The translations under genes were made by a program, and so were the position numbers. A DNA stretch of 64,000 bases from the NCBI GenBank assembly GCA_963854835.1, contig OY978526.1, positions 27,145,073-27,209,072 on the forward strand. Direction: 5' to 3'. Numbering within the stretch: the stretch's first letter is position 1; every line of letters starts with the position of its first letter. The notes under the pieces were generated by a model. It was not told where the DNA came from, did not search any database, and saw only the letters and a list, made by a program, of their open reading frames with translations. Of this stretch, positions 1-64,000 are shown piece by piece. Source of the stretch: Megamerina dolium. Taxonomy: Eukaryota; Arthropoda; Insecta; Diptera; Megamerinidae.

Positions 1-780
1 GATAACCTTTTGTCATTTTTGGAATAAAGCCATTATTCCATCTGTGTATAACTTCCGAGTTTTCTGAGCGAAAAACTGATCCAAGTGCGTTTTGCAGGCC
101 TCTACGGAATTTAAATTTGCACCATTAGGATAGTTCTGCAGAGGTCGAAACAAATCATAATTTGAAGGTGCAAGGTGGCTGCAAGGTGGGCTATATGGTG
201 GCTGGATCAAAACTTCCCAGCCAAGCTCTCTCAATTTATGCCGGGTCATCAAATATGCGAAAAACACAACAACTTTCCTGTTGATCAATTCTGGCCGTTT
301 TAATTGAATTACTTACTTTAACCTCATCAATTGTTCACAGTAAAGATCACAATCAATCGTTTGAAAAGGTTGTAGAAGCTCATAATAAACAATTCCCTTC
401 CAATCCCACCAGACACACATCATTACCTTTCATGGTGTCAATTCTGACTTTGCCACCGTTTGCGAAGCTTCGCTTCGCTTAGTCCATGATCTTTTTCGGA
501 AATTCGGACCATTACAATTTTTACTATTAATTCAAGTGGCACCCAAATACCGAACTTCTTTGTATTTCCAGTTTTCTTCAAATGGTTGATAACTGTTTGG
601 TGATGAATGCCTAGCTTACCAGCAACGTCCACGCTGCTTATGTGTAGGTTTTGCTCAATTTTTTCCATGACTTCATCGACTTTTTCAGTGGTTGGTCTGC
701 GACGCATTCTTGCCTTTTCTATACGACGATAACGTTCCGAATTTTCAATAATTTTTATAAGTAGATTACTTTTCACAAAA
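1..780 (-). mobile_element. Degraded mariner-type transposase, left edge cut by the window
   Basis: Two broken reading frames on the minus strand form one mariner-type transposase. The N-terminal part (776 to 438) has a helix-turn-helix region with the text ISSVDVAGKLGIHHQTVINH. The C-terminal part (288 to 13) has the PPYSP...LAPSNYDLF block that lies near the last catalytic Asp of mariner transposases. The middle is out of frame, so no functional protein is expected. I see no terminal inverted repeat at the right side, and the left end may lie outside the window. Confidence 0.8.
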
Positions 781-799
781 TAATGCGATTTTAATAATG

Positions 800-1410
800 T
801 CTTCTACCAAAATGAAGCCTAAAGTGTCACCTTTCATAATATAGCCAGATGCAATTAATATTACCAGATATGCTACATTTTACTGATGTCCAAGCGCCGA
901 AACATCACCCTCGAAAATATGTAGAGTAATGCATAAAAAAGTTGCATGTTTCAAGGCGACATATTACCTCTTTATTTTCTGCGGACATTTACGTTTTTTG
1001 TATACATGTTTTGTCAGAGAATACACCTAACCCTCTAATGACCTTCCAAATGCCAATTTATTCAGACTATCCAAAAAAGGGGTCAGAAAGACCCTTTCAT
1101 GAGAGAGTTAGTGGGTTAAAATGTTCTACAAAATTATTTATCGTGAAATTTTACTCTATGCGTCCAAACTACATATTTTGCTCGAATATGCATTTAAACC
1201 CTTTTTTCCCACTTATTCTAAAAGCAGTCAGGCAAAATATTGCAAATTTAATATGACCATGGACAAAAAATTTGGCCTGAGAATACCACAAGTTTTGGAG
1301 GTTTTACTATATTGGCCTAGGTCTTTCGTCCTGAGATGGAATTATTCCGCCCCATAAATACTGTGTGACTGTGTCTTTTACCCCAAAAAAATAAAATAAA
1401 ATAATAAAAT
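800..1410. other. AT-rich intergenic stretch, nothing recognised
   Basis: Two short overlapping open frames occur here (942-1256 and 1121-1357), but they show no domain, biased composition or promoter. I treat them as chance. The stretch ends in an A-rich run just before a mariner fragment. Confidence 0.4.
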
Positions 1411-1411
1411 G

Positions 1412-1790
1412 GCCTTACAGTCGGCTGGGGCTGGGAATTGTGTTCTATCAGGACAACGCCAGGCCACACACATCGATAGTGACTCGTAAGAAGGTCCGGG
1501 AGCTTGTTTGGGAGTTTCTTATGCATCCACCTTATAGTCCGGACCTGGCACTAAGTGATTACTACCTGTTCCTGTCTATGGCGAATGATTTTGCTGGTGA
1601 AAAATTCGCCTCAAGAGATGCTTGTGAAAATCGACTGTCCCAGTTTTTTGCCAATAGGGACGTGGATTACTATGAGATTGGCATTATGAAATTACCTTCA
1701 AAATGGCAACAAGTTATCGAACAAAACGGTGCATATTTGATCTAAAACGGATCTCTCTAACTATGCTAAATAAAACCTTCAATTTAATAC
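1412..1790 (+). mobile_element. 5'-truncated mariner transposase fragment
   Basis: About 100 codons of the C-terminal catalytic region are open from 1440 to 1745. They include the QDNARPHT motif with the second catalytic Asp, then PPYSPDLALSDYYLFLSM with the third acidic position, and the C-terminal WQQVIEQNGAYL. The fragment is closely related to the near-complete element at 47467-48569, which has the same block on the other strand. It begins abruptly after CTTACAGTCGGCTGGGGC, a sequence found at one end of the TATACCCTGC repeat, so the junction is a rearrangement rather than an intact end. Confidence 0.85.
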
Positions 1791-1795
1791 AAAAA

Positions 1796-2402
1796 TGGGC
1801 GTGACGCTAATTATATAACTATCTTTGCAATATTAATCCACGCCTTAAATTTGGTTGTCCTACTTAATTTTCCCAACTTTGTGTGACAGCCCCATTTACA
1901 AGTGGGCGTGTCATGCTGTTTTTATGCCAGATTATTTCCGGCTACCATATTAATCTAAGTGTCAAATATCATTCTCTTAGATATAAAATTGACGAAGTTG
2001 CAGCGGTTTAAATTCAAAAAGAAATTCAGGCACTATGTATGGAAGCTACTATAAAAAGTAGGCAAGGCTCGCCCAGTTCTGGCAAGATAATATAGCAGTA
2101 TAATATAACCCTGCCAAATATTGTTGTCCCAAATGGTATATTAAATGAGTTATAGCAAGTTAAAGAATTTGAAAATTTTGAGATTAGTCCTTTTGAATGG
2201 ACTGAATGAATTGACAGATCATGTCCCATATCAATCCTTTCCGTACCCTTGGATTGTAAGTTACTTGTGCCAAATTTCGTCAAAATAGCTCCATATTATC
2301 TCAAGCTACTGTGCGAATCGGGTGACAGCCAGACAGATGGACGGACCGACATTGTCAAATCGAAAATTTTAGCGACGCTGACCTCATGCAGGGTATAGTT
2401 AT
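1796..2402 (-). repeat. Fragment of the TATACCCTGC composite repeat
   Basis: This stretch carries the hallmark phrases of a repeat seen throughout the window: GGGCGTG followed by a CTGATTTT/CTGTTTTT-like run, TATTTCCGACTACCATATTAATCTAAGTGTCAA, a GACAGATGGACGGACCGACATTG block, and an end reading ATGCAGGGTATA. In the minus sense it starts at 2402 with the TATACCCTGCAT end. I find no coding capacity in it. Confidence 0.75.
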
Positions 2403-2639
2403 ACTTCAAGTACTCTCATTTATGGGAACTTAAGTATCAGCATATATGCTATTACGAAAACCCATCTATTGAATATCAAAAATTGAAAGTATTTAAATAG
2501 TAAATAGAAAAGAAAAGAATATTTGGTAACACAATGAACCAAGGTTAAAAGCAAAAATAATTTTAAAGGTATTTGCCACTATTTAATTTACGGACAATTG
2601 TACAAATAAAAATACACTTATAAATAATATTTAGATATA

Positions 2640-3295
2640 TAAGAACATAAAAATGATGGTTTTTCCAATTTCGTGCAAATATCTTTTGTACCAAATGCAA
2701 GTGAAAAAAATGAATACAACATTTGTTTACTTACAAATATCGTTGTTGTATACAACCAGCTCCAAAGTACGTACACTGGGTTTCGGCTCCAGTGTTGTTA
2801 TGATCAGTCAATTTGGGTAGGATTCAAAAAGTGATTTAAACTATGAATATTAGCAATTATAAATATAACTTTTCAGAGCTTCTATGAACTTTGTTTTATT
2901 TGTTTTATATTATTCAAATTATTGTGATATTTTGTACATTCTTATTTGCATATCAGGAAGCACTTCCATATTTTCTAGTATTCGTATCGCTTTATATTGC
3001 CCAATATCTTGAAACTAAAAATTCTATCCTTCCATTTTTTTTGATTCTTATCATATTTTATGCGTACGTATGTCGCGTTCAAAACCCAGGAAATGCCTAT
3101 ATGTATTTAGAATTACTTATTCCCTTAAAATAATAATATGCATTATTAAAAAATTAATTATTGTATTTTTTTCATATAGGTAAAATATCAATTAAATAAA
3201 TAAATAATATATAAATGTATAAATATAAATAAATAAAAATAAATATTTGGAAACAATAAACACTTTGATATCCGTATTTGTCATTCTTATTGATT
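2640..3295 (+). repeat. Upstream spacer of the MNFAKF peptide unit
   Basis: This stretch is paralogous to 8200-8740 in the same orientation and to parts of 10440-11340, 16800-18330, 24470-25257 and 28382-28640 in the opposite orientation. Shared phrases include ATGATGGTTTTTCCAATTTCGTGCAAATATCTTTTG and AATAATATGCATTATTAAAAAATT. It is the non-coding upstream part of a unit whose gene starts at 3396. The open frame at 2891-3133 is strongly hydrophobic but is not conserved as a frame between copies, so I do not call it a gene. Confidence 0.7.
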
Positions 3296-3395
3296 CTAAC
3301 TAATGGCAATAGTATAAATAGAGAGATTTAATGTGATATTACCATTAGTTAATGCTTTACTTTCAATACAAATAACGCGGGAGCAAAAATCTAAC
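3296..3395 (+). promoter_or_regulatory. Core promoter of peptide gene P1
   Basis: The TATA box TATAAATA is at 3313-3320. A CATTAGTT initiator-like element follows, with its A 34 bases after the first T of the TATA box. A conserved upstream box TTCTAACTAATGGCAATAG precedes the TATA box. The 5' leader ends TAACGCGG...TCTAAC directly before the ATG. The same arrangement recurs at the other family members. No kappaB-like GGGRA site is visible. Confidence 0.75.
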
Positions 3396-3581
3396 ATGAA
3401 CTTTGCAAAGTTTTTACTACTTTTGTTTGTCTTAGGAGTCGTTTTTCATGCGATTGAAGGATCAAATGGCATCGACGGATTGATTCGTAATATCAGCAAC
3501 GCAATGAATGCGAAAGATGAAAATGGTCAGGACCTACCATGGCATGAAAAATTCCTTAAAGCAGTTGCAAGTGTGGGCTAA
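3396..3581 (+). CDS. Small secreted peptide P1 of the MNFAKF family, unrecognised
   Basis: The product is 61 residues from the ATG at 3396. I chose this start over the upstream in-frame one because every paralogue starts at the same MNFAKF position, directly after a conserved leader. Residues 1 to about 22 form a signal peptide (MNFAKFLLLLFVLGVVF...IEG). The predicted mature part is about 39 residues, with a variable middle and the family C-terminus LPWHEKFLKAVASVG. Here His replaces the Tyr of the other copies. Charge is about -1, so this copy is not clearly cationic. The last residue is Gly, a possible amide donor. There is no intron and no cysteine. A polyadenylation signal AATAAA is at 3625-3630. 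Function is unknown. By size, signal peptide and neighbourhood it could be an antimicrobial or reproductive-tract peptide, which is inference. Confidence 0.85.
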   Translation: MNFAKFLLLLFVLGVVFHAIEGSNGIDGLIRNISNAMNAKDENGQDLPWHEKFLKAVASVG

Positions 3582-3838
3582 AGAACTATCACCAAATTTT
3601 TTGTACGATATTACTGAGAAGATAAATAAAAAATTTTTTTTTAATGAAATTATCGATTTGAATTTTTGTGATAATATTTTTTATCGTACTTACTGTGGGT
3701 GGTAAGGGATTAGCAGATTCGGAAAATAGATTGTTTTTTTCATTTCCAAGACAAAGAGATTGCTGCCGGGAACGTACTTTATGGACCTGGGATCGATGAT
3801 TCAGTGTAAGTTACAAAAAATTTTTTTTCTCACTTTTT
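3582..3838. other. 3' flank of P1
   Basis: This non-coding 3' flank contains the AATAAA at 3625-3630 and T-rich runs. No further gene is visible. Confidence 0.5.
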
Positions 3839-3839
3839 G

Positions 3840-4320
3840 AGAAAAAAAAAAAACTTCAAACGTGTTTTTCTGAAACCCAAGTTTTCGAAGTTCGTGAACA
3901 CGATCCTGCAAAATCTACTCGACCGATTCTTTTTACACTTGAAAAACATACTTTCTTGGTATAAAATACAATAAATCGAATTTGATTGCCAATAAGTGAA
4001 GCCAGTAAGCCACAATAATGTTCACTATTCGCCGTAACAGCTTCTTTTTTGGCATCATCAAAAAAGAATCGCCCAAGGATGCCGCCAACCCACAAGCCAC
4101 ACCAAACAGTAGCTTTTTGAGCATGAAGTGGTTGTTCGTGAGTAACATACGGGGATTTTTCTCCCCAAATACCGCAGCTTTCTTTATTCACATAGCCATT
4201 AAGATGAAAATGAGGTATATTGCCGGAGATGAGTTTTTTTTATGAAAAATTATTTCTTTGTTCTTTGTTCGACGACGTTCCATTGAAAATGTTTCTTCAA
4301 AACGGGTAGTAATTTTGTAA
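3840..4320 (-). mobile_element. Mariner-type transposase remnant
   Basis: Minus-strand frames between 4191 and 3856 carry KATVWCGLWVGGILGRFFFDD, the block around the first catalytic Asp neighbourhood of a mariner-like family, followed by AVTANSEHY. Related text (VTVWCGV...GPYFLEDD...VTVN; CTVWCGLW...FFKDDVGRPVTVNGEHY) occurs in the elements at 33472-34149 and 53033-54158. Only the central part remains and it is frameshifted. Confidence 0.7.
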
Positions 4321-4324
4321 GTTT

Positions 4325-5050
4325 ACGCTGTACGCTGAGTAGGACGATTATGACGACCATATCTATTAGATTCGATATTATTTTAGACACTAATTAATTC
4401 AAACGATATACAATAAATTAATTGTTTCACCCACTTTTATTTTTTTTTTAAATATAAACTATTTTATATACAATATTATACTGGATCGTATTACAATATA
4501 TGGAACATGTCTAAATCCCTTTAGACGAGCCATATGGTTAGTCCCTGAAAGAAGAAAATAAATGAAAGAAACAGAATATACAATGAATTAATAATACGTA
4601 CTTTTACATGAATTTCAATTATACTTACGTTACCCTGATACAAGTTATACTTACCTTACCTTTCATACTTACCATATGGCAACCCAACTCTCCACATAAA
4701 TTCACCTTTTATGTTTTTGGGTATTTCGCGGCTCGTTCTACGATCAACGATGTGTTATTGTTATCATTATTCGGTCCTTAACAAATTTATCGAGATTGTG
4801 CCATTCCGCTCTCTTTTTTCTTAACATAAATTCGAACATTTTTATATACATTTTTTCAATTCGCTTATCACGATATATACTAAATTGTAATCATTTTAAG
4901 TATAGATTGGTGCATGTGAATATATTATCAAAATCTATGCAATAAAATAAACGGTGAAATTATTTAGAACAAAAATAAGTTCTTCAATTTCTTCGAATAT
5001 TTTCTGAGGGCAAAAAACAGGCCGGCACCCTGTAAAAACCGCTAAAACGA
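4325..5050. other. AT-rich stretch, no gene recognised
   Basis: There is no convincing open frame. The sequence includes direct repetition of ACTTACGTTACC/ACTTACCTTACC-like phrases at about 4620-4670. It could be a decayed transposon, but I cannot assign it. Confidence 0.3.
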
Positions 5051-5052
5051 TT

Positions 5053-7095
5053 TTTATACCCTGCATAATGCAATATGCATGGTATATTCATTTCGGTCAG
5101 ATGTTTGTGTCCACTTGAAGGAATCTCCGGAGATATAGACATAGATATATATTCGTAATCAGCGTCGATTAAATTTTCGATTTAACGATGTCCGTCCGTC
5201 CGTCCGCCCGTCTGTCTGTCACCTGGCTGGTTCGCACGATAACTTGAGTAAATATTGAGCTATTTCGACGCACAAGTAACCTATGATCCAAGGGTACGGA
5301 GGGGATTGATATTGGGCATGATCGGTCAATAGCCACGCCCACACCAAGCATTCAAAGCGACTAACCTCGAAAATCTTTAACTTGCTATAACTCACATAAT
5401 ATACCACTTGGGACAACAATATTTTGCACATAGAGTTATATGATACTACTTTATAACCTCGCCAAAAGTGGGTGAGCCACTCCTACTTTTTAGCGTAGCT
5501 CCCATACAAAGTGTCTGTACTTCTTTTAAATTGAAACTGCTGTAACTTCTACAATCTTCTGTCTAGAATAACCATAATTGAAACTTAGATTAACATGGCA
5601 GTAAGAAATAATATGGCAGAAAATCAGTGTGCCACGCCCACTGCTTTTTGGGTCTGCCATAAAAAGTTGCGGAAATTAAACAAAATGTTACCGGTTATAA
5701 CTTGCAAACTATTCAGCGTAGAATAACGAGATTTATGGTGTTGATTAGTATTGTACGAGCAACTAGGCTCACAGGAAATGGGCGCACCACGCCCACTGTT
5801 TATCGTAGCCCCCATACAAATTTTAAATTGAAACAGCTGTAACTTCCGCAATCTTCTGTCTAGAATAACCATAATTGACACATAAATTAACATCATAGTC
5901 GGTAATAATCTGGCATAAAATCAGTGTGCCACGCCCACTCCTTCATGGGTCTCCCATACAAAGTCGAGGGAATTAAACTAAAACTTTTAAGCTCCATAAC
6001 TTACAAACCATTTAGCGTAGGACAACGAGATTTAAGGTATGGATTAGTATTGTACGAGCAATTAGGCTCACAGGAAATAAGCGCGCCACGCCCACTGTTT
6101 TTTGTAGCCCCCATACAAAATGACTGAAATTCTTTTAAATTGAAACAGCCGTACCTTCGGCAATCTTCTGTCCAGAATAACCATAATTGACTCTTAGATT
6201 AACATGCTAGTCGGAAATAATATGACAGAAAATCGGTGTGCCACGACCACTCCTTCATGGGTCTCCCATACAAAGTCGAGGGAATTCAACTTAAACTTTT
6301 AAGTTCCATAACTTACAAACCATTTAGCGTAGGACAACGAGATTTAAGGTATGTATTAATATTGTACGGCAACTAGGCTCACAGGATATGGGCGTGCCAC
6401 GCCCACTGTTTATTGTAGCCCCCATACAAAATGACTGAAATTCTTTTAAATTGAAACAGCTGTAACTTCGGCAATCTTCTGTCTAGAATAACCACAATTG
6501 ACACTTATGGTCTAGACAGACGGCAGCCTAATTCCAGATTATCGAGTTAATTCGAATTAACTCGGGCATTAACTGCAGCTAATCCTCATAAACTCTATTA
6601 GTTAATTCTCAAAATAAAAGAGGATTATGGCAATTTGCGATGGCAACACTGCTGAAAATTGTCTATTGTGAATTTTTCTCCATCCATTTTACAAACCATT
6701 AGGTGTGTTCGCTAACAAAAAACTTTCAACAACTGTTAACAGTTTTCAACATGAAAAGTGTTGGCGAACAAATAAATCCAGCTGTCAATTACGAACGGTG
6801 AATGTCAATTTACAAGACTCTGATAGTTTTCAGTTCACGTACTTCTTGTAGATTTTCTCATATCGAGAGTGATAGATGACAGAAATTGATAGTGATAGTA
6901 ATGTAAGTGGACAGACCTAATAAAACAGCAATCAGCCGTTTAGTTAATCCGCAATACTGCCGTAATCCGGAATTAGGCTGCCGTCTGTCTAGGCTATTAG
7001 ATTAATATCGTAGTCGGATATAACCTCGCAAAAAATCAGTGTGCCACGCCCGCTCCTTCTTGGGTCTCCCATATAAAGTCCACATAAAGGCCACA
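5053..7095 (+). repeat. Long copy of the TATACCCTGC composite repeat with internal ~300-bp repeats
   Basis: It starts TTTTTATACCCTGCATAATG, then a block common to all copies (TTCATTTCGGTCAGATGTTTG, a GTCC microsatellite at 5188-5207, and CACCTGGCTGGTTCGCACGATAACTTGAGTAAATATTGAGC). Several degenerate tandem units of about 290-310 bp follow, each with a GCCACGCCCACT box, a CCCATACAAA box, an AACTTACAAACCATTTAGCGTAGGACAAC box and an AATCTTCTGTCTAGAATAACC box. A MITE is inserted at 6508-6996. There is no coding capacity. The apparent short open frames here are the repeat itself. Confidence 0.8.
6508..6996. mobile_element. MITE with TTA target duplication (PIF/Harbinger-like)
   Basis: A 489-bp insertion in the composite repeat has terminal inverted repeats of about 30 bp containing CTAGACAGACGGCAGCCTAA and then TTCC[AG]GATTA. 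The flanks are TTA on both sides (6505-6507 and 6997-6999). Uninterrupted copies of the host repeat read ACACTTAGATTAA at this place, which supports a 3-bp TTA duplication as made by PIF/Harbinger transposases. It has no open reading frame. An internal hairpin lies around GTGTTCGC...GGCGAAC. Confidence 0.8.
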
Positions 7096-7099
7096 TAGC

Positions 7100-7800
7100 C
7101 AGATGAGAATGATGTCCATTGTCATTGCATCCTCTTATGATTTCTAAATTGGTTACTGATGAATTAAGTGCTACAAGGGCTAGTAGACTATCTGACAGTA
7201 CATGTGCCTTCGATAGTTAATGTGGATGACTACTAAGTATCCTACATGCTTCCCTTATTCCAAGAACATCTGTTTGGAAGATGCTGGTGTAGTCTCCTAG
7301 ACGAAAAGACCTGGATACATTGAGATCTGAGGAGTATATTCCCGCTCCTATACCGCAATCCATCTTGGATCCATCGGTATATAGCTTAATGGTACCCTCA
7401 ATGGCCACACGGTTCAGGTGCCAGTTTTTCGATTTTCTCATGATTATACTCACTTTGAGTGTCTTTATTTGTTGAGTTGCGCTGTGTTCCCGTGCTAATT
7501 CATTTAGTTTTCTCTACAATTGAGTTCCCACGAGTATTTGGAAGAACAGGCCCATTACGTTATAGCCTCCATCAATGCAGCTAGATCATAGTAATTCATT
7601 GATATGAACAGGTATCAGTGAGACAATCGGTTACCTGTTACAGTAAGCTATCCAATAGGCATGTTTTCCATGATACGCTGTATTAGGGTTTACACATCTC
7701 TCGATTGCCAATCAAGGTCAGTCATGTTCTGTTATATAGCAGGATCATATTGAACACGATGTGACAAAATTGTCACACTCTAACGATCTTGATTATGTTA
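7100..7800 (-). mobile_element. LINE fragment with RNase H domain
   Basis: On the minus strand, 7453 to 7217 encodes an RNase H-like segment: KLYTDGSKMDCGIGAGIYS carries the first catalytic Asp, and LGI.EA is in the position of the second acidic residue. The same text, SRSFRLGDYTSIFQTDVLGI, occurs in the LINE at about 15480-15570 on the plus strand. The remnant is therefore the RNase H end of an I/LOA-type non-LTR retrotransposon. The rest is frameshifted. Confidence 0.75.
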
Positions 7801-7869
7801 GAGACCAATGTTGCGTGTAAATTAAACATTAATGTCGAAAACAAGTGCAATAATGTCGAAAAACTATTT

Positions 7870-8744
7870 GAATTCACAAGTACAAAATATTATTGCATAA
7901 ATTCAAGCAACGCATAATATTCAAAAATTTACCTTTACTAAATGTGCTAAAGCAGCTAATAATGAATTATGTACCCATTTACGAAAACCAACATATTGAC
8001 TGTCAATATTTGAAAGTATCTGAATGTTAAGTAGAAAAGGAGGGAATTTCTTTTAACACAATGAACGAAGGTTAAACGCTAAAATAATATAATAGGTATT
8101 TGCCACAAATTTACAGACATTTGTGCAAATAAAAAATACGATACCTATGTATATAAATATTATAATATTGAAATATACAAGAATGTCGTTGAATGCACAT
8201 TTATTTTACGAATATAAAAATGATGGTTTTTCCAATTTCGTGCAAATATCTTTTGTATCAAATGCAAGTGCAAAAAATGAATACAATATTTGTTTACTTA
8301 CAAATATTGTTGTTAGAAAGATCCATCGGCTATGTATACAAACTGCTCCAATTTAATGAGACTAAGCATCGGCTCCAGTCAATTAATTATGAGCTTCTAT
8401 GTTTTATTGGAAGAAAATTTTATTCAAAATATTGCGATATTCTGTACATTCTTACTTGCATATCACGAAGTATTTTTATTTTTTTTAGCACCTGTATAGC
8501 TTTATATTTGCCAATATTTTGAAACCAAAAAAAATTTTTGTTCACATTTTATATGTTCAACACCCAGGAAATGCCTATATGCATTTAGAAATATTTATAC
8601 CATTAATATTAATAATATGCATTATTAAAAAATTCATTATTGTCTGTTTTTATTCATTTTTCAAATAGATAAAATATAAACATTGCATGCATATGTATAA
8701 ATAAAATATTTTGAAACAATAACCATTTCGGTTTTGGCTTTTTG
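7870..8744 (+). repeat. Upstream spacer of an MNFAKF unit
   Basis: This is the same spacer as 2640-3295 and in the same orientation: it shares CCAATTTCGTGCAAATATCTTTTGTATCAAATGCAAGTG and CACCCAGGAAATGCCTATATG. It leads into the orphan promoter at 8745-8857. The open frames here (8123-8356 and 8193-8522) are not conserved in the sister copy. Confidence 0.7.
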
Positions 8745-8857
8745 ATTGACTCTAACTAATGGCAATAGTATAAATAGAGAGGTTCAATTAGATATTATCA
8801 TTAGTTAATGTTTGAACTTTCAACATCTTTAACGCGAAAAAGAAAAAACTTAACATG
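8745..8857 (+). pseudogene. Orphan promoter of a lost MNFAKF gene, cut at its ATG
   Basis: All promoter parts are present: the box TCTAACTAATGGCAATAG, TATAAATA at 8769-8776, CATTAGTT with the family spacing, and a leader ending CTTTAACGCG...AACTTAAC before an ATG at 8855-8857. Immediately after this ATG the sequence becomes the LINE fragment that is also found at 22885, so the whole coding region is gone. A chimeric frame of 20 codons continues from the ATG into LINE antisense sequence and stops. The junction shares TGA with both partners. Confidence 0.8.
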
Positions 8858-9620
8858 ATCCTTCGCAATATCTCCAGGATGACGTCATTACTGCTGTTAA
8901 TGCTGGTTCCAAGATAGACAAAGTCCCTTACTACTTGTTGACACTAGATACTTCGTCTTGCCCTCGTTCACCGTAAGACCCATTCGACGCGACTCTCTTT
9001 CTAACTCTGAGAATGCTGCACTGACTGCTCGCGTGTTCATGCCGATTATGTCAATATCGTCGGACTACACCAACAGCATGACACTTTTGTTGAAGATAGT
9101 GCCATTATGTCGTAGATCAGCAGCTCGTATTATTTTCTCCATAATAAGATTGAAGAAGTCGCATGATAACGAATCACCTTGTCGAATGAGCTTTGCAGGA
9201 ATACCGGACTCAGACATGGTAGCGTAGAGGTAATCCCTTACCGGACTGTCGAACGCGGCTTTATAATCCACAAATAGGTGGTGTGTGTCGATCTGTTTTT
9301 CTTGGGTCTTCTCCAGGATTTGGCGTAGTGTGAAAATCTGGTCGATGGTGGATTTACCAGGTCTGAAGCCACACTGATACGGTCCAATCAGGTTGCTGAG
9401 CATAGGCTTCAACCTTTCACACAGTACGCTCAATAGAACCTTGTATGCGATACTCAGGAGACTTATTCCACGGTAGTTGGCGCAAATTGTGGGGTCTCCT
9501 TTTTTATGTACAGGACAGAGAACACTGAGTCTCCAATCATCAGGCATGCTTTCATCCGACCATATTCTGCCTATGAGCTGGTGCATGCAGGCAGGCCATT
9601 TGTACAGTCAGTGAGTACAA
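8856..9620 (-). mobile_element. LINE reverse transcriptase fragment (copy 1)
   Basis: The minus-strand frame 9586 to 9065 has reverse transcriptase motifs: KKGDPTICANYRGISLLSIAYK, QCGFRPGKSTIDQIFTLRQI, HHLFVDYKAAFDS (catalytic Asp), and QGDSLSCDFFNLIMEKI. Beyond a stop (8856-9065) the DDIDIIG catalytic pair and MGLTVNEGKTKY continue. The fragment is non-autonomous and internally deleted after IPAKLIR. It is nearly identical to 22885-23650, differing by only a few bases. Its right part abuts the 3' flank of peptide gene P2. Confidence 0.85.
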
Positions 9621-10085
9621 AGGGCAAATATCAGTGACCGAATTATTGTCAAACATTCGAAACATTCTCAAAATGAAAAACACAAAATACTTTAGGGCTG
9701 AAGATGCCCAATGTGATATTTTAGGAAAACAGTGCTCGAAATCTGGTACAAATAGATAAAGTACGAAAGACTCTCAAATTTTTGTGATAAATCATTTAGA
9801 CTGATAATGAAAAACAATTTTATTTAGCAATAATAAAGTAATTTAAAGTCGCAGTACTCCATTCTACTCGTAAGCTATTAAGCTTTCTATTTGCAATCAA
9901 AATATTTATGACAACAAAGGCACTAACCGAATATACATTCTTGTGACTATGACTATACGAAGATTTCGAACGAAGTAAGATAAAAAAGTATCACAGAAAC
10001 TAAATTTGCAAGCTTCATTAAAAAATATATTTTTTTATTTTATGTTTTTACTAATATCGTACAAAATGTGGTGTTGGTTCTTTAC
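9621..10085 (-). other. 3' flank of peptide gene P2
   Basis: This non-coding flank is shared with 23650-24114 (near-identical) and, more diverged, with 16250-16514. It contains TTTATTTAGCAATAATAAAGTAATT and an AAATAAAA polyadenylation-like signal on the minus strand near 10035. Nothing else is recognised. Confidence 0.5.
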
Positions 10086-10331
10086 CTAGCCAAAACTTGC
10101 AACGGCTCTAAGAAGTTTTTTATACCATGGTACTTCTTCAGGCTGTTCATTTTTCGCTTCTGCTGCTTCGACGGCTGCCCCAGCCTTTTCCGCTATACCA
10201 GGAGCGTGTTTTGCCACCTTTTTTGCCACCTTAGATGCAGATTTAAGGGCATTTGAAAGCTTCAATCCTTCGATCGTATTAACAACGACGCCTAAAACCA
10301 ACAAAAGTAGGAAAAACTTTGCAAAGTTCAT
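10086..10331 (-). CDS. Small secreted peptide P2 of the MNFAKF family, cationic
   Basis: The product is 81 residues. Residues 1-22 are a signal peptide ending NTIEG. The predicted mature peptide is about 59 residues with net charge near +5. It has an Ala/Lys-rich N-terminal helix (SNALKSASKVAKKVAKHAPG), an acidic linker (EAAEAKNEQPEE), and the conserved C-terminus VPWYKKLLRAVASFG. The terminal Gly could be converted to an amide. It has no Cys and no intron. The Lys/Ala helix resembles, in composition and spacing of VAKK-type patches, medfly ceratotoxins and other linear antimicrobial peptides, but I do not claim homology. The encoded protein is identical to that at 24115-24360. Promoter and leader match the other family members. 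Confidence 0.88.
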   Translation of the reverse strand: MNFAKFFLLLLVLGVVVNTIEGLKLSNALKSASKVAKKVAKHAPGIAEKAGAAVEAAEAKNEQPEEVPWYKKLLRAVASFG

Positions 10332-10440
10332 GTTAATTTGTTTTCCGCGTTATTAGTGTTGCAAGTTAAAGCATTAACTGATGGTAATATAAAATAAAAT
10401 CTCCCTATTTATACTATCGCCGTTAGTTAGAGTCAATAAT
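10332..10440 (-). promoter_or_regulatory. Core promoter of P2
   Basis: Read on the minus strand: TTGACTCTAACTAACGGCGATAG, then TATAAATA (plus coordinates 10406-10413), then CATCAGTT with the A 34 bases after the first T of the TATA box, and the leader CTTGCAACACTAATAACGCGG. A GATA tetramer directly precedes the TATA box. No kappaB-like site was found in the 200 bp above it. Confidence 0.75.
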
Positions 10441-11345
10441 AATGTCAAATACAGTTGTCAAAATAGCTATTTCTCTTCAAATTTGTTTATTTATCCAAAT
10501 GCCTGCAATGTTTATAAATATATGTATATGTAAGGTACACATTTTAATAATTCATATTATTATTTTCAGTGAATATTTCTGAATACAGATGGGAATTTCC
10601 TGAGTTATTATCGCGACATATATTTAAGCAAAATTTAGAAACAACTGGGTGCCTCTGCACCCGACCAAATATGGAAATGTTTTCTAATATCAATGTGAAA
10701 ATACACAAAATATCACAACATTTTGAAGAAAATTCCTTTTTCTAAACAATATCATTACATAATCTACATAATAATTTCTCTGTAATAGCAGATATTTTGT
10801 AAAAAAATAATAAAATTTTTTAGCTTTTAAAAAGAACCATGAGTCCTCTTCCTCACAAAATATCGAATAGCGAACATCGAATATTGCTAAAAGCTCATGT
10901 TCTAATAGCATGTTCTAATGGCATATCGTTGATCTCTTGTACGTTAATTACAAGAATGAAAATTTCAACAGCTTTCACAGGGATCCTGGAAAATTATTTA
11001 TGCCGCTCATAATCGACTAATATTCAGAAGTTGAAGTCTATATTTTAAGTGTGTCCAAAGTTAATGGGTATAAAAACATTAGAGGAAAAGCTTGGTCTAA
11101 GTACTTTTGAGCTGTTAGTGCCAAATATAATCTTTTTTAAAAGGTACAGACTTGTATGTAAACAAAATGTTTTATTCATTTCTTCATTTGCATTTGATAC
11201 AAAAGGTATTTGCTCTATATTGGGGAAACCATTATTTATACATCCGTAAAATATATTTATATTTATCTAAATATTATTTATTTATATTTTATTTGTACAA
11301 ATGTCTCTAGATTAGTGGTAAATACTTCTAATACTTAATATTTTA
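10441..11345 (-). repeat. Upstream spacer of the P2 unit
   Basis: This spacer is colinear with 24470-25257 plus 28382-28640, where a hAT element interrupts it, and with 17461-18330. It contains the empty site of that hAT insertion: GTGCCAAATATAATC at about 11118-11132 is uninterrupted here. Small indels after 10765 distinguish it from the 24-kb copy. No gene was found. Confidence 0.7.
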
Positions 11346-11481
11346 ACGTTTAACCCTTGCTAACATTTACATTTCCACTTAGATTCGCTATTGGTAAATC
11401 AGTAGCAGTTGAACAACATCTACATTTTACGTATGATATGAATATCCGATCTCACTCGAGTAACATCAGCAATATGATTAG

Positions 11482-11661
11482 CTACATCAGCATTTTAAAC
11501 AGCGCACATTCCATTTCGTTTGCCACATTGACACCTTGTGTAGCTCCTACTTTCAAGCCAATACCACGTAGTTTCAGAATTGGTCCTAAAATTACTTCTG
11601 ATGTATTCAGGATTGCAACGAATAATATGAAAGCTGTTAGAAATTTTCCAAAATTCATCAT
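11482..11661 (-). pseudogene. MMNFGKF-family secreted peptide Q1, damaged
   Basis: A 59-codon open frame begins MMNFGKFLTAFILFVAILNT, a signal-peptide-like stretch with the same MNF.KF opening as the P peptides and cecropins. Compared with the sister at 28715-28948 it lacks eight codons (24 bp) of a Lys-rich segment in the middle, and it ends early at a TAG where the sister has TAC. A LINE is inserted about 30 bp upstream of its start, which probably removed its promoter. It is likely a pseudogene. An expressed short peptide cannot be excluded. Confidence 0.6.
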
Positions 11662-13879
11662 AAAACCTAGTATGTCTATGTGTTCGTAAGCAGCAGCAAA
11701 CAGTTATATGGGGGACTCTCTGGCCGGAGGGACTCTGTGTTTACCGTAAACTAAGAGGTAAACTCAGTAATGGTTGCAGATGTTATGCAGGAGCTCCAAG
11801 CACGGTACTCCGAGGGTAATGTCTGCAACCCGTACCGGGATAACCGTGGCAACAGCACCCTAAGCCAAGGTGTTGAGGTACCCGTGCCGATGGCTGAATG
11901 GTCAGCGGGTGTAAATAGAATTGGTGATCGCGAACGGTCCCCTCCGATGCCCGGGCAAAGTCGGTTGTATAAGTTGTATAAGTGCACTCTCTACGCATGC
12001 CAGCTCTGCGGACGAGTGACCAACCCTTTCCGAGCGTACTGGTGGGACCAAAAATGAATATAGACGAAATAACAAAGAAAAAAACAACATCGTTTGGTTC
12101 GGATGATGATTATAAAGCAATGACCACTGACTGTCACACAACGTAACGGATTTCGATAAGGGTAACACCCACCTCGGATGAAGGTCTCTTGTTTGCGTCT
12201 AGTCAAGATACCACAACCCGCGCTAAGGAAAGTGCCAAGCACAGCACACCTGAAACGCAAATAGAATCGACATCAAAAACAGCTCTGCAGAAGGCAAGGA
12301 CAAGAAAATTGTTAGGCATGGTCATGAAGCAGCAATACCAGAAGGCTGTCTACATATTGGACAGAATAGCTAAAAATGCAGCCACCATCCATGAACGGAT
12401 CAACAAAGATATGAAACGGTGATTGAGGAATATAAGAAGATCTTAGAACGAACACCCGCACCCACGGCGACAGAGGCCGAAAAGCGTAACCGCTCGCAGA
12501 ATGAGATTGGGAACGCCCGCCCCAAAAAAACCAAGGTCTGGGGAGGCAGAGATAAATCCATCAGCATCACCGGCGATAAGACGCTTCAACGAGGTGGCCA
12601 GAGACCATCTTCAGGTGTCGATCGTCGATGAAAACACTAAGACGCCTCAAACGTTGCAGGAAAAATGGGTGGAGGTTGAAGTGGGAATGTCGAGTCTCGA
12701 AATGAACGTCCTCGATAAAGCTGCTGGTCCCCACCCAGAGTTCGACTCGTCGGAAACTTATAAGGGCTATCGGTTTTCGCTAGACTTCCTTGCCGGTAGT
12801 GTCTCCAAACTTAGGGACACTTTTCGGGCTTGAAGCTGAAGCTGATACCGACAAGTGAGTTACCGAGAAAACCACGAGCTCGTGTTTGGTTGCCGCCGAT
12901 GTACGAACCAGGCGAAAAGCTGCTTATATGTATTAAGCTCCAAAATAGCAAGATCCAAGCTATAAACGACTGGCAACTCATGAAGTGTGAATATGCCAGA
13001 AAAACCTCCCGGCCTCTCCTCCTGGCCATCAGTGAAGAATCACTGGAAGAATTGGCAAAAGCAAAATCCGCTTTGGCCTTCGTATGGCTAAGATGAAGAT
13101 CTTCAAAGGCGGCGTGAAAGCCGAGGAAAACAACTCAGAGGAAGTCGACAATGCGGGTCAGTTGCTCAAGGAAGTCAACTTAGAATGAGAGGTCAAGGAT
13201 GCTGAGGCTCGCGCAGATTAACCTTCAGCATTGTAAGAGCGCCACCGATAGCCTCAGAATTGTACTCAGTGAAGAGGCTACCGATATCGGTCTTATTCAA
13301 GAGCCTTGGATTAGACACGATATAATTATGGGGCTCAACATCAGTAACTACAATCTCCACTACAGAAAAGGCGCAGATAAGCCCAGAGCATGCATTCTGA
13401 CGGTTGTGACGGTGTAAGAAACCGGGCGTCAAAGTGTGGTCGCGGTATCGGTGCACATGCCCTATGACAGAGAAGCGCCACCTGAAGAACTCAAACGCTT
13501 GGTGGAGCATCGCAGCTGGACATCAGCCTAATCGGGTGCGACGCAAATGCAAGGCACACCCTATGAACAGTACCACAACCAACGACAGAGGTGAGTCACT
13601 GCTAATTTTCTTACTAGATACTAAGCTCAGAATATGTAATAGGGGTAATAAGCCCACCTTCACTTTTCCAGGATTTCAGGGCTGGGAGGAGGTCCTGGAT
13701 CTTACGCAGTTGACAGCGATAGCGTATCCGTTGAGGATTGGACAGTGTCGGAAAGACCATCAATGTCTGATCACTGTCTGATATTCTTTAGTCTCCGCGG
13801 CAGATTCTACATACGCTCCATGTTTAGAAATCCTAGGAGAACTAACTGGAAAGATTTTGTCAAAATATCAGAAAATAAA

Positions 13880-13980
13880 CTTCTAATACTGCCCAAATTT
13901 AACACGCACAACAGTAATGGAAGAGAAGCTCGGCCAATGAGCCCTTTGGGGCTTTAAGTGCCACATATTTATTTTTATTT
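13880..13980 (+). repeat. 3' fragment of the tRNA-derived SINE, nested in the LINE
   Basis: The stretch CACGCACAACAGTAATGG...GAGAAGCTCGGCCAATGAGC followed by GCCACATATTTATTTTTAT is the 3' end of the SINE seen complete at 31725-32090. It interrupts the LINE coding region and creates an early stop. Confidence 0.75.
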
Positions 13981-15032
13981 CATTTCAACTAGGTGGGAAC
14001 AAATCCTGCGGAAGGATAAACTCCTCTGCCGACATAGAGAAAAAGTTAACACACTAGAGAAATCCTTAAATATGGCCTTCAACAGATCAACACCAACCAG
14101 TGTCATTAAAAACAAACGGTGGTGGACAGGAGAGTTGAAGAAGTTCAGAGACAAGGTCAGAGCAGTCTTGAGTGATTGTTATTTGATCGGTACACGACAG
14201 CCGTATAATGATATACGAAAAAAGTACAAGAAAGCGGTTAGAGTAGCAGAGGCAAAATCATGGCAATCCTACTGCATGTCAATAGAAAACTCTAGAGAAT
14301 CCGCAAGACTGAGTAAAATGTTGTTCAAAGAGGACCCCAACCCTATTATCGTTAAAAGTGATGATGGAGGATGGACGAGCAATCAGAGAAATCTTTAGCA
14401 ACGCTAATTAAATATCACTTTCCCGGCTGGTTGTCTTATAAGACAATCCATAGACCCCTATCAAGTGATATAGATAAAGAAAAGGTAGCTTTTTCGATAA
14501 ATAGCTTCAAACCATTTAAATCAGCTGGTCTAGATAGTATTATACCTCTTATGCTTCAGAAAACTGAAGATTTTTCAAACCTGGATCATTAACATATATA
14601 AAGCCTGCTTAAGCCTTACTTATATACCAGAGAGTTGAAGAAGGGTTAAGGTGGTTTTCATACCCAAGGCGGGTAAGAAAAAGCATGAAGAGGCAAAAGG
14701 CTTTGGACCGCTTAGTTTAAATTCTTTCCTACTAAAGACACTGGAAAGATTACTAGACATTCATGTTATGTCCACAGTTAATGGATACCTTCTTTCGAAT
14801 TTGCAGCACACCTACGTGAAAGCACTGAACATCATCCTAAATCTACTTCCGATCGACATTCATATATAACTAACCGCTGCGAACGCGACCACAGGGATTA
14901 GAGAAGGTGATCTATGGAATGCGAGACAGTTTGGACACACTAAAATATTACAAAGTCGAAAACAGTACGGTAAATCAGACTACATCACTTCAGTGCTAGA
15001 CTTCAGGAAGAAGTTAGAAGTGAACTTTATAA

Positions 15033-15402
15033 AAATAAAAAATAAATATGTGGCACTTAAAGCCCCAAAGGGCTCATTGGCCGAGCTTCTCTTCCATTAC
15101 TGTTGTGCGTCTTAAATATTGGACAGTATTAGAATGGACCTACTTATTTTAGCCGGTTCCGAACGGCAGAACACTTGTGACATCACTTTTTCTGAGCTTT
15201 GTCACAGAGTTCTTTTTAGAAGCTTTTTCATGGCTAGTTGTTACTGTCTGAAGAATTGCCAATTGCTTGCCGACAGGTGGGTACCGTTCGAAAGAAAAAT
15301 CTTTTCGATATTAAATTTGTTATGCATCAGGGGTTATTGAACCACGACCTACAGATCAGAAGGCGAACACACTAACCACTGAGCTACGGCACCCACAGTG
15401 AA
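15033..15402 (-). repeat. tRNA-derived SINE (minus orientation)
   Basis: Read on the minus strand it opens with GGTGCCGTAGCTCAGTGGTT, an RNA polymerase III A box in tRNA-like context. GGTCGTGGTTCAATAACCCC follows, a B box with a small change. The SINE body is next (TTTCTTTCGAACGGTACCCAC, then CGGCAAGCAATTGGCAATTC) and then the 3' end AGCCCTTTGGGGCTTTAAGT. It is nested in the LINE. Confidence 0.8.
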
Positions 15403-16110
15403 CTTTCCCACTCGAAAAACTTTCCCACTCGAAAAACTGGGACCTGGACCGTGTGGCCATGGAGGGTACCGCAGATCTCAATGTATCCAGGTCCTTTCGT
15501 CTAGGAGACTACACCAGCATCTTCCAGACAGATGTTCTTGGAATAAGGGAAGCATGTAGGATACTTAACTATAGAAGGCACATGTACAATCAGATAGTCT
15601 ACCAGCCCTTGTAGCACTTAATGCATCAGTAACCAATTCAGAAATCATAAAACGATGCAAGGAGGAGCTAAACTCACTAATGCGCAAAGTGGACATCACT
15701 CTCATCTGGGTATGTGGCCATTGATAAGGGAGCCAAGGAAAGACATTTTCAGAATCACTTCAACAATAACCGGCCACTGGCCGATGGAAGACCACGCCGA
15801 ACGGATCGGATGGCTCCACATTTACGGATGGTCCAAGGAAACGGTTTTCCATTTTCTATGCGAGTGCCCAAGCCTGGGCGCTCTGTGTCAGAGAACGCTA
15901 GAAAAATTCGAAATGGACGCTCTCAATTAAGTCGCTGAAACAAAAATAGATGATATTAGTAGGTTTATTAAGAAATCAAGGTGGTTCGATTAAACCACAT
16001 ACTAGTGGTCACACGAGTCGTGTATCAAAGTGGCGCCTTTTGTGCTAAATGAGTCTGGGTTTTTGTCTCCCAGGCTGCACCCATACCAACCAACCAACCA
16101 ACCAACGGGA

Positions 16111-16514
16111 TTAAGAAGTAATACAAAACTATTTGTACTTAATCTATTCCACAATAACATATATTATCTACAAATTGACCATCATATTTGTGATAATCAA
16201 CCCCTCTTTGTATATATGTACAATAGAAAGGCTACATATTGAATATAAGTAAAGACCTTTTTGGTAATAATAACAATTTCATTTAGCAATAATAAAGTAA
16301 TTCTTCGCGCAAGCTATTAAACTTTCTGTTTGCAATCAAAATATTTATGACAACAAAGCAACTAATACGATCTTGTGACTATGACTATACGAACATTTCG
16401 AACGAAGTAAGATAAAAAAGTATCACACAAACTAAATTTGCAAGCTTCATTAAAAAATATATTTTTTTTATTTTATGTTCTTACTAATATCGTACAAAAT
16501 GTGGTGTTGGTTCT
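16111..16514 (-). other. 3' flank of peptide gene P3
   Basis: This non-coding stretch is colinear with 9830-10085 and 23860-24114. Its left part (16110-16200) matches 28990-29090, which shows that the LINE at 11690-16110 split one repeat unit. No gene is seen. Confidence 0.5.
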
Positions 16515-16703
16515 TTACCCTAGAACACTTGTAAAGGCTTTAATAACTGTTTTATACCATGGGTCATCTATTGCTTGGAGGGCTTCCAAAGTCTTTTTGT
16601 CTAAACCAGAAGCTTTAACGGCATCTGAAATCTCGAATCCTTCGATCGTATTAAAAACGACACCTAAGACCAACAAAAGGAGGAAAAACTTTGCAAAGTT
16701 CAT
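16515..16703 (-). CDS. Small secreted peptide P3 of the MNFAKF family, acidic variant
   Basis: The product is 62 residues. The signal peptide is nearly identical to that of P2 and P5 (MNFAKFFLLLLVLGVVFNTI, then EG). The mature part of about 40 residues has diverged completely: it begins FEISDAVKASGLDKK, is rich in Asp and Glu (charge about -1), and then returns to the family C-terminus DPWYKTVIKAFTSVLG with terminal Gly. This shows that the signal peptide and C-terminal block are constrained while the middle is free. Promoter with TATAAATA at 16778-16785 (minus) is intact. No intron, no Cys. Function unknown. Confidence 0.85.
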   Translation of the reverse strand: MNFAKFFLLLLVLGVVFNTIEGFEISDAVKASGLDKKTLEALQAIDDPWYKTVIKAFTSVLG

Positions 16704-16810
16704 GTTTATTTGTTTTCCGCGTTATTAGTGTTGCAAGTTAAAGTATTAACTGATGGTAATATAAAATAAAATCTCTCTATTTATACTATCGCCGTTAGTT
16801 AGAGTCAATA
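16704..16810 (-). promoter_or_regulatory. Core promoter of P3
   Basis: The minus strand has TCTAACTAACGGCGATAG, TATAAATA (16778-16785), CATCAGTT at the family spacing and the leader TAATAACGCGGAAAAC before the ATG. It is nearly identical to the promoter of P2. Confidence 0.75.
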
Positions 16811-16892
16811 ATAATGTCAAATACAGTTGTCAAAATAGATATTTATCTTCAAAATTTTTTATTTATACAAATGCCTGCAATGTATGTATATA

Positions 16893-17460
16893 AAAGGTGC
16901 GACAAATATGTATTAAGACTCGAACCATATCTTAGCAACCAAGCGAGCGCCATCTATGTGTGAGTACATGCGTTTTGAAGCTTCAACCTTCCTCTGCTAA
17001 CTGTCAAAATTTCATGGCATTTGGTTGACATTTATTGTTTATTGACATTAATTTTACAAAACACGTGTTCGTTTGATGTTGAAATTTTAACATGAAATTT
17101 AACACACAGCACTCATTGTTCGTCAATTTTTGGCTCGGAATCAGGTCTGTGTGTTGAATTACCCTCCGTATTCACCTGATTTGGCACCGTGCGACTTCTT
17201 TTTGTTCCCAAAACTGAAATTGAAGTTGAAAGGATGCTTTTTTGATGACATTCAGACCATACAACGGGCTTGGAAGAGGGCACTGGAGGCAATTCCGAAA
17301 AATGAGCTGGAACACGCGTTTGAATCACTATTAAATCGATGTAACAAGTGTACTGAATCAGGAGGAGAATATTTCGAATAAATATACCGAAAAATTAGCA
17401 TATATCGTGTTTTAATTGTGTTTTCGAGAGGCAGTCTTAATACATAATTGTCGCTCCTTG
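16893..17460 (+). mobile_element. Internally deleted mariner element with TA duplication
   Basis: The terminal inverted repeats read AAGG[TA]GCGACAA[AT]TATGTATT then AAGACT, and TA dinucleotides flank both ends (16891-16892 and 17461-17462). Inside remains only the transposase C-terminus, open at 17130-17381: NYPPYSPDLAPCDFFLFPKL and NELEHAFESLLNRCNKC. It is inserted in the upstream spacer of P3. The sister units at 10530 and 24560 lack it. A second copy lies at 44517-45386. Confidence 0.85.
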
Positions 17461-18335
17461 TATGTATATGTAAGTTACACATTTTAATAATTCATATTAT
17501 TATTTTCAGTGAATATTTCTGAATACAGATGGGAATTTCCTGAGTTATTATCGCGACATATATTTAAGCAAAATTTAGAAACAACTGGGTGCCTCTGCAC
17601 CCGACCAAATATGGAAAGGTTTTCTAATATCAATGTGAAAATACACAAAATATCACAACATTTTGAAGAAAATTCCTTTTTCTAAACAATATCATTACAT
17701 AATCTACTTGCCCTATGGGATCATCTTCTTCAGTTTCGTACACAGATGTAAAAATAGTGATGAGTAATAACGGACGTGACAAATTTTTCTCTTACAGCAT
17801 TAAATTACAGATAAGTGTACGAAATATTAATAAATTATCTATAATGTATGTACCATATATTTAGTAAAAAACTAAAAAAAAAAAATTATTTATTTATAAA
17901 AACCATAAGTCCTCTTCCTCACAAAATATCGAATAGCGAACAGTATAACTTATATTGCTAAAAGCGATCATGCTTGAATGGCATATCGTTGATCTTTTGT
18001 ACATTAATTACAAGGATGGACATTTCAACAGCTTTCACAGGATTCTGAAAAATTATTTATGCCGCTCATAATTGACTAATATCAGAAGTTAAAGTCTGTC
18101 TTTTAAGCGTGTCCAAATTTAATGTGTATAGAAACATTACTGGTACTGACTTCTTCATTTCTTCATTTGCATTTGATATAAAAGATATTTGCACAAAATT
18201 GGGAAACCCATTATTTATATGTCCGTAAAATATATATCTAAATATATTTATTTATATTTTATTTATACAAATGTCTCTAGATTAGTGGTAAATACTTCTA
18301 ATAATATTTTAACGTTTAACCCTGGTTCATTGTGG
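17461..18335 (-). repeat. Upstream spacer of the P3 unit, continued
   Basis: This is colinear with 10540-11340 and 24570-25260, including the phrase GTGCCTCTGCACCCGACCAAATATGGAAA. It ends at about 18335 where the TATACCCTGC repeat begins. No gene was found. Confidence 0.65.
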
Positions 18336-18364
18336 TTATAAAAATTCTTAGTTTTTCATTTTTT

Positions 18365-19930
18365 TTTTCGAAATTCAATGCAATGAAAGCATGACACGCC
18401 CACTTCTTTATGTAAAATATAAACAAAAGCTTTTAAGCGCCATAATTTACAAACTATTTAGCATAGAACAACCATATTTAAATTGTAAATTAGTATTATA
18501 AGGACAACTAAATGTACAAGCAATGGCTTGCCCATTTATATTTATGGTAGCTCCCATAAAAAAGCACTGAATTTCTTTTAAATTTCAACTCCTTTTACTT
18601 TGACAGTTTTTTGCCTAGAGCAATCACAATTAATACTTGGATTAATATCGTGGTCGGAAATAATGTGGCATGAAAACAGCATACCACGCCCACTTGTAAA
18701 TGGGGCTGTCACACGAAGTTGCGAAAATTAAAAATAAATTCAACCGCTATAATTCACGACCAAATTTTAGACGTGGATTAATATTACGAAGATAGTTATA
18801 TAATTAGAGTCACAAACACTTTTAAAGACATACAAAGATTCGGAATTATCTTAAACTTTAAAATACCCATAATTTACAAAATACTTCTCCTAGGTCAACC
18901 ATATTTCAGGTGTAGCTTAGTATTATAGGCAGAAGTTATTCCTCAACAAATTGGTGAGCCACGCCTACTTCTTAAACTAGCTGTTATACAAAGCAGTGGA
19001 AATTGAAAATAGATGGATAAATAGATGGCGAGCAAACTTTTTGTATATATATCTACATATGCAGGGTATAATTTGGTCGGCCTCAGCCATTTTTATACCC
19101 TGCATAATGTAATATGCAAGGTATATTCATTTCGGTCAGATGTTTGTAACCACTTGAAGAAATCTCCAGAGATATAGAAAATTATATGTATTCGTGATCA
19201 GCGTCGCTTAAATTTTCGATTTAACGATGTCCGTCCGTCCGTCCGCCCGTCTCTCCGTCACCTGGCTGGTTCGCTCGATAAGTTGAGCAAATATTAAGAT
19301 TAAGATTAATATGTTAGTCGGAAATAAACTGGCAAAAAATCATCGTGCCACACCCACTTCTCATACAAAGTTGCGGAAATTAAAACAATTTTTAACCTCT
19401 ATAACTTACAATCTATTCATCGTAGAACAACCATATTTACGTTGTTGATTAGCATTGTAAGGAAAACTAGATGTAGAAGAAATAGGCGAACCACGCCCAC
19501 TGTTTATAGTAGGCCCCAAACAAAATGACCGAATTTCTTTTAAATTGTAACAGCTCTAACTTCGACAATCTTTTGTCTAGAACATCCATACTTGACAATG
19601 TCGTAATCGGTAACAATATGGGATGAAACTAGCATGCCACGCCTCCTTCTTAATAGGTCTATCTACACAGTTGCGACAAAAAAAATTCAACCAAATATAA
19701 GGTGTGGATAAATATTGCAAAGATAAATAGATTTCTAAGAAAGAGGCGCCACGCCCACTACTAAGCTTCGGAATTATCTTAAAAACCCCATAGAACCCCC
19801 ATAACTTACAAAATACTTCGTCAAAGTCAACCATATTTCAGGTGTATCTTAGTATTATAAGCAAAAATTATTCCTTAAAAAACTGTTGAGCCACGCCTAC
19901 TTTTTAATGTAGCTCCTATACAAAAAACCG
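18365..19930 (+). repeat. Two abutting copies of the TATACCCTGC composite repeat
   Basis: The first copy ends at 19085 with ATATGCAGGGTATAATTTGG, then TCGGCC. The second starts within a few bases with TTTTTATACCCTGCATAATG at 19092-19111 and carries the GTCC microsatellite and the CACCTGGCTGGTTCGC block. Internal units with GCCACGCCCACT boxes are degenerate. Non-coding. Confidence 0.75.
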
Positions 19931-21895
19931 GCAATAATAACAACAGTATCTGACTCGTAGCGAGCGGCTGCAATAGCGTTTGTCTTGCATCAAACGGCTA
20001 AATTGAGAAATGCTACTCCCAGTAGCTATATCTAAGTTGGGAGCCCCATCGTGCGGATAGGGACCTTAGGCTAACAACTTACTGTTCCCGAATTAATATT
20101 GTTACTGAAACTATAACAAAAGAAAAGAAAATAAATAAACACCCCACGACGACGACTCGCTAGAGAAGCAGAACGCCTAGGCATAGATATTTTAGGCATC
20201 TCGGAGGTGTGGTGGACTGATTTCGGCGAGCATAAACTTTCTTCTGGTCAAATCCTCCTATATTCGGGTCTGCAAGGGCAAAACGCTCCACATTTATATG
20301 GAGTCGGAAGCCTGCTCACAAAACAAACTCATCAAGCTCTTCTTAAGTGGGATCCTATAGATGAAAGAATTATATATGCAAGATTCAGAAGTAAAGCCCG
20401 TAACGTCTCGTTAGTACAGTGCTACGTACCTACCGACGAAGCTGACATAATTAAGAAAGAAAAATTGTATAATAAACTCACCAAATTAATTAATAACATA
20501 CTACAAGGAGACATCTTATTACTTTTGGGCGACATGAATGCGAAAGTAGAAGATAGCAACTTATAAACTGCAACTGAATAAACATGGCTTGATAGTTGTT
20601 TACTGAATTCTGTAGCATTGCTGATTTAGCAATACACTATATCCTCATAAAAATACACATAAAGTGACTTGGGTATCACCAGATGGCAGAACACAAAACC
20701 AGATCAACCATATATGCATTAGTCGCATGTGGCGTGGGAGTCTTTTAGACGTCCGCAACAAGGGTAGTGCTGATATTGCTTCCGATCACCATATTGTAAT
20801 TGCCACAATCCGAATTAAGTTAACCCAACCAAAGAAAAAAGAACAAAACCCCAGAACCCGCTACAATGTTTATAAATTGAAAGACCCAAACATCAGACGC
20901 AGCTTTGTAGAACGATTAAAAACATACTGCCGTAGCGCTCCAACCAGTACAACGACTCTTGAAAAACAATGGAGCAGTTGTAAAGAGGCTTTCGTTGACA
21001 CCAACGAAAATGTGCTAGGAAAGCAGAGAAAAAGATGTGAAGATTGGATCTCTGAAGGAAAACGGCGTAAAATTGATGAGAGGAAGGAGGCAAAAGCGGA
21101 AATTAACAGAGCAAAAACAAGAAATGCAACACTAGTTGCATAGCGCAAATTCTCTGAAATAAACAAATCAGTTAAGAGACTATGCAGAAAAGATAAACGC
21201 AGCCTCATAAATTCCATCGCCGACGATGCTGAAAAAGCAGTTGCTACTGGTAATATCAAGCTTCTGTACGATTGTTCTCGCAAAATTACAGGCTCAAACA
21301 CTGAAACAAAAATCCCAATAAAAGATAAAAATGGAAAACTGAAAACCGATTCTGCGGAACAACTGAAGCATTGGCATGAACACTTCCAGGAAGTTTTCAG
21401 CGTATCTGAACATAGCCTTTTTCAAACGGACACCTTGCCACCTTATACCCAAGTGAAAAGAATCAGCCATGTAAACTCATCTTCACCTACGATGGAGGAA
21501 TTAATAACCGCAATCAAAAGTATTAAAAATGGAAAATCAGCAGGGATGGACAATATTTCCGCTGAAATGCTAAAAGCTGATCCTTCTGTGTCAGCTTATC
21601 TCCTGTTTCCAATTTTCAATGCGGTGTGGGAATCAGAGGTCTTACCAGACGACTGGATACAAACAAATTTAGTTAAAGTAGCAAAGAAAGGTGTGGCCAC
21701 TGAGTGCAGCAACTGGAGAGGCATTAGTTTATTATGCGTGACTCTAAAAGTGCTTCGCAAAGTCATATTAAACCGCATAGGGTACAAGATAACTGGTAAA
21801 ACTTATAGAATTGTAATTCGTACTCTTACAACAAAAACTATTCTAGGCATTTCAACCGCTCAACCGGTTTATCGCACAATGTAATTTTTTTTTTC
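19930..21895 (+). mobile_element. LINE with endonuclease and partial reverse transcriptase
   Basis: This plus-strand non-LTR retrotransposon is 3'-truncated. It has an endonuclease at 20160-20566 with GISEVWW (after 20195), QCYVPTDEAD and LLLLGDMNAKVEDS. The endonuclease C-terminus at 20664-20820 contains the conserved SDHH. The reverse transcriptase start at 21435-21790 has NGKSAGMDNISAEMLKAD and SNWRGISLL. Frameshifts separate these parts and the catalytic YADD region is missing. A G+C-richer leader lies at 19970-20100. Confidence 0.8.
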
Positions 21896-22490
21896 TCTTT
21901 GTTCTCGACAGTAAATAAAATTGTTTATAGTAAGTATTTTTATAGTACGAGTATAGTGCTAACTTATCGCCGGAAATTATTTGATTTGGAAAATTAATGT
22001 CATTGCTTATTCCAGCTGAGCATCTTATCAGTAAGTTGTTGTTATGAACAGCAGAATTCTTCAGACTTTACGTTTAACTTAGCTTAATCATAGCTTAACC
22101 ATACTTACTAGCGTATTTGTATTAATTCCACCTGTACTTACCCTATGAATTTCATTGTTATTCATAAGTAAAATTCAAATTAATTTTGTGGTATGATTTT
22201 AGGCAAATTTTTATTACAAACATGATGCCTAATGAAATATTTTGTGATACTTGTAAAGGAGTATCCGAATAACTTGAACATGATGCTTCTTTTGTAGCCT
22301 TTCAAACTCGATCAAATATTTTAGCACCTATAGTATCACCAGTTAGTGCCACAGTTCTAACCCTGAACTTGATCTCTTGTGCATACGATTTCCAATCAAA
22401 ATCATATCTTGACGAACTCAACAATAACTTCTTCAAAAACAAAAGTGTATTCTTTGAAACGGTGCCCTCATTCTTCTGACAGTAACGAAT
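21896..22490. other. AT-rich stretch, nothing recognised
   Basis: No domain-bearing frame or clear repeat boundary is seen between the LINE end and a SINE fragment. Confidence 0.35.
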
Positions 22491-22494
22491 TGCA

Positions 22495-22610
22495 GAGAAG
22501 AGCTACTGCGAACAAATTTTTGTCACAGAGCTCTTTTAAAAAGCATTTTTTGCAAATTGTAACTGCCGGAAAAATTGGCAATTACTTGCTGATAGGTGGG
22601 TACTTACTTA
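22495..22610 (-). repeat. SINE body fragment
   Basis: The text GTCACAGAGCTCTTTTAAAAAGC, TAACTGCCGGAAAAATTGGC and TTGCTGATAGGTGGGTAC corresponds to the body of the tRNA-derived SINE, diverged and lacking both ends. Confidence 0.6.
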
Positions 22611-22669
22611 CTTATGGGGCCATAACAACCGAATATCGATTTAGGCCGAAAATAACATGCTTCGCCAGC

Positions 22670-23650
22670 CATCTCTGCTCTTCGCTAGCTTTGAAGCGTA
22701 GAGCAGAGATGGCTGGTAAAGATATTACGTAGGACTTTTCTCTCGAAAACTCCAAGCATTCGCTCATCCGAGGTCGTTAGGACAGTCATGATGAGAGACT
22801 TGTAGAGTGTAGTTTTCATTCTTCGAGAGAGAGCTCGACTTCTCAATTGCTTACTTATCCCAAAGTAGCACCTGTTTGCAAGAGTGATCCTTCGCAATAT
22901 CTCCAGGATGACGTCATTACTGCTGTTAATGCTGGTTCCAAGATAGACAAAGTCCCTTACTACTTGTTGACACTAGATACTTCGTCTTGCCCTCGTTCAC
23001 CGTAAGACCCATTCGACGAGACTCTCTTTCTAACTCTGAGAATGCTGCACTGACTGCTCGCGTGTTCATGCCGATTATGTCAATATCGTCGGACTACACC
23101 AACAGCATGACACTTTTGTTGAAGATAGTGCCATTATGTCGTAGATCAGCAGCTCGTATTATTTTCTCCATAATAAGATTGAAGAAGTCGCATGATAACG
23201 AATCACCTTGTCGAATGAGCTTTGCAGGAATACCGGACTCAGACATGGTTGCGTAGAGGTAATCCCTTACCGGACTGTCAAACGCGGCTTTATAATCCAC
23301 AAATAGGTGGTGTGTGTCGATCTGTTTTTCTTGGGTCTTCTCCAGGATATGGCGTAGTGTGAAAATCTGGTCGATGGTGGATTTACCAGGTCTGAAGCCA
23401 CACTGATACGGTCCAATCAGGTTGCTGAGCATAGGCTTCAACCTTTCACACAGTACGCTCAATAGAACCTTGTATGCGATACTCAGGAGACTTATTCCAC
23501 GGTAGTTGGCGCAAATTGTGGGGTCTCCTTTTTTATGTACAGGACAGAGAACACTGAGTCTCCAATCATCAGGCATGCTTTCATCCGACCATATTCTGCC
23601 TATGAGCTGGTGCATGCAGGCAGGCCATTTGTACAGTCAGTGAGTACAAA
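22670..23650 (-). mobile_element. LINE reverse transcriptase fragment (copy 2, longer)
   Basis: From 22885 to 23650 this matches 8856-9620 almost base for base. It continues further left with RT C-terminal text on the minus strand (ANRCYFGISKQLRSRALSRR, then KTTLYKSLI and LGVFERKVLRNIF), which shows what copy 1 lost at its junction. The minus-strand frame 23615 to 23094 holds the RT core. Confidence 0.85.
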
Positions 23651-24114
23651 GGGCAAATATCAGTGACCGAATTATTGTCAAACATTCGAAACATTCTCAA
23701 AATGAAAAACACAAAATACTTTAGGGCTGAAGATGCCCAATGTGATATTTTAGGAAAACAGTGCTCGAAATCTGGTACAAATAGATAAAGTACGAAAGAC
23801 TCTCAAATTTTTGTGATAAATCATTTAGACTGATAATGAAAAACAATTTTATTTAGCAATAATAAAGTAATTTAAAGTCGCAGTACTCCATTCTACTCGT
23901 AAGCTATTAAGCTTTCTATTTGCAATCAAAATATTTATGACAACAAAGGCACTAACCGAATATACATTCTTGTGACTATGACTATACGAAGATTTCGAAC
24001 GAAGTAAGATAAAAAAGTATCACAGAAACTAAATTTGCAAGCTTCATTAAAAAATATATTTTTTTATTTTATGTTTTTACTAATATCGTACAAAATGTGG
24101 TGTTGGTTCTTTAC
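23651..24114 (-). other. 3' flank of peptide gene P4
   Basis: This non-coding flank is near-identical to 9622-10085. No additional gene is seen. Confidence 0.5.
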
Positions 24115-24360
24115 CTAGCCAAAACTTGCAACGGCTCTAAGAAGTTTTTTATACCATGGTACTTCTTCAGGCTGTTCATTTTTCGCTTCTGCTGCTTCGA
24201 CGGCTGCCCCAGCCTTTTCCGCTATACCAGGAGCGTGTTTTGCCACCTTTTTTGCCACCTTAGATGCAGATTTAAGGGCATTTGAAAGCTTCAATCCTTC
24301 GATCGTATTAACAACGACGCCTAAAACCAACAAAAGTAGGAAAAACTTTGCAAAGTTCAT
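24115..24360 (-). CDS. Small secreted peptide P4, protein identical to P2
   Basis: The product is 81 residues, with the same amino acid sequence as the gene at 10086-10331: signal peptide 1-22, cationic Ala/Lys helix, acidic linker and VPWYKKLLRAVASFG end. The nucleotide match extends over the promoter, the 3' flank and the neighbouring LINE fragment at a constant offset of 14029 bases, with only scattered substitutions. It is either a very young gene copy or a doubly assembled haplotype. The flanks differ outside 22885 to about 24785 (for example hAT insertion, indels), which argues for two real loci. Confidence 0.85.
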   Translation of the reverse strand: MNFAKFFLLLLVLGVVVNTIEGLKLSNALKSASKVAKKVAKHAPGIAEKAGAAVEAAEAKNEQPEEVPWYKKLLRAVASFG

Positions 24361-24470
24361 GTTAATTTGTTTTCCGCGTTATTAGTGTTGCAAGTTAAAG
24401 CATTAACTGATGGTAATATAAAATAAAATCTCCCTATTTATACTATCGCCGTTAGTTAGAGTCAATAATA
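24361..24470 (-). promoter_or_regulatory. Core promoter of P4
   Basis: TATAAATA is at 24435-24442 (minus), with a CATCAGTT initiator and TAATAACGCGG leader. It appears identical to the P2 promoter. Confidence 0.75.
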
Positions 24471-25257
24471 ATGTCAAATACAGTTGTCAAAATAGCTATT
24501 TCTCTTCAAATTTGTTTATTTATCCAAATGCCTGCAATGTTTATAAATATATGTATATGTAAGGTACACATTTTAATAATTCATATTATTATTTTCAGTG
24601 AATATTTCTGAATACAGATGGGAATTTCCTGAGTTATTATCGCGACATATATTTAAGCAAAATTTAGAAACAACTGGGTGCCTCTGCACCCGACCAAATA
24701 TGGAAATGTTTTCTAATATCAATGTGAAAATACACAAAATATCACAACATTTTGAAGAATATTCCTTTTTCTAAACATGGGTAAATTTAGTTAAAACAAT
24801 ATCATTACATAATCTACTTGTCCTATGAGAGGTTTCGTACAAACGATGTAAAAACAGTGATGAGTAATAACGGACGTGACAAATTTTTCTCTTACAACAT
24901 AAAATTTCAGAAAAGTGTACTACATATTAATAAATTATCTATAATGTATGTACCAGATATTTTGTAAAAAAAAATAAAAAAACCATGAGTCCTCTTCCTC
25001 ACAAAATATCGAATCACGAACAATATAACTTATATTGCTACAAGGGATCATGCTTTAATGGCATATCGTTGATCTCTTGTCCGTTAATTACAAGAATGAA
25101 AATTTCAACAGCTTTCACAGGGATCCTGGAAAATTATTTATGCCGCTCATAATCGACTAATATTCAGAAGTTGAAGTCTATATTTTAAGTGTGTCCAAAG
25201 TTAATGGGTATAAAAACATTAGAGGAAAAGCTTGGTCTAAGTACTTTTGAGCTGTTA
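24471..25257 (-). repeat. Upstream spacer of the P4 unit, part 1
   Basis: This is colinear with 10441-11117. It carries about 90 additional bases (24830-24970) that copy 1 lacks but the unit at 17700-17870 has. So copy 1 has a deletion. Confidence 0.65.
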
Positions 25258-25265
25258 GTGCCAAA

Positions 25266-28200
25266 TAGAGATGGGCGCGTGAGTGAAATTCACTCACGTT
25301 CACGCATGCTCACGAAGCCAGTTTTTTTATTCACGCACGTTAACGCACGCCTTTTCACGAATTTCGCTACACATTAAAAATTCACTATTAAAATGCTTTT
25401 AGTGTAAGATTTGTACAATGTACATATATTCCATATTTCACAGAAAATGTTATACAAAAGTATTATTATGCATAGGTACTAATTGCGTATGTACATTATA
25501 TAAGATATCTTAACATTAGTTCATATTTTTATTTAAAAATAATATTTTGTCAAAGTTTTCACCGAGCAGTCGTGTTCGTCGTTCTTCTAAAATTCTGCCA
25601 GAAACAGAAAAAACTCGTTCGCTAGTTGCAGAGCTAGCTGGTATATTTAATATTTGCCTTGAAAGGCTTCTCAAAAATGGAAAATCTGTGGCTGTCTCCC
25701 AAAACTTTAAACCATCATCACAACTCTCCTTAATGGTCTTGTTCAAATAAAGCTGTATTTCACAATCAATTGCTTCACTAAGCGAAACTTGAGAATCATT
25801 TACATTATCTTTAAATTCATCGAAAGATGTATGTGTTTTGGAAGTAGAGGGAGAATCATTTTATATTTCAAAATTGACATCATGATTAACGCTACTTTTC
25901 GGTTTGCTTTCTACGTTATCTTCGAGCATTGCTTTTGCAGTGAATATTATATGTTCGCGTTGCTCTTGACGTAAGAATTGAAGCTTTTTATACGGAGGAT
26001 TTAGAAATAACCCCAAGTAGTGAACTGAACTTGGCTGAAACCTTTTATTTAAAGATAGTTCAGTATTTCTTTTCAACTCGGCAATGACTTCGGAATCAGA
26101 CGCATTGACCTCACACTGTTTTATAAGTTTTTTTACCACAAAACATATTCGTGTATAGTTGGATATAATTCCCCGCTTAAGTTTTCAGAGCAACATTTGA
26201 AAGGAATCAGAAATTCCAGTAATTTCTCTAATAAATTTGAATTTACTGAGGACATTTTATGAAGTTCATGCCTTTCTATTAGCAATTGTTGAATCTCATG
26301 CTGAATTTCCTGAATGCTTGACAACATTATAAACAATGAATTCCACCGCGTTTTTATATGTTGCTTCAAAGATGTAGATAATTTGTTATTAAGCTCTGAA
26401 TGCTTAAAGTAGCTTACAAGCTTTTTTGAAGCGTCTATCAATTCGGATAGTTCACGGATTTCCCCTTTTTCTAAAACATCAGACATAACTAAATTTAAAT
26501 TATGGCATGCACACGACAGCCTTTTGTAATTCATAAACGCAGCTACAACATTGGCGCCATTGTCTGTTACAATAACACTTGCTGAAATTTTATTTTCAAT
26601 TTTAAAATCCCTTAAGATTTCCTCAAAACAGCTGTAAATGTTTGTCCCTGTTTTTTTACCAAGCAAAAATTCTCTGGTCCCTAAGACATTAGTTTTTAAT
26701 TTAAAATCATCAGTAATAAGCGTCAAAAAGCTTCTCTGACTATACTCATCTGTCCACATATCGGTTGTAAATGACAAATTATTGGTCTTTAGAATCACTT
26801 CCAAATCACTTTTTATTTGCTTGTATTCAGCAGGTATAGATGATCGGACAAGACTTCGGCTGGTCGATAAAATATCTTCCACGTTCTGGTTTCCGTATTT
26901 TGCTCCAATGTCAATCAAAGTTTGAGCAAGCTGCTTAAAACCATCTCCTGAAAATACAACAATTATGATACAAAAAAACATTTGAAAACAAATTTCTTAT
27001 AAGAAGCACTAATTCGAGTCTTAACTAAAAAATCTAGTTTCACACAAAATCCATAAAAAATAATAAAATTTCAAAATTTTGTTTTTACATCCCAATTAAA
27101 CATTGAGCATTTTTGAAAACCATTATGCTTCATACACCGTTCGAAAGCTTTTTTATTCATCTGAAAAAGTGACAAGTTTAATAAAATCAATGAATTTTGA
27201 TCGTAATCAAACAAATCTTATTTAACAATGCTTCATAAAATGCGCAAAATATGCATGATGTACTTTACATATTTTTAAATTTTAACAATATGTATATGTG
27301 TCAAAAAATCAAATTTGCATTTGTAATTCAACGATATGCATACATATAAATATGGGCACCATTCGTATATTTTCAAGTTTTCATAAATAAACTGAATCTT
27401 ACTCCCCACTTTAAGTGCCCTCAGAATAAATTTCTTATTTAAAATACCACTCACCTTCTGTAACACTGAGGGGTCTTAAATCTCCGGTTATAAATTTTAT
27501 TTGTGCTTTAATAAGTGATTGTTTGGTTTTCTCCGAAATTTTCTTCACGCCAAAGTCAGTAATCGTACGCTGATTGGCACCTGGTTGCAACACCGCTGAA
27601 CATTTTTGTCTCAGAAGACTACCCGTGCCAACTTTTGTTGAATACGTCAGAATGTCTTTGCATATATTGCACTGCGCGAAATTTTCACACTTGTCTTCGA
27701 AAATTATAATTTTAAATCTTGTCCAAACATCGCTTCTGGATTTGCTTGGCGTAGCAAATTTGTAGCGATGATCTTCCGGATTTTTCTTTAAATCCCTTTC
27801 AATTTCGAGTTTCCTTTTAAATCCACTCATTGTTACCTATGGATATAAATGTTTCACTGACACGGGTGCTGTTTTACTTTGTGCAGAAATTTTTTTGCGC
27901 TCAACTTGCACAACCGGAATTTTAAGCTTAATTATTTTACTCACCAGTACGCAAACGCTTAAATAAACACTTATATTCTTGAAAATTCGCTTAAAATATT
28001 TTGATTGCCAATATGCAAATTTTTGCACGCCAGAAACTGATTTCACAAATTGAACTGAATTTCGGGATAACTGTATTCAAGCGAATTACAGTAATGCCAA
28101 CTTAACCTTTAGTGAGGGGGAAAATATGTTGACCATACCGATGAATAATGCTGCCACATTAATTTTATTTAAAAATCGAATTAAAATTTTCAGAAGGTTT

Positions 28201-28381
28201 TCGAAAATAAAATATGAAGAATTCGTGAATCACGGCAAAATTGTTCACACGCACGTTTACGCATGAATAAATTTTAGTCACGCCCATTCACGAAATTTTC
28301 GTGATTTACTTAAAATATCAATCACGTTCACACGTTCACACGGTGTGTCACGGAGAATTTCACGCACGGCGCTCATCTCTA
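25266..28381 (-). mobile_element. hAT DNA transposon, nearly complete
   Basis: This 3116-bp element has terminal inverted repeats TAGAGATG[GA]GCGC and a perfect 8-bp target duplication GTGCCAAA (25258-25265 and 28382-28389). The empty site is intact in the sister unit at about 11118. The ends are rich in CACG-type subterminal motifs (CACTCACGTTCACGC). The transposase gene lies inside on the minus strand. Confidence 0.92.
25516..27830 (-). pseudogene. hAT transposase gene with BED finger, two disabling lesions
   Basis: Exon 1 begins at 27830 (MSGFKRKLEIERDLKKN) and carries a BED-type zinc finger, SDVWTRFKI...CNICKDIL. A GTGAGT donor lies near 27454 and a TTTTCAG acceptor near 26950. Exon 2 from there carries the catalytic region with SFTTDMWTDEYS and VTDNGANVVAAF (acidic residues of the RNase H-like fold) and SCACHNLNL. 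The C-terminal dimerisation block is at 25746-25516: PASSATSERVFSVSGRILEE. One frameshift at about 26136 and one stop at 25861-25863 break the frame, so this copy is probably inactive. Full-length relatives may exist elsewhere in the genome. Confidence 0.85.
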
Positions 28382-28650
28382 GTGCCAAATATAATCTTTT
28401 TTAAAAGGTACAGACTTGTATGTAAACAAACGTTTTATTCATTTCTTCATTTGCATTTGATACAAAAGATATTTGCACAAAATTGTGAAACCCATTATTT
28501 GTATGTCCGTAAAATATATTTATATATATCCAAATGTTATTTATTTATATTTTATTTATACAAATGTATCTAGATTAGTGATAAATACTTCTAATACTTA
28601 ATATTTTAACGTTTAACCCTTGCTAACATGTACATTTCCGCTTAGATTCG
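28382..28650 (-). repeat. Upstream spacer of the P4 unit, part 2
   Basis: The spacer resumes after the hAT target duplication: GTGCCAAATATAATC and GTACAGACTTGTATGTAAACAAACG. It matches 11118-11345. The intact GACTTGTATGTAAAC is the empty site for the mariner inserted at 33472-34149. Confidence 0.7.
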
Positions 28651-28714
28651 TTATTGGTGAATCAGTAGCAGTTGAACAACATTTACGTTTTACGTATGAT
28701 ATGAATATCCGATC

Positions 28715-28948
28715 TCACTCGAGTAACATCAGCGGTATTATTAGGTAGATCAGCATTTTAAACAACGCTTTTCCAGCATTATTTGTAGCCTTTTTACCTA
28801 TTTTCTTTGCCATTTTGACACCTGGTGTAGCTCCTACTTTCAAGTCAATAGCAAGTAGTTTCTAAATTGATCCTAAAAGTGCTTCTGATGTATTCAAGAT
28901 TGCAACGAATAACCTGAAAGCTCTTAGAAATTTTCCAAAATTCATCAT
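28715..28948 (-). pseudogene. MMNFGKF-family secreted peptide Q2, premature stop
   Basis: A 78-codon frame opens MMNFGKFLRAFRLFVAILNT, with an in-frame TAG at codon 29. After the stop a strongly cationic stretch continues (VKMAKKIGKKATNNAGKALF) and then a hydrophobic end before TGA. The Lys-rich segment is what Q1 (11482-11661) lost. The ancestral product was probably a signal-peptide-bearing cationic peptide. In this copy the stop leaves only the signal-like part. Function unknown. Confidence 0.65.
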
Positions 28949-28949
28949 A

Positions 28950-29825
28950 AAAGTTAGTTTGGCTACAAGTGAAAATTCAAGTTGTTACTACGGGTCTGAG
29001 ACGTAATACGAATTATACTTAATCTATTCCACAATAGCATATATTATCTAAAAATTAGCCATTAAAGTTGTTATAAAAAACCTCCCTTTGGTGGTCTTTG
29101 GGTAATCCAAAAAAAGTTTAATATCGCCGAGAAGCTTTCAATTAATAGCTCGATATTTTCCTTTATATTTTCGATTAACTTTCGCACTTGCCATATGGAA
29201 AAACTTCAATAAAATCATATTCCTTTGAAAACAAAATTGATTACGCTAACAGAAAATTGGATTATTTCAAGACTTATTTTCAAAACAAACAGCCATTTTA
29301 AGGACCGCTCTATTTCACAATTTACAAGATATTCGCATAAGTAATTATAAGAATTTTGGTATTGTACGAGTATATGTAGACACAAGTGATTTAAAGCATA
29401 TTATCCAATGTTTCGAATGTGCGTACTTCATTCGAGTGTATTTATACATACTTATATATTTGCATAATTTTATGGTTTTGTATAAATAACTTTAAATCAA
29501 TATGATAAACTGTTTCTTGCAGAACTAACAACTGAAGACTTTCATTTCAAGGTCGAATTATAATACGACGTGTATTTTAAATTTCATGTATAATGTATAA
29601 AGATAGTTTTCAAATAGATTGTTAACTATATTACTATTAACTCTACTACTGTACAACAAAATATTGTTGCCAAGGGAAAAGCAGTTCTTCACTTCTTAAA
29701 TTAATTGGCTCAAACCAATAACTTCACATATGAATTAAAGTAGGCTTGCCATCCTTTGCACTTTTAAGTTTACTTGGCGTCCAACAGTGGTAGATTATGG
29801 CGGTTTTGGGGGTTGAAATAATCAT
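28950..29825. repeat. Non-coding part of the peptide unit
   Basis: This is paralogous to 34380-34590 plus 39883-40011 plus 41244-41440: it shares AAGGACCGCTCTATTTCACAATTT and TTGTATAAATAACTTTAAATCAATATGATAAACTG. It preserves the empty sites for the Gypsy and the 40012 mariner insertions. No gene is seen. Confidence 0.65.
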
Positions 29826-29829
29826 CAAA

Positions 29830-30330
29830 GACAATGATTGAATGTCACGAGTTACTAAATAAACTTGCTCAATATTTCATCATAAACCTCCGTTGGGTAC
29901 CCGATGATAGAAACATCGAGGGTAATTGGCCAGGCAGGCACAACGGTACCACTCCACCCATTACACCATCAATGTTGCTAACACACGTTGGCAACCTGTC
30001 CAGCCAGTACGCTAACATGGCCGGAATGGAGCTTAATTTGTATTAAATTACTGATAAAATTCAATAGGCAGGATAGTGGAGGAACAATTGGAGTTCTAAC
30101 AAGTCATTGCCTTATTGGTAGGCACGCTAGTAGACTAGGGGCACCGCATTGTGATTACTGCGAAACTATGAAGAGGAAGAAGAGGAAAAACCCATAAAAC
30201 ATCTACTGTGCGGATGCTCTGTGCTATAAATCGACTTTCTTGACAGCATTACCGAAATTGCAAATCTAAAATTAACAAAGATAATGATAGTTAAGAAGGA
30301 CCCAGTGGGTTAAGATTTAGTTCTCGTAGT
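29830..30330 (+). mobile_element. LINE remnant, RNase H end
   Basis: The text LRWVPDDRNIEGN (the His/Val-Pro-Asp region typical near the end of LINE RNase H domains), then IGRHASRLGAPHCDYCETM, a Cys-containing C-terminal segment of I/LOA-type LINEs. It is frameshifted and 5'-truncated. Confidence 0.65.
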
Positions 30331-30574
30331 TCTCTCGACGATGGTCCATAACTGGCCTAAGTGAGTCATATGAGCAACCACCGTATCTACCTGCATACAT
30401 AAGGCTATCAGTGTGCAATTGCAGGAAAGAGAGTGTGACCTCAACCGCTCAATATACAGAACTAATCGTTATGCGACAAAACGCAGAAAAAATATCTTCA
30501 AAATAGCTGAGGAAAAAGCAAGTGAAGTTAGTTTTATCTTAGAAGCACCACCGCAAGTGGAACATCAAGTAAAA

Positions 30575-30895
30575 TAAATTAAAAGTAAATATGTGGTACT
30601 TAAAGCTCTGAAGGGCTCATTGACCGAGCTTCTCTTCCATTACTGTTGTGCGTGTTAAATTTTGGACAGTATTAGAAGGGAACTACTTATTTTAGCCGGT
30701 TCCGAACGGCAGAACACTTGTGACATCACTTTTTCTAAGCTTTATCACAGAGTTCTTTCAGAAGCTTTTTCATGGCAAGTTCTTACTGTCGGAAAAATTG
30801 CCAATTGCTTGCCGACAGGTGTTATTTTATATATATATATTTGTTATACTTCAGCCGGGCATTGAACCACGACCTACAGATCAGAAGTCAAGTAC
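30575..30895 (-). repeat. tRNA-derived SINE (minus orientation)
   Basis: On the minus strand it runs from GATCTGTAGGTCGTGGTTCA (B box region at about 30866-30885) through the SINE body to AGAGCTTTAAGTACCACATA near 30595. The A-box end is missing or strongly diverged. A TA microsatellite interrupts at 30825-30840. Confidence 0.7.
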
Positions 30896-30899
30896 ATCT

Positions 30900-31450
30900 T
30901 GAAAATTACGAGGCAAGTGAAGCAACGTTTTTTCGTCGCTCATTTCTTATTCCCATACTTGATCGTTATTTGGATCAAATAAATGTGAGATTTGTCAATC
31001 ACAAAAAACTACTCCAAAATATTCAGAACATCTTGCCAAAGAAGATTCTTCAGTTGAACTCTAATTGTTTCCATCAAATGGCACAAGATTTTGAAACGCC
31101 GTCAAATGACTTTCAAACTTCGACAATCGATTTCATTGCTGAATTTACTATGTGGCGCTGGTTCACCTTCTTTTATTTTTTCTTCAAAAGTTAAGGTTTA
31201 ATAACCGTCTTTCTTGTAGGTACTAGTTAACTAGTTACGAAAAGAGGAGCTGCCTGAGACTTTTATTGACACATTGAATCAGAGTGATAAAAGTATTTAT
31301 CCCATTATCTTTGCTTTTTAGATGCAACGAGTGAACGATCATTTTCAACCCTTCGAGGGTTGAAGATCTATTAGCATAGTAGCATTGGGTAGAACAGATT
31401 GATGAGGTTGGCGCTCCTAAAAGTACATCGAGATCTAGAGGTTAATCCTT
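30900..31450 (+). mobile_element. hAT transposase C-terminal remnant
   Basis: The plus-strand frame at 30900-31190 reads RRSFLIPILDRYLDQINVRF, then NHKKLLQNIQNILP. After a break, about 31322-31370 encodes ATSERSFSTLRGLKIY, the typical hAT dimerisation motif of the zinc-finger-MYM/THAP-like class. This is a different lineage from the element at 25266. No inverted repeats were identified. Confidence 0.7.
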
Positions 31451-31609
31451 AGTAGATGCTAAACGAGCTAGCAAAATAACCAAGGAGTATGCATTTATTA
31501 TTTTTTTTATGCATTTTCAATTTAAAAATAGTGTATAAATAATGAATATAAATACATAATATTATACAAATAGTTTTAAAAAAAATGACCTTACAGACTT
31601 TTTTTATTT

Positions 31610-33165
31610 TCATTGTTTTGTATGGGAGCTACATTAAAAAGTAGGAGTGGCTCACTAGTTATTTTGAGGAACAACTTTTGCATATAATAATAATCTACAC
31701 CAAAAATATGGTTGACTTTGATGATGGGTGCCGTAGCTCAGTGGTTAGTGTGTTCGCCTTCTGATCTGTAGGTCGGTGGTTCAATCCCCGACTGATGCAT
31801 AACAAATTTAATATCGATAAGATTTTTCTTTCGAACGGTACCCACCTGTCGGCAAGCAATTGGCAATTCTTCCGACAGTAACAACTTGCCATGAAAAAGC
31901 TTCTTAAAGAACTCTGTGACAAAGCTCAGAAAAAGTGATGTCACAAGTGTTCTGCCGTTCGGAACCGGCTAAAATAAGTAGGTCCCTTCTAATATTGTCC
32001 AAAATTTAAGACGCACAACAGTAATGGAAGAGAAGCTCGGCCAATGAGCCCTTTGGGGCTTTATGTGGCCACATATTTATTTTTTATTTTTTTTTTTTAT
32101 GAAGTATTTTGCAAGTTTTGGTGGTTTTAAAGGGGATAATTTAAAGGAGGTTTTTAAGATAATTCCGAGGCTTAGTATGGGAGCCATATAAAAAGTAAAT
32201 CTAATTAACTTTGCAATACGCTAAATAGTTCGTAACTTAAAGCGGTTTAAATTTTTGAAATTTTTGCAACTTTGTATGGTAGCCCCATTAAAACGTGGGC
32301 GCGGTATGCTGATTTTTTTCCAGATTATTTCCGACTACCATATTAATGTAAGTATAAATTATGATTGTTCTAGACAGAAGATTGCAGAAGTTGCAGCTAT
32401 TTAAATTTAAAAGAAATTTAGTCATTTTGCATGAAGCCTACTATAAACAACGGGCGTGGCTGGCCCATTTCTTGTGAGTCTAGTTGCTTTTATAATGCTA
32501 ATCTATACCTTAAATGTCGTTGTTCTACGCTAAATATTTTATAAGTTATGGTGCTTACAAGATTTTGTTTAATTTCCTGGACTTTGTATGGGAGCCCCAA
32601 TAAGAAGTGGGCGTGGCACTCTGATTTTTTGTCAGATTATTTCCGATTGCCATATCAACCTAAGTATTAATTATGATTTTTCTAGAGAGAAGATTACAGA
32701 AGTTGCAGCTGTTTCAATTTAAAAAAAGTGCATACATTTTGTATGAGAGCTACTATAAAAAGTATGCTTGGCTCGCCCATTTCTGGCAAGGTTATACAGT
32801 AGCATAATATAACTCTATGTGTCAAATATTTTTGTCCCACATGGTATATTAAGTGAGTTATAGCAAGTTAAAGATTTTGAAATTTCCGAGGTTACTCGCT
32901 TTGAATGGTTGGTGTGGTCGTGGCTGCTGACCGATCATGTCCAATATCAATCCCCTCCGTACCCTTTCATCATAGGTTACTTATGCCTAATTTCGTCAAA
33001 ATAGCTCAATATTTGCTCGAGTTATCATGCGATCTAGCAATGTGACATCATTAAATCGAAAATTTAAGTGACGCTGATCACGAATATATATATTTTTCTA
33101 TATCTCAGGATATTCCTTCAAATGGTTACAGACATCTGACCGAAATGAATATACCTTGCATATAA
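31610..33165 (-). repeat. TATACCCTGC composite repeat, interrupted by a SINE
   Basis: The internal boxes are present in minus orientation: GGGCGTGGCACTCTGATTTTTTG, TTTGTATGGGAGCCCCA and GTCAGATTATTTCCGA. It ends at about 33160 with ATATACCTTGCATATAAG, a mutated version of the terminal motif. The SINE at 31725-32090 splits it. The repeat joins directly to peptide-unit spacer at 33165, at the place where a peptide gene would be expected. Confidence 0.7.
31725..32095 (+). repeat. Complete tRNA-derived SINE
   Basis: It begins GGGTGCCGTAGCTCAGTGGT (A box). GGTCGGTGGTTCAATCCCCG (B box) follows at about 31770-31792. The unrelated body ends with AGCCCTTTGGGGCTTTATGT, and then ATTTATTTTTTATTTTT forms the T-rich tail. 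The apparent open frames on the minus strand are not genes. It is the best full-length reference for the family in this window. Confidence 0.85.
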
Positions 33166-33470
33166 GATTATTCAGCGAATATCGAATAGTGAACGATATA
33201 AGCTCTCATGCTAAAACTAGTTACAAATCGCCGAATTTGTTCGTTGACTTGTGTATCGTTGATCTTTTGTGCATCAATTACAAGGATGTAAATTTCAATT
33301 TCAAAATTATTTATGCCGCTCCTAATCCACTAATATTCCGAAGTTTAGGCCTGTACTTTTAAATGTGTCCAAATTTAATGCGTCTAAAAACATCGGAACA
33401 AAAACTTAGTCTAAGTACTTTTGAGCTGTTAGTGCCAAATATAATATTTCTTACAAAAGCACAGACTTGT
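33166..33470 (-). repeat. Peptide-unit spacer without its gene
   Basis: This is colinear with 10890-11140 (AATATCGAATAG...GAACGATATAAGC; GTGCCAAATATAAT). The MNFAKF gene expected to its left is absent and is replaced by the composite repeat. Confidence 0.65.
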
Positions 33471-33471
33471 A

Positions 33472-34149
33472 TAGGGTGATTTTTTTTTTTTTTGTGTTAC
33501 CAAATGTTTTTTGGGAGTAAAATGACTGCCCGATGTCAGAATAATAAGTGAGAGCGCTCGTTAAAAGTGTCAAATCAGTACAATTTTTACCATGGAATTG
33601 TGAAATTTTAATTTGAAATTTTTGAAGTCGTGTGATCATTGAAAATCCTCAATGATGAATATCCTCAATTGATCCATGAAATGCCTTTACATTTTACAAA
33701 AGTGACTGTTTGGTGCGGTGTATGCTCGGATAGAGTCATTGGTCCGTATTTTCTCGAGGATGATAATGATGCGATAGTAACAGTCAACCGAGTGCGAGAT
33801 CGGACAGTGATACAAGAATATTTGGCATCTATGCTGGATGAAAATGGCATCGATGATTACTGGTTTCAACAGGTTGGCGCAACATGCCCTGGTCGATTGA
33901 TTTCAAGGCAAGTTAAGGCAAACATACGCAACGAAAATGCCGGAATTGAACCAGAAAAAGTGATAGTAAAGGGCCGATCTTTTGCATCTTTGCCGTGGCT
34001 GCAGGTGGTGGACATTTATCAGATATAATTTTCAGAGAAATGGTCAAACAAACTGTAAAGGTTCAAAATAAAATTAAAAATAAAATTATTGTGTTTTTTT
34101 TTATTTTATTCGAAAAAACATAGGGTACCACAAACAAAAAATCACCCTA
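33472..34149 (+). mobile_element. Deleted mariner-type element with precise TA duplication
   Basis: The element is 678 bp. Termini read TAGGGTGATTTTTT and AAAAAATCACCCTA, flanked by TA (33470-33471 and 34150-34151). The empty site ACTTGTATGTAAAC is seen at 28412-28425. A frame at 33639-34028 has VTVWCGV, GPYFLEDDN and DYWFQQVGATCPG, remnants of the transposase catalytic region with the DG/N-type motif changed. The N-terminal DNA-binding part is missing, so it is non-autonomous. Confidence 0.9.
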
Positions 34150-34594
34150 TATGTAAACAAACGTTTTATTCATTTCTTCATTTGCATTTGATACAAAAGA
34201 TATTTGCACAAAATTGGGAAACCCATTATTTATCTGTCCGTAACATTATTTATAATCACACTGTATAATGTAAATATTATTTATTTAATTTTTTATTTGT
34301 ACAAATGTCAGTAGATTAGTGGTATTAATTAATTAATTAATTTAACGTTTAACCTTGGTTGATTGTGTTAATGAAAATTCTTAAATTTTTATTTTCTATT
34401 ACGAAATTCAATATGTTAATTTTCGCAAACAACAATTTTAAGGACCGCTCTATTTCACAATTTTAGAGACATTCATACGAGTATAAGTAATTATAACAAT
34501 TTTTGTATATGTAGACACAAGTGATTTAAAGCATATTATTCAATGTTTCGAATGTGCGTACTTCATTCGATATTTCTGTATACGTATATTGTAT
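34150..34594. repeat. Peptide-unit spacer between mariner and Gypsy insertions
   Basis: This continues the unit (TGTAAACAAACGTTTTATTC...). It lacks the MMNFGKF gene that the sister units carry at the equivalent place: sequence jumps from TTTAACGTTTAACC to the AAGGACCGCTC block. Nothing coding. Confidence 0.6.
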
Positions 34595-34794
34595 TGTTAC
34601 GAAAATGTCTTTATTGGGCTGTTCGTATCGACTAGATTGCATAAAAAAATGTACAAATCAATTCTATTTTTCTTATTAAATTCAAATATAAAAATATCTC
34701 AAATATTTCAAAGAGAATCTAACTTCTAATCTTTCTGTACAAGTATATTTTTCACCAGTGTTTTTGTTAAGTGATTTGTTTATTATTTACAACA
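34595..34794 (-). repeat. Gypsy 3' LTR
   Basis: This 200-bp terminal repeat matches 39683-39882. On the minus strand it is the downstream LTR. Confidence 0.92.
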
Positions 34795-34879
34795 CTGCCC
34801 TCCACTTAAACTTGTTCGTCCCGAACAAGTGTTCCCATATCGCCGTGATAAGGAGCCAGCCGTTCCAGATGTACTATTT

Positions 34880-37800
34880 TCAATTTTGCTCGACGATGCC
34901 CTGATGCGTTTGTAATTTAGGAGACAAGCCCTTTTTCCGTTGTGGATTATGAAGCCATACCAGGTCTCCTTTATGGTAGCCTTTTGAATTTGTTCGTAAA
35001 TCATATCTGGCCTTCATCTTGTCACTTGTTATCTGAATTCGCCTTCTTATGAAACGATGCACTTCATCTAGTTGATTTCGTTTGTTCTCAACGTAGTCAC
35101 ATATAGGTTTGTCAGACGATGGAGTTACTCCAAATTTCAAATCAGCCGGTAATCTTACATCTGTACCGAAAACTGCTCTTGCTGGTGTTGTTGCTGTGGA
35201 ATTATGCTGTGCAGACCGATATGCAAGTAGAAACATTGGGATGTGAGTGTCCCAATCTTTTTGATCCCTGTTAACGACTTTCCTCAGGTACTCATTCAAG
35301 GTACGGTTGAATCGTTCTACCATACCGTCCGACTGTGGATGAAATGGAGTGGTACGAGTTTTATGTATGCCCAAAATTGCGCAAACTTCTTTAAACACCG
35401 TTGATTCGAAGTTTCGCCCTTGGTCAGAATGCAGCTCTAATGGGACACCAAATCGTGTAATCCAATTGTTCACGAATACTTCAGCGACCATGTTCGCTTC
35501 TTGATTTGGAATAGGGTACACTTCTGGCCACTTGCTAAAGTAGTCCATTACTACCAACACATACCTATTTCCCAAGTTGCTTGTGGGGAACGGTCCCGCT
35601 ATGTCCAACGCAATTCGTTCAAACGGAGCACCCGTGTTGTACTGTTGCATCTTACCTCGAGTCCTTCTATGTGGCCCGTTTGCTCATGAGCATTGGTCAC
35701 ATCTTCTTATAAAGTCTACCACGGATTCCTGGCACCCAACCCAGTAGAAGCGCCTCTTAACCTTTTCTGTGGTTTTAGCTATGCCTAAATGACCTCCACT
35801 GGATGCATTGTGATATTCTGAAATTACCTCATTGATTCTGGACTTTGGTACCACCAGAAGGTTATTTGCGGTTTTGCCATCTTCACTTTCCCATGTCCGG
35901 TACAGACAACCATCACTAAGGTGCAAGCTTTGCCATTGCGCCCAGTATGCTTTAGATATCGGGCTTTCACTAGCCATTTCTTGCCAGTCTGGTCGGATGC
36001 CATGCTCTTTACTTTTCATGATTTTTGCAAGATCTGGGTCGTTCCGCTGCTCTTTTTGTATTCGTTCACTGATCCAGGACTCTTCCGGAAGGGCATTTAA
36101 AAGCCGGATGTCTACAATATGTTCCTTGCTTTCGGCTCGTGAACAATGTTTGCATTCAGTGCTGCAGGGACGACGCGATAAGGCATCAGCATTGCCATGA
36201 TGATCTCCTTTACGGTGCTCAATTGTAAAATCGTAGCTTTGCAATCGCTCAATCCATCGCGCTAGTTGACCTTCCGGATCCTTGAATTGTAGTAGCCACC
36301 GGAGCGCTGCATGGTCAGTCCTGAGATGGAATTGTTGTCCGTATAGATACTTATGAAAGTGTTTCACGCATTCCATTATGGCAAGTAGCTCCCTTCGCGT
36401 TACGCAGTAGTTGCGCTCTGGTTTTGACAAAGTTTTGCTATAGTAGGCTATCACTTTTTCTTGTCCTTCTATTATCTGAGACAGTACTCCGCCGGTTCCG
36501 TAGCCGCTCGCATCCGTATCCAATATAAATGTTTTGCCAGGTGTTGGGTAAGCTAATACTGGTGCGGAGCAGAGTTGTTCTTTGAGCTGTTCGAAAGCCT
36601 TATCTTGTGTATCACCCCATTTGAATGCCTGGTTCTTCCTAGTTAGCTCATGTAAACTACTGACTATGTTTGCAAAGCCGGGCACGAACCGTCTGTAGTA
36701 GGTACTCAGCCCCAGGAAACTTCTTAGATCATGCAGGTTTGTTAGTTTTGGCCACTTTTTCACCGCTGCTATTTTCTCGTCGTCTGTGTGAACGCCTTTC
36801 ATGGTTACCTTGTGACCGAGATACCGAACTTCACGTTTGAAAAGTGAACACTTCCTTGAGTTCAGTTTCAGTCCAGCGGCTTCTATTCGTTCAAAAACCT
36901 CCTTCAATTTCGCTAAGTGGTCGTCAAAGTCTTTGCCCATCACAATAATGTCGTCAAGATATACCAAACACGTTTTCCAGTGCAGTCCTTTCAAGACACG
37001 TTCCATGAGACGCTCGAAAGTGACAGGTGCATTGCAAAGCCCGAAAGGCATCACTGTGAATTGCCATAGTCCATCACCAACGCTAAATGCAGTCTTTTCT
37101 TTGTCTTCCTCTTTAAATTCTACTTGCCAGTAGCAGCTCTGTAGATCGAGGGTTGAGAACCATTGTGCACCAAATAGTGTGTCGAGAGTATCGTCGATTC
37201 TAGGCAATGGATAGCTATCTTTCTTCGTGACATCATTCAACTTACGGTAGTCCACACAGAATCGAGTACTTCCGTCTTTCTTCTTCACAAGCACTACTGG
37301 TGCACTCCAGGGACTGGCGGATGGTTCGATAACACCTTCCCTCCGCATATCGGCAACGAGCTTTGTTACTTCATCCCTTCTAGCCAATGGAACTCTTCGT
37401 GGCGCTTGGCGCATAGGTTTGGAATCGCCGGTATCAATTTCATGTTTCACTATAGCTGTTCTTCCGCCACTTTTACCTTTAGGTGCAAAAATGGACCAAT
37501 GTTTCCTTAATGCTTGTAACGCCTTATTTTTCTGATGTTCAGTAAGCTCTTTAGTCCATTCTTGCATCTGCGACATTGCCATTTCTTTGTCCGCATTGCT
37601 TCCAGCTTTTACTGTCGCCGTATCCGCTCCACAATTAACCACAGCTGTAACCTCTTGACATTGACCAATTATTGTTCCTTTTCTTACAAATTTTGGTGTA
37701 CCAGATGGATTTAAAATTCGAATAGGTATACTTCCATCATTTTTAGACTCCACTAGTGGTTTTCCAAGTATGATGTTATTGACTTGGTTACTTTTGATAG

Positions 37801-38287
37801 CTTCCACAACCCACAACTTACTTGTAACTCCATCCGTATCTATTTTAGCCCATATGATTGCCTCCGAATTTGCGGGTATTTTAGGTTTTTGGCATATCCG
37901 GACCTGTCTTGTACTTCCACTACGCTCATAGCCAGCATTTAGTGGACATTCGACATCCATATATCGCAATATTCGTCGCCTTAAGTCTAATGTAACTCCA
38001 TGTGCGATCATAAAATCTATGCCAATAATGACGTCATCGATAATATCTGCCACAATGAATTCATGTTGTAAATCACAGTCACCTATCGTGATTTGCTTTG
38101 AGACCTTTCCCAAAATCGGTGCATCTTCACCTGTTGCTGTGCGAAGTTTTATACCAACTAGTGGCACAACCTCTTTCACCAGGCCACTTTTTATTATCGA
38201 GTGAGACGCGCCAGTATCCAAAGTCAAAATAAATGCTTTATTGTTAATTTTTCCATCGATGGTCAGACTGTTAGGCACGCGTTCCAT
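34880..38287 (-). pseudogene. pol: Gypsy pol polyprotein, one in-frame stop
   Basis: Domains in order: aspartic protease near residue 25 (LTLDTGASHSI); reverse transcriptase from about residue 290 (FCVDYRKLND, LDLQSCYWQV, MPFGLCNAP, catalytic YLDDIIVMG); RNase H from about 590 (LDTDASGYGTGGVLSQ); the integrase zinc finger (GHLGIAKTTEKVKRRFYWVG...CDQC); then a TGA stop at about 35684. After it, the integrase core continues in the same frame: LDIAGPF (first Asp), HSDQGRNFES (second Asp), FHPQSDGMVERFNRTLNEYL (Glu). The pol frame is open upstream to about 38373, overlaps the end of gag, and lies in the -1 frame relative to it. This suggests a -1 frameshift in translation. This copy is disabled by the stop in the integrase. 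Confidence 0.9.
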
Positions 38288-38355
38288 TTGAGAGATGAGA
38301 ATGGTGGGGCAACCCGTTGTGGGAGCCAGCTCACGCCCCTTGGAACTGGCTCGTT

Positions 38356-39651
38356 TTAATTTAACGATGGCTTATACGTAGTCTCGTTAATGCTGTTCAC
38401 CCCGTGTTCGAGTTTCTTCTTCCCTGGAGAGCTTGATCGAGAACGTTTTCGACGGCAATCCCGTGCAATATGTCCAGGTTTAGCACAATTAAAGCACTTT
38501 CCACTAAATGTGCCTTCACGTCGAACTACTGCAGCTTGCTCGGACTTGATCACTTGGCGTACCACTTCAACCAGATCATCCGTTTCAATCTCCAATTTCC
38601 GAACCTTATGTGTTGGACGACACATCACACCAGCAGCTTCATATGTCAGCGCACTGCTAACAGTTTCTGCAAAAGTCGCTCTCGGGGACATGATTGTTTG
38701 TCGTTTTGTTTCGGGATCACGTATGCCTTCGATGAATGTGTCAATTTTAATTACCTCAATGAAATCACTAGGTTTGCCAGCATACGAGAGGTTGCACAGC
38801 CGTTCAATATCTGATGCATATTGTTGAAGAGTTTCGCCAATCCGTTGTACCCTTGCTTTTAGTTCTACTCTGTGCAACTGGGTCATATAGCTACTGTCGT
38901 ATTTCCGCTTCAAAGTATCCATCAACGCTTGATAGCTGTTGCGCTCGTGCTCTGGAACCTGCTGTAAAACTTCCGCTGCATTACCTTTTAATGCCACAAT
39001 TAATGCAGAAGTTTTTTCGTTAACACCCCACTGATTTGCTAAGGCGGTTGTTTCAAATTGCAACTTGAAAACATCAAAAGCCGTCGATCCATCAAACGTT
39101 GGTGATTTTAATTTGATGGCACCAGAATCTCGAACGATTGTTGTTGTAGTTCCACTTAGTTCCATTGAATTAAAGCGATTTTCCAGGTGCCGAATCTTCT
39201 CGTCTATTACAACTTGTTTCTCGCTCAGCTCTTGTACTTTCTGGTCAGTCTGATCCATTCTTTCTAAGAATTGCTTTTGAATATCTAAAGAGGCCTTGGT
39301 AAGCTGTTCCTGCATGACGGTAGAGTTTTCTTCAAATTTCTCTTGCAACAGTGTAGCCATTCCTTTCTTAGATTCAGTAGAGTGTTTATCAAGTTGCTCC
39401 TGCATCTGCTGCATCATCGATTTCATAAACTCCATCATTTGGCCAGATGTGTCCGTTTTTTCCACTTCTTCAATTACACCACCTGCAACATCTTCTTCAT
39501 AGAACTCATGTTCATCAACATTTACACCGTTGGCTTCCATAGCCTCTCGTAGTCTCACTTGCAGTTCTGCCTTAATACCGGATGAGGATAGATCCAATGA
39601 TGCTAACTGTTGTTTCAGTTTCTTCACTTTCAGCTGGTTAAACTTCACCAT
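38356..39651 (-). CDS. gag: Gypsy gag
   Basis: The product is 431 residues from the ATG at 39651. The frame is open further upstream but without an ATG. Near the N-terminus is a SAP-like segment (KVKKLKQQLASLDLSSSGIK). A glutamine-rich coiled-coil region follows (MKSMMQQMQEQLDKH, QKQFLERMDQ). The retroviral-type capsid part has FKLQFETTALANQW and a C-terminal domain with VELKARVQRIGETLQQYASD. A CCHC zinc knuckle CFNCAKPGHIARDC is near the C-terminus, followed by a basic tail. The frame is intact and could assemble particles. pol follows in the -1 frame. Confidence 0.88.
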   Translation of the reverse strand: MVKFNQLKVKKLKQQLASLDLSSSGIKAELQVRLREAMEANGVNVDEHEFYEEDVAGGVIEEVEKTDTSGQMMEFMKSMMQQMQEQLDKHSTESKKGMATLLQEKFEENSTVMQEQLTKASLDIQKQFLERMDQTDQKVQELSEKQVVIDEKIRHLENRFNSMELSGTTTTIVRDSGAIKLKSPTFDGSTAFDVFKLQFETTALANQWGVNEKTSALIVALKGNAAEVLQQVPEHERNSYQALMDTLKRKYDSSYMTQLHRVELKARVQRIGETLQQYASDIERLCNLSYAGKPSDFIEVIKIDTFIEGIRDPETKRQTIMSPRATFAETVSSALTYEAAGVMCRPTHKVRKLEIETDDLVEVVRQVIKSEQAAVVRREGTFSGKCFNCAKPGHIARDCRRKRSRSSSPGKKKLEHGVNSINETTYKPSLN

Positions 39652-39682
39652 TTTTTTAAGCAATCCCACCGCTGTCACCAAT

Positions 39683-39882
39683 TGTTACGAAAATGTCTTT
39701 ATTGGGCTGTTCGTATCGACTAGATTGCATAAAAAAATGTACAAATCAATTCTATTTTTATTATTAAATTCAAATATAAAAATATCTCAAATATTTCAAA
39801 GAGAATCTAATTTCTAATCTTTCTGTACAAGTATATTTTTCACCAGTGTTTTTGTTATGTGATTTGTTTATTATTTACAACA
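39683..39882 (-). repeat. Gypsy 5' LTR
   Basis: This terminal repeat is directly followed, on the minus strand, by the candidate primer binding site. It shows about three differences from the 3' LTR. Confidence 0.92.
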
Positions 39883-40011
39883 GTATATTATATTGTACAC
39901 TTGGTTCCATAAGCACTTTTAATATTAAAACACATGTATTTATATATACATATATATTTGCATTATTTTTTTATTTATATATTTGCATAATTTTATGGTT
40001 TTGTATAAATA

Positions 40012-41243
40012 CCAGGTGTACTAGCTTAAATCCTTAAATTAAAAAACACCCTTTGTTCATAGAAAGCTAAAAATTTATTTATTTAAAGTATTTGCCCTCA
40101 CTAGCTATACATTTTTCCCATCTCTCGGGTAATTTGTGTATACCATGCCAAAAGAATTCCTCATTTTTCGAAGCAAACCACTCGTCAAGCCGACGTCTCC
40201 ATACGAATCGAAGTGCTGTTCGGCGAGCGCGTGACCAATCGACGCAAACAGGTGATAGTCAGAAGGGGCCAGGTCTGGTGAATAATCGGGATGAGGTAGC
40301 ACCTCCCAATTGAGTGTGTCCAAGTAGTTTTGGACCAGTTTTGACGGGTGCGATGGGGCGTTCTCATGTCTTTGTTCATAACCAGGCCTTTTTTCACCCA
40401 AAGCACGGCGAAATTTCACTAGTTGTTGGTGTTAGCGGTGAGCATTGACAGTTTCACCATGTTTCAACACCACCAAACGCTGATCCCACCAAACGCAAAG
40501 CATCGTCTTGCATCCAAAGCGATTTGGTCTTGGAGAAGAAGTTGCTGATTGGCCGGGATCGACCCACGATTTTTTTCGTTTAGAATTCTCAAAGTATATC
40601 CACTTTTCATCGCAAGTCACCACAAGATGCAGGAACGACTTTCTTGTTGTCTAGCAATTAAGATTTCGCATGTGTTTTGGCGTCGCTCCTTCTGCCTAAC
40701 CGTTCAATTCATGGGGTACCCATTTTCCGAATTTTTGAACCTTCCCCATGGCTCGTAAACGTATGGAAATGGCTTGTTGAGTAACACCTAACTGTTCGGC
40801 AAGCATTTTTTTCGATTGGGTCGTCCTCATCCAAAAGAGCCTGCAAATCATGGTCCTCAACTTTTCTGGGGCTATTTTCACGCTTCTTGTCACTCAAGTC
40901 AAAATGGCCTTCTTTGAACCGAAGAAACCAGTTTTTGCAAGTGGTTTCCGACAGCGCACTGTCACCATAGGCCTCCACAAGCATTCGATGCGACTCAGCA
41001 TCGATTTCTTCAAATTGAAGCAAAAAAGTGGAGCTTCCCGCATATGCTCTTTTTCTGGCACGAAACTAGACATGATTATACGAGGAAAAATGTATGTTGT
41101 TGTATGAAATCACTGATGATGTTTACTAATTTATGTAAACAGATGTCAAACTCATAAAAAAGAGGATCCACAGTCGATAATAGCTCAATATGCTCACTAA
41201 CGCCATCTACGAGCAAACAGCGGATTTAAGCTTGTACACCTGG
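40012..41243 (-). mobile_element. Near-full-length mariner with TA duplication, frameshifted transposase
   Basis: Termini are CCAGGTGTAC[AT]AGCTTAAATCC, flanked by TA (40010-40011, 41244-41245). The empty site TATAAATAACTTTAAAT exists at about 29482-29498. The transposase runs on the minus strand from about 41074: N-terminus MSSFVPEKEHMREAPLFCFN, helix-turn-helix with TTCKNWFLRFKEGHFDLSDK, then SKKMLAEQLGVTQQAISIRL, MVTCDEKWIYFEN (first catalytic Asp), ENAPSHPSKLVQNYL, and HPDYSPDLAPSDYHLF (last Asp). Several frameshifts make it inactive. Confidence 0.92.
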
Positions 41244-41485
41244 TAACCTTAAATAAATATGATAAATTGTTTCTTGCAGTACTAACAAATGAAGACTTTC
41301 ATTTCACAGTCGAAATTCACAAATGTTTGAAAAATAATTTTCAAATAGGTTATTGACTATTCATTCTCTTTTCCTTCACTTCTCTACAACAAAATATTGT
41401 TGTCATGAGAAAAGCCTGTTTGCATTTCTGTAATTAATTGGTTATGATAATAATTGCAGCAACCGACGATTAGTAATAACTCTCA
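41244..41485. repeat. Peptide-unit tail
   Basis: It matches 29490-29720: ATATGATAAATTGTTTCTTGCAG and AAGACTTTCATTTCA. No gene. Confidence 0.6.
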
Positions 41486-41499
41486 ATTTTATTCATATA

Positions 41500-42515
41500 A
41501 GTGAGGTGAGGGCTCAAACCACTACCTTCCCATAAGGTTTGAAGTAAGCTTTCCAACGTGGAAACCAATACTCGAGGCTGATAGTATTGCTTGCATCCCT
41601 GAACATCCGCAATGCTTTCAACAGTCTCAGATGGGCCGATATAATAGACGCATTAGAAACAAGGTTTTCACTACCGAACTACCTAAGGAAGATAATTCGA
41701 AGCTATCTAAGCAACCGACTAATCTAATCTATGAAACCAATGAGGGTCAGAGCAGCTATATCAGATGACATAGCTGCTAAAATAACCGCTCTTAATACTG
41801 AAGAGTCAAAAAGTAAGCTGAACCAAGGGATGATCAGAGTACAAGCATGGCTTGAGGACCATGGTCTGAAACTCGCTACAGAAAACACAGAGCTGATCCT
41901 TCTGACAAAACGGCACATACCGCTGGAGGTCGACATGAAAGTTCTTGATACAACGCCGACGACCAATACGGCGGTGAAGTATCTCGGTGTACAACGAGAC
42001 CCTCGACAGACATTCTGGGCGCATATAAAGAACGCCGCAGGAAAATACGCGCTAAGCAAATTGATGGCAAATATTGGAGGTCGAAGACAAAGCAAGCTCA
42101 GACTGCTAATGGAAACGACGAACTCGATCCTTCTATACGGAAGCGAACTGTGGACAGACACGCTAAAGTCAAAAATCCGCCGGAAAGTGCTACTTTCTGT
42201 GCAACGCACCTGTGCACTCCGAGTAGCCTCCTCATGCCGAACGGTGTCTGGAGCAGCGGTCCTTGTTATAAGCGGAACAATTCCCATAAATTTGTTAGCT
42301 GAGGAATGCAGACAAAAGTGGAAAGCAAAAAATATGAGGCTGCCGGGCCTAAGCCCCCAAGAAGGGAGACGACAAATCATAGATATGTTGCAAGCAAGAT
42401 GGAACACCGAACCAAGCGGAAGATGGTCAGCGAAGTTAATGCCCGACCTTAGAGAATGGACTCAAAAAAATCTCCTTACAGTCGGCTGGGGCCGACCAAA
42501 TTATACCCTGCATAT
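41500..42515 (+). mobile_element. 5'-truncated R1/LOA-like LINE, long open C-terminal part
   Basis: The frame 41731-42519 is open for 262 codons. It has RT thumb and C-terminal LINE text: LNQGMIRVQAWLEDHGLKLA, TELILLTKRH, VKYLGVQRDPRQTFWAHI, AGKYALSKLMANIGGRR and LLYGSELWTD. The catalytic YADD region is lost at the 5' truncation. The final codons (TVGWGRPNYTLHM) are read from the adjoining TATACCCTGC repeat end, so the true LINE end is about 42475. The minus-strand open frame of similar length is a shadow. Confidence 0.8.
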
Positions 42516-44421
42516 GTAGAGATATATATAAAAAGTTTGCTCGTATATCCATCCTTTTCTTCGACTACTTTGTATAGGACCTACATTAAGAAGCAGGCGT
42601 ACCTCACCAATTTTGGATAATCAATTTCTGCCTATAATACTAAACTACATAGGTTGCAATGGGTTGACCTAGGCGTATTAATTAGTAAATTATGGGTGTT
42701 TTAATGTTTAAGATAAATCCGAGACTTTGTACGGAAGCTATATAAAAAGTGGGCGTGACGTATCTCTTTCTGGTATATCTAATTAATTTTTCAATATCAA
42801 TCTACACCTTAAATTTGGTTGTCCTACGCTAAATGGTTTGTAAGTTATGGAGCTTAAAAGTTTTAGTTTAATTCCCTCGACTTTGTATTGCGTGGCACAC
42901 TGATTTTCTGCCAGATTATTTCCGACTACGATATTAATCTAAGTGTCAATTATGGTTATTTTAGGCAGGAGATTGCCGAAGTTACAGCTGTTTAAATTTA
43001 AAAGAATTTCAGTCATTTTGTATGGGGGCTGCAATAAACAGTGGGCATGGCGCATCCATTTCCTATGAGCCTAGTTGCTCGTACAATACTAATCCATACC
43101 TTAAATCTCGTTGTCCTACGCTAAATGGTTTGTAAGTTATGGAGCTTAAAAGTTTTAGTTTAATTCCCTTGACTTTGTATGGGAGACTCATTAAGGAGTG
43201 GGCGTGGCACACTGATTTTCTGCCAGATTTTTGCCGACTACGATATTAATCTAAGTGTCAATTATGGTTATTCTAGACAGAAGATTGCCGAAGTTACAGC
43301 TGTTTCAATTTAAAATTTGTATGGGGGCTGCAATAAACAGTGGGCGTGGTGCGCCCATTTTCTGTGAGCCCAGTTGCTCGTACAATACTAATCCATACCT
43401 TAAATCTCGTTGTCGTACGCTAAATGGTTTGTAAGTTATGGAGCTTAAAAGTTTTAGTTTAATTCCCTTGACTTTGTATGGGAGACTCATGAAGGAGTGG
43501 GCGTGGCACACTGATTTTCTGTCAGATTTTTGCCGACTACGATATTAATTTATGTGTCAATTATGGTTATTCTAGACAGAAGATTGCCGAAGTTACAGCT
43601 GTTTCAATTTAAAATTTGTATAGGGGCTACGATAAATAATGGGCGTGGTGCGCCCATTTTCTGTGAGCCTAGTTGCTTGTACAATACTAATCCACACCTT
43701 AAATCTCGTTATTCTACGCTGAATAGTTTGCAAGTTATAACCGGTAACATTTTTTTAATTTCCGCAACTTTGTATAGGAGACCCAAAAAGGAGTGGGCGT
43801 GGCACACTGATTTTCTACCATATTATTTCCGACTACCATGTTAATCTAAGTGTCAATTATGGTTATTCGGGACAGAAGATTGTAGAAGTTACAGCTGTTT
43901 CAATTTAAAAGAAGTACAGACACTTTGTATGAGAGCTACACTAAAAAGTAGGCGTGGCTCAACCACTTTTGGTGAGGTTATATAGTAGTATAATATAAGT
44001 CTATGTGCCAAATATTGTTGTCCCAAGTGGTATATTATGTGAGTTATAGCAAGTTAAAGATTTTGAAAATTTCGAGGTTAGTCGCTTTGAATGCTTGGTG
44101 TGGGCGTGGTTATTGACCGATCATTCCCAATATCAATCCTCTCCGTACTCTTGGATCATAGATTACTTATGCCAAATTTCATCGAAATAGCTCAATATTT
44201 ACTCAAGTTATCGTGCGAACCAGCCAGGTGACAGACAGACGGACGGACGGACGGACGGACGGACGGACGGACGGACATCGTTAAATCGAAAATTTAATCG
44301 ACGCTGATCACGAATATATATCTATGTCTATATCTCCGGAGATTCCTTCAAGTGGACACAAACGTCTGACCGAAATGAATATACCATGCATATTGCATTA
44401 TGCAGGGTATAAAAAGCACGA
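42490..44421 (-). repeat. Long, well-bounded TATACCCTGC composite repeat
   Basis: One end is GGCCGACCAAATTATACCCT, then GCATATGTAG. The other is CATTATGCAGGGTATAAAAA, so both ends carry the same motif in inverted orientation. Internal units of about 290-310 bp repeat four to five times, with GGGCGTGGCACACTGATTTTC, TTTGTATGGGAG[CA]C and GTTGTCCTACGCTAAATGG. A GGAC microsatellite lies at 44239-44275. The open frames at 43305 and 43530 are the repeat read through. Confidence 0.8.
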
Positions 44422-44516
44422 CGAAGTAAATTATTACCTCACGCAGTGTCTATCCGGCCATGGCTACTTTAAAAAATATTTGAATCGTATGTGAAAATCA
44501 GACCAACCACGATATA

Positions 44517-45386
44517 CAAGGTCCGACAAATATGTAGAAGACTCGAACCATATCTCAGCAACCAAGCGTGTCATCTATATGTGAGCACATGCATTTTGAA
44601 GCTTCAACCTTTCTCTACTAACTGTCAAAATTTCATGGCATTTGGTTGACATTTAATCGACGATGCCCCGTGTTCAGCAACAATTGCCTAGCAAGGGGAT
44701 TCGGATGACTGTGTAATTTTTGAATGTAGCTTCTGCAAGACATTGCAACTTCCTCAGAAATTGTGGGTACATTTAAATCTCGATGGATGTTAACGTTCCT
44801 CATATACATACCAAGGCGCGTTTACAATAATTCGCAGACACTTGGATTGTATTCGCTGCAATTTTTCGATATTTGAGGGAGATGCGGTGCCCCAAAACTG
44901 AATACCATAAGTCCAGATTGGCTTCAGGATTGCTTTATATAATGTTTAATGTTTATTGACATTCATTTAACAAAACACGTGTTCGTTTGATGTTGAAATT
45001 TTAACATGGAGCAAAGAGAGAAAAAAGTCACACAGCACTCATTGTTCGTCAATTTTTGGCTCGGAATCAGGTCTGTGTGTTGAATTACCCTCCGTATTCA
45101 CCTGATTTGGCACCGTGCGACTTCTTTTTGTTCCCAAAACTGAAATTGAAGTTGAAAGGATGCTTTTTTGATGACATTCAGACCATACAACGGGCTTGGA
45201 AGAGGGCAGTGGGGGCAATTCCGATAAATGAGCTGGAACACGTGTTTGAATCACTATAAAATCGATGTAACAAGTGTATTGAATCAGGAGCAGAATATTT
45301 CGAATAAATATACCGAAAAATTAGCAGATATCGTGTTTTAATTGTGTTTTTTAGAGGCAGTCTTAATATATAATTGTCGCACCGTG
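44517..45386 (+). mobile_element. Mariner remnant with nested Jockey fragment
   Basis: This is the same family as 16893-17460. It starts CAAGGTCCGACAAATATGTA and ends TTGTCGCACCGTG, flanked by TA (44515-44516, 45387-45388). The transposase C-terminus NYPPYSPDLAPCDFFLFPKL is at 45080-45140. A LINE piece is inserted at about 44657-44945. Confidence 0.85.
44657..44945 (-). mobile_element. Jockey-type LINE 3' fragment nested in mariner
   Basis: The minus strand of this stretch matches the 3' part of the Jockey element at 50440-50670: GCACCGCATCTCCCTCAAAT and TGTACCCACAATTTCT. The sister mariner copy at 17024 runs uninterrupted through this point (GGTTGACATTTATTGTTTATTG). Confidence 0.75.
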
Positions 45387-45394
45387 TATATATT

Positions 45395-45860
45395 GCGACA
45401 CAGAATTTTACGACGCAGAACACACGTTTTTTAAAGGTGAATGGTGGCATAATGAAAGATATGCGCTAGAACTGGCAATCGGAGCATACTCGACTGAAAA
45501 TATCATGGAGAAAGTGATGTCAAACGAAGAAAATTGGAATGCGGTAGCAAACTTTGCCGTAGACATGATTAAAAGCAAATGGCGAAAAATGGAAAGAGTT
45601 CCTGAACATCATTCTGACGTAACATAATACTGCTACGACATAACCCTGCAACAACTGCACATCAGTGACACAAATATTTTAAAAATAGAATGGCAACCCT
45701 GAACGGAGGGAGAGTAACCAAATTGGAGTCCTTCTCAGGACGCCATCTTGGATCTCCTGCCCCGAAGTAATGCAATAGTAGTCCCTGGTCAGGTGAAGAA
45801 TCCAGGAGAGGAGGAGGGAGTTTTTTAGTGGAACGCCACAACGCCACAAAAAAAGAAAAG
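45395..45860 (+). mobile_element. R1-like LINE 3' end
   Basis: The plus strand encodes EWWHNERYALELAIGAYSTE and EENWNAVANFAVDMIKSKWR, then a stop near 45627. This is the style of the C-terminus of R1/LOA LINE polyproteins. A G+C-richer 3' untranslated stretch (45690-45830) follows. 5'-truncated. Confidence 0.65.
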
Positions 45861-46029
45861 ATTCAACTTTCCATCCATTTGAGATTTCTATTTTACTTGG
45901 CGTCCAATGCGGTAATTGAAAACCATTTTTATGCTGACAAAAATTAGAAGCTTTAAGTTTACATAATTGATCTATTTTCTAGTAATATTTGACTGTAGAG
46001 CAATAAACAAATATAAAAGCTGCATATGA

Positions 46030-46615
46030 AAAAATTACCTTACAGTCGGCCTGAGCCGACCGACATATATATACCCTCTACATGTAGATATATATAAAAA
46101 GTTGGCTTGGATATCCATCTTTCCTCTTTTCGCTAATCTTTAAAGAATAGTTTCTAATATATACCTGTCTAGTTTATCAGAAAAACCAATATTAAATTTC
46201 ATTCTATATATTTTTGCTTTAAGCTGAAAACCGCTGATGTTATGACAGTTTAAACATAAAACACCAATCCACATCTTACACACAGCGGTTATAGCGGCTT
46301 TGTTTTAATTTCCTCAACTTTTTATGGTATCCACATTAAGAAAGGGGCGTGGCTTGCTGATTTAATGCAAGCCTATTTCCGTCTACAATATTAACATTCT
46401 AAGTGTCAATTATGTTTGTTCTAGGCAAAATACAACCGAAGTTACAGTGATTTAAACAATAAACAATATAAACAATACTCGCCCATATATGGCAAGGTTA
46501 TGTAACAATATAACATATCTCCAGAGATTCCTTCAAGTGATTACAAACATCTGATAGAAAAGAATATAAATATAACGTGCTCGCATGCAGGGTATAAAAA
46601 GCTTTTACGAGTACC
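46030..46615 (-). repeat. Short TATACCCTGC composite repeat
   Basis: It is bounded by CTTACAGTCGGCCTGAGCCG at the left and CGCATGCAGGGTATAAAAAG-like text at about 46585-46603. An internal unit has GGGGCGTGGCTTGCTGATTT. Confidence 0.7.
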
Positions 46616-46807
46616 CAACACAATCCATACTATATATGGCAAGAAAGAAAAGAAAATTTCTTATAATAAGTAAGTAATGAAACTTCTATTAAATTTTTAT
46701 CGAAATTTTATTGAAATATTGTGTGTACAACATACGACTTAAATCGCTCCAACTTTTACCAGACATTCTCCAATAATATATTTATATGTATAGTACTCGA
46801 AATCAAT

Positions 46808-47017
46808 TTATTCCTTTTTCCCTTTCAGATTTTGAGAGTCCTGGTACAAACGACCGCCTCCAACTGCTGTAGCAGCCACAGTTATAATTTTATTTAAGCC
46901 ATCAATGGTTTTTTGACTTTTCACAATATTACCAATTGTCCTCAGTACTGATGCTTGCGATATATTAGTAATCGCTACCAAAATGAATAGAACAGATACA
47001 AAATGTAAGATCTTCAT
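46808..47017 (-). CDS. Small secreted peptide R, unrecognised
   Basis: The product is 69 residues. Residues 1 to about 22 are a clear signal peptide (MKILHFVSVLFILVAITNIS, then QA). The predicted mature peptide of about 47 residues starts SVLRTIGNIVKSQKT, continues with a hydrophobic helix-like part (IDGLNKIITVAATAVGGG) and ends with a basic tail KGKKE. It is amphipathic and Cys-free. TATAAAT is at 47105-47111 (minus) with a TCAGCA initiator about 30 bp downstream. The TAA stop lies inside the AATAAA polyadenylation hexamer (GAATAAATT), so the 3' end is compressed. It does not share the MNFAKF signal. Antimicrobial-like by composition, but function is unknown. Confidence 0.75.
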   Translation of the reverse strand: MKILHFVSVLFILVAITNISQASVLRTIGNIVKSQKTIDGLNKIITVAATAVGGGRLYQDSQNLKGKKE

Positions 47018-47104
47018 TTTAGATTACTTACAAAGTCTAATTTAATTATGAGTAAACGTTGAAACTTCAATTGCGAATGCTGATTTTGAAAGTCAATTTC
47101 TGCC

Positions 47105-47111
47105 ATTTATA
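47105..47111 (-). promoter_or_regulatory. TATA box of peptide gene R
   Basis: TATAAAT on the minus strand lies about 90 bp upstream of the ATG. A TCAGCATT initiator-like element follows about 30 bases downstream of the TATA box. Confidence 0.6.
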
Positions 47112-47119
47112 TTACTACG

Positions 47120-47460
47120 CCTAATACTGCTGCAAAATGTTGCCAAATTTTTTTTTCATTGTTCTCATTATTTATCATTGCAAAAACAAATACATATATG
47201 AACTGGCTATATAGTAAATACATAAGTAAGCTATGAGTAAGTATATAAATATGTACATGCATACATGCACATACGCATATGTGGAACTAACACAATTGAA
47301 GATCTCTTTCGAAAGTCTTTGAAGCGATTTTAAATATTTTCTATTTAAATATCGTTAATTATTTGCCATGTGGAAACCGTTTAGAAAAATAAAAGTTTGT
47401 GTTTCAAATTAGGGAAGCACATGTATAGAAAGGCAAGCACAAAGTACTTGCCATATATGA
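47120..47460. other. AT-rich upstream flank of peptide gene R
   Basis: This stretch is simple AT-rich with ACATGCATAC-type runs at 47250-47280. Nothing else is recognised. Confidence 0.35.
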
Positions 47461-47466
47461 TATATA

Positions 47467-48569
47467 AGGTGTAGTAAAATCCTTTATTTTTGCATTAAAT
47501 TGAAGGTTTTATTTAGCATAGTTAGAATGATCCGATTTAGGTCAAATATGCACCGTTTTGTTCGATAACTTGTTGCCATTTTGAAGGTAATTTCATAATG
47601 CCACTCTCTTAGACACACTCATCCCTATTGGCAAAATACTGGGACAGTCGATTTTCACAAGCTTCTCTTGAGGCGAATTTATGACCAGCAAAATCATTCG
47701 CCATAGACAGGAACAGGTAGTAATTACTTGGTGGCAGGTCCGGACTATAAGGTGGATGCATAAGAACCTTCCAACCAAGCTCCCGGAGCTTCTGGCGAGT
47801 CACTATCGCTGTGTGTGGCCTGGCGTTGCCCTGATAGAACACAATTCCTCTCCTATTGGCCAAAGCTGGCCGCTTCTGGGCGATTGCTTCCTTGAGGCGG
47901 TCCAATTGTTGACAGTCCGAATTAAGAGTTTGGCCGTAGGGGAGCAGCTCATAGTAGATGATTCCCTGCCAATCACACCAAACACATTGCAAAACCTTCC
48001 TGACCGTCAATCCTAGCTTGGCGCTTGACGTTGTCATAAGTAACCGACTTTTCATCACCAGTAACCATCCGCTTTAGAAATGGATCGATTTTGTTGCGAT
48101 TCAGCAGCGATTCGCAGATGGAAATTCGGTCCATGATATTTTTTGCGTTAACTCGTGTGGCACCGAACTTCTTTTTGTACCCAGCCTTATTTAAATGGTT
48201 CCAAACGGTTTTTTGTGCAATGTTTAGCTCCTGAGCAATAAAAACAGTGCTTACATGACGGTCAGACTCGACGATTTCCATTATTTTATCGATATTTTTG
48301 ACAATTGGCGTTCCAGATTGTGGTGCATCTTTGACATCAAAATAACCGGAACGGAATCGACGGCTGTTACACTATCAGGACCATAAACACTATTCACAAT
48401 TTCGTCTGTCTGGCTTGCGCTTTCGTCTTTATCGAAGAAAAACTGTAAAATATGGAGTAATTTCTCTTTCTAACGCCATCTAGTGTAACCCGATTGCACT
48501 TATACAAAGCGAGATACAGATTATAAAGCCATCTATTGGAAAAATAATGGATTTCTTTTTACTACACCT
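47467..48569 (-). mobile_element. Near-complete mariner with TA duplication, broken transposase
   Basis: Termini are AGGTGTAGTAAAA and TTTTACTACACCT, flanked by TA (47465-47466, 48570-48571). It is 1103 bp. The transposase on the minus strand has helix-turn-helix text STVFIAQELNIAQKTVWNHL, VTGDEKSVTYDN (first catalytic Asp), GNARPHTAIVTRQKLRELGW with the second motif, and PPYSPDLPPSNYYLFLSM with the position of the third. Frames 48281-47973 and 48058-47609 overlap but differ, so there is at least one frameshift. The fragment at 1412-1790 belongs to the same family. Confidence 0.9.
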
Positions 48570-48719
48570 TATATATAAGGTGAGTTAAACGTATGGAACA
48601 AAATATTGAATAGCTTAGCGAAAAAAACAAAATCGTAATAATTTCAAACACATCTTCTCAAGGAAGCATAACGAAATTCCTGGCTTCAGTTTTTAAGTTG
48701 TTTAAAAAATATAAGTTTT

Positions 48720-48965
48720 ATATGAAAGAGCGCTATCCACCCGTCGGCAAGCAATTGACAATTCGTGTGCATAAGTACCCAGTTGTCTTTAAATGTTGCT
48801 TAAATATATATGTCGCGACAGTAACCCAGGAAATTCCAATATATATTCAAAAATAATAATATGCATTATTAAAAAATTTATAATTATCATATCTTTTTGA
48901 TATAAACTTTACAGGCATTTGTATCAATACAATTTTTTTATAAGAAATAACTACTTAGACATCTG
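48720..48965 (+). repeat. Spacer of the P5 unit
   Basis: This matches the other plus-oriented spacers (ACCCAGGAAATTCC; AATAATATGCATTATTAAAAAATT). A short SINE body piece (CACCCGTCGGCAAGCAATTG) lies at 48738-48757. Confidence 0.6.
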
Positions 48966-49046
48966 TATAAATAGTGAGGTTCTATTTTATACTAACATCA
49001 GTTAATGCTTTAACTCGCAACACCAATAACGCGGAATAAAATTAAC
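48966..49046 (+). promoter_or_regulatory. Core promoter of P5
   Basis: TATAAATA is at 48966-48973, a CATCAGTT initiator has its A 34 bases after the first T of TATA, and the leader reads CTCGCAACACCAATAACGCGG. The upstream TCTAACTAAYGGC box of the other members is not recognisable here. Confidence 0.75.
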
Positions 49047-49274
49047 ATGAACTTTGCAAAGTTTTTCCTTCTTTTATTGGTCTTAGGTGTCGTTTTTAAT
49101 ACGATTGAAGGATCGAGGTTTACAAATCTCTTAAAATCATCTAAGGTGATTAAAAAACACGCTCCTGGTATAGCGGAAAAGGTTGGTGATGTCGCCCAAG
49201 CAATAGATGCGAAAGAGGAGGAAGAGAAACCATGGTATAAAAAATTGTTTGGAACCATTGCAAGTTTTGGCTAG
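49047..49274 (+). CDS. Small secreted peptide P5 of the MNFAKF family, cationic
   Basis: The product is 75 residues. The signal peptide 1-22 is identical to that of P3 (MNFAKFFLLLLVLGVVFNTI, then EG). The mature part has net charge about +3: SRFTNLLKSSKVIKKHAPGI helix, AEKVGDVAQAIDAK, an acidic run EEEE, then the conserved end KPWYKKLFGTIASFG with terminal Gly. The block KKHAPGIAEK is closely related to VAKHAPGIAEK of P2, so P5 and P2 share a recent ancestor in the middle region too. An AATAAA signal follows about 50 bp downstream (near 49323). This copy is the one nearest the cecropin cluster. Confidence 0.88.
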   Translation: MNFAKFFLLLLVLGVVFNTIEGSRFTNLLKSSKVIKKHAPGIAEKVGDVAQAIDAKEEEEKPWYKKLFGTIASFG

Positions 49275-49339
49275 GTTAAGAGCCATCACCACATATTTGT
49301 ATCATATTACTAAGAACATAAAATAAAAAAAAATGGTTT

Positions 49340-49735
49340 AATGAATTCTTCGATTTTAGTTTATGTGATAATTTTTTTATTTTACTTCTTTCGAAATGTT
49401 CTTACACTCAGCACAGGAACGTGTTTTGGCTGAGTTCCTAAGTTCCTTTGTTGTCATAAATGTTTTAATTGCAAACAAAAAGCTGAATAGCTTACAAAAA
49501 GAATGAGGTACGGCGGCTTTAAATTACTTTATTATTGCTAATTGTAATTGTCTTGTCCACCTGTGGGAGTGATACACATAAATCTATACCTCTAACGAAA
49601 CCCTTGGTAAAATTTTATGGAAAATATATACACAAAGACCGTCCCAGTCACGTAACCCAGTAACATTACGGTCACGACTGTCATTTTAATAGTCACACAA
49701 CCCTGCTCATTGCTATAACTTTTTTAAGAGCTATA
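49340..49735 (+). other. 3' flank of P5
   Basis: The first 210 bp mirror the 3' flanks of P2-P4 in opposite orientation (TTGTTGTCATAAATG; ATTACTTTATTATTGCTAA). After about 49560 nothing is recognised. Confidence 0.45.
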
Positions 49736-49739
49736 AAAA

Positions 49740-50690
49740 AAGCGTGCAAAGATTTTTGTATGCATGTGATTTTCTATCACCTTCCTACATACATGTCTTT
49801 CTTGATACCACTCAAGCTTTCGATAAAGTATGGCACGATGGCCTTATTTACAAATTCAAAATCGTACTGCCTGCAAATGTCTCCTCATTGCTTCGAGCAA
49901 TCTCACGAAGAGAAAATTTCTCGTACATCACAAGGATTATACAACAAATCCATTAGATATTCACGCTAGCGTTCCACAAAGAAGCCTTTTGGGTCCCTTA
50001 CTGTATCTCTTATACACTTCAGATATGCCCAACAATAACTATACATTCATATCGACCTTTGCTGATGATACGGCAATATTGTGTTCTCGCTCTAACCCCA
50101 TAGAAGCTACTAAACTTCTGCAGACTCATCTCGATTCTCTCGAAATCTGGTTAGCAAAATGGCGTATAAAAGTCAGTGAATCAAAGAGCGTACATGTAAC
50201 CTTCACACTAAGGCTAGATACATGTTTAAATAAATGGCCAATTAGTTCCACAATGTACCTCAACAAAGTACTTGGATATTCACCTCGACAGAAAGCTGAC
50301 CTGGAACAATCACATAAAGGCAAAGAAAACTCAGATCAAGCTTAAAAATAATCAGTTATGGTGGCTGTTACACAAAAGCTCAAACTTGAATCTCGAATAC
50401 AAAGGGCTATTATATAAAGCAATCCTAAAGCCAATCTGAACTTATGGTATTCAGTTATGAGGCACCGCATCTCCCTCAAATATCGAAAAATTGCAGGGAA
50501 TATAATCCAAGTGCCTCCGAATTATTGTAAACGTGCCTTGGTATCTGAGGAACGTTAACATCCATCGAGATTTGAATGTACCCACAATTTCTAAGGAAGT
50601 TGCAAAGTTCTGCAGAAGTTCCGAATCCTTTTGCTAGGCAATTGTTGCTGAGCACAGGCCATCGACGATTAAAAAGAAAAGACACATTGA
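49740..50690 (+). mobile_element. Jockey-type LINE, 5'-truncated
   Basis: The RT part reads FLDTTQAFDKVWHDGLIYK (catalytic Asp), SVPQRSLLGPLLYLLYTSDM and FISTFADDTAILCS (catalytic FADD), then SLEIWLAKWRIKVSESKSVH. The C-terminal segment continues in broken frames to about 50690. It has frameshifts near 49830 and 50345. A fragment of the same family is nested in the mariner at 44657-44945. Confidence 0.85.
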
Positions 50691-50694
50691 ATAC

Positions 50695-51165
50695 GCTGTG
50701 AAATTGCTAAACCTCGCGACTCAACAAATTATGATGGAACATAGGGAATATCACATAATTTTAAGTTAATTTGTAAGATTTGAATACTTATTGTGAGTTT
50801 CTACGAATGATAGAAGGATTCAATAAATTCTTAGTATTAAACAAAAAGAGTGCTTGGATGGGTTAGTGAAAATCAAAAATTGCATGAGTGTATTGGTACT
50901 ATTGGGTCACGCTGTTCTTGATGGGTTTTGTGTTTTCGTTCAGGGCTGTCCAAGACAGATACGTTCCCGAGCCAATACAAATTTCTACATAGACTGGACG
51001 GCCACAAAAAAGAAAGTTTTAAAAATAAACCGAAGGATTTTGGAAATCGGGGAGATTCAAGAACAATCGTAACAATATGAACTATAATTTCACTTGTTGC
51101 CATACGAATAACTAATCCATTCAAACTTTGGGATGCTACAAAAATAAAATAAATCCCTGCTTGCA
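50695..51165. other. Unassigned stretch between LINE fragments
   Basis: The plus-strand frame at 50854-51072 and the minus-strand frame at 50873-51175 show no domain, signal peptide or coding bias that I can support. It is possibly LINE 3' untranslated sequence. Confidence 0.3.
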
Positions 51166-51169
51166 GGTG

Positions 51170-51990
51170 CCACACGAACTGTTAGTGAGTGGTGCAGAGA
51201 GAAGAGGAGTGCGGAGAGACGTCTTTTCAGGCGTAAGAAGAGAAAGCAAGATAGACGCGAGTGTAAGGACATAGAGACAGAAATGAGACTCGAAAATTTT
51301 TTGAGAAGATCAAACGTCCGATTGATGATTTAAATGCCGGAGCTTATGGTTACAGATGTCCAAAGTGTACTGAGTTTATGGAGGGAACACTTGGCAACGC
51401 CTCGAACAATGCCGCCAGTGGAGGAGATCTCCCGAACTCACCAATCACAGATGATGGTGTAGATGTTCCACCACTCGACCATGACGAGGTCAAAGGGGAC
51501 ATTTCTAAGCTGAAAAACGGCAAAGCTGCAGGTGCTGACGGCCTGCCTGCCGAGTTGTTAAGACCAGCATGAACCAGCTCATAGGCAGAATATGGTCGGA
51601 TGAAAGCATGCATTCTTAACATTGCATACAAGGGTACTGTGTGGAAGATTGAAGCCTATGCTAAACAACCTGATTGGACCTTATCAGTGTGGCTTTAGAC
51701 ATCGTAAATCCACCATCGACCAGATTTTCACACTACGCCAAATCCTGGAGTAGACCCATGAAAAACAAATCGGCACACACCATATATTTACTGATTATAA
51801 ATCTGCTTTCGACAGTCCGGTAAGGGATTACCTCTACACAACAATGTCTGAGTTCGGTATTCCTGCGAAGCTCATTCGTGTAACTCCCGTTGGTAGTGAC
51901 AAATGGGAAGGACCTCTCCCCATCGTTTGGTACCGAACGGGGCTTCAGAAAAGGTGATTCGTTATCTTGCGACTTCTTCAAGTAAAAGAA
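51170..51990 (+). mobile_element. LINE fragment of the same family as 8856 and 22670
   Basis: It reads DDGVDVPPLDHDEVKGDISK, LKNGKAAGADGLPAELLRPA, then (after deletions) YKGTV..., PYQCGFRHRKSTIDQIFTLR and FTDYKSAFDSPVRDYLYTTM. The homologous text in the 9-kb fragment is PYQCGFRPGKSTIDQIFTLR and FVDYKAAFDSPVRDYLYATM. It is a decayed independent insertion. Confidence 0.8.
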
Positions 51991-51999
51991 ACCATTTTC

Positions 52000-53025
52000 T
52001 GGAACGATCATGTTTTTTCCAACAAAGTATATTTTAGCCGATAGAGTTAAAAAAATGAATTCCTCTTCCGTAATATTCTATTAGAATATTTGTACAAAAG
52101 TACCACATTTTTACGCAAATACACATCTGATTTTTGTCTACATACATTTCAGGATTGCTCTAAGTAAGTTGATCATAATTTCAAATGCAAATGCAGTAAA
52201 TTCAACTGACTAAACAAGCCGCTTTTTTCCAACGCGCAAATACTCATAATGAAATGTACGGGAACAAATTGTTCACATGCGATTTCCGATAGGCCTGATT
52301 GAATTTAGAAATTTTTATTTATGCAATCGAATTGAAAAAAACTCTTCAGAATTAATCAATTTTTCAAGTATATCTATTTTTTTTTTAACATGCGTTTTCA
52401 ATCATCATTTTTGAACGTGAACACAATAACACGAGTAATAACAGTAATGGATAAAAATTATATACTATGTATATACTTACTATTGTATACGCATATTATC
52501 CTTTAGGCTATTAAAATCGAAATGAGAAACTAAAGTGTTTAAGAGTACTTTATCGATGTGTGTGTGTGTGTGTATGCATATATATACATTTATATGATTT
52601 TAGGCAAAATATTATTAAACTCCTACTGTGACATGTTATCCTTTACGCTGCGGGGAGTCAAGACCTCAACTCGTGCACTCAATGAAAAATGTAGGTATAC
52701 AAGCATCATATGAAATAACAAAATCGACAAGAGTAACAACAACAGCAACAACAACAACAACAACGAAATTAATGTAACATATTTTCAAGTGATGCGTTTA
52801 TCACAATATTACACCATTTTCTCACTTTTTATATTTCTCCACAATATTCTGTTCATCCCTAATAGAAACGCTACTCAATGGAATATGAATGTATGTAGTA
52901 TTTTATAGCACATTATTTGCATAGATAGAATATAAGTAATTCAAACTCTGAGGCGCTTTTCAATCAATCAATCATAAAATAGCGGAAATCAAAATTTGTT
53001 ATGAAATACACGAATACATATACAG
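52000..53025. other. AT-rich intergenic with microsatellites
   Basis: A TG repeat lies at about 52557-52574 and a CAA repeat at about 52735-52765. No gene or transposon domain is seen. This stretch lies between the transposon-dense array and the cecropin side. Confidence 0.5.
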
Positions 53026-53032
53026 GGTGATG

Positions 53033-54158
53033 TTTTAAGAGCCTCCGGTTTAAAAAAAAAAAACATAAAATTTAGAGAAATGTATGAAATCTTTATTTGA
53101 GTCGATAGAACGATCTATATAATTCAATGTTTAAAGATGATTTCATGTAAATGTTGTTCGCGGCTGCGCTCCGAATGGTTCATACGCTGGGTACAATTTT
53201 GGTACACTCTCTCCAACATATCGGCCGGTATCTCACTAATAACTTCTTCAATATTGGCTTCCAGTGCGTCAACCGTTGCGGGCTTGTCGCTATAGAACAT
53301 AACCCCACAAAAAATAGTCGGGCAATTGACCGGCCCCAAATGTGCAATAAACTGTTCACCTCTCAATTGGACCATTGTTTCGCGTGCTGTGGGGCATGTG
53401 GCACCGTCTTGGTGAAACCACATGTCAACAAAGTCCAGCTCTTCCATTTTAGCAAAAAAAAAAGTTTGTAATCATCGCACGGTAGTGCTCACCATTTACT
53501 GTAACGGGCCTGCCTACGTCATCTTTGAAAAAAATGATGCCACCGGTCCATAATCCACACCAAACAGTGCATTTTTTGGAATGCATTGGCAGTTTTTGCA
53601 ATGCTGCTGAGCTGCTCTTCACACGAAATACGACAATTTTGATTGTACACGTATCCATTCAACCAGAAATGAGGTTCGACGCTGAACACAATTTTCCGAT
53701 AAAAAAGTGGATCTTCATCCAACTTTACGAGAGCCCATTCACCAAAAGTTAGCCGTTGTGGTAGGTCGTGTGGCTTCAATTCTTGCACCAGCTGTATTTT
53801 AAAAGGTTTTACACCCAAATCCTTGAGCAAAATTTTCCATGTAGTGGAGTAACAGAGGCTGAATTGCTGAGAACGGCGCCGAATCGAAAATGCATGGTCA
53901 TCAACAACAATGGCGGATACGTATGCGTGTTGATGGTTTAATGTCCAATAATGTAAATTTGGTGTGAAATTTATTCACAAGATTCCGAATAGCCGTCTCA
54001 GAAGGTCGCCCAAACTGACCATAAAATGGAGGAAGTGCACGATGCACTTTCTTAACCGAGCATGAATTTTGTAAGTTTGACAGCAACATGTTACACGAAA
54101 ACATCTGAGCTGCCAAAAACAGTGTTTCCAAAAAGAAAGTTGCTAAAAAATCACCCTG
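53033..54158 (-). mobile_element. Mariner-type element with TA duplication, broken transposase
   Basis: The termini CAGGGTGAT...TTTT and AAAAAATCACCCTG are flanked by TA (53031-53032, 54159-54160). It is 1126 bp. The transposase on the minus strand has YKIQLVQELKPHD-like text (KIQLVQELKPHDLPQRLTFG), NPHFWLNGYVYNQNCRI-like text (EPHFWLNGYVYNQNCRIS), CLVWIMDRWHHFF/CTVWCGLWTGG in shifted frames, DVGRPVTVNGEHYRAM, and VDMWFHQDGATCPTARETM (catalytic DG). Its termini and core are related to 33472-34149. Several frameshifts are present. Confidence 0.88.
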
Positions 54159-54164
54159 TATATT

Positions 54165-54465
54165 CAAATAGAGAGCATTTATTGAGATCACATACATAAT
54201 CCTTGGCACATTAAACACTTGCTCAGTGGGAAAATACAGTTTACGGCAATTCCACAAAATGAATCATGTGTTGATTTCCTATTGAACTAACATATCTGTT
54301 TGATTCGAAGTTTGACATTGGCTACACGAAGGCGATTTGAATATTGAGCAACATTTATTGTTAAACTTTCTATGTACGAAATAAAGCAACTTGTTCTCGA
54401 ATCCTGACAAATTCTTAGCAAGCAATTGGTGATAAATCTTCTAACAGTAATAATTTGACGTAGTG
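54165..54465. other. Intergenic stretch
   Basis: No gene is recognised. AAGCAATTGG at about 54420 may be a remnant of a second SINE copy. Confidence 0.35.
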
Positions 54466-54469
54466 GGTG

Positions 54470-54690
54470 CCGTAGCTCGGTATTTAGTGCGTTGGCCTTC
54501 TAATCTATAGGTCGTGGGTTCAATCCCCGGCTGAAGCATAACAAAATTTAATATCGAAAAGATTTTTCTTTCGAACGGTACCCACCTGCCGGCAAAAATT
54601 TGCAATTTTTCCGACAGTAACAGTCCCTTCTAATGCTGTCCAAATTTAACACGCACAACAGTATTGGAAGAGAAACTCGGTGGTATCACA
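54470..54690 (+). repeat. tRNA-derived SINE, internally deleted
   Basis: It starts GTGGGTGCCGTAGCTCGGTA (A box) and continues GGTCGTGGGTTCAATCCCCG (B box, the best match to a tRNA in this window), then a shortened body and CACGCACAACAGTATTGGAA near the 3' end. Compared with 31725-32095 it lacks about 100 bp of the body. It could fold as a tRNA-like 5' domain, but it is not a functional tRNA gene call. Confidence 0.8.
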
Positions 54691-54699
54691 ATAGGCATT

Positions 54700-55095
54700 T
54701 CTGGCCTACGTGTATCCTCTCAGAGAGAGTGCAGCCACATAACCTAACATAACCTAACAATTTTTCGTAAAGGTATATGTTACAAAGGTCAGAGTAGATA
54801 ATATCACAAGAACTGTATCGTTCGGTACCGATTCGAAGGAACCTACTTATATTGCCCAATTCCTAACGGCAGAACTCTTATGCAAAAACATTGCAAAAAT
54901 GTCCGAATCAGATATGAAACTGGTAAGCTTGTATACAAGGACCCATTTATTAACCTCTTAGTTAGTAATACCCGCATATTAGCTAGTTAGAATAAAATAT
55001 TGAAGTGTTTAGAAAAATAAATACAAAATATATTAAATTTAATTACAAGCATTTGGAATAAAAAATCATAAAAAGTTTTATTTAGTAAATACACT
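54700..55095. other. Intergenic stretch
   Basis: A direct repeat CATAACCTAACATAACCTAA lies at about 54738-54757. No gene is recognised. Confidence 0.35.
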
Positions 55096-55099
55096 ACGC

Positions 55100-55393
55100 T
55101 CAATTATAGTTTCCTTTCACACCTTTTAGACCCAACTTATTGCGAACAGCATCCCATATACCTTGAAGAATCGGTTTACCAGGAATATGAATAGTTTCTT
55201 GTATCTTCCATCCACCTCCCGGTTTAGACTGATATGTAATGGTTGAAGTTGGATTTTCGGAATGTGTAACATCGATTGGTGTATTCACTACATGAATACC
55301 AAGTTGAGCAAGACTATTGCGAATATCGTCTTCTTCGTTACTTTTAACTGTGAGTGCAAACAACACAACAATGAAAAATTTTAACAAATACAT
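55100..55393 (-). CDS. Small secreted protein S, unrecognised
   Basis: The product is 97 residues. A signal peptide of about 17 residues (MYLLKFFIVVLFALTVKS) is followed by an acidic stretch NEEDDI, then a beta-rich-looking middle (TSTITYQSKPGGGWKIQETI) and a basic C-terminus (NKLGLKGVKGNYN). No Cys is present. The alternating Thr/Ile/Tyr middle with Pro-Gly-Gly-Gly differs from cecropins and from the MNFAKF family. It could be another immune-induced peptide given the place next to cecropins, but that is only context. A TATATATA run lies at about 55480-55488 (minus), roughly 90 bp upstream of the ATG. Confidence 0.75.
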   Translation of the reverse strand: MYLLKFFIVVLFALTVKSNEEDDIRNSLAQLGIHVVNTPIDVTHSENPTSTITYQSKPGGGWKIQETIHIPGKPILQGIWDAVRNKLGLKGVKGNYN

Positions 55394-55399
55394 TTTATA

Positions 55400-56870
55400 A
55401 ATATTCGTTTTTGTTTCAAATGATTCTTAAAACGTTGCAATATTATTTGTTACTGTATTCAATTAATGCTATGACGACCTAATATATATAAGCAAAATAA
55501 AATAAAGAGTAAGAACTGCTAAAGTATTAGGTACATAGAGATATTTGTATTAAAAAAAAAATAATAATACAATTGTAAATTATATTAACACAGTTGTTAA
55601 AAATTAAATTAAATTTCGTCATCCAAATTAAAATAAATAATTTTGCATCAGATAGACAGTTGCTGGCAAAATAAATGCGTTAGTTCACATCTGAACATCA
55701 CAAGTAAAAAGGAATCCTCAAACTATAATTCTTCAAAGAATTACAGCTGATTTTGAATGATTTTGGCATTGATTTTCCTACATTATCACTCATATTTATA
55801 CTGGGACACTGTTCAACTAATGAATTTTCTCCATCCCTAATACCACCACAGTACTTGAATTGAATAAGAAACAAATATCAATTTTGATTGAAAAAATCCT
55901 TCTAATTTCAACTATTAAGATAAAATTAATTAATGGTTTTAGTTACGGTTTTCATCTTGCTTAAGCCCCACGTAACGCTAGAGCTATTGTAAAGAGCAAA
56001 ATATGAAGTATCTGAATAATTCCATTTTGGAGGTTTTCTATTCTCATATCTATTATACGCCCCTGACTGAATTTTTTACCAATACTGATATTCTGTATAA
56101 AATTAAGTCTACATATTTATAATATGTGACGATCGTTTGTTGTATAAACAAAAAAACATAGAACCAACTAAATATTTACATTTGGATAACGCAACAGTTT
56201 TTTGAAACTCACAATATGGTACCAGAAGTGAGCACTTGCTAAAGTTTATTTACAAAAGGGTTAACCATTAGCTGATATAAATATATGTATGTTGAAATAT
56301 TCAACTTTTCCATTAATTTTAGAATATAATATTCATTTGAATAGCCGCTTTGATTTGCCTGCCAATAGTCGATTCATTCGTAACACCTTCAACATCACTT
56401 CAAATGTCATCCTATACAGTCAAGTTTTTGTGAGACTTTCTTAGAGCTTAAACGAATGATGATTATTTTGCTTCACTTGAAAACATTTATAAAATATTTG
56501 TAAAAACTTCTTCTTTGAAACGTTTTCAAACGTATATCAACCCATTTCTGACCGGGCAGATACAATATTAATTATTTCTCACTTTTTTTTTTAGCTCGAA
56601 AAAACTGTTTAAAATGAAACCCGCCGATGGACCACCTTTTTCTCGCCTCTATTGTAAATAATTTTTATTTGCCTTTTATTTGGTATATTTGCTTATTTTT
56701 ATTTATTTTAATATGGGATAGTATATGATTACGTTAAAAAAAATACGGCGGAATTTTTTGTTGTTCTTGTACTTTTTCGACATACGTATTTTCATTGACG
56801 GTGAATATCGAATAAGATAGAAGCAAAAAATGTATAGGATATGGCATTAAAATCTAACAATAGAATCGAT
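55400..56870. other. AT-rich intergenic between peptide S and cecropin cluster
   Basis: I found no coding frame with recognisable features. Poly-A and poly-T tracts are frequent. Enhancers are possible but not visible. Confidence 0.4.
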
Positions 56871-56879
56871 CATATTGAG

Positions 56880-57205
56880 TGAATGAAAAACCTCACTCTT
56901 TTAAGGCGTCGAAGAGAGTGGAAATCGTACCTAAGAAAATAGGTTATAAACCCGAACGTCTTCCACCACTCAACAATACATGCCTCGAACTTAAATAGGG
57001 GGTCAACTTTTTGCATCTAATGTGCACGTGCCCGGCGCTTGGTTCTATAGTTCAGATAGCCTCACAAACCTTTCAGCGATGAGTAACAGGAATCGAACAT
57101 GCCGCATTTTTAGCTTCAAATGTTCAAATGGATGCACTACAAACACCACCTGAAGCTATCATACAGATATCCCTTAAGAGAAATATTGTTTGTAATTAAA
57201 TCTAT
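56880..57205 (+). mobile_element. LINE C-terminal remnant
   Basis: Broken plus-strand text HLMCTCPALGS and NVQMDALQTPPEAIIQISLK resembles the end of the RNase-H-bearing LINE at 15850-15930 (FLCECPSLGA...EMDAL). It is heavily decayed. Confidence 0.5.
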
Positions 57206-57266
57206 GTCTATTCCGTAATTATATCTTTATTATGGTTTAAGTGGATTCAAGCAAATAAATCAATGG

Positions 57267-57405
57267 CGCGTATTCATAGTCAAAACTTCAAGTTCCAACT
57301 TAAATTTAGTATTGACTTTCTGACAGATTTTTATATGGAAACTTTGTCAAAGAAGTCAATAATACAATTTTTCAATTGGTACCTAATTTTGACTATGAAT
57401 ACGCG
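57267..57405. mobile_element. Short MITE-like inverted repeat element
   Basis: CGCGTATTCATAGTCAAAA at 57267-57285 is repeated in inverted orientation at 57387-57405 (TTTTGACTATGAATACGCG). It is about 139 bp in total. The inner sequence also shows partial inverted symmetry (TATTGACTTTCTG / AAGAAGTCAATAATA). The flanks contain TCAA on both sides. It lies about 60 bp downstream of the first cecropin stop codon. Confidence 0.65.
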
Positions 57406-57464
57406 TCAATATATACAATATAATTAAAACATAATTATATCGTAATTACAATATATTATTTAAA

Positions 57465-57735
57465 TTAACCACCTCTTGCTGTATCTAAAACATCTGCTGC
57501 CTGTTGAGCCATTTCAAGTGTTTGAATTGTGGCATCTCTGCCATGTTGGACTAATCGTTCCTGTAAATATCCCAATAATTTTAACTTGAATCTATGGAAA
57601 TCTATCGTAAATATTTTATATTGATAAACTTACAGCCTTTTTGCCTAAATCGCCCAACCAACTAGCATTAATCTGTCCAGTAAATACAACCAAAAATACA
57701 AAAGTGGCACAAATGAAAATTTTGTTGAAATTCAT
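57465..57735 (-). CDS. Cecropin-like peptide, acidic divergent copy (two exons)
   Basis: Exon 1 is 57634-57735 and exon 2 is 57465-57560, with a GTAAGT donor and TTTACAG acceptor around a 73-bp intron at the position used in fly cecropins (after GKKA). The product is 65 residues. Signal peptide 1-24 is [20 protein letters not shown], then QINA. The mature part starts [10 protein letters not shown] and continues [20 protein letters not shown], ending ...[10 protein letters not shown]. The cecropin Trp2, the QH.RDATIQ block and the terminal Gly are kept. Several acidic changes (Asp5, Glu26, Asp33, Asp36) bring net charge to about -1. Both the Gly1-to-Ser change and the charge suggest altered or weakened activity. 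Promoter with kappaB-like box is intact. Confidence 0.92.
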
Positions 57736-57829
57736 TTTACTATTGTTTTGAATAATTTTTTCTGTAATATTTGGACGCGTCTCTATTGTGGAATATTGAA
57801 ATTAGTTTTAGTGATGAATTCCTCATAGG

Positions 57830-57905
57830 TGTTGGTAGTTTATATAGAGCCCAATAATCATTATTACAATCATTTAGTTAATTAATTTCTCGGGGAAATA
57901 CAATG
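57830..57905 (-). promoter_or_regulatory. Promoter of the 57465-57735 cecropin with kappaB-like box
   Basis: On the minus strand, GTATTTCCCC (plus 57892-57901) is followed by AAATGATTGTAATAATGATTA and, about 50 bases on, by TATATAAA at about 57838-57846. CATCA lies 34 bases downstream of the TATA start. The order and spacing are the same in all three cecropins. NF-kappaB (Rel) proteins of the Toll and Imd pathways drive fly cecropins through such sites. The exact match to a Rel consensus is imperfect. Confidence 0.7.
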
Positions 57906-58700
57906 CAAATTGGGAAAGCTTAACTTCGATAATACCAAAGAAGTATGGATACCCTACACAATTACCGACGCACTTAACTACTTTTGAAAAGTAATACTTT
58001 TGTTCTGTATGTAGAAGTGGTTTTCATCCTATACAGCCCATTTTCAAAAACGCCTATTGATTAATTTGCCAAGTAAAATATCAAAACACACATTTAACAT
58101 AGTTTTGTATACGAGGTAGGCATGATTTTCATTGGATTTTTCCTGATCTGATCTTATGTAGGGTATAAAAACGAATTAATTGGAGAAAATGAATTTCCCT
58201 GCTCTAGTGTATGCATGGCTACGTTTTTTGTTTCTTCTTCTTACATCTCAACTTCATTTTGCTTATGAACACATACTGATAAGAAAATTTTAAACGTGTT
58301 TTGTTTAGAGAAATTTCAATGGAATTATGAAAGTAATTTACAAAGTGGAGATAGGAAAATAATTTTTTTAATTATAACTGTATTAAAATAATAATAAACG
58401 ATATGAGTTATTTGGGCTACCCAGATATTAGAAATTTATTGAATTATAGACTAAAGACAGTAAGTTGTGAACATTTTCGTTTTGAACGTGGTTCTAACTC
58501 AGCGTCTGTCTAAATTATTTCGTTTAGTGCTAATACTAATAATAATTATTTTGATCATACACATATTTAATATTATTATTTAAATATTATTTACTCATTT
58601 GCAATGTAAGCACACATGATGATAAAGCTCGTAAAATTATAAGAAAAGAAAATGTCAATTCATCCCATGCACCACAATTAATGTTGCAAACAGAATGCGT
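57906..58700. other. Intergenic between divergent cecropins
   Basis: The genes at 57735 (-) and 58822 (+) are divergently transcribed across about 1.1 kb. A remnant of the TATACCCTGC repeat (GTAGGGTATAAAAACG) is at 58157-58172. A 34-codon frame at 58189-58293 starts MNFPALVYAW, but I do not support it as a gene. Confidence 0.5.
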
Positions 58701-58705
58701 GTAAT

Positions 58706-58767
58706 GTATTTCCCCACAAAATGAATTCACCAAATGATTGTGATAATGATTACAGCACCCTATAAAA
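58706..58767 (+). promoter_or_regulatory. Promoter of the 58822-59106 cecropin
   Basis: GTATTTCCCC is at 58706-58715, a GATA-containing block AAATGATTGTGATAATGATT follows, then TATAAAA at 58761-58767, and CATCAGTC has its A 34 bases after the first T of TATA. The kappaB-like box next to a GATA site is the known arrangement of fly cecropin promoters. Confidence 0.75.
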
Positions 58768-58821
58768 GCTAACTACAGATAGTAACACATCATCAGTCAA
58801 AAATATCAACAACTTAACAAT

Positions 58822-59106
58822 ATGAATTTCAATAGAATTTTCGTTTTTGCTGCTCTTGCAATTCTCCTAGTATTTACTGGACACACTGAAGCTGGTTGGT
58901 TAAGGAATTTAGGCAAGAAAGCTGTAAGTTGATCAAATCCATAACAACGAATATACAGTTTATATATATTTTTTCATTACTTAACTCTATAAATATTTAA
59001 ATATTTACAGGAACGTGTTGTCCAACATGGCAGAGATGCTACCATCCAAACAGTTGCCATTGCCCAACAGGCAGCAAATGTTGCAGCCACCGTAAGAGGT
59101 GGTTAA
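58822..59106 (+). CDS. Cecropin (two exons)
   Basis: Exon 1 is 58822-58923 and exon 2 is 59011-59106, joined over an 87-bp intron with GTAAGT and TTTACAG ends. The product is 65 residues. Signal peptide 1-24 is [20 protein letters not shown], then HTEA. The mature part starts [20 protein letters not shown] and continues [20 protein letters not shown], with a final G. The N-terminal amphipathic cationic helix, the [12 protein letters not shown] hydrophobic helix and the C-terminal Gly for amidation are all standard. Net charge is about +4. It should act by membrane disruption of bacteria after secretion from fat body or haemocytes. AATAAA is at 59227-59232. This is the most canonical copy of the three. 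Confidence 0.97.
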
Positions 59107-59109
59107 AGT

Positions 59110-59985
59110 AATATAACATAATAACATAAGATATCTAAGAGAACAATATGACTGAAATTATATTTATATACATACTTACTTTTTTTTTTTTTTATACATA
59201 CTTACCTAAAAAAAAAATGTTTTCCCAATAAATAAAAATGCAGATAATACTTCTTTATGTCTTATAACAAAACAATAACAAAATACCAGATGTATAGCAC
59301 ATAACTAGGCGCTAAGTATAATTAATACGTTGCCAATGTGCATTGCTACCAATAATTTTCATTTGCTGTAGAAGTTGTTACTTATCGATATCTTTTTCTT
59401 TAGCCGCCAAAAATTTTATAACTAACTTAAGAAGAAATGCAAGGAAGTCACAATAAAATTAATTCACTACTTTTTAATTACATTTTATCAATTAAATAAT
59501 TAGAATTTGTTCTATTTGAAATTTATATATAAAATAAAATATAAATTCGACGTTGTTTAGGAAAGTAAGCATATTGATCGTTTTATTGGAACAAAGATAG
59601 AGAATTGGCAAATAAAAAACGGCTATTGTTATAGAAAATATGGTGATTATATACGATTTAAGAGTGTAAAATTTTGTGATAGAATGCAGAAAATTAGTAC
59701 TAACAAAAAAACTTTTATATCAAGGGCGATAAAAAACTAATTAAATTAATTTCTTAAATGCGACTCCAACCAGAGATATAATACATACCCCGTACTTTTA
59801 TTGATTTTTTGTCATCATCTTTAGCGTCACCATTACCAAAGCATTGTTACAGGTAATAAAAAAATCCCCTATAGAAAAACCGTTATTAATGTAATAAATA
59901 AATGACTGAAAAATCAACCCTGGAACAGCTGATTGAAAAAGTTCCCGAAAAAATATCGTTGGGAAAAATAACTGATTTGAGAAGA
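59110..59985. other. 3' flank and intergenic
   Basis: The polyadenylation signal of the upstream cecropin is at 59227-59232. After that I see AT-rich DNA without a recognisable gene. Confidence 0.45.
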
Positions 59986-59986
59986 A

Positions 59987-60230
59987 TTATACAAATTTTG
60001 TACTAAAATTCAAAATGACAATTTGGAGTTCCTCCTGATTTCTGCACCTTCTATAATATTCATATTCAAGATGGCTTAAATCCAATTTAGCAGCGTGGAG
60101 ACCTATGGAGAGGTTATCATTACATTCCCACATAAGAAACTCAGCAAGTCTACATGTATGGCGCTTATTAAGAGTGCGCCACAGCATTTTGGCTGTCCTA
60201 CAGTTGGGTGAATCCGCCTAGCTTTATTAA
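59987..60230 (-). mobile_element. Possible LINE C-terminal remnant
   Basis: The minus-strand frame 60187-59987 (SIGLHAAKLDLSHLEYEYYR, then RCRNQEE) resembles the Cys-containing end of I/LOA LINEs (compare IGRHASRLGAPHCDYC at about 30120). It is short and degenerate, so the call is weak. Confidence 0.4.
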
Positions 60231-61060
60231 AAACGAATACGAAACGAATATATTTGACCGCGACAATAGCGTTTCGCAAAAGAAATTAATCTTCAGTTAA
60301 AGTTTCGTTTAACAATATTCTTGCAAACAAATCCTTGTATACACTGTGTCCAGGTGTACATCATGGAGGATTACAATGCGCTCTGTCATATTGATGAGAA
60401 ATTTATGACAGTCAATTTGACGAGAAATAAATCATGGGCCTAAATAACACTTTGGCTGTCACTGGGAATGAAAATGTCTCTATGCAACACATAATTCTCT
60501 TTGATTTTTAAACAGAAGAAAATAATAAATTGAATTGAAATAAATGTTCATTCACGTGAATTCCACCAAAAACATAAAGTATGTTCGAGTAAACAATTCA
60601 TAAAAATGCTTATTTCTTTCAGATTATCATACAAATTTTAATGATATGTCACTTTTCACGATATTTTAAATGGTATATACACTCTATGGTAAAAATGTTG
60701 CTAGCCACATGTTGCGACAAAGCATAGCACTCTCACGTTGTGATTCATCTCTTTAGAGTACACATATTTTTCGCAACAATAAATTTTGTGAGAGATTTGA
60801 CACCAATTTCATATAGAATCCCATAAAGTCAGCTAATTATTTAAAAGAATTGATTTAGCAAGTATTATCACAAATATGGAAATATTTATAAAACAAATCT
60901 AATGTACATATTACAATATTTATTTAAATTTCTACAAATCTTTATTTAAAAGTGTACACACAAACAATTTTTAGCAACAATATCGGTATATGTATAGAAA
61001 TAATTAATTAAAAAAAATTACAAAATTTATGTTCTCTTATTTATGTAGGTATATAATTTA
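60231..61060. other. AT-rich intergenic
   Basis: No gene, RNA or repeat recognised. Confidence 0.4.
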
Positions 61061-61062
61061 AA

Positions 61063-61333
61063 TTAACCACCTCTCGCAGTAGCTGCAACATCAGCTGCTT
61101 GTTGGGCGATACCAATTGTCTGAATAGTGGCATCCCTGCCATGTTGGACAACACGTTCCTATTCAATATTTAAATATTTATATCATTGACAAAGGTAAAT
61201 ATATTTAATAAATACAGTTTTTTTAACTTACAGCTTTCTTGCCTAAATCCTTTAACCAACCAGCTTCTGTTTGTCCAGTAAATACTACAAGGATTGCAAG
61301 TGCAACAAAAATAAAGATTTTGTTAAAATTCAT
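61063..61333 (-). CDS. Cecropin (two exons)
   Basis: Exon 1 is 61232-61333 and exon 2 is 61063-61158, over a 73-bp intron (GTAAGT donor; the acceptor reads TTGAATAG, a pyrimidine-poor end unlike the TTTACAG of its sisters). The product is 65 residues. Signal peptide 1-24 is [20 protein letters not shown], then QTEA. The mature part starts [20 protein letters not shown] and continues [20 protein letters not shown], with a final G. Net charge is about +2, lowered by Asp5 and Asp33. Promoter with kappaB-like box, TATAAAA and CATCA is present. It is probably a functional inducible antimicrobial peptide. Confidence 0.95.
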
Positions 61334-61440
61334 GTTGATATTAAATTTGATTGATTATTGCTGTAACTTTGCAGTAGCTTCTGTAATTATTGCCTTATAT
61401 TCAGGCTGCGTTTGATGATGTGCAGCAATCTGTGGATGGC

Positions 61441-61502
61441 TTTTATAGAGCGCTGTAATCAGTATCGCAATCATTTGATGCAATAGTTAAACGGGGAAAT
61501 AC
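61441..61502 (-). promoter_or_regulatory. Promoter of the 61063-61333 cecropin
   Basis: On the minus strand GTATTTCCCC (plus 61493-61502) is followed by AAATGATTGCGATACTGATT (GATA present), then TATAAAA at 61441-61447, then CATCATCA with the family spacing. Confidence 0.75.
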
Positions 61503-61509
61503 GTATAAC

Positions 61510-62220
61510 CTATAAGTAGTCTCTTGTTTGCAGTATCTTTTAAACTGAGCTTAAGGGAACTAAGGGGAATCCTGAGTTTATTTTAATCCCCCTTGTACTA
61601 TTGCTGATAACGAAGTAAGATTTTTGTTTTTCATTATCATCAATCTCTTGACTACTAGGTATACATTTTTTCTATTTTTATAAAGGTACATATTTTAAAT
61701 TAAAATCAACCAACACCGGTATAGTTGAACTAAAGCTTCGTCTTTTATAAGTGGTGGACTATTTAAAGTTTGGAACAAAATAATCGAAATGCCAGCGGTG
61801 GCAGTCATTTGAATGATGTTGTGTTTCATTCTTACATGGAAAAGTCCAATCATTCTAATAAACTCATAACTTAAAAAAAAATATTAATTATTTTTTTATA
61901 GGTGATTATAATTCCAAAATTTACATGTCCCACCCTGTATAAACCACTATCACAAAGTATAAGAAGCAAAAAAAAAACAGATTAAATGAAAATGACAAAG
62001 TTATTTTTATTTTCATGAAAATTGTGTAGAAAACATCACTATAAAATGACCTTCAGTCGGCTTAGAATGTCTTAATTATATCCTGCACCAGTAGAAACTG
62101 AATCGGAGGTATGCAAAAAGTTGTCAGAGCACGTCGGTCTTCTGCACAAAAAAAGGTGCTTTATTCAACATTTAAAATAACATAATATGAGGTGGTACCG
62201 CTTACACGGTACAACAAAAA
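61510..62220. other. Intergenic with small repeat remnant
   Basis: CCTTCAGTCGGCTTAGAATG and ATATCCTGCACC at 62050-62088 recall the end of the TATACCCTGC repeat. No gene is recognised. Confidence 0.4.
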
Positions 62221-62224
62221 TTAA

Positions 62225-62929
62225 GGGGGTCCACTGTGTGAGCGCGGTATTTCGAACGCTTTTTCTGGAATTTTGGTTAGGAGAACTAATTCGAAAATAA
62301 GAATAAGTTTTACGTTATTTTGAAGGTTTGTGCTTATATTTCAATAGTAAATTTTTCCAATAGTGTAACCGAAGGCTTGTACTCATTAAGGGTGTTCATA
62401 GTGACCCCTTCAAAATGAAATACCGAAATTGTGGGCAAGATTCCGCTCGAACCAGTTATCTAAAACGCAAAAAGTAAAAAAAATCTTATTTCTGTTTATA
62501 TCGTTGAGGTACTGACGTAGGATTTTGACGAAATTTTAAAAATTGAAGAAATGGCAGTTGTTTTTATGAAAATTATTCTTTTTCATGCTTATTTTCGATA
62601 TAAAAACTGCTGTAAAATTGAAAAAATTTCGAAAAACCGCTACGTGGGTACCTTCAGTTATCTGTATTAATGAGTCTGTCAAAATTTCAAGTCAATCGGT
62701 TAAGTAGATTTTTTTAATCCTGCCCACAAAATTCAAAAATATGATTTCGAGAAAAACGCTTTCAAAGTTTGGAAACAGAACAAAACTTTGTATTATAGAC
62801 TCACATTTAATCTACAATACCAGGACCATAAACTTCCCCTTCCTCATCCTGTAGAAGCTCTCGTTAAAGATGCGAAAAAATGTAAAAAAAAAAATCGATT
62901 TTTCGAAAATTTTACACAGGTGGACCCCC
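62225..62929. mobile_element. TTAA-flanked non-autonomous DNA element
   Basis: A 705-bp stretch starts GGGGGTCCACTGTGTGAGCG and ends CACAGGTGGACCCCC, so GGGGGTCCAC is inverted-terminal. TTAA flanks both ends (62221-62224 and 62930-62933), as made by piggyBac-type transposases. There is no open reading frame. The interior has AATCGGTTAAGTAGATTTTT and similar runs. Confidence 0.75.
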
Positions 62930-62934
62930 TTAAG

Positions 62935-63964
62935 TTTTAAAATGTCTAACTTTTAGACACGATAGCATCATGTCTTAATATTTTAATTATATTTAATTAA
63001 ATATATTTAATTGTAATAAATTTTTGAATTCTTGTTTACTTCATGAAAAGATATTGAAGAGTAGAATTTAGTATAAACAATTTTTTTTATTTTTGTACTA
63101 CAAAATAAATCTATGTGCCAAATATTGGTGTCTTAAATGGAAGGTTACGTAAGTTATGTGGGTTCAAAGTCCAAAGAAAGACGGAGATTATTTATTTAAA
63201 TTGCTACATATGAGCGTGTCAGTTGACTGATCTCTCCTATCCTTTTCAATAAAGTTTGTATCCATGATAGCTGGTACCAAATTTGGTAGATATTTTGCTA
63301 TGAAAAAACTCTTGTCCACCAGACGAAATAAACAATTCGGCACGTATTTGACTCGATCACATCGGATTTCGTCTTCATCTAAAAAAAGCAAAAATGCTGA
63401 AAATTGGAACATTCTTATTAAAACACCTCGCCTCTGGGGGATTAAAATGTAGGAGCGGACATCATTCATTTCTTCTCTACAACATTTTTCCCGAATTTAA
63501 AGTGATCATATTTGGGAAAATATTTCCCCCTACATAATTGACTTAAGAGCGCCTGCAAATCGACAAAGTATCGCCTTAATTGCCCAGGAATCCGCCTTTG
63601 AATGTCAAAATGTTGGAGCGTCCATCATACTTGTAAATTCTTTTGCTACAAAATTTATGGTTTTATAAAATTCATTAACGACAGAGGTCAAATATATCAC
63701 CAAGTGTTTCAACATTTTTTCTGAACAACTTCTTATCTTTATTAACAAATACATTTGTTTTTATGAACGTATTTATGTATTTACGTATTTTGTATTTATG
63801 AAATCTTAATTAAATTTTAAATAAGATATCCAAAGCTTCAGACTGATGCATTAAAAAATAAAAATAATAACAATATTTGTATGGAATACAAAAAAGATTT
63901 TCAAAATTTCATGCTCAACTTAATTTCTTAAATTAGATAAATTAGATTAATTAGATATGTGATA
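62935..63964. other. Intergenic with TATACCCTGC repeat remnant
   Basis: CTATGTGCCAAATATTGGTG and TTACGTAAGTTATGTGGGTT at 63110-63165 match the internal part of the composite repeat (compare 43998-44048). The open frames at 63188-63469 are on this remnant and are not supported as genes. The rest is AT-rich. Confidence 0.5.
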
Positions 63965-64000
63965 TAAAAATAAATAAATACGTGGGACTTAAAGGCCCGA
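63965..64000 (-). repeat. 3' end of a SINE, cut by the window edge
   Basis: AAATAAATACGTGGGACTTA followed by AAGGCCCGA matches the minus-oriented 3' end of the SINE as at 15042-15070. The rest lies beyond the window. Confidence 0.6.

Follow-up and report, generated by a model that had tools for sequence, protein, structure and literature searches.

The peptide gene array and its surroundings

The window, by which is meant the whole stretch of 64,000 nucleotides that was analysed, carries an array of single-exon open reading frames (ORFs) that encode precursors of 61-81 amino acids (P1 to P5), accompanied by a truncated sixth copy, a duplicated segment, an inserted repeat and a second peptide family (Table 1). 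The five ORFs are real and homologous to one another, with tblastn cross-matches inside the window at E-values from 5e-11 to 6e-49. The count of five intact genes in a preliminary description of this DNA holds for the ORFs but not for the proteins: since the coding sequences of P2 and P4 are identical, there are four distinct proteins.

Table 1. Features of the array, with positions counted from the first letter of the window
Feature	Position (strand)	Description	TATA	Initiator	AATAAA	Mature charge
P1	3396..3581 (+)	intact; precursor 61 aa	3313	3345	3625	-1
P2	10086..10331 (-)	intact; precursor 81 aa	10413	10381	10039	+5
P3	16515..16703 (-)	intact; precursor 62 aa	16785	16753	16472	-1
P4	24115..24360 (-)	intact; coding sequence identical to P2	24442	24410		+5
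P5	49047..49274 (+)	intact; precursor 75 aa	48966	48998	49322	+3
Sixth copy, truncated	8716..8868 (+)	upstream region, TATA, initiator and 5'UTR to about the start codon; nhmmer E 2e-26	8769
Segmental duplication, copy 1	8856..10748	1893 bp, holds P2; 99.7% identical to copy 2
Segmental duplication, copy 2	22885..24777	holds P4
Inserted repeat	16888..17467	looks mariner-like by eye; identity of 90-93% with 44512-44655 and 44945-45393
M1	11485..11658 (-)	ORF from a second family of secreted peptides (MNFGKFL...); located about 1.3 kb 5' of P2
M2	28748..28945 (-)	another MNFGKFL copy, interrupted by an in-frame stop after 27 codons; lies 5' of P4
GGAAATKCC motif	10592..10600 (-)	upstream of P2
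GGAAATKCC, homologous sites	3089, 8567, 17532, 24621, 48829	P1, truncated copy, P3 region, P4 and P5, respectively

The motif TATAAATAG and an initiator are present in all five intact genes, in each of which the TATA-to-ATG distance is 81-83 nt, the 5'UTR is 47-49 nt long and AATAAA lies 42-47 nt past the stop codon. Because a pattern consisting of TATAAATAGNGAGRTT and TYAGTTAAT, which was composed from the aligned copies themselves, occurs once per copy in all six copies as compared to no occurrence in 100 shuffles, the resemblance within the array is not due to chance. Upstream of the copies there is also an NF-kB-like motif, GGAAATKCC. It is found six times against an expected 1.0, a count to be read with the pattern having been drawn post hoc from the alignment and the copies being homologous, and the broader consensus GGGRNNYYCC shows no enrichment, with 4 occurrences where 3.09 are expected. 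The site belonging to P3 has been displaced by an insertion.

The segmental duplication that contains P2 and P4 may be an assembly duplicate. On its 3' side the truncated sixth copy meets the segment that extends from 8856 onward, which also carries a reverse-transcriptase fragment, and the inserted repeat splits the core promoter of P3 from its upstream region. Transposon-type ORFs are located between the peptide gene copies, and the Hermes transposase DNA-binding domain gives a Pfam match in the window that is just over the cut-off (E 2.6e-4) and would fit a dipteran source. Within the second family, M1 is without 24 bases that M2 has, and the region 5' of its start is unlike that of M2. The characterization of the locus as a degenerating gene array is a fair one, because this second, degenerate family sits within it.

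That these small secreted peptides form a family without a Pfam match over the cut-off is supported. The Pfam-A cecropin profile gave no match up to E=10 with any of the four distinct precursors or the four mature peptides, in a search that a distant relation may have escaped, since the HMMER filters drop many weak matches; nothing was found below E=1 in the PDB (3 and 2 matches, E 1 to 6.1); and the protein database returned nothing at E up to 10 with P2 (2 candidates) or with the peptide alignment (1207 candidates), and no candidate for the peptide from the ORF at 55393. Scans with the alignment produced 95 pattern matches in viral contigs and 62 in genome contigs, none of which was confirmed. 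The string 'MNFAKF' is absent from the searched literature, and Rfam and tRNA scans of the window found nothing. The blank searches are weak evidence of novelty, because the collections, by their own descriptions, hold few insect sequences. Several candidate matches were rejected: an acidic ribosomal protein for P2 (Pfam E 0.013, with 16.4 bits where the cut-off is 28.1), and, both at chance level over 12 residues, the only matches of antimicrobial type, Cupiennin for P2 (E 0.96 and 0.18) and a frog-skin signal/propeptide for P1 (E 2.2). The sub-threshold Pfam matches to GOLGA2L5 (P2), DUF5690 (P5) and DUF4969 (ORF at 55393) were set aside.

The mature peptides and their divergence

The 22 N-terminal residues, the presumed signal peptide, are hydrophobic and nearly constant in all five genes; the mature part that follows them has 39-59 residues, is free of cysteine and ends in Gly in all five ORFs. 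The net charges reported earlier, -1 for P1 and P3 and +5 for P2 and P4, are correct, and that of P5 is +3. The C-terminal pattern that had been proposed, PW[YH].K, breaks down on P3 (PWYKT...), and the alignment yields PW[YH][KE]xxx[KRG]xxxSx(1-2)G, in which the invariant final Gly had previously gone unremarked. The further claim that the C-terminus is conserved is not supported in the usual sense of the word: its pooled dN/dS is 1.39, invariance is limited to P, W, a single Ser and the terminal Gly, and over the 13 codons of the block P2 and P3 differ by 7 nonsynonymous changes, with 0 synonymous ones.

When compared with composition shuffles, the C-terminal helix is amphipathic with p = 0.033 in P1, 0.008 in P2, 0.001 in P3 and 0.067 in P5, while the middle region is amphipathic beyond shuffles in P1 and P2 (p 0.005) and not in P3 (0.65) or P5 (0.15). 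The argument that retained amphipathicity is a sign of constraint was dropped, because in a null simulation the C-terminal block proved no better at preserving its amphipathicity and charge than expected under random nonsynonymous change (joint probability 0.09-0.59 across six comparisons). The AlphaFold model of mature P2 has three helices at low confidence (pLDDT 61.5). A cationic amphipathic helix followed by a Gly/Pro hinge and a second helix is suggested by sequence in P2 and P5, and for P2 also in this low-confidence model; the arrangement is absent in P1 and P3.

The mature parts of P2 and P3 have diverged far beyond their near flanks, which are almost identical, and they have done so almost wholly by amino-acid change, with a signal peptide that is near constant. 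Over the 38 aligned codons of the mature region there are 28 nonsynonymous changes (of 87.7 sites) and 1 synonymous change (of 26.3) by NG86 (Fisher p=0.0038), a ratio that strengthens the earlier view of these products as fast-evolving effector peptides. Across the 12 gap placements with the fewest differences, the middle region has 20-22 nonsynonymous changes and 1 synonymous change. The last codons of P3 are offset in frame by one base relative to P2, and the Gly is still terminal. When dN/dS is computed by region with NG86, the pooled value is 0.19 for the signal peptide, which is constrained, and 1.75 for the middle, which is fast, as the preliminary description had anticipated.

In 18 pairwise maximum-likelihood tests, which share sequences, omega for the mature region is at its bound in P2-P3 (p=0.0002) and 13.6 in P3-P5 (p=0.0038), and the remaining four of the six mature pairs have values of about 1 (0.99-1.47) that are not significant. 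The signal-peptide omega is 0.00-0.11 among P2, P3 and P5, with 0.11 for P2-P3, and 0.51-0.98 in the three pairs involving P1, which is not different from 1. The strong selection signal rests on P3, because the other mature pairs are near 1 and the P1 signal pairs are not below 1.

Flanking divergence, recombination and possible functions

The flanks of P2 and P3 show how the contrast with the mature region depends upon distance. The near flanks differ at 8 of 273 sites and the wider flanks (10769 to 9860, coding excluded) at 26 of 653; identity in the nearer flanks is 98.8% and 92.5% upstream and 97.6% just downstream, and farther out it is 84.0% on the 5' side (35 of 219 sites differ) and 84.6% on the 3' side (6 of 39). 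The synonymous divergence of the coding sequence is 4/41, compared to 8/273 in the near flanks (p=0.057). Because the far flanks differ more, and because synonymous divergence is somewhat greater than that of the near flanks, homogenisation or exchange of the near flanks makes part of the P2-P3 contrast.

It might be supposed that recombination makes all of it. This account, which competes as an explanation of the divergence and not of function, would have the coding cassette of P3 be old and its near flanks replaced by those of P2 in gene conversion, under selection of an ordinary kind. It would fit the patchy flank identity (92.5-98.8% near, about 84% far), and also a conflict between regions: the near flanks, with identities of 96-98% for P2-P3 and, for P2-P5, 89% between TATA and ATG, 81% on the downstream side and 42% 5' of TATA (a stretch in which P5 is without some bases), group P2 with P3, while the middle is closer for P2-P5 (77%) than for P2-P3 (72%), at odds with those relationships. 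Homogenisation has been invoked for the small secreted salivary gland proteins (SSSGPs) of the Hessian fly as well, in the account given by PMC2955719. An old cassette should, however, hold many synonymous changes, and the mature regions of P2 and P3 show 1 such change in 26 sites, as against 9 in 34 for P2-P5; the changes are mostly at codon positions 1 and 2 (18 and 7) with few at position 3 (4); and the mature nonsynonymous divergence, 28/88, is twice that of the far flanks, 41/258. Recombination alone is considered rather unlikely.

As regards function, we tentatively favour reading the array, from its sequence, as a set of genes without introns whose products are secreted helical peptides of the host-defence kind, diversifying and of antimicrobial type; this seems quite possible, if short of probable. 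Signal peptidase would cleave off residues 1-22 and the C-terminal Gly would be converted to an amide, after which the peptide would form amphipathic helices on membranes and attack those of microbes. In P2 and P5 a basic helix would be joined through an A-P-G hinge to a second one, followed, as in all copies, by a short PW-led helix, which in the acidic P1 and P3 would be the one weakly cationic part left. Change would be driven by an arms race against microbes, and the near flanks may stay alike in part through short tracts of gene conversion. The occurrence of GGAAATKCC upstream of all six copies counts for the host-defence reading, and its post hoc status counts against it, as does the charge of -1 in P1 and P3, because typical antimicrobial peptides (AMPs) differ in this respect. 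Also against it are the lack of a Pfam match over the cut-off and of a PDB match below E=1, with Cupiennin and the frog-skin signal/propeptide, at chance level, as the nearest approach to a known antimicrobial family. A more specific proposal, which must be called doubtful, is that these are an unreported family of amidated three-helix host-defence peptides under very strong positive selection that includes charge reversal between paralogues, with gene conversion keeping the promoter, UTRs and signal peptide alike. That such a family would bring the SSSGP mode of evolution into the insect antimicrobial arsenal is an analogy to which we likewise give rather little credence.

Secreted peptides that change rapidly could also serve other ends. 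They could be salivary or feeding effectors, released into a host, plant or animal, as an SSSGP-like arsenal with host resistance driving the change; the array matches the Hessian-fly SSSGP-1 pattern of one inverted copy beside tandem ones, two copies that are identical, a promoter, UTRs and signal peptide that are conserved, and a diversified mature part, but SSSGP-1, as described, has an intron and tighter spacing, with seven genes in 15 kb (PMC2955719), and the peptides in the window are short, helical by prediction and provided with a terminal Gly. This role is judged unlikely. Reproductive-tract peptides, either antibacterial and ceratotoxin-like or of the seminal fluid, and changing through sexual conflict or egg protection, appear distinctly unlikely. 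Rapid change is common among reproductive proteins, and helix 1 of P2 may resemble the ceratotoxins, but Ala- and Lys-rich helices look alike by composition, and ceratotoxin precursors have a pro-segment between the signal and the mature peptide, of which none is evident in the precursors of the window. The ceratotoxins themselves are a seven-gene antibacterial family of the female accessory glands, by the account in PMC5034548. Finally, the copies could be relics without function, genes that are being lost from a transposon-rich region under relaxed constraint. The truncated sixth copy, the stop in M2, the insertion upstream of P3, the transposon-type ORFs and an omega of about 1 in four of six mature pairs are all consistent with such decay, but five frames are open, the low signal-peptide omega among P2, P3 and P5 indicates constraint, and the core promoter and AATAAA are retained in all five genes, which makes decay without function improbable.

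Comparison with known systems

Among the dipteran cecropins, the black-fly peptide SibaCec shares the plan of the window peptides, with a 22-residue signal, a mature peptide and a C-terminal Gly for amidation (PMC4620007). More generally, the described signals of 22-25 residues and the putative cationic helix-hinge-helix of P2 and P5 are points of likeness (PMC4620007, PMC11819587), and the C-terminal Gly, a putative amidation signal, is present in all five ORFs. The Trp that cecropins have at mature position 1 or 2, which is not universal and is absent in SibaCec (PMC4620007), is not seen here, where the sole Trp lies in the PW block. The structure of two exons and one intron that is reported for the tsetse stomoxyn locus (PMC11819587) is likewise not found, the ORFs being uninterrupted and TATA standing 81-83 nt upstream. 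Unlike cecropins, the window peptides carry an additional C-terminal segment, which is led by PW and preceded by an acidic stretch, are strongly diversified and include anionic members.

By description, the ceratotoxins of Ceratitis are similar in being a lineage-restricted small multigene antibacterial family in a fly, which was called unique to the medfly and some other Ceratitis species in 2016 (PMC5034548). Fish piscidins, a vertebrate family with a pro domain for which no sequence relation is claimed, resemble the window peptides in that the signal peptide varies less while positive selection has diversified the amphipathic mature peptide, according to PMC2830478. Drosophila AMPs are reported not to be fast-evolving, unlike immune signalling genes and the AMPs of vertebrates and social insects, with DptC as one diversifying branch (PMC5078906). 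If the window peptides are immune effectors, a family in which two duplicates share near flanks that are almost the same and yet differ by 28 nonsynonymous changes to 1 synonymous change would depart strongly from the Drosophila pattern.

The Hessian-fly SSSGPs are comparable by description: they form mixed-orientation clusters that include an identical pair, with conserved promoter, UTRs and signal and a diversified mature region (PMC2955719). The same conservation is found here for the near flanks, with farther flanks that are less alike, and a mature dN/dS above 1, which reaches 18.8 in SSSGP groups (PMC2955719), is found in P2-P3 and P3-P5. The SSSGP-1 genes contain an intron (introns are lacking in one SSSGP group) and have longer mature regions, at 252-484 nt, while the window genes are intronless; salivary expression has been shown for SSSGPs (PMC2955719), and the window peptides, known from their genes, are distinguished by a terminal Gly and amphipathic segments. 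In 2010 the SSSGP authors stated that the pattern had been found in no other organism (PMC2955719); should the window peptides prove to be effectors of feeding or reproduction, gall midges would not be alone in showing it.

The gene array and its surroundings

The peptide gene family proposed in the preliminary description is real, and its five open reading frames (P1 to P5) lie at the positions claimed, all have lengths within the claimed 61-81 residues, and are homologous to one another when compared within the window. The coding sequences of P2 and P4 are identical, and both genes are contained in a 1893-bp duplication whose copies are 99.7% identical, so the family comprises four distinct proteins. 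A search of the window with a profile of the gene region returns the five genes and one extra piece, which stops at about the start codon; the next-best match has an E value of 0.27.

All five genes have a TATA box 81-83 nt upstream of the ATG, an initiator A 34 nt past the point where that box begins, a predicted 5'UTR of 47-49 nt, and AATAAA 42-47 nt beyond the stop codon; the reading frames are uninterrupted, and an intron is therefore not required. The combined TATA and initiator pattern, which was derived from the alignment of the copies, occurs six times in the window, exactly at the six copies, and in 0 of 100 shuffles. The motif GGAAATKCC, which is NF-kB-like by comparison with such consensus motifs, has 6 sites in the window against 1.0 expected, one upstream of each copy, at 218-307 nt before the ATG in P1, P2, P4 and P5 and pushed farther off in P3 by an inserted repeat. 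As evidence of NF-kB-like sites this is suggestive only: the sites lie in upstream regions that are homologous to one another, the motif was picked post hoc, and the window shows no enrichment of the general form GGGRNNYYCC (4 sites against 3.09 expected; three of the four are the P2, P3 and P4 sites).

A large part of the remaining window looks transposon-derived, and Pfam matches were obtained for six of the ten reading frames submitted. Interleaved with the P family is a second family of secreted peptides (MNFGKFL...), whose copies M1 and M2 are, with their flanks, 87% identical over 11116-11678 and 28380-28965. Between the two families the signal regions show weak similarity (best tblastn E 0.007), a hint that the families may share an origin. 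The units of the tandem arrays are related to repeats inside 5051-6507.

Features of the window
Feature	Positions	Strand	Remarks
P1	3396-3581	+
P2	10086-10331	-
P3	16515-16703	-
P4	24115-24360	-
P5	49047-49274	+
Truncated P-family copy	8716-8868	+
M1	11485-11658	-	degenerate; upstream of P2
M2	28748-28945	-	degenerate; upstream of P4; stop after 27 codons
Gypsy-type retrotransposon	35687-39681 (35687-38287 and 38359-39681)	-	Pfam; gag-like reading frame with SAP domain and zinc knuckle
Two reverse-transcriptase fragments			Pfam
Mariner-type transposase fragment	47612-48058		Pfam
Reading frame matching Hermes DNA-binding domain			barely above Pfam cut-off
Tandem array, ~300-bp unit	43017-43910		period 299, 3 copies
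Tandem array, ~300-bp unit	32269-32879		period 312, 2 copies
Lone secreted-looking reading frame, 69 aa	46808-47017	-	by eye, preceded by a TATA box and an initiator-like motif; nothing above Pfam cut-off
Lone reading frame, 97 aa, signal-like N-terminus	55100-55393	-	nothing above Pfam cut-off; no homologue in protein database search

Architecture of the predicted peptides

Residues 1-22 are nearly invariant across the P family and, judged by eye, look like a signal peptide. The mature part that follows has 39-59 residues, no cysteine, and a net charge of -1 in P1 and P3, +5 in P2 and P4, and +3 in P5. In P2 and P5 it consists, in order, of a lysine-rich stretch, H-A-P-G, a second stretch, an acidic stretch and a C-terminal segment led by PW; the first basic stretch is missing from P1 and P3. 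The final residue is glycine in all five, including P3, whose last codons (16515-16530, minus strand) have undergone a one-base frame change relative to P2 and still place glycine before the stop. Such a terminal glycine is found in the precursors from which amidated peptides are made; the black-fly cecropin SibaCec, for example, has a 22-residue signal and a 34-residue mature peptide with C-terminal glycine (PMC4620007).

In the four distinct copies the amphipathicity of the PW-led segment exceeds that of composition-matched shuffles (p 0.001-0.067), and that of the middle region does so in P1 and P2 (p 0.005) and not in P3 (0.65) or P5 (0.15). A null simulation with nonsynonymous changes placed at random did not show special retention of amphipathicity in the PW-led segment. 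An AlphaFold model of P2, computed from a four-sequence alignment, has three helices at low confidence (pLDDT 61.5, pTM 0.26).

Divergence between P2 and P3

The suspicion of rapid evolution in the preliminary description was right: for one pair or more, change in the mature region exceeds that in its own near flanks several-fold and is almost solely at the protein level. With gap columns left out, the near flanks of P2 and P3 differ at 8 of 273 sites (upstream 2/65, TATA to ATG 3/82, downstream 3/126). The wider flanks (10769 to 9860, without coding sequence) differ at 26 of 653, and the farther flanks at 35 of 219 sites (5') and 6 of 39 (3'), so that the flanks are a patchwork with near-identity close to the gene. 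The 38 aligned codons of the mature region carry 28 nonsynonymous changes against 1 synonymous change (Fisher p=0.0038), with 18, 7 and 4 changes at codon positions 1, 2 and 3. This excess is independent of gap placement: for the middle region, the 12 placements that minimise differences yield 20-22 nonsynonymous changes to 1 synonymous, and the 21 gap-free codons adjoining the two ends give 12 to 0 (p=0.053).

In pairwise codon maximum likelihood (kappa fixed at 2), omega for the mature region is at the upper bound for P2-P3 (p=0.0002) and 13.6 for P3-P5 (p=0.0038), while the remaining four pairs give 0.99-1.47, not significant. The tests number 18 over three regions and share sequences; the two p values become about 0.001 and 0.02 when multiplied by 6, and about 0.004 and 0.07 when multiplied by 18. 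Over the full coding region of P2-P3 omega is 3.09 (p=0.039). Among P2, P3 and P5 the signal peptide evolves under purifying selection (omega 0.00-0.11); in pairs with P1 its omega, 0.51-0.98, does not differ from 1.

Selection, recombination and known systems

Conversion or cassette exchange would produce both the patchy flank identity and the disagreement between regions, in which the near flanks group P2 and P3 as sisters and the middle region places P2 slightly closer to P5 (77% identity) than to P3 (72%). An old cassette, however, should be old at synonymous sites too, and those of the mature region carry 1 change in 26; with all coding sequence taken together, 4 of 41 synonymous sites differ, compared with 8 of 273 near-flank sites (p=0.057). 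Nonsynonymous divergence of the mature region (28/88) exceeds that of the near flanks about tenfold and is double that of the far flanks. We read these data as pointing to strong selection and near-flank homogenisation acting jointly on P2 and P3, a reading in which the case for selection depends on a single lineage, P3. The same pair of forces is proposed by Chen and colleagues (PMC2955719) for the small secreted salivary gland proteins (SSSGPs) of the Hessian fly.

The family appears to be a new combination, uniting an evolutionary mode and a peptide plan, each known elsewhere, in intronless genes without a match in the collections searched, which by their descriptions hold few insect sequences. 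The mode is shared with the salivary genes of gall midges, where it is already known, and the plan resembles that of linear amidated antimicrobial peptides, amidation here being only putative.
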